From Tridacna crocea (Eukaryota; Mollusca; Bivalvia; Cardiida; Cardiidae): a stretch of 64,000 nucleotides of DNA. The notes beneath the pieces were generated by a model. It was not told the origin of the DNA, did no database searches, and was given only the letters and a program-made list of their open reading frames with translations. A program made the position numbers and the translations under genes. Shown piece after piece: positions 1 through 64,000 of this stretch. Location of the stretch: assembly GCA_943736015.1 (NCBI GenBank), contig OX031061.1, positions 14,579,290 through 14,643,289 on the forward strand. Direction: 5' to 3'. Each line of letters begins with the position of its first letter. The first letter of the stretch is position 1.

Positions 1-187
1 CATATAAGCAAAGTTCAATTCGTCATCTTCAGATGCTTTCATTTTTGACGTGTCTACATTGATAAAGGCCAGTAAAGAGCGTGACAGACTGTCTGACACA
101 AAGAGGATCAAAGCGGCAAGAGTATAATAAGATTCAGCGTTACTTGTCAAAATTAATGCGTCGATTGCAATCAAAGGTTGATTTATT

Positions 188-428
188 AATTGTGTGCTGT
201 TTAATGCCTTTTCAAAAATAATTTCAGTTATATGGCGGGGGCTAGCGCACCTATCCATGCTTTTCTGGAGTGTCTTTTACCAGTAATCTGCACAATGTTC
301 TTTCCAAGCCACAGGCTGCTTTCCCTCATAAAACATTGTCTAGACAATGGTGACAATGGTCTACAATGGGAGAGGAATCGAGCCTCCTATTCTGATATCT
401 TGTATGCTACCGACCGGGCTGTCAGGGC
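188..428 (-). mobile_element. tRNA-derived SINE, minus strand
   Basis: Read on the minus strand, the right end gives a tRNA-like head with an A-box-like GGTCGGTAGCATAC and a B-box-like GGCTCGATTCC. The left end carries a 3' tail around a TATAACTGAAATTATT-like motif that recurs at 19466, 31236, 31778, 32823 and 52128. No tRNA fold with both arms is intact, so this is a retroposon rather than a tRNA gene. Boundaries are approximate. Confidence 0.55.
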
Positions 429-476
429 ACTGCAATTCTTATCAAATGGTCAAGGGTTTTAAACCCAAGAGTCCAC

Positions 477-590
477 CGTCCGTATTCACCAATCATTCCT
501 TGCAAATTTTTAGTCTTATTCCAGTAGATGATTCTGAACTGGAAAGTAACAAAATCTCTGATTGTCTTAACCAAATGAGCAATTATTTTT
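477..590. repeat. Fragment of hairpin repeat family H
   Basis: Begins with GTCCGTATTCACCAA, the terminal motif of the family seen complete at 2170-2361 and 32904-33106. It continues into a degraded copy of the CTGATTGGCTAAACC arm but lacks the second arm. Confidence 0.45.
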
Positions 591-599
591 TGAAACGGG

Positions 600-985
600 C
601 GCTTATTACGTCCGCAAAAAATATCCGTGCAGGCTGACATAGGTCGAAACTTATTGCTATTGACCAATTTCCTGCTTGTAAAAGGACCTGTCTGCCTCAT
701 GATTTAGTAGCTTGTATGAGAAAATCGACTTTATAGATCCATAATCACTTGCTCTCTTTGTGAAGGGTTTAGGGTTCGAGCCTGGGATCGTACTGGCTGA
801 ACTTTTTCTCGAGGAAATATGGGCTATGATCTGTGGGAAAGAACTTTCATGCCTCTGAAAACAATGTCGATTCAGATCAGCCTACACAGTCCGTACAGGC
901 TGACCTGAATCGATACGTTTTGCTTTTGGTCAGTTTTTAGCATGTCCAAGGACCATTCTGCCTCAGGATTTAGCTGGTTATTACA
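600..985. repeat. Two degraded copies of hairpin repeat family G
   Basis: Around 620-650 and 868-925 are remnants of the CAGGTCAGCCTGCGCAG palindrome that is intact at 20346-20390. Both are followed by the family's right flank (GACCATTCTGCCTCAGGATTT and similar). The second copy keeps a shortened hairpin (GATCAGCCTACACAG / TACAGGCTGACCTG). Confidence 0.45.
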
Positions 986-1075
986 CAAAAAGAATTTCAT
1001 GAATACATTATTCTGTGATGATTTGCCAAGCATTAAACCCACTTTTTACAGAGCATGGTTCACATGCAGAATGAA

Positions 1076-1309
1076 TTAACCCTTTACCACACAGCAGAAT
1101 CATAGACCTATCCAAACCGAAAGCATTTGCAGACGATAATTTCATAGTGGCTCAAATGATTCAATTTAATTTTTCTTTGAAAGAGAAGAAAACTTTGTGG
1201 GAAAAGGAGAAAATGCTGGTTACCAGCATTTTCTCCTTTTCCCACAAAGTTTTCAAAAGGCCTCCTCCCCAGAGTCGATAAAAGTCGTCATTGTATGGTA
1301 AAAGGTTAA
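1076..1309 (+). mobile_element. TTAA palindromic MITE, family A
   Basis: Family A reference copy. It is flanked by TTAA on both sides, with ends CCCTTTACCA and a slightly degraded GGTAAAAGG. The left half carries GCATTTGCAGACGA; the right half carries a diverged form of the family motif CTTCTTTCTCAGGGTCG. At 1196-1245 is a near-perfect palindrome, arms GGAGAAAATGCTGG / CCAGCATTTTCTCC extended by GTGGGAAAA / TTTTCCCAC. There is no coding capacity. TTAA duplication with short inverted termini fits a non-autonomous piggyBac- or Kolobok-like element; the autonomous partner is not in the window. Strand + here means GCATTTGCAGACG is at the left. Confidence 0.8.
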
Positions 1310-1546
1310 ATCAGAGGTGTGAAACATTGAGTTTTCATCCACGACTTACCTGCAATAATCTTTGCTAAAATCAATGCCACTGTACTGCACTGGCAGACTG
1401 ACTTTCCGGATGGCCCTCGGACTTTTCCTGAAATAAACACGGACGTCATATATACTATCTTATGACACAGATATACAGACAGACAAAAACTCGTAAAGGG
1501 TTCCTGTGTGGTGCCGTGGTAAGGTGTAAGATTCGTGAAAATTTGG

Positions 1547-1889
1547 TTAAGGTAAGACCTGTGTAATGCACTTCCGGTGAACATTGGGCAAAAATTCTAA
1601 TTGGTTGTTAAATAAGGATAAATAAGGATTTATGCCGGAATAATATTCTTGCACATTTCTAAAGGATCAGAAATTCCGTTTATGTCTATCTTGAAACTTT
1701 TTTTTTTTGATACTTTTGTTTGTTTTCTAAAAAGGGAGGTAATTATTATCTCTTTTTTCAATTGAGAATAACTGGAAAAAATGAAAAGGTGAAACTAGTT
1801 CAATAATACTCATTTTTAGTTATAGCTAATTTTGCAGGATGATATTTTAGTGGAAATAGCTGTTTTCCATTACACAGGTGATACCTTAA
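1547..1889 (+). mobile_element. TTAA MITE, family E
   Basis: Terminal inverted repeats GGTAAGACCTGTGTAATG at the left and CATTACACAGGTGATACC at the right (the latter with two substitutions), flanked on both sides by TTAA. The interior is non-coding and AT-rich. Related copies are at 22388, 26828 and, more diverged, 22756 and 23387. Confidence 0.75.
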
Positions 1890-1959
1890 GCCAATCAGAA
1901 GTTTCGTTACTTTCAAATTCAGAAAATTCTTTGTGGTATAAAAAGAATATCCTAAAGAA

Positions 1960-2158
1960 CAGTCCTCGAATACTAAACTTGGAGGCCCTGGTTCCAGCCT
2001 CTCTGGATCCAGTTAATTTTTCGAGGCAGTGTCCTTGGGCAAAGCACTTCTGAGACCTAGCCTAGTACTGATAAAACCATGAATATTTGAGCTGTCGCCC
2101 TGATATGACTGAAATAATGTTTACAGCGGCGTGAAACATCATTCAACCAATCAAATAT
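1960..2158 (+). mobile_element. 5'-truncated tRNA-derived SINE
   Basis: Contains a B-box-like GGTTCCAGCCTC followed by TGTCCTTGGGCAAAGCACTT and a tail ATGACTGAAATAATG...CATTCAACCAA. The same order is seen in the fuller copy at 47584-47778. The A-box half is missing or unrecognisable. Confidence 0.5.
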
Positions 2159-2169
2159 AAAATCTCAGC

Positions 2170-2361
2170 GTCCGTATTCACCAACCACTCTTGACCATTC
2201 TTTGTTTTATTGTCAAACAGTTTAGAAACTTGAAAGTAACACAACTTATGATTGGCTAAACCAATGGTTTAGGCAATCAGAAGTTGTGTTACTTTAGAAT
2301 TCAGAAGTTTCTAGAAAATAAAACTAAGACCGTTCATAAGAATTGTAGGTGAATACGGACC
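2170..2361. mobile_element. Hairpin MITE, family H
   Basis: Terminal inverted repeat GTCCGTATTCACCAA / GAATACGGAC. The centre is a long imperfect hairpin in which a TGATTGGCTAAACC arm is followed by its complement, then matching AGTAACACAA / TTGTGTTACT arms. Family members recur at 28492, 32904 and 46500. Confidence 0.6.
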
Positions 2362-2461
2362 CAGGGCAGAAATTCACTAGCTATCTTTAAATCTTAACAT
2401 GCTAAATAAGTGAAATGTTGGTACTTCAATTAAATTTGGGGCATGAGTATCTTCTTAAAGG

Positions 2462-2530
2462 TCAGTGTAGACCCGAGATCAGACTGCACGTTCTATGCAG
2501 TCTGATTTTGATCCACACTGTCCGCAAAAA
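2462..2530. repeat. Family F palindrome (isolated)
   Basis: Core hairpin GATCAGACTGCA / TGCAGTCTGAT within CAGTGTAGA...CCACACTGTCCGC. It matches the centre of the TTAA family F elements at 17298-17520 and 57847-59772; the outer parts are not recognisable here. Confidence 0.5.
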
Positions 2531-2579
2531 GCCCTTGAGTTGCGCTCAGCAACTTTTAGGGTCGTAACATTCTTCGTCT

Positions 2580-2690
2580 TGTACTCAAGGGTTTTCTAAA
2601 TTTGAAAGTTACACAATTTTTTATTGGCTAAACCGAATAGTTTAGCCAATCACAAATTGTGTTCCTTTATATGTGTAACATAAGAGGAGT
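2580..2690. repeat. Family H hairpin fragment
   Basis: TTATTGGCTAAACCGAATAG followed by its near complement TTTAGCCAATCACAA; terminal motifs have decayed. Confidence 0.45.
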
Positions 2691-3117
2691 AATGAAAATT
2701 TTGATGGTGCTTGAGTCCAGCTCCTAAGCCCCGTTTCACTAAGGTTCTCGTAGTTACAAACAAAATTTGCGTAAGTTTTACGTAACTATAGTATAGTTGC
2801 ATTAATCTGCTACGAGGTACCTGATAACTATCATTGAATATTTTTGAAAACTATTCCGGAAAATTAAAGTGGTCCCGCAAATTTTACCTAAAAGCTAAAT
2901 TTCCTAGGAACTTTGATTTATCGCAATATTTTTCTAAAATAATGGTGACAAGCTATGTCGTATCTCGTCACGGTTTAATGTCACTATACCATAGTTGCGT
3001 AAAACTGTGTTCGTTATTCCTTGGTGAAACGGGGCCCTGGCGTTTAGTATTTCGATTCTAACTAAAGTTTGTTAGCTATAAGAACCTCTATATCTGAAAA
3101 TTTCCCGCGATGCACGC

Positions 3118-3183
3118 ATAACAATACGACGACGACGTCGATGATGATGATGATGATGACGATGATGATAATGATGGTGGTAA
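3118..3183 (+). repeat. GAC/GAT trinucleotide tract
   Basis: Interrupted run of GAC, GAT and AAT triplets, typical of microsatellite expansion. No open gene structure surrounds it. Confidence 0.8.
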
Positions 3184-4106
3184 TATCGTCGACGATAATG
3201 ACGAAACTACCCCCTCGTAAATAATGTATTTCCGAATACAATTAGAAAATTATTTAAAGCACGCTTACCTTCTTTCCGGGTATGGGTACACGTTTGGTTT
3301 CAAATCATATAAATGATGAGTTCTTTCAAGCATTGTTAGCCACCATAACTTTGAACTTTCTTCATTTTCAAATTAGGCTAGTTCTAGATATGCAACTTCT
3401 TTTATTTTTCAGGAAAAAAGTTACGTTATTTCTAAAGCATCGACGTCAAATTTGACGTTCAAACACAATGTTGGCAAGTATACAAAGTGACGTCATGAAA
3501 CACGCGTCAGGATTCCTACTTTCAAAATAACGTGTGGCCAACGTTTCAACTGAAAGTCAGAGAGTAAATTCGTCTTTCATTGGTTAGCTGCTAAAAAAAA
3601 CTTATGACGTTACCGACAGACATTACAAAGAGGCTTTATGAAGTCAAATTCCAAACGAAGACACCATATTGGAAGTTATGTAGGTTTGTAAACGGTCTGG
3701 CTAGTAGATCTATACCAACATAGATCTATTTAAAATACATTCCTTCCTAGCTTTAAGTACAGCAGAAATGAAATTGTTTTTCCGTATCTTGCATATTTTT
3801 CGGTATCATTAATAGGCTTACATGCACTTTATGTGGAACAATGTTGTGTTCATGACTCCTTGTACATGGGCTAAGGCCTATTCTTGTCTTCCTCTTCACA
3901 ATTGAAAAAAAAAAGAAAAGAAATTATTCATGTAGATATCTATTCTAAATTCAAAGGGTATAAGGTAAAAATGGCATTTTTAGACCTTTAAGTATATAAC
4001 TATAAAAAGCATTCAAATATCTTTTAAATTTGCAGGCAGTACAAATTTCATTTGAGTACGAATTTGTTATGGTACGCTTATAGCCGAACATTTCTGATTT
4101 CAATGT

Positions 4107-4138
4107 GTGCACCCCGTATCGTTCTTTTCATATCCGGT
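4107..4138 (+). promoter_or_regulatory. RPS19: Candidate RPS19 TOP start and leader exon
   Basis: A pyrimidine tract (TTCTTTTC) is followed about 15 bases later by a good donor, AAC|GTGAGT. Ribosomal protein genes in animals usually start transcription at a C within such a tract and have a very short leader exon spliced to the ATG exon, here 1.3 kb downstream. The coding exon starts with ATG directly after its acceptor, so a separate leader exon must exist, but this placement is inference. A second tract, GTCTTTCCG near 4155, is an alternative. Confidence 0.25.
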
Positions 4139-5158
4139 AAACGTGAGTGAAGTTGTCTTTCCGTTATCAGCCTTATGTGTAATCAAAATAAAGCACCTCC
4201 CGGGCAGATCTGAAAGAGTAACAGGCTTCTAAACAAACAAAAATAAATCTGTTCTCATAAATAAAACCACACAATAAAGATTTACAATTTATTACGAATA
4301 AAAAAGTGTTTCTTGAGTAAACCGGAAGCTGGAATTGCTATGTAAAATTTGGTGGGTGGGGAATACACGAATATAAATTTCAACAGATACAAAGAAGTTA
4401 TTCTGTTGCACAGGCAAAGAAATGTAAAGATGAAGCTTATATGACCCTGCATGTGCCCCTAGTCCAGTAAAGCAACGAAAAGATAATGTACTTCTTCTTA
4501 ATATACAGTTGTATAGCGTACATTTCGATCAGGAGTGCTCCACAGTATGAAGGAGTCAACCAAAATCCTGGTACAGGTCTAATGAGAAAATAACCCTGAA
4601 TGAGAAAGAAGCCTCATAAAATTGTTATTGCTAAAGGAGAAAATGCTAGTAACAAGTGCTTCTATTTCTACAACATAATGTACCCTATCTTTGAAAAAAG
4701 GCATCATTGATTTATATTGAAATTCTTGTCCGCAAAAGAGAGTACATTTTTGTTTACATGTTGTGTGGTAGAGAGTTAAACCACACTTTATTTGCTGTTT
4801 GATGGCTACAAGTGTAAAATTTTGATCTTCTTGTTTGGTTACCAGCATCTCCTTTTCCCTCAATATTTTTAAAAGCTTCTGTTTCAGGGTAATTTAAATG
4901 CAGGATTATGTGGTTAAGGGTTGAAGCACCAATCAAGCATGAAAGAAAGGACACAAGCATTTTTGTATGCCCGAAGGGTCTATCATGTGGCCCAGGTCAT
5001 CCGTCCCTCCATCTGTCCATCAATTGGCAATTTCTTGTGTACGCAACTCCTGCTACTGCTTCCATTGAAATAACTTAGAACTTACCTCAATGAATCTCTT
5101 TTATGTATAGTTGGGTATGTGACTCTTAAAATTTGGATCACTGTAGGCATTCTAGATT

Positions 5159-5384
5159 TTAACCCTTTCCCAAACGACAAATTTTGGACTCTTCCAAACC
5201 AAAAGAGTTTGCAGACGAGTTTTAGATTTGAGAAAATGGCAGAAAGTTCTCAAAAAGGGTAGAAAACACTGTGGGAAAAGGAGAAATTGCTCGTTATGAG
5301 CTATTTCTCCTTTCCCCACAGTGTTTTCAAAAGAATTTTACTGCAGACACATAAAAAACCAGGGCTTGTTTGGGAAAGGGTTAA
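5159..5384 (+). mobile_element. TTAA palindromic MITE, family D
   Basis: TTAA flanks, ends CCCTTTCCCAAACG and GGGAAAGGG. The centre has AGAAATTGCTCG / GAGCTATTTCT arms, and outer arms CACTGTGGG / CCACAGTG pair exactly although they differ from the family A arms. The right end lies 69 bp upstream of the RPS19 start exon. Confidence 0.75.
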
Positions 5385-5453
5385 GCTATTTCACTGACAA
5401 GCCCTTTTGGGCACATATGCATTATTCTGCAAAGCTTTTCTTCCTATTTTCAG

Positions 5454-5521
5454 ATGGGTGTGTCTGTGAAGGACGTTGACGCCTTTGAATTCAACAGGGC
5501 CTTTGCTGCCTTCTTGAAAAA
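5454..5521 (+). CDS. RPS19: RPS19 coding exon 1 (start)
   Basis: Residues 1-22 plus two bases of codon 23. Acceptor TATTTTCAG immediately precedes the ATG; donor AA|GTAAGT. The frame is fixed by VSVKDV and AFAAFLKK. Confidence 0.93.
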
Positions 5522-8500
5522 GTAAGTAAAAACTGAATTGTCTTGCCCTTTACAAACAGTCAATGTCTATAACAGAACTGAAGAAGGAACTTTTCACTGA
5601 GTTGTGGTAAAAGGAGAAAAAAATGGTATTCCAATACCAGCAAGCATTTATCATTGCCGAGAGTTAATAGTCTTTACTTAGGTGTATTTGTTAATTTTTC
5701 ACTAATGACAAAATTTTCACTTGACCAAATTGTAAGCATTTGCATATTGTCAGTTTACTTCCTAAAGCTCGTAACTCCAGCTTGTTTGAAGCTGTAGTGA
5801 AGATGTTTTTGAAATAAACTGACGATATGTCGAATGTTGCTAAAATGTTGTTCTCATTCTTTAACTCTTTACCAAACAACAAAATTGTAGACTGGTCCAA
5901 ATTAAAAGCATTTGCAGATGACAAAATAAAGGTAACTGAAAAATAGAAATTTGTTCTGGGAAGGGTACAAAACACTGTGGGAAAAGGAGAAAATGCTGGT
6001 TACCAGCATTTTCTCCTTTTCCCACAGTGTTTTCAAAAGGCTTCTTTCTCAGGGGCATCAAAAGTAGGGATTGTGTGGTAATGGGTTAATAGAGTATAAG
6101 ACAATTTCTAGTCTCTATGAAACTGGCTTCTCCCAGGCCTCTGCCAACCCTCAGAAAATGGGGAGAAGTGACTTCTCCCTAGTCTGAGAATGGGGAGAAG
6201 TTTTTCAAAATGGAGAGAAGTGGTCAGACTTTGGGGAGAAGTTCAGACGGACATCAAAAAATAGATGTGGGCCGAAATATAGAGGGAATTCACAACACCT
6301 TAACAATATAACAAATTAATAAAATTGAAAATCATGTGAATCTAAATGGAATAAAATTATTTTATGCTTTTTATCTTTTTCATGATCAGTATACATACTT
6401 ATTCCTTTTGGAAAACAAAATGTATTTATTCATAGTTTGCTAAATTCACCTACATGTACCTTTAGGATTAAAATATTATGGAAAGAAATGATAATGGAAA
6501 GAGAAAGCAGTGCTAGTTTGAGTATTAAATAGTTTCTCATGGCACATTTTTCTTTTCAAAATCTTCTAAACACTAGACTATTTGTTTCCAAGGCCCTGAA
6601 TATAGTTTTTTGCTAAAAATCATTCTCATTACCAATTTTAACATACATTATAATATAAATGTAACATATACCTATCAAATTGACAGCATTTGCAGCAGGC
6701 AAATACCGGTAGATAACCGCTCAAAGGCTGTAACTAATGTGAAAAAAATATAGTCTGTCAAATGTAGAAAAGCTTACTTCCAGCATTTTCTCATATTGCC
6801 ACGATGTTTTCACCTTTCTATTGGTAAGTTAGACGCAGTTTCAGAGTGCGAGAGACATCGAAAATATAGCTGTCTGATTACCGTTTGTCTTTGATTAATA
6901 TCTAAATAAAACCATCGTTCAACAACGAACACATAATTTACTATCAAAGCCTTGTAGATCGGCGGTTCGCGGCCCGATCAAGGAAATACTATAAATCAAC
7001 GGAATACTTAAATCTATCTAGAACCAAAGACAATAACATTTTTTTTTTTAATTTTATCTTTTAGTTAGCGTCATAGAATATATGCGATTTTATCCGAGCG
7101 CTGTTGCGGTGACGAGCCACCATTTTGAAGTTGAATCATGAGACTTCGCTTAAATACTATATTGGCGCCAAATTATAGTCACATGATTTGAATATATAGT
7201 GCTACATGATCTAGGAGATGATCTAAGTACGTCATAACCTCTAAATATCTGTTCGTTTGGAAAACTGCGAGTAATAACAAATTTTAAAGGATGGGGTAAA
7301 TGGTGATAAGCAAGTAGGTACCGATTCCATCGTTTTCAAAACTGGAATATTTCAATCCATGTAAAACTTTGGAAATTAAAGTTGACGACGAAAGACTGAT
7401 ATCCGGGGTAGGACTTTTCACTTCCATATAGTTACTAAATTTAGCAAACCGTGTTTCAAAAATAGAGGTCTGACAAACACCGATAGGCGGCGTTGATATT
7501 TGTCAATAATAGGGGATTATCCCATAGTGTCATAAAGTTAATTAACAATGACTTGTCAATCTGACTCTCGGTATGTTGTAAACTAATTAAACTCGCTGAT
7601 TGGGCAGTTACTGTAAATCGGGTACGGCACACGCTGATTTGGTAGATTAGACACAGGACGCTTTGTCAATATACGCGAGGCGACTTCCCGATTTTTTCAG
7701 GCGACTTGGACTTTGCTTTACTTGGCGAAATGAGCGAAGTTTTTTTAAATCAGGCGACTTCTTCGCCCAAGTCGCCCACTCGGCCGAGGCCTGTTCTCCT
7801 AGGTCCTGATATTTGTAGCAGGAATTGTTTTTAATTTTACACTCCGTCATTGTGTGTACTTGACAGGTCAGGAAAGATGAAAGTTCCAGAATGGACAGAC
7901 CTTGTGAAACTCGACAGATACAAGGAACTTTCACCCTATGATCCAGATTGGTTCTACCATAGAGCTGGTAAGTGTAGCTTGTACTTACTATACTCATCCA
8001 AAAGGGGTTGGATATACATATGATCAGAGTTCTGCCGAGGGCGCACCATTGCGGGATTTGGGCTAAAATTTTACAGATGCACCCAAAAAATATGAGCCAT
8101 GCAACGCAGGTACGAAGATTAGTTACTAGGGACAAATTCACCGAAAGTCGGTTTTGTTCGAATCAATTTCACTGCCGTGTTTTCCCCAAAGTTGTTTTAA
8201 GGATCGAAACGGCAATTCTGATTGGCTTAGTACTTAATGAAAGGTTGGTTCCCCAAATTTTGAGCCAACGAGTTTCATTTTCACAAGTAAACAGATAACG
8301 GTTTCGTTTTTCGTTCTGCATCAAATGATTGCTGTTCTTGATAAACTCTGATTGCCAAAAAGAAGATTTGTAAATCTAAACTAAGCTATTTTGGTCAATT
8401 AAAGCCAAAAGAGGCTAAGACATATAGCAAGCCCAAGCCCTCTGGGCAACCCGAAACGCTGAAGTGTGATACTTCTCAGTGTATGAAGCACTAATTTTTC

Positions 8501-11500
8501 TTAGTGTATGAAGCACTAATTTTTCTTTGACCCTTGAAGCGCAGGAAATTCTTTGTAAATAAGAATCAATAAAACAGATAACTGCTAAATTATCATACAA
8601 AATGTTTGATTTTTATTTGGTATTCTGTCTCTAGGCTATAATTGTATTCAATTTATGTCCAAACTTCAGTCATGACCCCATATTGTAAAAAGATGGCTCC
8701 ACTTTCTGGGCTTGGATGGGCCATTGGCCCCAAAAGGTAAAAAGCTTGGCAGAACTGTATGATGTACTGTTCCAAGCAAGTTATCACTTTGTTCCCCATT
8801 AAAAATCTTTGACCAATAACCAACTGAACTATGAAGTACAACGGTCCATTGAATGATGGACATGTAGAAAAGAAATGTAAAGAGAAAGGTTTCTACACAG
8901 ATCAGCCAGTGAATATTGTACAGACTGATCTGGGTTGATACTTTTCAAATAGTTGCATTAAACATCCTTTTCACCTAAAATAGAGGAAGCTAACTCTTTA
9001 CTCCAAATATACTCATTTCTACGCATTGCTTGTAGGAGCCTTTGAAAAACATTGTGGCAAAAGGAGAAATTGCGTGTGACGAGCAATTTCACCATTTGTC
9101 ACAATGTTTTCTATGCTATCAGAAGGCGTCATATACTTATAAGAAAGGGTTTCATCTATGCTGTTATTTTGGGTCATTTAGAGATAGCATAGAAATGCCT
9201 TATTGCCTTATGGGGTAAAGGGTTAAGTACTTTGGAAAACATTTTGGTTTGTAGTTGAAAGGAAAAAATAAATGGTTGAAGGATATGTTACATTTGTTTC
9301 CTTTCATGCTTTGTCTTTATAGCAAGCTGTTTCAGAAAATCGTAAGTGAATACCATTTGGACACTTAATCTTTTACTACACAATCTTGACTTCTGTAGAC
9401 CCTGAAAAAAGATGGGTTTTAAGCACCTTATGGGAAAAGGAGAAAATGCTGGAAACCAGCATTTTCTCCTTTTCACATAATGTTTTCTACTCATTCAGGT
9501 TCAAATTTAACCATTTGAAACCACATTTTATTTGTTGTCTGCAAATACCTTCAATTTGGACCAGTTGTAAAATTTTGTCATTTGGTATAGGGTTAAACAG
9601 GTGTGGCAAAATTTCTTGTCTGTTTTGGCTGAGAGCAATTCCAAACTTGTTAGAGACTTTATGCTCTTTGAAATGGTATTTAGTCCCTTTACAAACAGTC
9701 ACAACTTTTAATGGCCCTGATGAAGGTTTTGAAAACATTGATGGAACAGGTGAAAATGATAGAAAGCATTATTTTCTCCTTTTCCAACAATGTTTCCTCC
9801 CCTTTCTAGAGCTACAATAGTCAATTGAGCAAAGTTGTCATATGCTAATGGTTTCAATTTGGATAGGTCCAAGATTGTGTCATTTGTTAAAGACTTGACT
9901 CTTTACGACACAATTCTGACCTAGAAAGACCCCAGACAAGAGCCATACCCTTCACCACAAGACGAAATTCAAGACATGTCCAAATTTAGAAAATATTTTT
10001 AGACTAGTCTACACATTAAATGTTAAACACTTGGTATGATTGATCTCAAAAAGGGTTGCAAACATTGCTGGCAAAGGAGAAAATGCTGTGTACCAGCATT
10101 TTAAACATATCCCATAATATTTTTGAAGCCTGCTAAGTGCCACTCACTGGCCTTGTGCAGACATCATAGATCAAGACCTTACTGCACAGAATGTGCAGTC
10201 TGATCTTAGATCCTCATTGTCTGATAAGGAGATATACTTCCACAAAGAAATGCCTTTCAAATGGCAATATTTTGACTTTTACTATCGGCTTGAAAGATTT
10301 GTTATTTTTATTTAGCAGAAAAAAACAATATTTTTCTCGGTCCTTAACCCATTTCCACACAATCCCTACTTTTGACGCCCCTGAGAAAGAAGCTGTTAGA
10401 AAACATGGTGGAAAAAGGAGAAAATGCTGGTAACCAGCATTTTCTCCTTTTCGCACAATGTTTTGTACCTTTCAAAAAACAAATTTCAAATTTTCAGTCA
10501 CTTTCAGTCACTGCAAATGCTTTAGATTTTGACACTCCTTAAATATTGTCATTTGGTAATGAGTTAAAACACCAGATTGTTTGGTGAAGGGTTAGGAAGG
10601 TAGGCATGGTGAAGGGTTAGGAAGGTAGGCAGTAAATATTCAATAACCTTTTACCAGAGATGGAGCAAGTTACATCATTAATATGAAATATATAAAAAAA
10701 ATCATAGTTGGCATATTTACTTCTATTTCAGCCTCTATCTGCAGACACTTGTACATTAGAGCACCTGCTGGTGTTGGAGCTTTCAGAAAGATCTATGGAG
10801 GTCAGTATTTAACCCTTGAGCTAATATGCAAATGTTAAGCAATGATGTCAAAAATGTGGACAAATGGAAATATATGTATTTGATAAAGAGGAAAACATTG
10901 TGGCAAAAGGAGAAATTGTTCATTAAGAACAATTTCTCCTTTTCCCACAATTTTTTCAAAAGCTGTCTAGTGTTTATGCGTCAAAATGAGTATCTGTGAA
11001 GCGCAGTCAAAGAGGCTAAAGAGTCAATACTCTCCTTTTTTTTCTGTTGATCCAGTTTAGGGAATATCAGTAGACATATCTAAATTCTCTCAATCTTGCC
11101 TGTACAGTGTGACATATGGGTAGTTCTGTGTGGTTTTGGTGATTAATTTTAACATTTGCAGTCTATATTGTCCATGTTTTGGGCAAGAAGTTTGTGACCG
11201 TATCAAACAATTAGATTTTGTTTGAGATTTATCTTTTGAGATGGTAATTCAGTCACTTGTATTGTCATTTTAAACCTCTACCCAACTTGTCTGGAGTTTT
11301 AATAATCTTGAGGAAAAGGCGTTTTGGAAACAATGTAGGTAGCAATTTCACTGTTTTTCATCGATGCTTTTTGCCGTATTACAGAGAAATTTTTATCATA
11401 TAAACCTCATTGAAATTGGTGTCTACTATAATTGCTCTCTATTTAGACAAGCGTGAAATGTGGTATGGTCTCCATTTAGACAAGTGGGAAATGTGGTGTA

Positions 11501-13531
11501 GCCTCTTTTTAGACAAGTGGGAAATGTGGTGTGGTCTCTATTTAGACAAGTGGGAAATGTGGTGTGGTCTCTATTTAGACAAGTGGGAAATGTGGTGTGG
11601 TAAAGCATTATGGGAATAAGAACGCTCGCCTCTACGGCTGGCAACTATTGAAAGCATTGCTGAAAAATGGTATGTGGTTGCAAAGTAGAATGTTGTCTTG
11701 TCACAAAAAGTACAATACAGGAGCAGGTGGCAAGTTTGGAACTGTTTATTAGCCCACACATACCAGGCAAGCACTAGTGTGGATTCTAGGAAACAGAATT
11801 GAGAGCAAATAGTATAATTTGCTAAAACATGTTTCTGAAAATCGGTGTGAAATGGATTTTGAAAATAAAGACTTAACTCTTTACGAAATGACAAAATTTT
11901 AGATTCGTCCAAATTGAAAGCTCTTGACTTGCAGACAACAAATTAAACGTAAATCAAGTATTTTAAATTTGTCTCCAACAGGGTAGAAAACATTGTTGGA
12001 AAAGGAGAAAATGCTGGTTACCAGCATTTTCTCCTTTTCCAACAATGTGTTTAAAGGCTTCTATCTCATGGTTGTAAAAACCAGGGATTGTTTGGGAAAA
12101 GATTAAATAAATTTCTCCATCCTTCTTGGTCTTAAAAACCAGGGATTGTTTGGGAAAAAATTACTTAAATTTCTCCATCTTTCTTACTCTTGATTGACAT
12201 TAACTTTGATTGTTTTTTCCTGCTAGGTCGAAAAAGGAATGGATCTGCCCCCAGTCATTTCTGCACTGGAAACCAGTCCATTGCCAGACGCCTGTTGCAG
12301 GCATTAGAAAACCTGAAAATGGTGGAAAAAGATTCCAACGGGTAAGGCAAAAATCACAATCAGATGATTACTAAAAGATCTTTATTTCACTCGCAGGCTG
12401 CCCTCTTTTTCCAATGTAATTTAACCCCCATTACCAAACAGTCGGTACTTTTGACGATCCTGAGAAAGGAGCCTGTGGAAAACATTGTGGAAGGAGGCGG
12501 AAATGCTGGTAACCAGCATTTTCTCCTTTTCCCACAATATCTTTTATCCTTCAAAAAAACAAATTTCAATTTTTGAGTCACTTTTATTACAAACCTAAAA
12601 TTTTGTTATTTGGTAATGAGTTAAGGAGAGAAATCTCATTTCTTGAATAGCAGTGATCTTGCAAAGTGTATTTAAAGTTTTAGCATATGGTAAAGAGAGG
12701 CAATTGTCATTTACAGCTGGTACAATTCCAAGGTTACTTTGGCCATGAAATCTGAGGAATGTTCCTTGCTGAGTCAAATTCTGTATGCGGATTGACGATA
12801 TTCTTTATAAAAGCCGCTACCACACGGCAAAATTTTAGACCTATCCAAATTGAAAGCATTTGCAGACAATGATTTTAAAGTGGCTGAAATGGTGCAATTT
12901 TGCTTTGATAGGGTAGGAAACATTGTGGAAGTAGGAGAAAATGCTGGTTACCAGCATTTTCTCCTTTTCCCAGGATGTTTTCTAAAGGCTTCTTTCTCAG
13001 GGTTGTTAAAATTTGGGATTTTGTGGTAAGGAATTAAAATTGGATTTGTTTCACTGTGCGTTTCGATAAATCGGCATTGGCTTGGAAAGGAGTTTATACT
13101 TAACAAGATTGACTTGAGAAAAGCACTGACTGCTGTGATAATAGCCAAAATATTATGGAAACAATGTTCCTCGTCATACATGCCTTGACAACAGACTGAC
13201 TTCAAAATGCTGAGCTTGAAATTTACTGATTGGTAACCAGATCATATATTATATAAGGACTGTTGTCACAAGTGTGTAGGAACACAGTTGTAGTTTAGGT
13301 TTACAGCTTATATTTCAACCAGCCTCTAAAACTTTGACAGTCAAGAATGTACCACCATGTCAGACTCGTCATGGACAGCTTGAAAAGAAAAATGTCTCGC
13401 AAACAAAAAGGTTAAAACAAATCTTAAGTGCTTTCTGATATATTTTCAGAGGAAGAAAATTGACCAGCCAGGGACGCCGTGACTTGGACAGAATAGCTGC
13501 CCAGATCAGCTCAAAAAAGGCTAAAAAGTAA
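5454..13531 (+). CDS. RPS19: Ribosomal protein S19 (eS19), complete coding span, 5 exons
   Basis: Encodes eukaryotic ribosomal protein eS19, a component of the head of the cytosolic 40S subunit needed for late 18S rRNA maturation (established for the family). Coding exons 5454-5521, 7867-7967, 10732-10800, 12227-12341 and 13450-13531 join in frame to 435 nt, giving 144 residues against 145 in human. The protein begins MGVSVKDVD, then carries [61 protein letters not shown] and [15 protein letters not shown], and ends with the usual lysine-rich tail. All introns are GT-AG. The ATG is the first codon of its exon, so the 5' UTR lies in an upstream exon. Every intron is loaded with MITEs; intron 3 also holds a 0.7-kb hAT-like element. 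It is the first of two host genes here and lies on the same strand as the ATPase. Confidence 0.95.
5861..6089 (+). mobile_element. TTAA MITE, family A, in RPS19 intron 1
   Basis: Full-length, with TTAA on both sides. The centre palindrome (about 5973-6035) is exact and includes outer arms CACTGTGGG / CCCACAGTG, a paired change relative to CATTGTGGG / CCCACAATG. Confidence 0.8.
6090..7866. other. RPS19 intron 1, remainder
   Basis: No exon is supported. At 6125-6250 the motif GGGGAGAAGT and close variants recur several times in both orientations. A decayed MITE remnant (CAGCATTTTCTC near 6780) is present. An antisense open frame overlapping RPS19 exon 2 (7647-8141) has no recognisable protein and is treated as spurious. 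Confidence 0.45.
7867..7967 (+). CDS. RPS19: RPS19 coding exon 2
   Basis: 101 nt, acceptor TTGACAG, donor G|GTAAGT. Encodes [15 protein letters not shown] and [16 protein letters not shown], the aromatic helical core of eS19. Confidence 0.94.
8025..8757 (+). mobile_element. hAT-like non-autonomous element, 733 bp, in RPS19 intron 2
   Basis: Starts CAGAGTTCTGCC and ends GGCAGAACTG; flanked by an exact 6-bp duplication TATGAT (8019-8024 and 8758-8763). A second copy in opposite orientation is at 54455-55160 with its own 6-bp duplication. Contains a 26-bp tandem duplication near 8477-8528 absent from the other copy. No transposase frame. CAG...CTG ends with a 6-bp duplication match the hAT-derived element at 40349, so a hAT-type origin is inferred. 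Confidence 0.75.
8885..8950. repeat. Family G hairpin remnant
   Basis: CAGATCAGCC...ACAGACTGATCTGGG keeps the outer arms of the family G palindrome but has a decayed centre. Confidence 0.35.
8990..9226 (+). mobile_element. TTAA palindromic MITE, family B
   Basis: Left end CTCTTTACTCC with the left TTAA mutated to CTAA; right end TGGGGTAAAGGGTTAA intact. The family B centre is GTGGCAAAAGGAGAAATTGC with pairing arm GCAATTTCACC...TTTGTCAC. Other family B copies are at 23160, 26571, 36734, 40128 and 48921. Confidence 0.75.
9365..9596 (-). mobile_element. TTAA MITE, family A
   Basis: Full length with TTAA at both ends. Arms TTATGGG / CATAA carry a paired change relative to TTGTGGG / CACAA, while the neighbouring base is unpaired. 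Confidence 0.75.
9679..9900 (-). mobile_element. Decayed family A MITE
   Basis: Left end TCCCTTTACAAACAGTC, GGCCCTGATGAAGG and TTTTGAAAACATTGATGG are recognisable. The centre palindrome has degenerated (AAAATGATAGAAAGCATTAT). Confidence 0.5.
9948..10135 (+). mobile_element. Truncated family A MITE
   Basis: Internal left-half motifs (CATGTCCAAATTTAG) and the centre AAAATGCTGTGTACCAGCATTTT are present; right end eroded. Confidence 0.5.
10135..10343. mobile_element. Family F element, partial
   Basis: Carries TGCTAAGTGCCACTCACTGG, the central ACTGCACAGAATGTGCAGT hairpin and TGTCTGATAAGGAGATATA. It ends where the next family A MITE begins at a shared TTAA. Confidence 0.5.
10344..10567 (-). mobile_element. 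TTAA MITE, family A
   Basis: TTAA at both ends; exact centre AAAATGCTGGTAACCAGCATTTT; right half ends ATTGTCATTTGGTAATGAG. Ends about 165 bp before RPS19 exon 3. Confidence 0.75.
10732..10800 (+). CDS. RPS19: RPS19 coding exon 3
   Basis: 69 nt, acceptor TTCTATTTCAG, donor GGAG|GTCAGT. Encodes [20 protein letters not shown], the conserved basic segment of eS19. Confidence 0.94.
10809..11025 (-). mobile_element. Family C TTAA MITE, degraded
   Basis: Starts TTAACCCTTGAGC nine bases after the RPS19 exon 3 donor. The centre has ATTGTTC / GAACAAT arms, a paired variant of ATTGCTC / GAGCAAT. Right-half GCGTCAAAATGAGTATCTG matches family C at 28864 in reverse. Confidence 0.6.
11030..11433. other. 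RPS19 intron 3 sequence without recognised features
   Basis: AT-rich unique-looking DNA; no exon, paired repeat or mobile-element end was recognised. Confidence 0.5.
11437..11601 (+). repeat. 33-bp tandem repeat, 5 copies
   Basis: Five head-to-tail units of 33 bp, unit beginning CTCTATTTAGACAAGTGGGA and ending TGTGGTGTGGT; the last two are identical and the first is most diverged. Because 33 is a multiple of three, an open frame with repeated LDKWEMWCG runs through it, but nothing around it supports translation. It lies inside RPS19 intron 3. Confidence 0.85.
11874..12106 (+). mobile_element. TTAA MITE, family A
   Basis: TTAA at both ends. The centre palindrome 11991-12047 is exact, with CATTGTTGG / CCAACAATG arms, a paired change from CATTGTGGG / CCCACAATG. 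Right end AACCAGGGATTGTTTGGGAA. Confidence 0.8.
12073..12188 (+). repeat. Tandem duplication of a MITE right end
   Basis: A block of about 57 bp beginning AAAAACCAGGGATTGTTTGG and continuing into ATTTCTCCATCCTTCTT occurs twice in direct order, the second copy slightly diverged. It sits about 40 bp before RPS19 exon 4. Confidence 0.65.
12227..12341 (+). CDS. RPS19: RPS19 coding exon 4
   Basis: 115 nt, acceptor TTTTTTCCTGCTAG, donor CGG|GTAAGG. Encodes [30 protein letters not shown]; matches the eS19 segment that contacts rRNA in the family. Confidence 0.94.
12421..12624 (-). mobile_element. TTAA MITE, family A, shortened
   Basis: TTAA at both ends. The left arm reads GGAAGGAGGCGGAAATGCTGG, so the palindrome is partly broken; the right half has lost about 20 bp. 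Confidence 0.7.
12810..13036 (+). mobile_element. TTAA MITE, family A
   Basis: Left TTAA lost; CTACCACACGGCAAAATTTT start and a right end GTGGTAAGGAATTAA are present. Centre AAAATGCTGGTTACCAGCATTTT is exact. Confidence 0.7.
13450..13531 (+). CDS. RPS19: RPS19 coding exon 5 and stop
   Basis: 82 nt including TAA at 13529-13531; acceptor TATTTTCAG. Encodes [19 protein letters not shown] and the tail SSKKAKK. Confidence 0.94.
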
Positions 13532-13544
13532 CATGTGATCTGTA

Positions 13545-13550
13545 AATAAA
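13545..13550 (+). promoter_or_regulatory. RPS19: RPS19 polyadenylation signal
   Basis: AATAAA 14 bases after the stop codon, predicting a 3' UTR of only a few tens of bases, as is usual for ribosomal protein mRNAs. Confidence 0.75.
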
Positions 13551-13622
13551 AGAAAAAAATTGAATGGACAGCCAAGTATCTTGTTGTTAATCCTTTACTA
13601 GGAAGACTTGTCTCAAAAGCCT

Positions 13623-13846
13623 TAACTCCTTACCAAATGACAAAATTTTAGGTTTGTCCAAATCAAAAGCATTTCCAGACGACAAAATAAAAGTGACTAA
13701 ACTTTTGAATTTGTAGCGTGAAGGGTAGAAAACATTGTGGGAAAAGCAGAAAATGCTGATTACCAGCATTTTCTTTTTTTCCCACAATGTTTTCTGAAGG
13801 TTTCTTTCTAGGGGTCATCAAAGTAGGGACTGTGTGGTATTGGGTG
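13623..13846 (+). mobile_element. Family A MITE just 3' of RPS19
   Basis: Starts TTAACTCCTTACCAAATGAC; right end GTGTGGTATTGGGTGAG with the right TTAA lost. The centre has CAGAAAATGCTGATTACCAG with a slightly mismatched right arm. Lies about 70 bp beyond the RPS19 polyA signal. Confidence 0.7.
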
Positions 13847-13854
13847 AGGGAAAG

Positions 13855-13950
13855 AGGCTTATGAAAACATTGTGAGAAATAGAGAAAATACAGGTAACCA
13901 GCGTTTTCTCTCTTTCACACGATGCTCTTTGCCCTCTTCAAAACTCATTC
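13855..13950 (-). mobile_element. Family A MITE fragment
   Basis: Centre GAGAAAATACAGGTAACCAG / CGTTTTCTCT with flanking GAAAACATTGTG; both ends missing. Confidence 0.5.
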
Positions 13951-14025
13951 ATTGCCTTTAAGACACATCTGTATTATGGAAATATTTGCAATAAAGACTA
14001 GTTACCCCAGGAAAAAAACCTTTGC

Positions 14026-14258
14026 TTAATCCTTTGCCACACAATGACTTTTAATAACCCTGAGAAAAAAGCCTTTTGAAAACATTGCTGGAAAAGGAGA
14101 AAATGCTTGTAACCAGCATTTTCTCCTTTTCCCACAATGTTTTCCACCCTATCAAAGCAAAATAGCGTCATTTGAGCCACTTTGAAATTGTCTGCAAATG
14201 CTTTCATTTAGGCTTTCAATTTGGATAGGTAAAATTTTGCCGTGTGGTAAAGGGTTAA
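14026..14258 (-). mobile_element. TTAA MITE, family A
   Basis: TTAA at both ends; right end GCCGTGTGGTAAAGGG. Centre AAAATGCTTGTAACCAGCATTTT has one unpaired position per arm. Confidence 0.75.
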
Positions 14259-14719
14259 CGGAGAAACGTGTAATATACTCATTACAAAGTCCAGCATGTT
14301 TTACGTTGCAACTGACACAGAAAAAGGCGTGCTTGAAAGAAGCTAATTGAGTGCCTGTTACCTGTATTATCTGCTTATCCCTTAACGTCTTGCACTCTAA
14401 CGAGACAAATCCAGCATTTCCTTGCTTCCCCTCACAAATATTTTCTAAAAAAAAATACCCCCGCAAAACAAATGTTTTCGGGGGTTTACTAGAATGAGCC
14501 TGTGTCTGTGTTCGTCTGTGTACAAAATACTAGTAATTTTGTGTCGCGAACTCTTCCTACAGTTTTTCCTTCAATTGTATCAAAAGTGCGCACATATTCT
14601 GAACATATAATGAAGATTTGTAAAACACAGTTTTCAAGTGTCAACTCTTCCTGGTTGAGGCATTATCTCCCATTAAACTTTACTCTCTTTTTTTTTCTGT
14701 CAAACCACTGGTGGGTGTA

Positions 14720-14950
14720 TTGACTCTTTACAAGATAATCCCGACTTTCATCGACCCTGAGAAAGAAGCCTTTTAAAAAAAAAACATTGCGGGAAAATGA
14801 GAAAATGCTGGTTACCAGCATTTTCTCCCTTTACCGCAGTGTTTTCTACCCTTCCCAAACCAAATTTCAATTTTTCAGTCTCAATTATTTAACGTCTGCA
14901 AATGCTTACAATTTGGATCAGTCTATTAATTTGACGTTTGGTAAAGAGTT
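14720..14950 (-). mobile_element. Family A MITE
   Basis: Left end GACTCTTTACAAGATAATCC, right end GACGTTTGGTAAAGAGTTA; terminal TTAA decayed on both sides. Centre palindrome largely intact. Confidence 0.7.
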
Positions 14951-15055
14951 ATGCCACATTCAGTGACGGCACTAAATTTACCTTCCCTTCGATTGTCTTC
15001 TATAAATGGTTTCAAGTAGAAAATTGGAAAATGTTTGTAGTTTTGTGAAGTCTCC

Positions 15056-15190
15056 AGGGATCGTATACACCAACCATTCTCAAGAACGTTCCTAATTCTA
15101 TTGTCCAACATTTTCTTCATTGAAAAGTAACACGTCTATCTAGCTAAACCAAAATAGCTTAGCCTATTTGAAACTGTTTTACTTTCAATT
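15056..15190. repeat. Family H hairpin fragment
   Basis: ATACACCAACCATTCTCAAG start and AGTAACACG / TGTTTTACTTTC arms around a decayed GCTAAACC centre. Confidence 0.45.
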
Positions 15191-15411
15191 TAACTTTACC
15201 GAACGACAAATTTTAAGACTCCTCCAAGTTGAAAGCGGTTGCAGACGACATGACAAGAAATTAAAATTGAAATTTGTTTCGTGAAGGGTAGAAAACACTG
15301 TCGGAAAGAGGAGAAAATGCTGGTTACCGGCATTTTCTCCTTTTCCCACAATGTTTTCAAAAGGTTTCTATCTCAGGATCGTAAAAACCAAAGATTGTCT
15401 GGTAAAGGGTG
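15190..15411 (+). mobile_element. TTAA MITE, family A
   Basis: Left TTAA present, right lost. Contains TTGCAGACGACATGA and the centre AAAATGCTGGTTACCGGCAT with one mismatch. Confidence 0.7.
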
Positions 15412-15471
15412 AAGAAAATTCTGGAGAATAACCATTTATGCAGTTGCTGTTTATCGTTTGACATTGAAGCA

Positions 15472-15705
15472 TTAACCCATTACCACATAATCCCAATTTT
15501 TGACGACCCTGAGAAAGAAGCCTTTTGAAAACACTATGGGAAAAGGAGAAAATGCTGGTAACCAGCATTTTATCCTTTTCCTACATTGTTTTCTATCCTT
15601 CCCAGAACAAATTTCAATTTTTAGTCACCTTTATTTTGTCGTCTGCAAATGCTTTCAATTTGGGCCAGTATAAAATTTTCTCGTGTGGTAAAGTCAAGAG
15701 CGTTA
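15472..15705 (-). mobile_element. TTAA MITE, family A
   Basis: Left TTAA, GACGACCCTGAGAAAGAAGC near the left end and GTCGTCTGCAAATGC near the right; right TTAA eroded. Left outer arm ACTATGGG is not compensated on the right (CCTACATTG). Confidence 0.7.
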
Positions 15706-15789
15706 ACTCTAACCCGCATCAAGATTAATAGGAAGTTATCTCCCTTGGAACCATCTAGTTTCGCTGACGGAAAATGGACATTCCCTATT

Positions 15790-15960
15790 GTACATATACA
15801 CACCAACCATTCTTAGGAATATTTTTGGCCTTATTTCCGAAGACTTTCAGAATCTGAAAGTAACACGACTTCTGAATGGCTAAAAGAAACGGTTTTGTTA
15901 TTTTCACTGATTGAAAATTCCTTTTGTTATAAATGATGGTACCAGCCGTTCCGGTGTAAT
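15790..15960. repeat. Family H fragment
   Basis: CACACCAACCATTCTTAGGA and AGTAACACGACTTCTGAATG are recognisable; second arm decayed. Confidence 0.4.
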
Positions 15961-15965
15961 GCAGA

Positions 15966-16134
15966 GAAATGACCCTCCCCTACCAAATGACCCGGATCTT
16001 TATTCTTCATAGAGAAATGACCCCAGAAGTCATTTCACTACATAGAGGAATGACCGGGGTCATTATTCTACATAAAGAAGTGACCCCAGAAGTCAATTCA
16101 CTACTTAGAGGAATGACCGGGGTCATTATTCTAC
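15966..16134 (+). repeat. 63-bp tandem repeat, about 2.7 copies
   Basis: Two full units (16009-16071, 16072-16134) plus a diverged partial upstream. Each unit holds two related halves, GAAATGACCCCAGAAGTCAT and GGAATGACCGGGGTCATTAT, the latter itself a small palindrome. Length divisible by three keeps frames open on both strands; no protein is implied. Confidence 0.75.
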
Positions 16135-16148
16135 ATAGACACACCAAA

Positions 16149-16282
16149 GGGTAGAAGGGTAGAAAACATTGTGGGAAAAGGAGAAAATACTGGTTACCAG
16201 AATTTTTTCCTTTTCCAACAATATTTTTAAAGGCTTCTTTCTCAGGGGCGTTAAAAGTAGGGATTGTGTGGTAATGTGTTAA
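16149..16282 (+). mobile_element. Right half of a family A MITE
   Basis: Begins at GGGTAGAAAACATTGTGG, the motif left of the centre, directly after the 63-bp array, and runs to GTGTGGTAATGTGTTAA. The left half is replaced by the array. Confidence 0.65.
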
Positions 16283-16533
16283 AAGGCCCCCAACGGAATT
16301 AAATGCACTATCTCCCACCAGGTGGCATTCTACAAATACACATCTTCGAAGAATATGACATGCGCAGACAACGGAGTGAAATGCATTTTGTATCGGTCAT
16401 AATCTGTTCAGTCTTCAGCAACCATCATGGGCAATATTTGGCATGAAGTTACAAGATTGGTCACAATTTTATAAAATATAGATGAAATAGGCTAAAAACT
16501 GGTTGAAAAAGAGTAGAGAAGTACATGTATTTT
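16283..16533. other. Intergenic stretch with a terminal fragment of the 17934 element
   Basis: At 16309-16350 the sequence GGTGGCATTCTACAAATACA matches the ends of the 1-kb element at 17934-18962. The rest shows no recognised feature. Confidence 0.35.
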
Positions 16534-16620
16534 TAATCCTCTGTACCGAACGATAAATTTTTGGACATTTCCAAATTGAAAGGATCTGTAGACGAAATGT
16601 TTGAAACTGGTTCAAGTAAG
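16534..16620 (+). mobile_element. Left-half fragment of a family A MITE
   Basis: TTAATCCTCTGTACCGAACG through CCAAATTGAAAGGATCTG; truncated before the centre. Confidence 0.5.
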
Positions 16621-16623
16621 CTT

Positions 16624-16851
16624 TAATACTTTCCCAAACGGTAAATTTTGGACCAGACCAAATTGAAAGCATTTTGCAGATGACAAATTAACAGTTGCTA
16701 AAAAGATTATTTTTCTATATGACAGGGTAGAAAATATTGTTGGAAAAGGAGAAAATGCTGGTTACCAGCATTTTCTCCTTTTCCCACAATGTTTTCAAAA
16801 GGCTTCTATTCCTGACCCGTATAAACCAGGGATTGTTTGGTAAAAGGTTAA
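16624..16851 (+). mobile_element. TTAA MITE, family A
   Basis: TTAA at both ends. CCAAATTGAAAGCATTTTGC near the left, CCAGGGATTGTTTGGTAAAA near the right. Centre exact; the outer left arm ATTGTTGG is not matched by CCCACAATG on the right. Confidence 0.78.
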
Positions 16852-17297
16852 ATCTCGGAAGAGGTAGGGAAATCCGAAACGATACTTTCCGTTTTTATGT
16901 AATTTTCTGTTTTGCGCAATTCAACTTCAGCAACGAATCTAATCTTTTTTTTAACCTTGCGCAGGCTGACCCCGTGACCACCCTTTACGCAAATGTTCAA
17001 ATGCTCCCTTTTTTGCGTCTTGCAAGCCATAATACAAAATTAATATAACTTCTGCAAATGTATTCAGCATAGGCAAATCTTCAAATGTTTAAAAGTCTTT
17101 TAGTAAGGAGATAATTTATGAAGTGCATCACAAGGCAGCCATCAAACGTCCGTCCTTTCATAGACGATTTATGGGTTGTCTGCGCCAATGTCTCTTTTGA
17201 TGTATGAATGACGCAGGTAAGTGTACGTAACTTCATGCATAATGCATAAACCTGTATATAACATGTCACCTTCAAGTCTATATTATACAGACGTATT

Positions 17298-17520
17298 ATT
17301 AACCCTTATCCTGGTTTATATCTAAAATTAAATTTTCAGTTTGATATTGACAACCCAAATATTGCTGTTTCAAAGTTATGTTTTGGGGAATTACTAGTGT
17401 ATGTACCCTCCTTATCGGACAGTGTAGATCAAAGATCAGACTGCACGTTCTGTGCAGTCTGATCTTGATCTACACTGTCCGCAAAAAATCTGCGAGTTGC
17501 GCTTAGCAGCTAAAGGGTAA
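17298..17520. mobile_element. TTAA element, family F, complete
   Basis: Starts TTAACCCTTATCCTGG and ends AGCTAAAGGGTAA. It holds a long palindrome at about 17419-17484: GGACAGTGTAGATC / GATCTACACTGTCC outside GATCAGACTGCAC / TGCAGTCTGATC. Best complete example of the family that also occurs at 21815, 37190, 46205, 51835, 57847, 61720 and 62830. Confidence 0.7.
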
Positions 17521-17775
17521 ACTCTTTCCCAGACGACAAAATTTAGGATTTGTCAAAATTCAAAGCCTAGGCAGACGATAAAGTAACTTGGACACAAATA
17601 TTGAGAATTATCTTTAAAAGGTTGAAAAAAACGGTGGGAAAAGGAGAAAATGCTGGTTACCAGCATTTTCTCCTTTTCCCACGCTGCTTTCAAACGGTCT
17701 TTCTCGTAACGAGCAATGTCGTGTTTCATTACAATGTAAAGTTGTATATTGGAGCCTTAGTTTGGGAAAAGGTTA
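17518..17775 (+). mobile_element. Family A MITE, slightly expanded
   Basis: Abuts the family F element at TAA. Centre GGGAAAAGGAGAAAATGCTGG with an exact second arm; right flank diverged and longer than usual. Confidence 0.65.
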
Positions 17776-17784
17776 TGGGGGCAA

Positions 17785-17890
17785 AAAATATCGAGCCAGG
17801 TCAACCAAAGGCAGACTGACCTGGGTCGAAACTTCAAATTTCAAAACGTGTAAAGACCATTCCGACTGCAATTGATTGCTAGATGAGATT
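17785..17890. repeat. Family G remnant
   Basis: ATCGAGCCAGGTCAACC and GACTGACCTGGGTCGAAAC arms; centre decayed. Confidence 0.4.
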
Positions 17891-17933
17891 GATTTTATGG
17901 ATAATAGAAGTCTTTGTGTAAAAGAAACTTATT

Positions 17934-18962
17934 ATCTCCCGCTATGATATGGCATTCTACAAATACACATCTATCTAACTTGGGCATTCTGGGTACAGAA
18001 GCGGACTACTTTTCTATGCGACAACCGTTACCATTCGGCATACCTCGCGTGATGGGAGCCATCATATCCCTCGGCTGTAACTGGTGGATTAATATGTGTC
18101 GGATCGATACTTTCATCACCCGAAATACGCCGGTTTACCGTTCTGAAAATTGTCAGGCTCCCCTTGCAAAAGAAAACTTGAATCTCAAATTTTCTATCAA
18201 AATCTTTCTAACTATGTTTTAGTTGACAAACAGTTCGTACATTCATTTTTGTGGTATTTGTCGAAGACAATACCACTATGAGTTAAAGATTGAATTTTGA
18301 TAAGCATGTATCTTATTTTGTGCAAAGCCTAAGGAAATAAACCCAGTTAAACTCATTTTTTCTCAGGCAAATGACTTTTTTGGTGACACATCAGATATGT
18401 AATTTGAAATGGCATATTGAAATACATTGGGCGAAGCCATCAATTGTTTAGATACTTATTTTTGATTGAAAATAGCTTCTCTCGCTCATAGCCTTTTATT
18501 GGCGCAATGATACAAATTTGCCTACTGACCCTAAACTTTTTCGTTCCAAAACAAATTCGTTCCATGGCTTGTTCGTCCTATCATTGCGAGGTATTCCATT
18601 TGATTTCTCATGAATATTTATAAATCGAAGTAATTGATTGTAAGGTTGAAAATGTAAAAGACATAAGATATTTCAAAATTCTAGTTTTAAGTTACTCGAG
18701 TACTCTCCCTTCAATCAAAAAGGTATTCATTTGCTTAGTGGGTTGACTTTTAAGCCAATATCTCTTTTTCTTTCAAACTATTTATTCCACACAATGGGTT
18801 TCCTTGACAAATACCACATCAGCGTTCTCAACGCTTTGATTTTACGTGGTTTATCAATTCCGATTGAAGTTTTCACCGACAAATAGACAGAATTAATCTG
18901 ATGTGAATAACTTCATCAAGGCCCAAATTAGATGTGTATATGTAGAATGCCATCTATCGGGA
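17934..18962. mobile_element. Non-autonomous DNA element with about 40-bp terminal inverted repeats
   Basis: The left end has TGGCATTCTACAAATACACA leading to TAACTTGGGC. The right end, near 18922-18955, is its complement with few changes. A second inverted pair lies inside (TGTGGTATTTGTCGAAGA near 18251 and its partner near 18805). No transposase is seen. An end fragment recurs at 16309. Superfamily not determined. Confidence 0.6.
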
Positions 18963-19188
18963 CCATCATTTTCTCCTTTTCCATGAATGTTTTCATAACC
19001 TTTCACAAGGATCGTTTAAGCTAGACAAATTACATGTGATAAAGTATTTTATATTGTTGAAAGTTACACGGAAACAACGTAAGAATTAACGGAAAAGGGA
19101 AGGATAAATGGATCATAAATTATCAAGTACATCTCATGACATCTTTCAGTTAGACAACTAGACGTACAAAGTGGTTTATAAAGTGGCT

Positions 19189-19345
19189 GGCAACACGCGA
19201 AAAGGGGCATTCAAACTTTTGCGTAAAGTGCCGTCTCGGATTAGCCTGCGCAGTCCGCGCAGGCTAATCCGAGACGACACTTTACGACTACAATTTAGAC
19301 TTCGACACTTTCGTAAATGTCCGAATGCCCCTTTTGGCGTGTTGC
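19189..19345. mobile_element. 157-bp MITE with 66-bp central palindrome
   Basis: Terminal inverted repeats of about 23 bp (GCAACACGCGAAAAGGGGCA and its partner AGCATGCC-like end GAATGCCCCTTTTGGCGTG). The centre 19222-19287 is an almost perfect palindrome, arms CGTAAAGTG...GGATTAGCCTGCGCAG. The whole unit is fold-back DNA without coding capacity. Confidence 0.75.
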
Positions 19346-19465
19346 AAGCGAAATGCTCTTGTGGTCTATGAAATATACATGAAATATACATGTGACAGCG
19401 ACACTTACCGAACAAGTTTTACAAACGGAAACCTGTCAAAATTCAGACACATCAAAGCTGATTGA

Positions 19466-19620
19466 TCGTATGGTGTTTAATGCCCTTTTCAACATTATCT
19501 CAGTTATATCGCGACGGCCAGTGCACCTATCCATGCTTTCGTGGAATTTCATCTGCCAGCACTCTGCACAATGTTATCATTATTTTTTTAATCCACTGGC
19601 TGCTTTCCCACATAACCATT
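19466..19620 (-). mobile_element. SINE 3' region, minus strand
   Basis: GTTTAATGCCCTTTTCAACA, TCAGTTATATCGCGACGGCC and CACCTATCCATGCTTTC match the tail region of the SINE at 188-428. The tRNA-like head is missing. Confidence 0.5.
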
Positions 19621-19621
19621 A

Positions 19622-19870
19622 CCGTTAGTACAGTGGTAATTGCTGGACTATCAATCCTGAGGCTCGAGGTTCAATACCCTGCCAAACCAGGACCTCTCAA
19701 AGACATCTTGCATTTCCAACCCAACGCGAGGTGGACTGGCTTGGAACCCAGAGGTAGCCTCATGTCATCGATGCTGTACACTGGGTACGTTAAGGAACCA
19801 AGGAGGTCTGTTCGAAGAAGAGCTTGGGGCTTGTACCCAGATTTCCTTGTAACCGATTCTTTCTCTCTAT
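19622..19870 (+). mobile_element. tRNA-derived SINE, plus strand
   Basis: A-box-like TAGTACAGTGGTAATTGC and B-box GAGGTTCAATACC at 19672 lie at tRNA-like spacing, followed by a non-tRNA body. A long open frame through it resembles no known protein. Confidence 0.45.
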
Positions 19871-20185
19871 ATATCATAGATGCCTAGAGCACGGAGGGAC
19901 CTTGGTCCTATACAAAGTCGTCATCATCATCGGGTTTACTTTGGAAACCTTTTGTATTTTCACTGAAAAAAATTGTATCCTACGATTTCTAACCAAGGGG
20001 TCGTTTCGTTGCACAATGAAGAAGGCAAAGGATATGCAGTTTGGTTCGAATCACTTTATACTGAATAATTTTGAATGTTTTATACTGAATAACTTTGAAT
20101 GTAAGACAAATATAGAAACAGTTTCCTTTTATAGTAAATGTTGAAGTGGCGTTCTGTATGCCAAGCAGAAATAATTTAGCCATGC

Positions 20186-20420
20186 TCTGACAAAAGGGGG
20201 CTTATTACATCTCTGTGATCCATGGTACACGGCTAGCCATCTCCAGCTTATAGATCCGTAATATCCACTTTTTGTAACAAACGACTTTATCATGAGGTAC
20301 ACCGGTCCTTGGACATAAAAAAAATTGACCAATGGCGAAACGTTTCGGCCCAGGTCAGCCTGCGCAATCCGCGCAGGCTGACCTGGGCCGATGCTTTTCG
20401 TAGATGCATGGGTCATTTTT
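20186..20420. mobile_element. Family G hairpin element
   Basis: The palindrome 20346-20390 pairs CGGCCCAGGTCAGCCTGCGC with GCGCAGGCTGACCTGGGCCG around a 5-base loop. The left flank includes ACGACTTTATCATGAGG. Same family at 34940-35100 and 48645-48735. Confidence 0.6.
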
Positions 20421-20499
20421 TCCTTGAACCGTTATGCAAAACGTAAATTCGTCTAAAATTGAAAGATGGCGGTAAGATTTGGCTTATTGTTTTTATATT

Positions 20500-20625
20500 G
20501 TGTGAAACATTGTGGGAAAAGGAGAAAATGATAGTGTTACTAAGGTTTTTGCACTTTGCCTACCGTGCTTTCAAAATGCATCTTACTCGGGTCAATAAAA
20601 CTTCTGATTGTGTTTAAAAGAGTTT
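20500..20625 (+). mobile_element. Family A MITE fragment
   Basis: GAAACATTGTGGGAAAAGGA left arm with a decayed centre; right arm replaced. Confidence 0.45.
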
Positions 20626-20815
20626 AAGCGCTGGAAACGGGTGAAATTACTTTTGCAGGAGTGTAGATTAAGATCAGGCTGCACAGAATATAGAAACAGT
20701 TTCTTTCTAAAGTCAGTCTTGGTAGCTTTCAGTCTGCTTGTTAAAATAATTGTTCCTTAACCCGTTGAAGTTCTGGAACCTGGTTAAATTGCTTTTTGGG
20801 GACAGTAGATAATTA

Positions 20816-21389
20816 CGAGGGGAGGTCGATAAGTTCGTAGAACTCGGTATTTTTTCTTTACAATTCAAATGTTTTTCTTTTATTTTTGTGCAGTATAAAC
20901 CTTTGCCAGTTGAATGATAAAAGCTATTCCGTCAAGACTTTCCAGTTTTTGCTCTTACTTTTTGTTGAAAAAGCTATACCCATAGACAAAGATGAAAAGT
21001 CAGAATATTGAGTTCAGAGCACAAGTCCAGAGTTGCACAAGCGGCTATTCGTGAGTGAAAGCTCGAGCAGTTAAATCACCCACCATACAGTCCAAACCTG
21101 GCCCAGCGTGATTATTGCCTGTGCTGAAATTTGATATCCCACTTGCTTTTTGGAGCGAGATTTCCGGACGATAATGAGCTCAAGTCTGCTACAGAGTGGC
21201 TTCTGACTATCCATTTTTGCCTATTGGTATAGGTTTTCCAACAAGAAGTAAAAGCAAAAATAGGTAAGAGCTGACTAAATGACTGTTATAATTCAACTGA
21301 CAAAGGTTTATACTGCCAAAATATGAAAGAAGAAATTTTGAATTGTATAGAAAAATACCGAGTTCTATGAACTTATTTACTTCCCCTCG
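20816..21389 (+). mobile_element. Internally deleted mariner-like element, 574 bp
   Basis: Inverted termini of about 40 bp begin CGAGGGGAGGTCGATAAG and, from the other end, CGAGGGGAAGTAAATAAG; both share AGAACTCGGTATTTTT. Flanked by TA (20814-20815, 21390-21391), the Tc1/mariner target. It keeps a C-terminal transposase remnant and has lost most of the gene. Confidence 0.85.
21062..21215 (+). pseudogene. Mariner transposase remnant
   Basis: Frame 21077 reads HPPYSPNLAQRDY, the hallmark of the third catalytic Asp region in mariner transposases (Asp codon 21110-21112). It is interrupted by TGA at 21125 and followed by FGARFPDDNELKSATEWLL. N-terminal DNA-binding and first catalytic regions are absent. 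Confidence 0.8.
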
Positions 21390-21407
21390 TATGTCTTCTT
21401 CTTTTCT

Positions 21408-21655
21408 ATCTTCTTCTCCTCCTCCTTATCTACTCTTTCCCGAACATGAGGACGACGACAACAACGAACAGGCAGAATAAGAAGGTGAAAAAGAAGAAGA
21501 AGAAAAGAAGAAGAAGAAGATGGTGATGATGATGATGATGATGATGATCAAGTAGTTGAAGAACAACAAGAACAAGATATAGACGAAGAAGAAGTCGTTT
21601 TCAGCTTTGTGTTTTCTCTTTTTTTGTGTGTGTGTGGGGGGGGGGGGGGGTTCGC
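21408..21655 (+). repeat. Purine-rich low-complexity block with G15 tract
   Basis: TCTTCTCCTCC tract, then GAA/AAG and GAT triplet runs, ending in (TG)n and 15 consecutive G (21636-21650). Not coding. Confidence 0.85.
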
Positions 21656-21814
21656 AAAGTAGTTTGACGACCTGCCAAGAAATAGACGTGCGATGAATTA
21701 ATTAAGCTGAATCCATTCATTAATGTAATTTGTTTTTTTCGTCCTCACGTGCTGGAAACGTGCTGTATAATTTGTGAAGTGAAATTCTCATCCAGTTAAA
21801 TCTGTTTTCCTTCT

Positions 21815-21979
21815 AGCTTCTAAGCACGACTCGCTGACCTTTTGCGTACAGCGCAGATCAAGATCAGACTGCACAGAACGTGCAGTCTGATCTTGGATCT
21901 GCTCTGTCCGATAAGAAGATATATTTCCTCCTAAAAATTGATTAAGATTCTTTTGAAATAATGGGTTTTTCCTATCAGC
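21815..21979. mobile_element. Family F element, partial
   Basis: AAGCACGACTCGCTGACC, then the palindrome GATCAAGATCAGACTGCAC / GTGCAGTCTGATCTTGGATC, then TGTCCGATAAGAAGATAT. Interrupted at the right by a family A MITE. Confidence 0.55.
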
Positions 21980-22210
21980 TTAACTTACTTTACCAAACAA
22001 TCCCTGGCTTTTACGACCCAGAGGAAGAAGCCTTCTTAAAACATTGTGGGAAAAGGAGAAAATGCTGGCAACCAGCATTTTCTCCTTTTCCCACAATGTT
22101 TTATAATCTTCTAAAGTCAAAGTTTCAAGTTTTGAGTCACGTTTATTTTGCCGTCTGTAAATGCTTTTGATTTGGACAAGTCTAAGATTTTGTCGTTTGA
22201 TAAAGAGTTC
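21980..22210 (-). mobile_element. TTAA MITE, family A
   Basis: TTAA at left; right end TTTGATAAAGAGTTC. The centre, including CATTGTGGG / CCCACAATG arms, is exact. Confidence 0.75.
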
Positions 22211-22217
22211 AGCTTTA

Positions 22218-22370
22218 TTTAACCATCATCCTGCTAATTAAATTAAAACAAACTTTGAAATCGATAGTAATAAACCCGAACTTTGTTTTTTCAAACATAG
22301 TTTTTGAAAAATAAACAATTCCTTTTCGGACAGTGTTGGTCCAAGAATAGATTGCACGTTCAGCCAATCA
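22218..22370. mobile_element. Family F left-end fragment
   Basis: TTAACCATCATCCTGC, CGATAGTAATAAACCCG and CCTTTTCGGACAGTGTTGG follow the order of the complete family F copy at 17298; broken before the second palindrome arm. Confidence 0.5.
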
Positions 22371-22387
22371 AAATTGCATAATTACTT

Positions 22388-22759
22388 TTAAGGTAAGACC
22401 TGTGTAATGGAAAACAGCTATTTCCACTAAAACATCATCATGCAAACTTAGCTATAATTAAAAATGAGTATTATTGAACTACTTTCACCTTTTCATTTTT
22501 TCCATTTTTTTTCTTCTTTGAATTGTCATTTATAAATCTAAAATCACTATATTCTCAATCGAAAAAGAGATAGTAATTACCTCCCTTTTTAGAAAACAAA
22601 CAAAAGTATCAAAAAATAGTTTCCAGATAGACATAAACGGAATTTCCGATCTGTTAGAAATGTGCAAAAATCTTATTTCTGCTTAAATCCTTATTTAACA
22701 ACCAATTAGAATTTTTGCCAAATGTTCACCGGAAGTGCATTACACAGGTCTTACCTTAA
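22388..22759 (-). mobile_element. TTAA MITE, family E, reverse copy
   Basis: Inverted termini GGTAAGACCTGTGTAATG / CATTACACAGGTCTTACC are exact over 18 bp and flanked by TTAA. Interior is the reverse complement of 26828-27209. Confidence 0.8.
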
Positions 22760-23130
22760 GGTATTTAACAACCTAACGCTTCTAGCGCAACATGGAATGA
22801 AATTTCTGATTAGTTGATAAATAAGGATTTATAAAGATATAATATATTTGCACATTTCTAACTAACCAGAAATTCATTTGATGTCCATCTTGAAATTATT
22901 TATTGATATTTTGTTATTTTCCAGAAAAGGGAGGTAATTATTATCTCCTTTAGTAATGAGGATAGAGCGGCCTTAGATTTATAAATGATAATTCTTAGAA
23001 GGAAAAAATGGAAAAAGAGGCTCGGTCGAAGTAGTACAGTAATACTCATTTTCAATCGTAGCAGCTGTTTTAGGAATTATAGTGGAAATAGCTGTTTTCC
23101 ATTAGAATGGTACCACCTGAAATATACAAA
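22756..23130 (+). mobile_element. Diverged family E MITE
   Basis: Begins at the TTAA that ends the preceding copy. Shares AAATAAGGATTTAT, TTGCACATTTCTAA and GGGAGGTAATTATTATCTCC with family E; termini decayed. Confidence 0.55.
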
Positions 23131-23159
23131 ATTCTTCAGAATAAGACCTAGAATGTTCT

Positions 23160-23388
23160 TTAACCCTTTACTCCATATATACTCATTTCTAAGCATTGCG
23201 TGTGGGAGCCTTTGGAAAACATTGTGGCAAAAGGTGAAATTGCTCGTGACGAGCAATTTCACCTTTTGTCACAATGTTTTCTATGCTAACAAAAGGTGTC
23301 ATATACACATAAGAAATAGCTTCACCCTTGCTGTTATCTAAGGTCAATTAGAGATACCATAGAAATGTCCTGTGGGGTGAAGGGTGAA
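23160..23388 (+). mobile_element. TTAA MITE, family B
   Basis: CCCTTTACTCCATATATACTC left end; centre GGTGAAATTGCTCGTGACGAG with an exact second arm. Right end GTGGGGTGAAGGGTGAA lost its TTAA. Wedged between family E relatives. Confidence 0.78.
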
Positions 23389-23735
23389 GGTGTTAGATCC
23401 CTAATGGAAAATGACTTTTTCCACTATAATATTATCCCACAAACTTTGCTATAATTAAGGATGAATATTATTTACTATAACCGAGCCAGGTTTTCCTTTT
23501 GCTTTCTTACATCCAAAACCATCTTAATTCATCATTACAAGGGGAGATAATTATTACCTCCCTTCTCAGAAAACTAACAAAAGTATCTACAAATAATTTC
23601 AAGATAGACATCAAAGGAAGTTCTGGTCGATTAACAATATGCAAAAGTATTATATCAGTATAAATCCTTATTCATCAACTAACAAGAAATTTTATTCTGT
23701 CTTGCACTAGAAGAGTAGGGGGTCTAATATCTTAA
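23387..23735 (-). mobile_element. Diverged family E-like element
   Basis: Termini GGTGTTAGATCCCTAATGG and GGGGGTCTAATATC are inverted relative to each other; interior GAGATAATTATTACCTCCC matches family E in reverse. Confidence 0.5.
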
Positions 23736-24349
23736 AGGTGGGTATTTAGAATTTTTACATCTCACCAAATTAAAAGATATATATATCACTGAAATTCATA
23801 TGAAAAAATAATACAAATCATGAATAATTAAGATTCATGAAATTACAAAAAAAAAAAAAATTTTTTTTTGATGGTATTCCCTTAAAAGGCTACGTAGCCA
23901 CTTAAGGTATTTTTAGATTTCGCGCCAAAAATCAATAAAGCATTTCGGAAATGCCAAGTGACTTGCACGTGACTCATAACGCTTAAATTCTATCACATAA
24001 CAAACATGTAATAATTATTTTCCATAATGTCTTCTTCGGACGCTATATTTGAAACTTCATCTGTGTATTCTTGTATGTAAATGAGCGAATTGATCATCTA
24101 AAAATGTAACGTGTCTCCCGTCGGTGTCAATCTGGGCTGTAGTAAATCTCTAATTTCTCGTGTTGTCGGACTGTGTTCGCCTACTGGGGTTTTATGAATG
24201 AAAATTAAAAGGCTTTGGGAGTATAAGGATGATTTTTTTGCATTTTTGTACAATTTTCGTCCCAAAATCTGAAGGGCCACCTTTAAGAATGGTTCGTGTA
24301 CACGGTTAGAAAACCTTGTCACAGGCACTTATAATGTTACGAGAAACAG
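23736..24349. other. Intergenic, no recognised feature
   Basis: Includes an A-tract next to a T-tract near 23849-23870. No paired repeat or coding similarity seen. Confidence 0.4.
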
Positions 24350-24540
24350 TGCAAACACAGGACGAAACCTCCCTAGGTTTGCTCGATCCTTTAACGAGCA
24401 CTGACACGCGAAACCACAGATTAACGTCATTACTTACCTAATTCTTAGTTGGCCAGCCATGGGGGTCGAACCCACAATCTTTTCGCTAAAGGTATCATAG
24501 CCTACCATTTGAGCTTTTCAGGGTGGTAAAAATGGAATAG
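24350..24540 (-). mobile_element. tRNA-derived SINE, second family, minus strand
   Basis: On the minus strand GTGGGTTCGACCCCCAT is a B-box-like segment and AGCTCAAATGGTAGGCTATG an A-box-like segment. The downstream part ACAGGACGAAACC recurs at 32271-32500. Confidence 0.5.
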
Positions 24541-25875
24541 ATTGATTGATTTCCATCGTCGTCACTGGTTGCTCATATGGCCGATGCCTCCAGGTGACTG
24601 TGTATTATTTTACGGGGAAAAGAGACATAACGAACCCCATGCTATGCAAACACCCCTCACAACGTGTATTTATTTTTACGTCAGTGTGACGTCACAGGTA
24701 GTGATCTCGGACCCTTGTTATAAAGTCAATGTGCGTGTTTGGTAAGACTGTTTTTTTTTTTGTAATCGTTCCTTTAAATGATCTGAAAAAGTCTGTAGAC
24801 CTCCAAAGCGTACAATGCCTAGGGACTTTGTTTTTTGTCAAAGCTTTTGTTAACTACTTATAATAATGGAATAGACTTCGACCAACTATTAAAACCCAAT
24901 CACTTTTTGATATTTAGTGAAAGTGTTTGTTCATCGACATCTGCTTCCTGTCTAAAACATCAGAATATTAAATGTATTCATCTAATGTCTTTGATAAATA
25001 CATGAGAGTCTTTGTAGTCCGTTTGTATCCACCCAAGCTAGCCTCATTCTATCTTCATATCGTGCTTACTTTTTAATATGGCGGACATAAGTTACGAAAA
25101 TGCGCAGGTCCGATATCACTTCCTGAGACGTAGGTTGTTACCCTTGGCAAAGCTTGTTTTTTCATCGTGCTCATTGTGTGGCACCTTCACATATGATCAA
25201 AATTTAACGTCTCGTCCGAAAACCAACTAGTACTAGTAAAAGTTCATTTACTCGGAATGCTAGTCGTGGGGCTAGAATTAGTGGCCCGGGACTTGAAATT
25301 TTTACTAGTTCTAAGCTGTACCACCTATATTTTCGGCCTGTCATACGGATTGATTGATAGAATTTGCGTTTATTTATAGTCGGCACCGGTTGCCCATATG
25401 GGCGGCGTCCCCTGAAGGTTGTTAGTATTGTTATAGGGGATAGTGCAGATACAGGGCGAGAAATGTAACGTTCCTACTCTCCAAGTTCAATAACCGTCAA
25501 GACTAACAATCGGTGTCTCCATTTTTCTCACGCTATGTTGATAATGGAAACAACGATCTTATAACTTGAAAACATTGTAGATTTGTTCAAGTTTTCTTAT
25601 ATGGCAATAGCTGTAAAGATGTACAGTTACCTTGTATAATTGCTGTTGTAATTGTTTTAATCTATATTGCTGCACCGTTTACAATGTTTCTCACGAGATT
25701 CCTGTTTTTCTTATCCAAGAAACTGCGGTTTATTTTGTCACTGCTAGCCTTTATCCAAGAGGATGAGATTCTTTATAGTGTGCAAGAGGTTGCGTATTTC
25801 ATTTAGACTTAAGCCTGATGACAAAAGCAGACCGCATGTTATCAGACTTCCGTTTAGAGTTGACTTCCAGGAATC
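24541..25875. other. Intergenic, no gene recognised
   Basis: Two short stretches (24570-24600 and 25385-25445) resemble each other (GTTGCTCATATGGCCGATG and GTTGCCCATATGGGCGGCG) and are probably the 3' side of the second SINE family. Nothing else was recognised. Confidence 0.35.
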
Positions 25876-25925
25876 TCGCGTATGACGTCATTCTGACGTC
25901 ACAATTTTAGTATAAATACCGCGTT
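25876..25925 (+). promoter_or_regulatory. Promoter-like block without a recognised gene
   Basis: Two CRE-type motifs (ATGACGTCATT at 25883 and CTGACGTCAC about 10 bp on) are followed about 20 bp later by a TATA box, TATAAATA. A polymerase II start might lie about 30 bp further. No coding exon was found downstream, so this may belong to a non-coding RNA or a decayed LTR. Confidence 0.35.
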
Positions 25926-26499
25926 GTTTGAATCTTTCTTCAGAGTCGTTTTTGCTCTCGTTATGTGCATGACACATTTGAATTCCCTGTTTTAAAGAGC
26001 GATTCTCCAAAATCCTCCAAATTTAAGTTTATATTGACTTTTCAGTCGTCATTTTGACAAGTGTAGTAATAGACACGTAGATCAGAATGACCCAAGAGGT
26101 AAGGAGGTAGCGAAATCTTAAGGCATTGGAGAATATCGGGTGTACTTTGACGGTATTGTTATGATATCGCCAATAACCCGAAATCCTCCAACATCCCCCA
26201 TCTCAATCTGATGCACTGCTGACTTGACATAATTTGTAGATCTGTGTTTTATTTTACTTTGCCATCGTATTCAGTTATTAATAGATTAAATCTCATCATA
26301 TTACGGTTACCCCGACTTTGGTGGTATTTTCATATTCCGACATAGAGTCTATATTCTCCAAGTCTTCCCCCCATATCCTCCAACAATATCCAAAAGCCGG
26401 GTCCGGGACGATCCCTTCTGTAGCTGGACACTAGCATCCTTGTTGCAAGTCTCATAGTGGGAAAAAGGCAAACTACCCAGGAACCTGGGGTCCGTTACA
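25926..26499. other. Intergenic downstream of the CRE/TATA block
   Basis: Several short repeats of CTCCAAAATCCTCCAA type (25995, 26175, 26350) occur. No open frame with known similarity; could be transcribed from the upstream promoter-like block. Confidence 0.3.
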
Positions 26500-26570
26500 G
26501 AACCATGTTATGTTACGTCTGGTTCTCTTATGTGCTCGGCGTAAAACACCGTCACAAACGCGACCTTGGT

Positions 26571-26799
26571 TTAACCCTTTACTCCATAGATACTCATTTC
26601 TACGCATTGCTTGTAGGAGCCTTTGGAAAACATTGTGGCAAAAGGTGAAATTGCTCGTCACGAGCAATTTCACCTTTTGCCACAATATTTTCTATGCTAT
26701 CAAAAGGTGTCATATACACATAAAAAGTGGCTTCATCCTTGCTGTTATTTAGGGTCAATTAGAGATACCATAGAAATGCCTTATGGGGTAAAGGGTTAA
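26571..26799 (+). mobile_element. TTAA MITE, family B, reference copy
   Basis: 229 bp with TTAA at both ends, CCCTTTACTCCATAGATACT left and TTATGGGGTAAAGGG right. The centre pairs GTGGCAAAAGGTGAAATTGC with GCAATTTCACCTTTTGCCAC, including the small loop region CTCGTCACGAG. Confidence 0.88.
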
Positions 26800-26827
26800 C
26801 GTCTCATCCGAAAGACTATTCGTATTT

Positions 26828-27209
26828 TTAAGGTAAGACCTGTGTAATGCACTTTCGGTGAACATTGGGCAAAAATTCTAAATAGTTGTTAAATAAGGAT
26901 AAATAAGGATTCATGCCGAAATAATATTTTTGCACATTTCTAACGGATCAGAAATTCCGTTTATGGCTTGAAACTTTTTTTCGATACTTTTGTTTGTTTT
27001 CTAAAATGAGAGGTAATTATTATCTCTTTTTCAATTGAGAATATAGTGGTTTTAGATTTATAAATGATAATTCAAAGAAGGATAAAAATGGAAAAAAAAA
27101 TGAAAAGGTGAAAGTAGTTCAATAATACTCAATTTTAATTATAGCTAATTTTGCAGGATGATATTTTTAGTGGAAATACCTGTTTTCCATTACACAAGTC
27201 TTACCTTAA
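26828..27209 (+). mobile_element. TTAA MITE, family E, reference copy
   Basis: TTAA at both ends, inverted termini GGTAAGACCTGTGTAATG and CATTACACAAGTCTTACC. Inserted in a SINE whose intact paralogue lacks it. Confidence 0.82.
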
Positions 27210-27599
27210 GATGGCCAACCGTGGGGATCGATTCCACACTCTCAAGTAACTCGAAATATCATGTTCACGAGTCCTACAGGCTACCTACTGAGTTATGCGG
27301 TCATAAAAGCATAAAGGGGTACTAAATCTTGCATTATATAATGAAGTATGAAATGACGTAAACTTGTTGTTACTTAAGCCTATGTAGTAATTTAACCTTT
27401 TACCCCATACAAAATAATTTTGCGACCAACCGTTTCGGATGCATTGACCTCGAAGAAATAAAAATGTCAAAACGAAAGAAAATCGCAAGATGTAAGCGGC
27501 TTTTACATCTCGTGGATGAAAATAATTTTGCACGCGCTTCAAAATTCATAATCATGCTTGAAGAAAAAAAAAACATGTAACCAAAATGATGGAGTTTTC

Positions 27600-27716
27600 T
27601 TTAGAAAATTTGAAAACATTTTGAGTAAAGGAGAATATGCTGGAAGCCAGCATTTTCTCCTTTTCACTAAATGTTTTCAAAATTTCTCTTATTCAGTGTC
27701 GATAAAAATTCAGGAT
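27600..27716 (+). mobile_element. Right-hand family A MITE fragment
   Basis: Centre GGAGAATATGCTGGAAGCC / CCAGCATTTTCTCC; outer arms CATTTTGAGTAAAGG and CACTAAATG are changed on both sides. Ends at the TTAA shared with the next copy. Confidence 0.6.
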
Positions 27717-27944
27717 TAACCCATTACCATACAATCCCTACTTTTGACGACCCTGGAAAAGAAGCCTTTAGAAAACATTGTGGGAAAAGGAGAAAATGCT
27801 GGTAACCAGCATTTTCTCCTTTTCCCACAATGTTTTCTACTCTTCTCAAAACAAATTTCAAATTTTCAGTCACTTTTATTTTGTCGTCTGCAAATGCCTT
27901 CGATTTGGACAATCCTAAAATATTGTCGTTTGGTAATGGGTTAA
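27716..27944 (-). mobile_element. TTAA MITE, family A
   Basis: TTAA at both ends, exact centre, GTCGTCTGCAAATGCC in the right half. Confidence 0.85.
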
Positions 27945-28224
27945 ACGGTAAAGAGTTCTTTTTCCTCTTCATTTCTCTTTGACGAACAGGTGTTCCGCCA
28001 TGCACCACAGCTCGACAAGGGTCAAACCAATCAATACGTCTACCTGATGATGTAATCAAAGTTTCTCTTTGTCTACCCGTTATCGGACAGTTATCTTTAT
28101 CCCCTTTTGACATTTTGAACAATGTGTAAGAGGGGGCCTTCGCGTTTACCTGAATTAGCAACCCTTTGCCCCACAAACCCCTTCTCTTTACTGTTTGATA
28201 AGTGTTCTTTTCAATTCCTCCCAT

Positions 28225-28491
28225 ATACCTATTTCACTGTGCGGGAAGGGTGGTGTCAAAACGGCCTTGTACCTAAAACGACTCAGGAACGAAACTGTTT
28301 TTCTTCTTTATTAATTATTTAAAAATAGGAGAAGTTGCTTAGAGTCATTTTGATCACAAAATTAGCATTTGTAATACTTCTTTTTTTCTGATAAAAATAA
28401 TTAATGAACTTTGGTCATGTGAACAAGAGAGATGGTCTCAAAGTTCTCGCGAAATCAAACATACACTTGTATTTAGACAAGAACCCTGTTT
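28225..28491. other. Intergenic, no recognised feature
   Basis: AT-rich; no paired repeats or coding similarity recognised. The preceding part (27945-28224) likewise shows none. Confidence 0.35.
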
Positions 28492-28640
28492 AGATATCCA
28501 TCAACCATTTTTAAGAACATTCTTTGTCTTATTCTCCAAGATTTTGCAGGTTTGAAAGAAACACAGCTTCTGATTGGCTAAACCATTTGGTTTAGCCAAT
28601 CAGAAGTTGTGTTACTCTCAAATGTAGAAAATTTAGATAT
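28492..28640. mobile_element. Family H hairpin element
   Basis: TTCTGATTGGCTAAACCATT directly followed by its complement, flanked by AAACACAG / GTGTTACTCTC. Left terminus CATCAACCATTTTTAAGAAC; right terminus eroded. Confidence 0.6.
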
Positions 28641-28863
28641 GTCGATATAGGTCGAGGGTATTTTTTTTTTATAAATCAAGTTGACATTTCCCTGCCATTT
28701 TCATGTCACCCGAGGCGGAAAAATATATCTTTAAATTGTTTTACGACCTTCATTTTTGACATACATTTGAGTGCAATGTATGATACATTTGTAGAAATAT
28801 TATACTTGGCAGAACGAGATAAAATGTGACCGAAATAAAGATGAATGAAGGCTTGAAGGACTT

Positions 28864-29093
28864 TTAACCCTTTACTCCATAGATACTCATTTTGACGTTT
28901 CAAGAACTGACAGCTTTTGAAAACATTGTGGGAAAAGGAGAAATTGCTCGTAACGAGCAATTTCTCCTTTTCCCACAATGTTTTCCACTCAATCAGATAT
29001 TTGTATCCTCATTAGTCCATTTTTTTGACATCATATCTTTATTTGCTGCTGAAAGGGAAGAGGCGCAAATTGGCATATCATGTAAAGGGTTAA
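28864..29093 (+). mobile_element. TTAA MITE, family C, reference copy
   Basis: TTAA at both ends. Left CCCTTTACTCCATAGATACT as in family B but the right half (GACATCATATCTTTATTTGC) is distinct. Centre GGAGAAATTGCTCGTAACGAG is exactly self-complementary with its partner. Confidence 0.85.
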
Positions 29094-29308
29094 GATTGGC
29101 TTTGCACTATTGACATTACATGTATGAAAGTAGACTGTCGCATTTTCTACTAAAAATAAAATTTTGCCGTTTGGTATAATGAGCTAAGCTGTTAAAACGG
29201 CGTTAATTTTTTATTTCATAATAACCATAGGTCAAGAGTTAGTTTTGGTAACTAATTAATACTGTCAAAATTTATTCATTTTAAATGGTATACTGATGCA
29301 ACTTAAGG

Positions 29309-29537
29309 TTAACTTTTTTACCACACAATTTCGACTTTTTACAACCCTGAGAAAGAAAGCCTTTGAAAACATTGTGGGAAAAGGAGAAAATGCTGGTAAC
29401 CAGCATTTTCTCCTTTTCCCACAATGTTTTCTACCCTTCCCAAATCAAATTTCAATTTTTGAATCACATTCATTTTGTCGTCTGCAACTTCTTTCAGTTT
29501 GGACCAGTCTATAATTTTGTCGTTTGGTAAAGAGTTA
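29309..29537 (-). mobile_element. TTAA MITE, family A
   Basis: TTAA at both ends; exact centre; GTCGTCTGCAACTTC near the right end. Confidence 0.85.
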
Positions 29538-29629
29538 ATCAATTATTATGCAAATGTTTTTACCTTTTCGAAAGATAAAAGTGTATCGGAGTCATATAAA
29601 AGAGGGCCACGATCTGTGAAAAAAGGGGG

Positions 29630-30014
29630 GCTAAACCCTTATCCTGCTCAATAAATGAAATGAAATTTTCAATTCGATACTATTAACCCTTTCCCAAACG
29701 ACAAATTTTAGACTCTTCCAAACCAAAATAGTTTGCAGACAACAATTTTAGACTTGAAGAAAATGCCTAAAAGATCTCAAAGAGGGTAGAAAACACTGTG
29801 GGAAAAGGAGAAATTGCTCGTTACGAGCAATTTCTCCTTTTCCCTCAGTGTTTTCAAAAGACTTTTACTGCATACACGTAAAAACCAGGGCTTTTTTGGG
29901 AAAGGGTTAACCCAAATTTTGTTATTTCAAAGTTATGTCTCCGTATCGAACAGTGTAGATCTTGATCTCCGCTGTGCTCAAAGGGTCAGTGAGTCGCTCT
30001 TAACAGCCTAAGGA
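29630..30014. mobile_element. Family F element carrying a nested family D MITE
   Basis: Left part AACCCTTATCCTGCTC and right part CCCAAATTTTGTTATTTC align in order with 17298-17380, interrupted at TTAA by the MITE at 29683-29910. The central palindrome has lost one arm (ATCGAACAGTGTAGATCTTG). Confidence 0.6.
29683..29910 (+). mobile_element. TTAA MITE, family D, reference copy
   Basis: TTAA at both ends, CCCTTTCCCAAACGAC left, GGGCTTTTTTGGGAAAGGG right. Centre AAATTGCTCGTTACGAGCAA with arms CACTGTGGG / CCCTCAGTG (one mismatch). Confidence 0.83.
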
Positions 30015-30054
30015 ATAATACATCCGCAAACAGCATCGATCCAGGTCAATGAGC

Positions 30055-30165
30055 ATTGACCCTTTGCCAAACTATTACGTGTTTTAACATCTCTGAGAAA
30101 GACGGTTTTTGAAAGCAATTCGGGTAAGGGACAAAATGGTCTCAATAGAGGGATCGTGCGAGAAT
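30055..30165 (-). mobile_element. Left-end fragment of a family A-type MITE
   Basis: TTGACCCTTTGCCAAAC and CATCTCTGAGAAAGACGG match the family's terminal part; broken before the centre. Confidence 0.4.
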
Positions 30166-30406
30166 TGCCGAATGCGTACGGGTACGCCCGCGTTCTCACT
30201 CGTCACAACTCGGTCGATTCCGCACCCACATAGATGTTTGCCGAATGCCACGTTTTATCATACCGGTAACATTCGAAATATATTTTACCATCACACGGTG
30301 TTTCGGACAGGTAGACAGTGTAACTTGTCAGGCGTCACGCTATGCTTTCATGATATTGTGTGTACGGTTTTTAACAGGCATATAACTTAATATATGTGTC
30401 ACCTAG

Positions 30407-30597
30407 AAAACCCTTAGCCAAACAAACCCTTCTCTGAGGTAAGAAAACGCCTTGAAAACATTGTGGGGAAAAGCGGTGCAAAATGCAGGTAGCCAGTCTC
30501 TTTTTGTCACAAAGGTATTCCTATCCTCACATAAACAAATTAAGACAATTAAATCGCACTTAGTCGTCTGCAATTTCCTTTAGATGAGGGTGAATTT
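30407..30597 (-). mobile_element. Decayed family A MITE
   Basis: CCCTTAGCCAAACAAACCC, GAAAACATTGTGGGG, a decayed centre and CACTTAGTCGTCTGCAA remain. Confidence 0.45.
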
Positions 30598-31090
30598 AAC
30601 CCTTTACTAGACGACAAAATTTTAGCCCCATCCAAATTGAAAGCATTATTTTGCAGACGACAATTTCATTGTGGTTCAAATTATACAAGAGCTACTTAAT
30701 ATGGGTAGAAAACATTGTGGGAAAAGGAGAAAATGCTGGTTCCCACAAGGCTTCTTTCCAAAGATCGTCAAAAAGTCGTCAGGGCTAAATAGATTTGGTT
30801 GGTTGGTTGTATTGGGGTTTAACGCTTCTTTAACAGCTAAGGTCATATCATGGCGGTCTGTGACGCACATGTGTTTCCTGGCTTTCTCATACCAGTACTT
30901 ATTCAACTTATTTTCCAAAGCCACCGACTACCTTTCTCAAATGCTTCAGCAGAGGTGAGAGGCGAAAATACGCCGGAAAGAAATCTCGCCTTAAACGGGT
31001 ATCAAACTCACAAACACCAGGTCATGAGTCCGACACGCTCACCACTGAGCCACCCAGGCAGGCCTAAATAGATATGGTCGTCTGGTATAA
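30596..31090 (+). mobile_element. Family A MITE with one palindrome arm deleted and a SINE inserted
   Basis: TTAACCCTTTACTAGACGAC left end. The centre runs AAAATGCTGGTTCCCAC, that is, nearly the whole right arm is missing. The right half is split by the SINE at 30795-31063 and resumes with TATGGTCGTCTGG. Confidence 0.7.
30795..31063 (-). mobile_element. tRNA-derived SINE with 10-bp target duplication
   Basis: Flanked by CTAAATAGAT at 30785-30794 and 31064-31073. On the minus strand it begins GCCTGCCTGGGTGGCTCAG (A-box region) with a B-box-like GAGTTTGATACCC and ends in a TTGG-repeat complement (CCAACCAACCAA). An internally deleted copy is at 50565. Confidence 0.8.
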
Positions 31091-31235
31091 GACATTCAAG
31101 ATAACTTGTCACCTTTTGAGTTGCTGACAGTGCAAAAACATCAATCTACATGCATGTTGCATGTTCTTCAAGTGCAATATGTATGAATCACGCTATGAGA
31201 TAAAGGAGTTTAATGCATCTGTAAAATTATTTGTT

Positions 31236-31350
31236 TATTTGTTAGAATGGTGTTTTAAGCCGCTTTCAACATTGTTACAGTTATATCACGGCGACAGTTC
31301 ACATATTCGCGTTTCCTGGGTTTCACCAATATGAGGCAGATCTGCAAAAA
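31236..31350 (-). mobile_element. SINE tail fragment
   Basis: GAATGGTGTTTTAAGCCGC, TTACAGTTATATCACGGCG match the SINE tail of 188-428. Confidence 0.45.
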
Positions 31351-31490
31351 GTGTAGCAATTAGCGCAGGTTTAAATGGTTCTAAATTTTTCGGTTTTTTT
31401 TTGCAACTTCTGCGTGACCGAAGTCCATGCTACCTTTGGGATTCTATGAGGTACTTGAAAAAATGGTTATTATTTGATTATTGTTACCAT

Positions 31491-31680
31491 AGAGCTCCAG
31501 ATAGAGGGAATAATTTTGAATTCAAAATTGAATATATTAATTATTCTCCTCTAAACCCTATGTTGTGGGTACTCATTAGGATCGTCTCGTCGAGACGATT
31601 CAAATGAGTACCCACAACATAGGGTTTGGAAGAAAAATAATGGATATAGAATACCATCAATCCCACTTATCTGGAGCTCT
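31491..31680. mobile_element. MITE with 75-bp central fold-back (family K)
   Basis: Termini AGAGCTCCAGATAGAGGG and ACTTATCTGGAGCTCT. The centre 31553-31627 pairs AAACCCTATGTTGTGGGTAC with GTACCCACAACATAGGGTTT, plus GTCTCGTCGAGAC at the loop. Relatives at 49905-49960 (fragment) and 56013-56164 (one arm lost). Confidence 0.75.
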
Positions 31681-31777
31681 ATCAAATTAATAGATGATCT
31701 AGAGATCTACGTATCGTGGAGTTATTGATGTCTTTAAAATGATTTCAATTTGAACGAGTCTAACTTTGTAACAGATT

Positions 31778-31880
31778 GATCTGATTGTTGCTTGTGTGGT
31801 CTTTAACGCCATTTTCAACATTTTTAATCGAGGCGGCAAGTGCACCTATCCTTGTTTTCCTGGTGTTTCTTTTTCTCCAA
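31778..31880 (-). mobile_element. SINE tail fragment
   Basis: GTGGTCTTTAACGCCATTTT, GAGGCGGCAAGTGCACC and TATCCTTGTTTTCCTGG; head missing. Confidence 0.45.
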
Positions 31881-32030
31881 GCCATCCATAACTATATCGA
31901 GAACAAAGATTAGCAGTGAAAGACGGATGAATCCTTTCTTTGTGATTTTTAGCAATTCTAGGAGAGAAAATGGAAATAGACGAGGATACGAATTGGAAAT
32001 CCACCGGTTTCCCATATGAGAGCCGCCCCC

Positions 32031-32244
32031 TTAATCCTTTACTACGCAATGACGACTTTTAACGACCCTGAGAAAGCAGCCTTTTGAAAACATTGCTGGT
32101 AGCGAGCATTTTCTCCTTTTCCCACTATGTTTTGTTTTCTACCCTTCCCAGAACAGATTTCCATTTTTACTAACTTTTATTTAGTCGTCTGCAAATGCTT
32201 TCAATTTGGACTAGTCTAAAACGTGTCGTTTGGTAATGTGTTAA
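32031..32244 (-). mobile_element. TTAA MITE, family A, left palindrome arm deleted
   Basis: TTAA at both ends. The left half reaches GAAAACATTGCTGGTAGCG and passes directly into the right arm AGCATTTTCTCC, so the left arm is gone while both flanks are intact. Confidence 0.75.
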
Positions 32245-32270
32245 GGCTATTTACGTTAGTATTGTTACGG

Positions 32271-32500
32271 AGGAATAATGCAGATACAGGACGAAACCCA
32301 TCTTAGGTATGCCTGGTTCTTTGGTTTGCTTGATGTATATCATCGTCACACGGGACCTCGGTTTTACGTCTCATCCGAAAGACCGCCAGTAATTTTAGAT
32401 GGCCAATCGTGGGGATCAAACCAACACCATCAGACGACCTGAAACATCACTTTCTCGAGTCCTTTGCTCTACCTTTTAAACTATGTGGGCTGGTCAAAGA
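32271..32500 (-). mobile_element. Second-family SINE, uninterrupted copy
   Basis: Contains ACAGGACGAAACCC, ACGTCTCATCCGAAAGACC and GATGGCCAATCGTGGGGATC in the order of the split copy at 26500-27305, without the two MITEs. Confidence 0.6.
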
Positions 32501-32504
32501 GCAG

Positions 32505-32714
32505 GTTCGAATCGGCACCAATCGGCAAGTTTATATATTCGGCAACAATTGGCACCAATCGGCCAATTCCTATCCGGCACCAACTGGCACCAATCGGCAA
32601 GTTTCCATCCGGCACCAATTGGCACCAATCGGCCAATTTCTATCCGGCACCAACTGGCACCAATCGGCAAGTTTCCATCCGGCACCAATTGGCACCAATC
32701 GGCCAATATCTATC
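32505..32714 (+). repeat. 35-bp tandem repeat in alternating A/B units
   Basis: Five full units (starts 32540, 32575, 32610, 32645, 32680) plus a diverged leader. Units alternate between CGGCACCAACTGGCACC + CGGCAAGTTTCC and CGGCACCAATTGGCACC + CGGCCAATTTCT, so the true period is 70 bp. All three frames stay open because 35 is not a multiple of three and the unit lacks stops. Confidence 0.85.
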
Positions 32715-32822
32715 CGAGAATTGCTGATATTTTATTGCCGAACGATTCATTTCCCTCTCTCTGGGACGATGATTAAGTGGGAAAGCAGCCGATGGTTTAG
32801 TAAAAATGTCGTATGCAGTTGA

Positions 32823-33325
32823 CTGATTGATTCATTTTGTGGAGTTAAACGCCGTTTTCAACATCATTTCGTTTATAGCGGCCAGGTCACCTTTCCATGC
32901 GATCCAGGGCCCGTATTGACCAAAAATTCTCGCGAATATTCTTAGTCTTATTCTCCAAGGTTTAGTAAATTTGTAAGTAACACAACTTCTGATTGGCTAA
33001 ACCATTCGGTTTAGCCAATCAGAACTTGTGTTACTTACAAATGTAGAAAATTCTGGATATTGAGAGAAAAAACGTTCTTAAGAATGGTTGGTGAATACGG
33101 GCCCTGGAATCTTTTTTGCTAATGTTTCGCACAATTTTCTGTCCAAGGCCACTGCTTACCGTCTCCCACATGATCATCGTCGAAACAATGGTCAGCGGTG
33201 GGAGAGGGTGAATCCTCGGAAAGAATTTGGCCGGGCCAGGGGTCATGACCAGAGATCGAACCCTGGACCCGTGTTTTGAAGTCCTGTACGCTACCGTATG
33301 AGCTGCCAGAGCTCCGTGCTGCGCA
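32823..33325 (-). mobile_element. tRNA-derived SINE with a nested family H element
   Basis: Left tail GGAGTTAAACGCCGTTTTCA and right tRNA-like head; on the minus strand GGCAGCTCATACGGTAGCG and GGGTTCGATCTC are the A- and B-box regions. Interrupted at 32904-33106. Confidence 0.65.
32904..33106. mobile_element. Family H hairpin MITE, complete, nested in a SINE
   Basis: Termini CCAGGGCCCGTATTGACCA / GGTGAATACGGGCCCTGG. Central arms CTTCTGATTGGCTAAACC and complement, then AAGTAACACAA / TTGTGTTACTT. Reference copy for the family. Confidence 0.75.
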
Positions 33326-33796
33326 GTACTGGTAATGTAACCTCCGGGAGAATATTGATCGGTGTGGTTACTTCTGCAATATGTCTAAAATACACTGAAA
33401 CGAACTTCTAAACGGCCACTTCTGTTTCTCCTATAAATTGGAGCAAGTAAAAGTAATGTTAACAAAAAAAAATTGTGATATATATCTGGGCGTTAACCAT
33501 GGTATTGTGATGAAAAGATTCTCGATTTTGCCAAAAGAATGATTCTTTTTTTCAAAAAAAGGAAAACTAGTTGTTTGAGCATGTGTGGTGTCTACCAGTG
33601 AAACCAGTTTAAAAAAGAGAAGCATGAAATACCGAACTTTTGTAAGCAGTAAGAAAAAATATGATTTTTTTTTTTCTGAAAAAGTGTTATCCGAAAAAAC
33701 AAGCATAAAGTTTTCAAAAACTTGATATTTCATTTTACCATGTTGTGTGAATGAACGACAAATAAGTTCTTCCGCGATAAAATTGAATACATTCCC
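33326..33796. other. Intergenic, no recognised feature
   Basis: Contains only short A/T tracts. A minus-strand open frame through 33431-33733 has no recognisable similarity. Confidence 0.35.
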
Positions 33797-34025
33797 TTAA
33801 CTCTTTACCAAACGACCAAAATTTAGACTTGTCCAAATTGAAAGCATTTGCAGACGACAAAATTACTTTGACTCAAAAATGGAAAATGGCTTTGAGAAAG
33901 GTAGAAAACATAGTGGGAAAAGGAGAAAATGCTGGTTACCACCATTTTCTCATTTTTTCACAATGTTTTCAAAAGGCTTCTTTCTCAGGGTGTTCAAAAG
34001 TAGGGATTGTGTGGTAAAGGGTTAA
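33797..34025 (+). mobile_element. TTAA MITE, family A
   Basis: TTAA at both ends, GCATTTGCAGACGACA left, GGGATTGTGTGGTAAAGGG right. Outer arms have several mismatches. Confidence 0.8.
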
Positions 34026-34674
34026 GAATTTGGCTCAGGTATGTTTTCAGACCGGTCATTTATTCTGCGAAAGACGAAACCAAATAACCTGTCCCTTTCA
34101 TGGGTAGCGGACGCGAGAAAACGTCAATGGGAAAATACAGCTTAAAAGTGGCCTCAGAAGTTCATTTCAGTGTAACATTAAATACAGTGTTATACGTCTT
34201 TGTACAAAAGTTGTTAAAAGAGTCAGACGGATAAGGGTTGGAAGACAAATCTGTGATGTCCTCGGCGGGACATAGAAAGTCACCTTCATGCTAGAAGATC
34301 CTCCCTGCGGTTACACCAGACCTGTCAGGTTTATGACAGCCCGTTTTCATAATTTACAGTACCCATGTAGACAGAAAACGTAGCCATTTTATGATGCCTT
34401 CGAGGCATTTGCGCTCAGGCGGCGTTTTGCCGAATATGATTCAGGCATCTCTGGCAAAAATGGATTTTTTTTATGCTTCGTAAGGCATGATTCCGTGCAA
34501 GGCAACATTATTAGTTGTACGGTCAGGTGGCAGGGGACTTGGAAACTTGTTCACGGCTGTGGTAAATCATATCGCCCTGAGCCGAAGCGAAATTTTCCTG
34601 TTTTGTAATTTCACGAGTAGAATATGCTGACGAAATAGAAATTCTCTTCTGTGTGCCCCAATGCAATAAAAACT
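34026..34674. other. Intergenic, no recognised feature
   Basis: Mixed-composition sequence with short GGCATTTGCGC / AGGCATGATTC repeats of ATGCCTTnGAGGCAT type near 34390-34500; no gene. Confidence 0.3.
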
Positions 34675-34735
34675 AACGTCACTGGAAATTGACGTCACTA
34701 AAACGCCCAGTTTGGTGTATAAATGTGCAGTCTGG
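34675..34735 (+). promoter_or_regulatory. Promoter-like block without a recognised gene
   Basis: Two CRE-type half sites or sites (AACGTCACT at 34675, TTGACGTCACT at 34690) precede TATAAATG at about 34718, the same arrangement as 25876-25925. No downstream exon recognised within 2 kb. Confidence 0.3.
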
Positions 34736-34939
34736 TGATCGATCGACGACGCCATTTTGGATGATGTATTGCACGTGTAGTGATATTTACGGGGCACTCA
34801 AAAGGGAAACTGGTTTTACGTGGTTTTTGCCAGGGAACATGATATTATGTTCCCGGCATGTTAACCAATCAGATCACGAGAAATTTCTTTGCAGTATAAG
34901 AAATTATTATGTACCAATGAAGTCCATTAATTATTTTGT

Positions 34940-35100
34940 CTAACAATTAACTGAATCATGCGGTAAATTGGTCCTTGAATATTCATGAAAAAAAGAAGGA
35001 CCAATAGCAAAAAGTTTCTACTCAGGTCAGCCTGCGCGGACTGCGCAGGCTGACCTGAGTCGATACTTTTTGCGGATGCATTAAACTCTCGTTGCATAAA
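34940..35100. mobile_element. Family G hairpin element
   Basis: Palindrome 35021-35059 pairs CTCAGGTCAGCCTGCGC with GCGCAGGCTGACCTGAG; flanks TGGTCCTTGAATATTCATG and GCGGATGCATTAAA. Confidence 0.6.
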
Positions 35101-35155
35101 GCATTGCTCAATCTTATTGAAGTATACTATGTTAGCCATAAACCTAAAAATACTG

Positions 35156-35370
35156 TAGGCAGCTCTTTGGGGGAAAGAAATAAAACATATTTTTCTATCC
35201 TCAGAAAGAAGCCTCTTTGAAAACATCGTTTGAAAGGGAGAAAGTGCTCTTGCTGTCCATTTTCTCCTCTTTCCAAAATCTTTTTGTCCTTTCAAAGACG
35301 ATTTCAGCATTTGAGCCCAAATCAACTTTGTCGCCTGCAACTGCATCCTTTTTTAAAAAGTTTAAAATTA
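35156..35370 (-). mobile_element. Decayed family A MITE
   Basis: TCAGAAAGAAGCCTCTTTGA, AAAACATCGTTTGAAAGG and GTCGCCTGCAACTGC remain; centre no longer pairs. Confidence 0.45.
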
Positions 35371-35504
35371 AGTTGTACAGATACTTGGTCGATAAAAAAC
35401 CTACAAATTTATATGGTCTTAAAATGTCAGATAAAATGTCAAATATTGCAATTTTAAACTAGTTTTCACAGGATAAAATTTCTTACTACAAATGAAAACT
35501 CAGT

Positions 35505-35775
35505 TTTCACAACTCGGCCGATTCTGTGCCGACCTCTAACTATTCGACATACCTCGGGTGATGGGAGCCAGATACGTAGATGCAGGTACGGAATCGGCCG
35601 AGTTGTGACGAGTGAGATATAACGTGGTTACCATCACCCGAGGTATGCCGAATGCTGTAAACTGTCAGACTGTTTTTGCATTCGGCATACCCCGGGTAAT
35701 CCAATGTTCAGTCGCTGTCAGATATAGAATGTTCAATATGATGTAGGTACGGAAAAGGCCGAGTTGTAAATTTAC
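35505..35775. repeat. Inverted and direct repeats of a GGCCGAGTTG motif
   Basis: CAACTCGGCCGATTC near 35510 is inverted near 35594 (GAATCGGCCGAGTTG) and again near 35752. GCATACCTCGGGTGATGG-like blocks also recur. Related words occur at 18030 and 30180-30250, so this is a dispersed repeat of unknown class. Confidence 0.4.
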
Positions 35776-35814
35776 AGGCGGTAAAACGGGTACCAGTGTA
35801 ACAATATCCGAATA

Positions 35815-36260
35815 TATATGTCGTTGGCCAGATTGGAATCTAGGCAGATCCGGAATCTGCCTAGACCAAATTAGAATTCAAATTTTGTGTAGATCAAAAT
35901 GCATCATTTTCTAATACCTTTTTTCAACATATTGATTTAATTATGTTTACAATTTAGAGGTATTTTCAGTTAAAGCATTTTACATGATTTTTCCACAATC
36001 GCTCTATTTTCAAAACATTCAAAATTTATATTCGCTCTGAATTTCTGACTAAAACTTCTTTTATTCTGGGGTTTACGTATAATAGTAAGATGATTCGTAA
36101 GTAGATGCCCTATATTCAATGAGAAATTATTAAAATTTGGTTTAGGCAGATTGTAGAGCTGCCCAGCTAAACTGGAATCCTGTTTTGTTATAGACAAATT
36201 CCAGTTTGGTCTAGGCAGATTCCGGATCTGCCTGGATTCCAGTTTGGACTACGACATATA
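35815..36260. mobile_element. 446-bp element with about 65-bp terminal inverted repeats
   Basis: Left end TATATGTCGTTGG...GGAATCTAGGCAGATCCGG and right end complementary over about 65 bp with a few changes; each terminus itself contains a palindrome, GGCAGATCCGGAATCTGCC. Interior AT-rich and non-coding. Possible TA target. Superfamily not determined. Confidence 0.65.
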
Positions 36261-36328
36261 GATCTACATTTTTTTCACTTTATTTTATTGTTTGTTTAAA
36301 AATGCGTGCAAAAAAATAGTAAATTTCC

Positions 36329-36665
36329 ACTCTTTGCCATAAGCAAAAAGAAGGTCAAAATTCAAAGCGTTTGCAGACGTCTGGAAATATTGTCTTTGAA
36401 CGATAAAGGGGGCAGGGGGCAGGGGGGTGGGGGATGCTTGTTATCAGCATTTCATTCTTTTCCCATTTTTACAATGTAGACCCTCTTTTTCGAGGCAGTT
36501 AAAACTCTTAGCGAGAAAAGGGGAAAATTGCTGACATTCATCTTTTTCTCCTTTTCAGATTGTTTACCAATGCAAAGTGGAATTTTCTCTTCTGAGCATA
36601 AATCGATTGTCTCCTGCTAATTCTTTCAACTTGGACAAGTCTAGAAATTTGCAGATGTTTTGTGA
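36329..36665 (+). mobile_element. Remnants of one or two family A MITEs
   Basis: CTCTTTGCCATAAGCAAAAA, CAAAGCGTTTGCAGACG, a G-rich insertion near 36405-36435, then CTGACATTCATCTTTTTCTCC. Decayed and rearranged. Confidence 0.4.
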
Positions 36666-36733
36666 GCGATTTATTTGTGAAATATTTTGCTTTTAAGCGC
36701 CTTGAAAGTACAAAAATTGGCCTTTTACATACT

Positions 36734-36959
36734 TTAACCCTTTACTCCATAGATACTCGTTTCTACGCATTGCTTGTAGGAGCCTTTGGAAAACATTGCG
36801 GCAAAAGGAGAAATTGCTCGTGACGAGCAATTTCACCTTTTGCCACAATGTTTTCTACGCTATCAAAAGGTGTCATATACACATAAAAAACGGCTTTATC
36901 CTTCTTATTTAGGGTCAATTAGAGATACCATAGAAATGCCTTATGGGGTAAAGGGTTAA
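36734..36959 (+). mobile_element. TTAA MITE, family B
   Basis: TTAA at both ends. Centre GAGAAATTGCTCGTGACGAG with CATTGCGGC / GCCACAATG arms (one mismatch). Shares its right TTAA with the next element. Confidence 0.83.
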
Positions 36960-37100
36960 CTCTTTACCAAACGACAAAATTTTAGAATTGTCCTAACTGA
37001 ATGCACTTGCTTGTAGACGAAAAAATAAACAAAATGAAACCGTTTCTTTTCTATTTGAATCTTATTCAATTGCATTGTTGTCTGCAAATTTTTTGGAATT
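36956..37100 (+). mobile_element. Left half of a family A MITE
   Basis: Begins at the shared TTAA: TTAACTCTTTACCAAACGAC; lost after AAAATAAAC. Further right, TTGTCTGCAAATTTTTTGG suggests part of another copy in opposite orientation. Confidence 0.55.
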
Positions 37101-37189
37101 GAATATGCCTAGAATTATGTCTTCTGCTATAGAATACCTATCATCAATGCAACAAATTAATTTGGTGCTATGTAGATGGGTTGATCTTA

Positions 37190-37310
37190 GGCTGATCACT
37201 AAGCACGACTCACCTACTTTTTGCGGATAGTGTGGATAAAGATCAGACTGCACAGAACGTGCAGTCTGATCTTTAATCCACACAATCCGATAATGGCATA
37301 GATCTATTTC
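37190..37310. repeat. Family F palindrome with flank
   Basis: GATCAGACTGCAC / GTGCAGTCTGATC within GTGTGGATAAA / TTAATCCACAC; the outer arms also pair, with variant bases on both sides. Confidence 0.6.
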
Positions 37311-37362
37311 TCTCCGAAAAAATACATTCGAAATAGCGAAATTTTGTGTTTTACTAACTGCT

Positions 37363-37592
37363 TTAACCCTTTGCCATACAACAAAAGTTTGGAACTATCC
37401 AACTTGAAAGCATTTGCAAACAACAAAAAAACGTGACTAAAATTATGAACTTTGTCTTTGATGGGATAGAAAACATTTTGAGAAAAGGAGAACATGCTGG
37501 TTACCAACATTTTCCCCTTTTCCTACAATGTTTTCAAAAGTTTTATTCCTCATTGGTGCTGAAAGTTGTCAGTTAGTGATATAAAGGGTTAA
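37363..37592 (+). mobile_element. TTAA MITE, family A
   Basis: TTAA at both ends; diverged. Centre GGAGAACATGCTGGTTACC with mismatched right arm. Confidence 0.7.
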
Positions 37593-37989
37593 AGTTTTAT
37601 TTCTCTCATGAATACGGCAAAATAAGGGTAAGTTTCTTGCTGAATTGCTCGCATGCCGTAACAAACGCCTCAGGTAATTTTCTTAATGTATTGTTTCAAA
37701 ATGTCGAGCTAGTACGTCATTTCCTGAGTACATGAAAGATATATACGTCTGAAGCATTTTGTAATTTTCTCTCTTTTTAGTCGGCACTTGGCCGAGGAGG
37801 ATTTCGAAATACCTTTGCCGGTGAAGGGGGCGGGGCTTTGTTGATCACGTGTAGGTATTTTGAAACGAAATAATTCTTCGTAAATCGTTATAGTAGTGCT
37901 TCATTTTATTTAGTATTATCTTCAAATTGGAATTTTACCAGTTATTGCAAAATGTTAAACAAAAGTTGAATTAGTTTTCTGAAGATCTA

Positions 37990-38090
37990 TTCATTTTCCA
38001 TTTGCAAGGTGCTCGTTACGTCACGTGATTAGCAGTGTAGTGAAGCGTATTTACGTCACAGCCTCTATTCTGAGATCGCTGGAGTGAAAC
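37990..38090 (+). promoter_or_regulatory. Likely Na+/K+-ATPase alpha promoter and 5' UTR
   Basis: Upstream of the start codon lie TTACGTCACGTGATTA (overlapping CRE-like and CACGTG E-box motifs) and TTTACGTCACAGCC. No TATA box is evident. Vertebrate alpha-1 promoters use an ATF/CREB site near the start (established for rat Atp1a1), so the motifs are plausible control sites; the start site itself is not defined. Confidence 0.4.
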
Positions 38091-56745
<18,655 letters not shown>

Positions 56746-57846
56746 TCTAAATATATCAGTTGTGTCCTTAATCTATGAGTACATTAATGCTGAATTATGA
56801 ATGGACTCATCAAGGGTAAGCAACAGCAAAATAATTTATGTTGAAAGTAAGGTCAAACATAAGACTGAAAATTCTATGCAATCTGATCTTAATTGCCAGT
56901 TATTCTCGGCCCTCAAAGTGCTAAATGCTTATTCCAGTGACAAAGTATGAACCTATCAAAGTTGAAATTATGTTTAAGTTAAAAACACTTTGTTCAACAT
57001 TTTGGCAAAAAGAAAACTTCGGAAAGAATAGTTAGTAATTGCCAACTTAATTTAGGGTGACTATTGGATGAGGTATATTCAACTGCTTTTATGTTTATTA
57101 AGGATGGTAAGGGAGAAATTTGATATTTAGAAAAAAAAAAGGGCTAGTTGGTCTAATAAGAACCCCTATAAACCAGATACACATATTTCATATTGAAGTG
57201 ATTCTTTTTGGCTCCCTCTGATTACTTCTCCAGCAAGAGAAAAAATGTTATGCTTATCTAAATTGAAACTGTTTATAGAATTATAAATGAAAATGTGTCC
57301 CTGATCATTGTATTTGTCTCTTTGGAGGGTAGAAAACATTGAGGGAAATGGAATATCTGCCGGTAATTAGTATTTTGACATTGTATTCTAAAGCTGTCCG
57401 TCTTGGTGTCAAACGAAACCCTTGGGCTGTTTGGAAAATTGTTAACAGTTAGGCTGCTAAACCTGACCCACTGACCTTTGCTCAAGATCAGGCTGAACAG
57501 AATGTGTATTTTGATCTTTGATCTTCACTGTCGGATAAGGAGATATTTTTCCCCCAAGAAAATTTGAAATGGTATCAGTCAGCTTGAAAACTGATGAAGA
57601 AATTTGGGGGAAAAAGTGCATATTAAGTTAGCATTAGATATAGGATAGTTTATTACATAATTATTATACTTAATTGTCTAACATTGGTTGTGTTGAATTT
57701 TGCATGTTGTCACTTTAAGTGGGAGGTAAGATGTTCAATACAAATATAATGTTCACATGTTCACATTTAAGTTTTAAGTGGGTGATCATGACAATAGATT
57801 GTAATACATGCTATTGTACATTCGCTTAATTACTCAGAAGAAGCTT
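56746..57846. other. ATPase intron 8, mostly unassigned
   Basis: Remnants only: a decayed family A copy near 57325-57445 (GGGTAGAAAACATTGAGGG, CTTGGTGTCAAACG) and a decayed family F copy at 57445-57550 (GACCCACTGACCTTTGC, CACTGTCGGATAAGGAGATA). Confidence 0.4.
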
Positions 57847-58007
57847 TTAACCCTTAGGCTGCTAGGCGCGACTCGCTGACCTTTTGCGGACAGTGAAGAT
57901 CAAGATCAGACTGCACAGAACGTGCAGTCTGATCTTGGATCTACACTGTCCGATTAGGAGATAGATCTTCAAAAGATAACTTTGAAATAGTGATATTTGG
58001 GTTTTTA

Positions 58008-59720
58008 TACGCCCGTCAAAGACGGGACGTATTATGGGATCACCCGTGCCGGGCGGGCGGGCGGGCTGGTGGGCGGCGTCCAGTTCTTTGTCCGGAGCAT
58101 ATCTCCAAAACTATACAAGCTAGGGTTATGAAATTTCATGGGTGGATAGATCTCATCGAGGGGGAGTGCAGTGCACAGGAATCATAACTCTTGCTCGCTT
58201 AACTTTTGAGTTATTGCCCTTTGTTGTTTTTCATACTTGAATTTTGTCCGGAGAATATCTCCAAAATTATACTACCTAGGGTTATGAAATTTCATGGGTG
58301 GATAGATCTCATTGAGGGGGAGTGCAGTGCACAGGAATCATAACTCTTGCTAGCTTAATTTTTGAGTTATTGCCCTTTGTTGTTTTTCATACTTGAATTT
58401 TGTCCGAAGCATATCTCCAAATTTATACTAGCTAGGGTTATGAAATTTCATGGGTGGATAGATCTCATTGAGGGGGAGTGCAGTGCACAGGAATCATAAC
58501 TCTTGCTCGTTTAATTTTTGAGTTACTGCCCTTTGTTGTTTTTCATACTTGAATTTTGTCCGGAGCATATCTCCAAAACTATACTAGCTAGGGTTATGAA
58601 ATTTTATGGGTGGATAGATCTCATCGAGGGAGAGTGCAGTGCACAAGAATCATAACTCTTGCTCACTTAATTTTTGAGTTAATGCCCTTTGCCGTTTTTT
58701 TATACTTGAATTTTGTCTGCTGAATATCTCCAGAACTATACGAGCTAGGGTTATGAAATTTCATGGGTGGATAGATCTCATCGAGGGGGAGTGCAGTGCA
58801 CAGGAATCATAACTCTTGCTTGCTTAACTTTTGAGTTATTGCCCTTTGTTGTTTTTCATACTTGAATTTTGTCCGGAGCATATCTCCAAAATTATACCAC
58901 TTAGGGTTATGAAATTTCATGGGTGGATAGATCTCATTGAGGGGGAGTGCAGTGCACAGGAATCATAACTCTTGCTCGCTTTATTTTTGAGTTATTGCCC
59001 TTTGTTATTTTTCATACTTGAATTTTGTCCGAAGCATATCTCCAAAACTATACTAGCTAGAGTTATGAAATTTCATGGGTGGATAGATCTCATTGAGGGG
59101 GAGTGCAGTGCCTAGGAATCATAACTCTTGCTTGTTTAATTTTTGAGTTATTGCCCTTTGTTGTTTTTCATACTTGAATTTTGTCTGGAGCATATCTCCA
59201 AAACTATACTAGCTAGGGTTATGAAATTTTATGGGTGGATAGATCTCATCGAGGGAGAGTGCAGTGCACAAGAATCATAACTCTTGCTCACTTAATTTTT
59301 AAGTTATTGCCCTTTGCCGTTTTTTATACTTGAATTTTGTCCGCTGAATATCTCCAGAACTATACGAGCTAGGGTTATGAAATTTCATGGCTGGATAGAT
59401 CTCACCGAGGGGGAGTGCAGTGCACAGGAATCATAACTCTTGCTTGCTTAATTTTTGAGTTATTGCCCTTTGTTGTTTTTCATACTTGAATTTTGTCCGG
59501 ATCATATCTCCAAAACTATACTAGCTAGGGTTATGAAATTTCATGGGTGGATAGATCTCATTGAGGGGGAGTGTAGTGCACAGGAATCACAACTCTTGCT
59601 TGCTTAATTTTTGAGTTATTGCCCTTTGTTGTTTTTCATACTTGAATTTTGTCCGGTGCATACCCCAGCTTTACAACTTGGGGTAAGACGGGCGTATCTT
59701 GCGACAATTTGCCGCTCTTG
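58008..59720. mobile_element. Transposon-like unit bounded by TACGCCCGTC / GACGGGCGTA
   Basis: Left end TACGCCCGTCAAAGACGGGA, then a GGGCGGGC run; right portion AAGACGGGCGTATCTTGCG...GCCGCTCTTG. Flanked by TTA at 58005-58007 and 59721-59723 within the split family F element. Its body is the 156-bp tandem array. No coding frame; class undetermined. Confidence 0.65.
58090..59650 (+). repeat. 156-bp tandem array, 10 units, four-unit higher-order period
   Basis: Unit starts at 58090, 58246, 58402, 58558, 58715, 58871, 59027, 59183, 59339 and 59495, each beginning GTCC/GTCT then GGAGCATATCTCC or a variant and containing GGGTTATGAAATTTCATGGG and GGAGTGCAGTGCACAGGAAT. Units 2-5 match units 6-9 one for one in diagnostic variants, giving a 625-bp higher-order repeat. 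Confidence 0.92.
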
Positions 59721-59772
59721 TTAGTATTGAATTAAAAAATTTGTTTTAGTTATTTAGTAGGATAAGGGTTAA

Positions 59773-60177
59773 AGGTTAGTAAAAGTTTAGATTTATCTGA
59801 TCTAAAACCATCTTCAGATGACAAATGAAATAAAGTTTAAATGCAGGAAATTGCATGTGATAGGTTAGAAAATGTAAGAAAAGAAAAAAAGGCCCTAATT
59901 TCTAGGGTCGACAGATGGCAGGATTGTTTGAACAGTATATACCATGTTTAACATGAGGTAAAAAGCCTGATCAGCAATTTAGTGAAGTATAACCCCAAAA
60001 CAAAAGCATAGAAAATATCTTTTATTGTATAATGGTACAATGCATTATATTTATTGTCATGGTTGCCATGTTACTCTTCACTCTTTACCAGAATCAAGAA
60101 TTTTATCTTGTCTATAGTCTATACCAAAAGTGTTCATTATGATAGGGCACCTTAATGGGATTGCTGTAACATTGTCT
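59773..60177. other. ATPase intron 8, no recognised feature
   Basis: AT-rich; a faint MITE-like stretch (GATCTAAAACCATCTTCAGA) near 59800 is too decayed to classify. Confidence 0.3.
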
Positions 60178-60398
60178 TTAACCCATTACCACACAATCCC
60201 TACTTTTGACGCCCTTGAGAAAGAGGCCTTTAGAAAACATTGTGGGAAAATGCTGGTAACCAGCATTTTCTCCTTTTCCCACAATGTTGTCTACCCTTCA
60301 CAAAACAAATTTCAAATTTTCAATCACTTTTATTTTGTCGTCTGCAAATGCTTTCGATTTGGACTTGCCTATAATATTGTCGTTTTGAAATGAGTTAA
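60178..60398 (-). mobile_element. TTAA MITE, family A, part of one arm deleted
   Basis: TTAA at both ends. The left arm reads GTGGGAAAATGCTGG, lacking AGGAGAAA, while the right arm CCAGCATTTTCTCC is complete. Confidence 0.8.
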
Positions 60399-60569
60399 AG
60401 AAGACTGTACACATTTGGAGGATAGACAATGCTTAGATTACGGATTGTAAGCCAAAACCATACAATTTTGATGATGAAAGGCGATGTTACAAATTCCCAT
60501 TTAGGTACCCTATCTTTAGAGGTCACAAAAGTAGTGGCCTCAATTATAAGATATGACTGTGAGAGGGCA

Positions 60570-60675
60570 TTAAGGATTGTGGGAAAAGGAGAAAATATTC
60601 ACCAGAATTTTCTCATTTGCAATAACACTATGTCAGGGTCTTAGGAAAAACATTATTTTTCTGGTAAAGAGTTAA
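60570..60675 (-). mobile_element. Family A fragment
   Basis: GGATTGTGGGAAAAGGAGAA, decayed centre, TGGTAAAGAGTTAA end. Confidence 0.45.
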
Positions 60676-60796
60676 TTTTGTATGATATTCAGTTAAAAAG
60701 CACCCATTTTTATCCAATCATTTTATTCTGAGTGGGAAGAACGAAGTTAATTTTAAATTTGAACTTATGTCTTTCATGAATATTCATCATAACCAT

Positions 60797-61010
60797 TTAA
60801 CCTTTTGCCATTTTACAAAGTTTTTGACTGGACAAAGTTGAAAGCCTAACAATGTTGAAAGTAAGACAAAAACTGAAATTCCTTGATGAATGAGAAACAT
60901 AGGAAAAGCAGAAAGTGCTGGTTACCAGCATTTTCTGCTTTTCCAACTTGGTTTTCAAAACTCCTCTCCTAAGGATGGTCAAAAGTCTGGATTTTGTGGT
61001 AAAGGGTTAA
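60797..61010 (+). mobile_element. TTAA MITE, family A
   Basis: TTAA at both ends. Arms GGAAAAGCAGAAA / TTTCTGCTTTTCC carry a paired G-to-C change relative to the consensus. Shares its right TTAA with the next copy. Confidence 0.8.
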
Positions 61011-61235
61011 CCCTTTCCCAAACAATCCCTGGTTTTTACGGGTCTGGAATAGTAGCCTTTTGAAAACATTGTGGGAAAAGGAGAAAATGCTGGTAACCAG
61101 CATTTTCTCCTTTTCCCACAATGTTTTCTACCCTATCATAGACAGAAATCATCTTTTCAGCAAGAGTTGAATTGTCGTCTGCAAATGCTTTCAATTTGGT
61201 CTAGTCCAAAAGTTTGTCGTTTGGGAAAGGGTTAA
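61007..61235 (-). mobile_element. TTAA MITE, family A
   Basis: TTAA at both ends; exact centre. Near-twin of 51592-51821. Confidence 0.88.
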
Positions 61236-61269
61236 GACATTTTGTCACTCCAAATTATAGATAAAACAA

Positions 61270-61350
61270 ATATAGAAAACAACATTTTGACAAAAGGAGA
61301 AATTTCTTTTGATCAAGCATATGCTCCCTAACACCACTGTTTTCATTCAC
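61270..61350. mobile_element. Decayed MITE centre
   Basis: AACATTTTGACAAAAGGAGA with ATTTCTTTTGATCAAGC; ends lost. Confidence 0.35.
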
Positions 61351-61403
61351 ATTGTGTAATGTAGCATACCTTGATTTATCTGATATATTTTTACATGGAT
61401 AGC

Positions 61404-61628
61404 TTAACCCTTTCCCAAATGACAAACTTTTGGACTAGACCAAATCGAAAGCTTTTTCAGACAACAATTCATCTCTTGCTGAAAAGATGATTTCTGGCTA
61501 TGTTAGGGTAGAAAACATTGGGGGGAAAGGAGAAAATGCTGGTTACCAGCATTTTCTCCTTTTCCCACAACGTTTTCAAAAGGCTATGTTGACCCGTAAA
61601 AACCAGGGATTGTATGTGAAAGGATTAA
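61404..61628 (+). mobile_element. TTAA MITE, family A
   Basis: TTAA at both ends; GGACTAGACCAAATCGAAAG left as in 62579-62806; right end GATTGTATGTGAAAGG. Confidence 0.83.
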
Positions 61629-61719
61629 GTTTCAACTGATGCCAATTTGTTGTTGGGAGTTATTCTATGTAAAGCTTATAGCACTTTCAACTCTGTATGT
61701 TCAGTCACATTTAGAATAT

Positions 61720-61795
61720 CTAGGTAAAGTGGACAGATCAAAGATCTGACAGCAGGTTTTATGTAGTCTGATCTTGATCTTCACTCATGATAAAG
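61720..61795. repeat. Family F palindrome, decayed
   Basis: GTGGACAGATCAAAGATC / GTAGTCTGATCTTGATC with degraded inner arms. Confidence 0.45.
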
Positions 61796-62068
61796 ACAGC
61801 TATGGTTGTGAAAAGTGCTTGAATGTGAATGAATGAGAATATAGGAAAGTCTGTCTTTACATGCTCTACACTCGATATGATACCTGCATACTTGTCATTG
61901 ATCGAGTTTTGTCTTTATGTCGTCTTTTTTAGTTAATGGGCAGTTTTGATTTTTTTTTTTTATCAAAAAAAAAAATTTGGAAATGGAAAATTAACAATTT
62001 CACTGTGTATGATATAGATTTAAATGTATTATGACATCTGCTTTGATATTTTGGCCTCTACGGGGCCT
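61796..62068. other. ATPase intron 8, unassigned
   Basis: Contains a T-tract followed by an A-tract near 61947-61976, itself a simple fold-back; otherwise nothing. Confidence 0.3.
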
Positions 62069-62303
62069 TTAACATTACCAAATGACAAAATGACAAAATC
62101 TCAGGTTTGTCCAAATCAAAAGCATTTGTAGATGATAAAATAAAACTGACTGAAAACTTGAAATTTGGTATGTGAAGGGTAGAAAACATTGTGGGAAAAG
62201 AAGAAAATGCTGGTTACGAGCATTTTCTCCTTTTCCCAAAATGTTTTCAAAAGGCTTCCTTTTCAGGGTCGTCAAATGTAGGGAATGAGTGATAATGGGT
62301 TAA
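62069..62303 (+). mobile_element. TTAA MITE, family A
   Basis: TTAA at both ends; AAAGCATTTGTAGATGAT left; CTTCCTTTTCAGGGTCGTC right. Outer right arm CCCAAAATG is not compensated. Confidence 0.8.
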
Positions 62304-62578
62304 CAAAAGGTTTTGTATCGCAAAATCCTTTATAATAAAGATTTTTGTTTAAAATGAATGTGTCACTTCTCTAACATTCTAAGGGTAAGACATGAAAGAA
62401 ATACACAAAGAATGATCAGTGCACAATATGTAAGGCTTGAACACTGGCACCTATTTATTGTTAAGTTCACTGGCTATAAAACAGTAGTTTTATGAAGACA
62501 ATAATAGACTAATAAGCTTAATCTAAGCTAAATGCATGCACTATGAGTGACCAAAGGAAATACGTTCAGTTTGATATT
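62304..62578. other. ATPase intron 8, unassigned
   Basis: Nothing recognised. Confidence 0.3.
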
Positions 62579-62806
62579 TTAACCCTTTCCCAAATGACAA
62601 ACTTTTGGACTAGACCAAATTGAAAGCATTTGCAGATGACAATTCAAGTCTTGCTGAAAAGATGATTTCTGTCTATGAAAGGGTAGAAAACATTGTGGGA
62701 AAAGGAGAAAATGCTGGTTACCAGCATTTTCTCCTTTTCCCACAATGTTTTCAAAAGGCTACTATTCTAGAACCGTAAAAACCGGGGATTGTTTGGGAAA
62801 GGGTTA
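62579..62806 (+). mobile_element. TTAA MITE, family A
   Basis: TTAA at both ends; full exact palindrome including CATTGTGGG / CCCACAATG; right end GATTGTTTGGGAAAGGG. Confidence 0.9.
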
Positions 62807-62829
62807 AACTATGTCTAGATGTTTTGGGT

Positions 62830-62960
62830 TGTTTACCCTGAGACTGCTAAGTGGGACTCGCTGACCTTTTGCGGACAGTGTAGATTAAGATAAGACTGCA
62901 CAGAACATGCAGTCTTATTTTGGATCTACACTGTTTGATTAGGAGGTATTATTCACAAAA
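62830..62960. mobile_element. Family F element, partial
   Basis: GCTAAGTGGGACTCGCTGACC, written in part, and the palindrome AAGACTGCACAGAACATGCA; inner arms ATAAGACTGCA / TGCAGTCTTAT carry a paired change. Confidence 0.6.
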
Positions 62961-63088
62961 TATTATTTGAATTAGCAACATTTGGATTTTTACATTGAAA
63001 TTTTTTATTCGAGTTATTCTATTGACAGTGTTTACTTTCTTATACAACTGGCATCCAACTTACACAAAGAGATTATGGAATTAATGTT

Positions 63089-63377
63089 TTAACCCTTTTC
63101 CACCCATTTACTTCTCTGACTCCTCAGTAACCTTGGGGTAGAGGGCTTTTGAAAACATTGTGGGAAATTGAGAAAATGCTGGTTTCCAGGATTTGGTAGA
63201 GGGCTTTTGATAACATCGTGGGAAAAGGAGAAAATGCTGGTTTCCAGCATTTTCTCTTTTTCCCACAATGTTTTCTACGCTGTCAAAGACAAGTTACACT
63301 TGGGCTACCTTCAATTTGTCACTGCAAAATTAATGAATTTGGATGAGTCTAAAATTTTGCCATTTGGTGAAGAGTAA
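63089..63377 (-). mobile_element. Family A MITE with internal duplication
   Basis: TTAACCCTTTTCCACCC left. A block of about 58 bp (GGTAGAGGGCTTTTGA to CTGGTTTCCAGGATTT) is repeated in tandem before the complete palindrome AAAATGCTGGTTTCCAGCAT. Right end GCCATTTGGTGAAGAGTAA. Confidence 0.75.
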
Positions 63378-64000
63378 ATATTATTGTTCATGCATATTAC
63401 TGTAGCTCATTTATCTTGGAAGGTAGTTGAGTAATACAGGGCCTTTATTATTAATCCTAGCAAAATTTTTCTAGATAAATGTGTTTTTTTTTTTAAATTA
63501 TTTTCCTTCAGTTGACGAGGGTTTGGTCAGTTCACCAGTTAAGTTTATGTTTTCATTCAAAATACACAGTGGTTTTTAATGTTTTATATAATTTTTTTTC
63601 TATTCTAGATTCACAGCTTTCTTCAAAATATTTAGTACAATCGTTTTTGATTGCAGTTTAGAACTACTCACTTTAGTTTTTGTTGCATATATCTGTTATT
63701 GATAGAGATATTTATGAAAAACATTGTCAAATGTGTATCAGTCGGGATGGTGACTGAAACTCTCCTTTTAAATACAAAATCATTTATTCCATACCAGTAT
63801 ATTTGAGGATACATCTCTTGAATTCAACCATCAATTTCAGCATTCCTTTTTTTCCCCTTGCGTTAAATAACTGTTACACATTGAAAGCTACAGTTGAAGT
63901 TATTACTATAACAAACTTTTATCCACTCTGGTACTTTAATATGTATTACTTAAACTTTGTTATTAAAAACTGTCAAGTTGTGGGTGCTACTTGTAAGTGT
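63378..64000. other. ATPase intron 8, right edge
   Basis: AT-rich sequence with T-tracts; the next expected exon (beginning with the rest of the DQS codon stretch and the ATP-binding domain) is not found before the window ends. Confidence 0.5.

Follow-up and report, generated by a model that had tools for sequence, protein, structure and literature searches.

Paired changes in the two arms of a stem are usually taken as proof of structural selection. Quasipalindrome-associated template-switch mutation has reportedly been studied in E. coli (PMC7202029), and in yeast it has been followed by reversion assays, as outlined in PMC3820800. According to the summary of PMC8794818, RNA hairpins are created and maintained by template-switch mutations, the compensatory changes of their stems being copies of one arm from the other, and a rare inversion of the loop is read there as the mark of an interstrand route. 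For the arms of inverted repeats in Saccharomyces cerevisiae, template switching, arm homogenization, spacer inversion and recurrence are described in the outline of PMC8604942.

Here we analyzed a 64-kb window of Tridacna crocea DNA (the whole stretch under study) together with copies of its main repeat from the rest of the genome. In place of the reversion assays summarized in PMC3820800, the record here is the standing variation of a natural repeat family of very large size, mirrored deletions included. What is shared with the hairpins of PMC8794818, as outlined there, is paired stem changes through arm copying; those hairpins belong to RNA genes on which selection acts too, whereas the present palindromes lie in dispersed transposons and bring internal controls for chance and for founders. 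Arm homogenization and recurrence are points of likeness to the yeast inverted repeats, and spacer inversion may be a third (inversion of the centre in our repeats has an overall P of 0.27); by its summary, PMC8604942 deals with 39 genes that code for proteins, compared among yeast strains on a tree, whereas we compare near-identical palindromes at numerous sites within one genome and without a locus tree. The mechanism is already known; the novelty lies in the scale and in the test on deletions.

Within the window, a TTAA-ended miniature transposon (MITE) of 229 alignment columns, with a 67-nt palindrome inside, is present in 58 near-full copies (Table 1). We denote by k the distance from the palindrome centre; an intact palindrome has 33 arm pairs. 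Homology between copies ends near the TTAA, which is kept at both ends in 66 of 171 unbiased copies and at one or both ends in 115 of them, and the family probably numbers hundreds of thousands of copies genome-wide. In its TTAA at both ends, its CYCTTTACC termini and its short, non-coding body, the repeat resembles MITEs of the piggyBac type, for which these features are characteristic, and it is probably a non-autonomous, TTAA-inserting member of that type; TTAA is also used by Kolobok elements. The genome has 118 matches to PF13843, many with open frames. One piggyBac-family element (L159:568-3333) ends in TTAACCCTTTATATAC and shares 11 bases with the MITE 3' end, while the remainder differs; the three piggyBac neighbourhoods examined among these matches contained no autonomous partner with the full ends or the palindrome of the MITE. 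A search of the window with Rfam at gathering thresholds gave no match.

Table 1. Copies of the TTAA-ended MITE and related palindromes in the 64-kb window.
Feature	Position	Strand	Remarks
MITE copy, TTAA to TTAA	5861..6089	+	palindrome 5968-6034; common k=26 C:G variant (CACTGTGGG/CCCACAGTG); homology edges at TTAA
MITE copy	55585..55813	-	k=26 C:G variant (CACTGTGGG/CCCACAGTG); 33/33 pairs intact
MITE copy	11873..12105	+	paired k=22 T:A (TTGTTGG/CCAACAA); 2 unpaired pairs
MITE copy	60797..61010	+	paired k=14 C:G (GCAG/CTGC); 4 unpaired pairs
MITE copy	52618..52831	-	paired k=24 T:A (CATTTTGGG/CCCAAAATG); 6 unpaired pairs
MITE copy	38837..39056	-	paired k=2 T:A (CTGTT/AACAG); 4 unpaired pairs
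MITE copy	1076..1309	+	paired k=27 T:A (ACTTTG/CAAAGT); 0 unpaired pairs
Subfamily-B-like palindrome	10891..10957	.	TTGTTC/GAACAA; 2 mismatched pairs; outside the 58 near-full copies
Subfamily B copy	23160..23386	-	paired k=3, 8, 13, 20; 1 unpaired pair
Subfamily B copy	26571..26798	-	paired k=3, 8, 13, 20; 1 unpaired pair
Subfamily B copy	36734..36958	-	paired k=3, 8, 20; 2 unpaired pairs
Consensus (subfamily A) copy	62579..62807	+	TTAA both ends; 33 intact pairs
Consensus copy	61007..61235	-	adjoins 60797-61010 copy; TTAA at 61007-61010 common to both

The original prediction, made from the letters of the window, was that whole subfamilies and single copies differ by matched changes on both arms. 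The paired letters are present as described at all seven places that it named, and the differences that it saw between subfamilies (GTGGG/GTGGC; AAAATGCTGG/AAATTGCTCG) were confirmed as paired changes, located at k=20, 8 and 3, with another at k=13. Its remark that some copies have unpaired changes is borne out as well, for example by the copies at 52618-52831, 60797-61010 and 38837-39056 (Table 1). Most of the paired differences that it listed are inherited subfamily markers, and several of the pairs that it called private are not so: the k=26 variant occurs in 18 of the 171 unbiased copies, and TTGTTGG/CCAACAA is found 331 times genome-wide. The proposed count of paired against unpaired arm changes gave a divided answer, as unpaired changes dominate in the 58 window copies (226 against 45 paired away from the consensus, among 1,889 readable pairs, with 31 of the 45 at five subfamily sites), yet a paired excess is clear at the scale of the genome.

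A sample of 177 copies consisted of the 171 unbiased copies and six fetched by their likeness to a k=26 carrier, with which the k=26 variant is present in 24 of 177. It showed 757 single-side changes (371 left-only, 386 right-only), 108 paired changes and 40 pairs changed on both sides but unpaired. When the local consensus was taken as reference, 63 paired changes remained (17 at k=26, 46 elsewhere) against approximately 31 from shifted pairings. This excess is modest, and the view of the finding as ordinary, which was based on it, was overturned by the genome-wide counts. Outside the subfamily sites, four copies have two or three paired changes each; their small number, and the decay of three of them, keep these copies from revealing tracts copied together.

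For the genome-wide counts, exact 57-mer contexts were counted across the whole genome, where the consensus has 34,027 copies; left-only counts stood in for both arms in the chance expectations, those of the controls included. The G:C>C:G change at k=14 was seen paired in 12 copies and left-only in 131, against an expectation of 0.50 (24-fold), and a one-base deletion, AAAA>AAA, was present on both arms in 13 copies and left-only in 138, against 0.56 (23-fold). At k=22, the G:C>T:A pair behind those 331 copies was left-only in 1,234, with 45 pairs expected. Double changes at non-partner positions, for which only two controls were run, also exceeded expectation (15 against 5.0, 3 fold; and 1 against 0.53, 1.9 fold, the latter resting on a single copy), which indicates that mixed copy ages inflate doubles approximately 2-3 fold. 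Even at an inflation of 4.9-fold, the upper Poisson limit for 15, the P values are 1e-5 for k=14 and 6e-6 for the deletion. Thus, the genome-wide paired excess is clear and specific to partner positions. At the three tested sites, mirroring appears to have affected some 4-8% of one-arm changes, a share that provides a measured baseline for paired stem changes.

Copies of the paired classes do not cluster by their flanks, and their scatter is no narrower than that of control copies. The mean nearest-neighbour flank distance within the class was 0.194 for k=14 (10 of 12 copies usable; 0.165 in random control sets), 0.215 for the deletion (12 of 13 usable; 0.157) and 0.165 for k=22 (45 usable of 48 fetched; 0.129). 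This scatter over flank subfamilies indicates that the paired forms arose repeatedly; the 13 paired AAAA>AAA copies show that deletions are mirrored as well as substitutions. Flank divergence was used as a proxy for age. Pooled, the three paired classes had more diverged flanks than did one-arm copies, consensus copies and non-partner doubles (one-sided P=0.006, 0.003 and 0.02, respectively). The ordering by age was uneven, however: a comparison of one-arm copies with the k=14 and deletion classes combined gave only P=0.051. On one side, paired copies and controls frequently have similar outer flanks, probably because of other repeats. The copy at 60797-61010 and L028 had seemed to be a duplicated locus, with outer flanks that looked alike, but the likeness came from neighbouring MITEs; as this was the sole candidate, no duplicated or orthologous locus showing an event before and after was found.

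These data are probably best explained by a TTAA MITE with inherited subfamily pairs, in which one arm is occasionally copied onto the other by template switching after insertion. The fixed paired differences among subfamilies would have been inherited from founder elements, and after insertion each arm would mutate at a rate like that of the flanks. A polymerase traversing the palindrome may occasionally switch template, with the nascent strand folding back or jumping to the opposite strand; one arm would then be copied from the other, and a change would be either erased or mirrored, for substitutions and small indels alike. We infer an in-place event after insertion, with replication template switching as its cause, at a rate that would be approximately 2-8 times the per-base substitution rate; such copying would be too slow alone to keep the arms perfect. 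The arm-to-arm templated repair put forward in the original prediction is upheld to this extent: paired transversions and deletions recur in unrelated flank subfamilies, but the process is slow and accounts for a minority of changes.

Descent from few founders, with each paired variant arising once in a source element and spreading by transposition, agrees with the sites that mark subfamilies (k=3, 8, 13, 20 and 26), and small founder clades do exist: an unpaired double change is found at three separate insertions (L143, L149 and L153), which make up 3 of the 16 non-partner doubles. As an account of the three tested variants it is unlikely, since their usable paired copies (10, 12 and 45) are spread across flank subfamilies without clustering, unless each descends from a separate source that went unseen. 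Chance doubles in old copies, their number raised by differences in age between copies, could explain the non-partner doubles at up to 3 fold above independence, many paired changes of the random sample that stand at the level of the shifted control, and, if a factor of 3 is applied, approximately 40% of the pairs at k=22; the k=14 and deletion excesses are far above both controls, including the one that is a single copy, and make chance a very improbable explanation. We also hold it very improbable that a real one-arm variant was mirrored during sequencing or polishing, the arms being reverse complements of each other. Palindromes are indeed difficult to sequence, and, as an artefact predicts, the k=14 class does not exceed one-arm copies in age (median flank divergence 0.150, against 0.157 and 0.153 in the one-arm classes). 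However, the greater divergence of the pooled paired classes is not expected from software mirroring, and ordinary reads should be anchored by unique flank, which starts 34 bases from the centre.

Selection for pairing, whether for a hairpin RNA or for a palindrome needed for mobility, could drive compensatory changes, and at all ages the arm distance is indeed approximately half that of the flanks. Within the youngest clusters, the arms have fewer non-singleton variants than the left flank (~3 fold) and the right flank (~1.5-2 fold); since variants shared by several copies are thus depleted in the arms, source elements are likely under constraint. Singletons per site are nevertheless alike in these clusters, at 0.017-0.018 in arms and 0.012-0.022 in flanks, which also led us to discard lower mutation or homogenisation between copies as the reason for the halved arm divergence. 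Moreover, no wobble intermediate exists for the paired deletion or for the G:C>C:G transversion, mobility cannot maintain scattered single copies, and the unpaired form of the founder clade was propagated to its three sites. Selection as the driver of the paired changes is therefore scarcely credible, and the suggestion in the original prediction that pairing is selected is not supported for each single copy, given the singleton rates and the propagation of an imperfect palindrome.

Occasional template-switch copying would thus give paired changes, deletions and transversions included, that arise repeatedly in copies whose arms otherwise mutate like flanks. The MITE family would be a large natural record of template switching, in which the rate and direction of switching, its tract length and the inversion of the centre could be measured in a natural germline, and we know of no other source of comparable scale. 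A bolder extension, which we regard as possible but doubtful, is that all of the several hundred thousand palindromes in this genome record germline template switching, that the paired differences marking off the subfamilies were written by this process and not by selection for pairing, and that the process proceeded partly by an interstrand, centre-turning route.

Inversion of the centre was seen in 7 of 25 copies in two paired classes, against 5 of 76 controls (P=0.009); the third class gave 2 of 48, and the overall P was 0.27. The alternation of GGTTACC and GGTAACC at the centre had been considered as frequent inversion of the palindrome, and proved to be mostly a matter of orientation once copies were oriented by their flanks. 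In that orientation, the centre base of the 171 unbiased copies is T in 142, A in 14, C in 12 and G in 1; that A is so much commoner than G is compatible with occasional inversion.

The near-perfect 67-nt palindromes that recur by the dozen in a scan of the window, with 33-bp arms flanking one central base, are each part of a larger element, since homology between copies starts and stops sharply near TTAA. This is a MITE (a TTAA-ended miniature transposon), non-coding, of 229 columns (TTAACTCTTTACCAAAC...GGTAAAGGGTTAA), with the palindrome in columns 107-173. Copies were drawn from the window itself, from contigs C2 and C4 (twenty stretches of 10 kb in all) and from seven fetched loci (an eighth, L001, duplicates the window and was dropped). 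We retained 329 non-overlapping matches, of which 177, including 58 from the window, satisfy a filter requiring 100 or more flank columns and 60 or more arm columns. Similarity to the window copy at 5861-6089 was the criterion by which six of the 177 were retrieved, and all six carry that copy's variant at k = 26 (k being the distance of an arm base from the palindrome centre); the other 171 form an unbiased set, in which 66 keep TTAA at both ends and eight match the consensus at all 56 arm bases to k = 28. The exact consensus 57-mer occurs 34,027 times in the assembly (31 contigs, 1.05 Gb in total), which, with the fraction 8/171, would imply some 0.7 million copies of filter quality; the error is wide, given how small a number 8 is.

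The original prediction was that single copies carry private paired changes, altered on both arms and still complementary, through arm-to-arm templated repair or selection for pairing. The letters it described are present at all seven places listed. In the 58 window copies, 226 of 1,889 readable pairs are unpaired and 45 are paired away from the consensus; by our tally, 31 of the latter lie at the subfamily sites k = 3 (C:G), 8, 13, 20 and 26, and 14 elsewhere. Across the 177 copies we counted 108 paired, 371 left-only and 386 right-only changes, and 40 pairs changed on both arms but unpaired. Measured against a local consensus of each copy's seven nearest flank relatives, the paired changes number 63 (17 at k = 26), and in 38 further pairs both bases are changed but do not pair. 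In a shifted-pairing control about 1.1% of cells were changed on both sides, half of the comparable ones being complementary by chance, which gives about 31 expected paired changes; the excess is modest on this sample alone.

Whole-genome counts on either strand were made with an otherwise perfect, T-centred 57-mer. The G:C>C:G change at k = 14 is paired 12 times and left-only 131 times (0.50 paired expected), the G:C>T:A change at k = 22 331 and 1,234 times (44.7 expected), and loss of one A from AAAA at k = 16-19 affects both arms 13 times and the left only 138 times (0.56 expected). Expected values, here and in the controls, assume independent arms and right-only counts equal to left-only; in the 177 copies the left and right counts, with all types of change taken together, stand at 15 each for k = 14 and at 22 and 21 for k = 22. 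The left-only G>T count at k = 22 exceeds the left-only G>C count at k = 14 about nine-fold, which may point to a hotspot or to a long-standing polymorphism of the source. Since mixed copy ages inflate doubles above independence, we used changes at non-partner positions as controls: left k = 22 with a right deletion was seen 15 times against 5.0 expected, and left k = 14 with a right deletion once against 0.53. At three-fold inflation, P is 7e-8 (k = 14) and 3e-8 (deletion); at 4.9 fold, the upper 95% Poisson limit for 15, it is 1e-5 and 6e-6. The paired excess goes beyond control inflation and is therefore specific to partner positions.

Grouping by descent was checked on flanks. The k = 14 pairs (12) and the paired deletions (13) were fetched in full, together with 48 of the 331 k = 22 pairs; the controls were 20 of the 131 and 20 of the 1,234 left-only copies, 20 of the 34,027 with the consensus and every one of the 16 non-partner doubles. 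Partial fetches are early listing entries, mostly from contigs C1-C4. At least 100 flank columns were usable in 10, 12 and 45 paired copies, and in 20 and 19 left-only, 20 consensus and 16 non-partner controls. Mean nearest-neighbour distances within the k = 14, deletion and k = 22 classes were 0.194, 0.215 and 0.165, against 0.165, 0.157 and 0.129 in same-size random control sets; flank clustering beyond random was found in none of the three classes, the deletion and k = 22 copies being more spread. By eye, paired copies fall among several main flank types. Descent thus does not appear to group the three tested variants, but 31 of the 45 paired window changes do sit at subfamily sites. As an age proxy we took the divergence of the flanks from a random panel of copies; its median was 0.150 (k = 14), 0.188 (deletion) and 0.182 (k = 22) for paired copies, and 0.110 for consensus, 0.157 and 0.153 for left-only and 0.141 for non-partner controls. 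The pooled paired classes are more diverged than left-only (P=0.006, one-sided), consensus (P=0.003) and non-partner copies (P=0.02); the k = 14 class taken alone is unremarkable. P is 0.051 when k = 14 and deletion copies are jointly compared with left-only copies, and 0.11 for left-only versus consensus copies.

Template switching across the palindrome, by which one arm would be copied from the other, is probably the source of the recurrent paired changes; that k = 14 pairs show no greater age than one-arm copies slightly lowers our confidence. Stepwise selection for RNA pairing is a poor account of the mirrored deletion and of the G:C>C:G change, neither of which passes through a wobble intermediate. 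Template switching across palindromes is reported in yeast (PMC3820800) and has been invoked for RNA genes (PMC8794818); PMC8604942 invokes it for coding genes of yeast, where spacer inversion and recurrence are also described. Among the matches listed from the open-access literature, no paper deals with homogenisation of the arms of a palindrome in a high-copy transposon, which is weak evidence of absence. In element orientation, the central base is A in 7 of 25 copies when the k = 14 and deletion classes are combined, compared with 5 of 76 controls (P=0.009), but in only 2 of 48 k = 22 copies; pooling all paired classes gives P=0.27. As a post hoc guess, near-centre changes could be mirrored via short tracts copied from the other strand. 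That every one of the palindromes records germline template switching, which, rather than selection for pairing, wrote the subfamily paired differences, partly via interstrand centre inversion, is a reading we consider rather unlikely.

The mirrored share of one-arm changes (net pairs divided by twice the left-only count, after subtracting three times the chance expectation) is about 4.0% at k = 14, 4.1% for the deletion and 8% at k = 22. In a rough model with a mismatch-correction rate c, in which one correction in two mirrors the change, the paired share is ct/4 and ct is 0.16-0.32. With t at about 0.04-0.08 substitutions per site (from half flank distances, and from 16 one-change and 8 zero-change copies), c would be roughly 2-8 times the base substitution rate, and equilibrium would leave roughly a fifth to a half of pairs mismatched. 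At such levels template copying alone could not keep sources perfect, and source constraint or success bias would still be needed.

Between copies, arm distance is about half flank distance (ratio 0.38-0.56 across ten distance bins). The youngest clusters, of 38 and 45 copies with the biased ones left in, show 0.017-0.018 singletons per site for arms, 0.020-0.022 for the left flank and 0.012-0.015 for the right, and non-singleton arm variants are about 3x rarer than in the left flank and about 1.5-2x rarer than in the right. Post-insertion decay is thus alike and conservation lies mostly in source lineages: arms mutate like flanks, and source elements seem not to. MITE movement neither strictly requires nor always restores pairing. 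Three of the 16 non-partner doubles (loci L143, L149 and L153, on three contigs) form a small clade with flank distances of 0.04-0.05 and two unpaired palindrome changes in common; beyond the element ends their surroundings are not the same, which makes them separate insertions through which an unpaired palindrome was spread. Control inflation is about 2.6 without two of them.

Its TTAA target and CCCTTTA ends suggest that the MITE has a piggyBac affinity. PF13843 has 118 genome matches, many with open frames; in the three neighbourhoods fetched, a direct autonomous partner was not found, and one holds a putative element (locus L159, 568-3333) whose ends, TTAACCCTTTATATAC, have 11 bases in common with the MITE 3' end. 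Further palindrome families recur in the window, and those of TGCGCAGTCC and GATCAGACTGCAC type could show whether arm copying is genome-wide.

Coordinates of further features in the window and in fetched loci
Sequence	Position	Feature	Remark
Window	19222-19286, 20345-20391, 35007-35073	TGCGCAGTCC-type and GATCAGACTGCAC-type palindromes	
Window	21859-21895, 37237-37275, 57901-57937	TGCGCAGTCC-type and GATCAGACTGCAC-type palindromes	shorter members
Window	2233-2295, 28551-28622, 32969-33042	AACACAACTTCTGATTGGCTAAACC..GGTTTAGCCAATCAGAAGTTGTGTT palindromes	another family
Locus L028	5511-5683, with neighbours	palindrome with extra partial arm, a second AGGAGAAAATGCTGG block	looks like a rearrangement at the palindrome
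Window	63137-63252	tandem 58-bp unit containing half a palindrome	looks like a rearrangement at the palindrome
Window	58087-59662	156-bp unit repeated ten times in tandem	91% matches
Window	61007-61010, 51592-51595	TTAA common to adjoining MITE copies	same or opposite orientation
Locus L020	9759-9762	TTAA common to adjoining MITE copies	same or opposite orientation
Locus L159	568-3333	putative piggyBac-family element of 2.77 kb with a 624-codon open frame	seems nested in a MITE copy with ends at 475 and 3462
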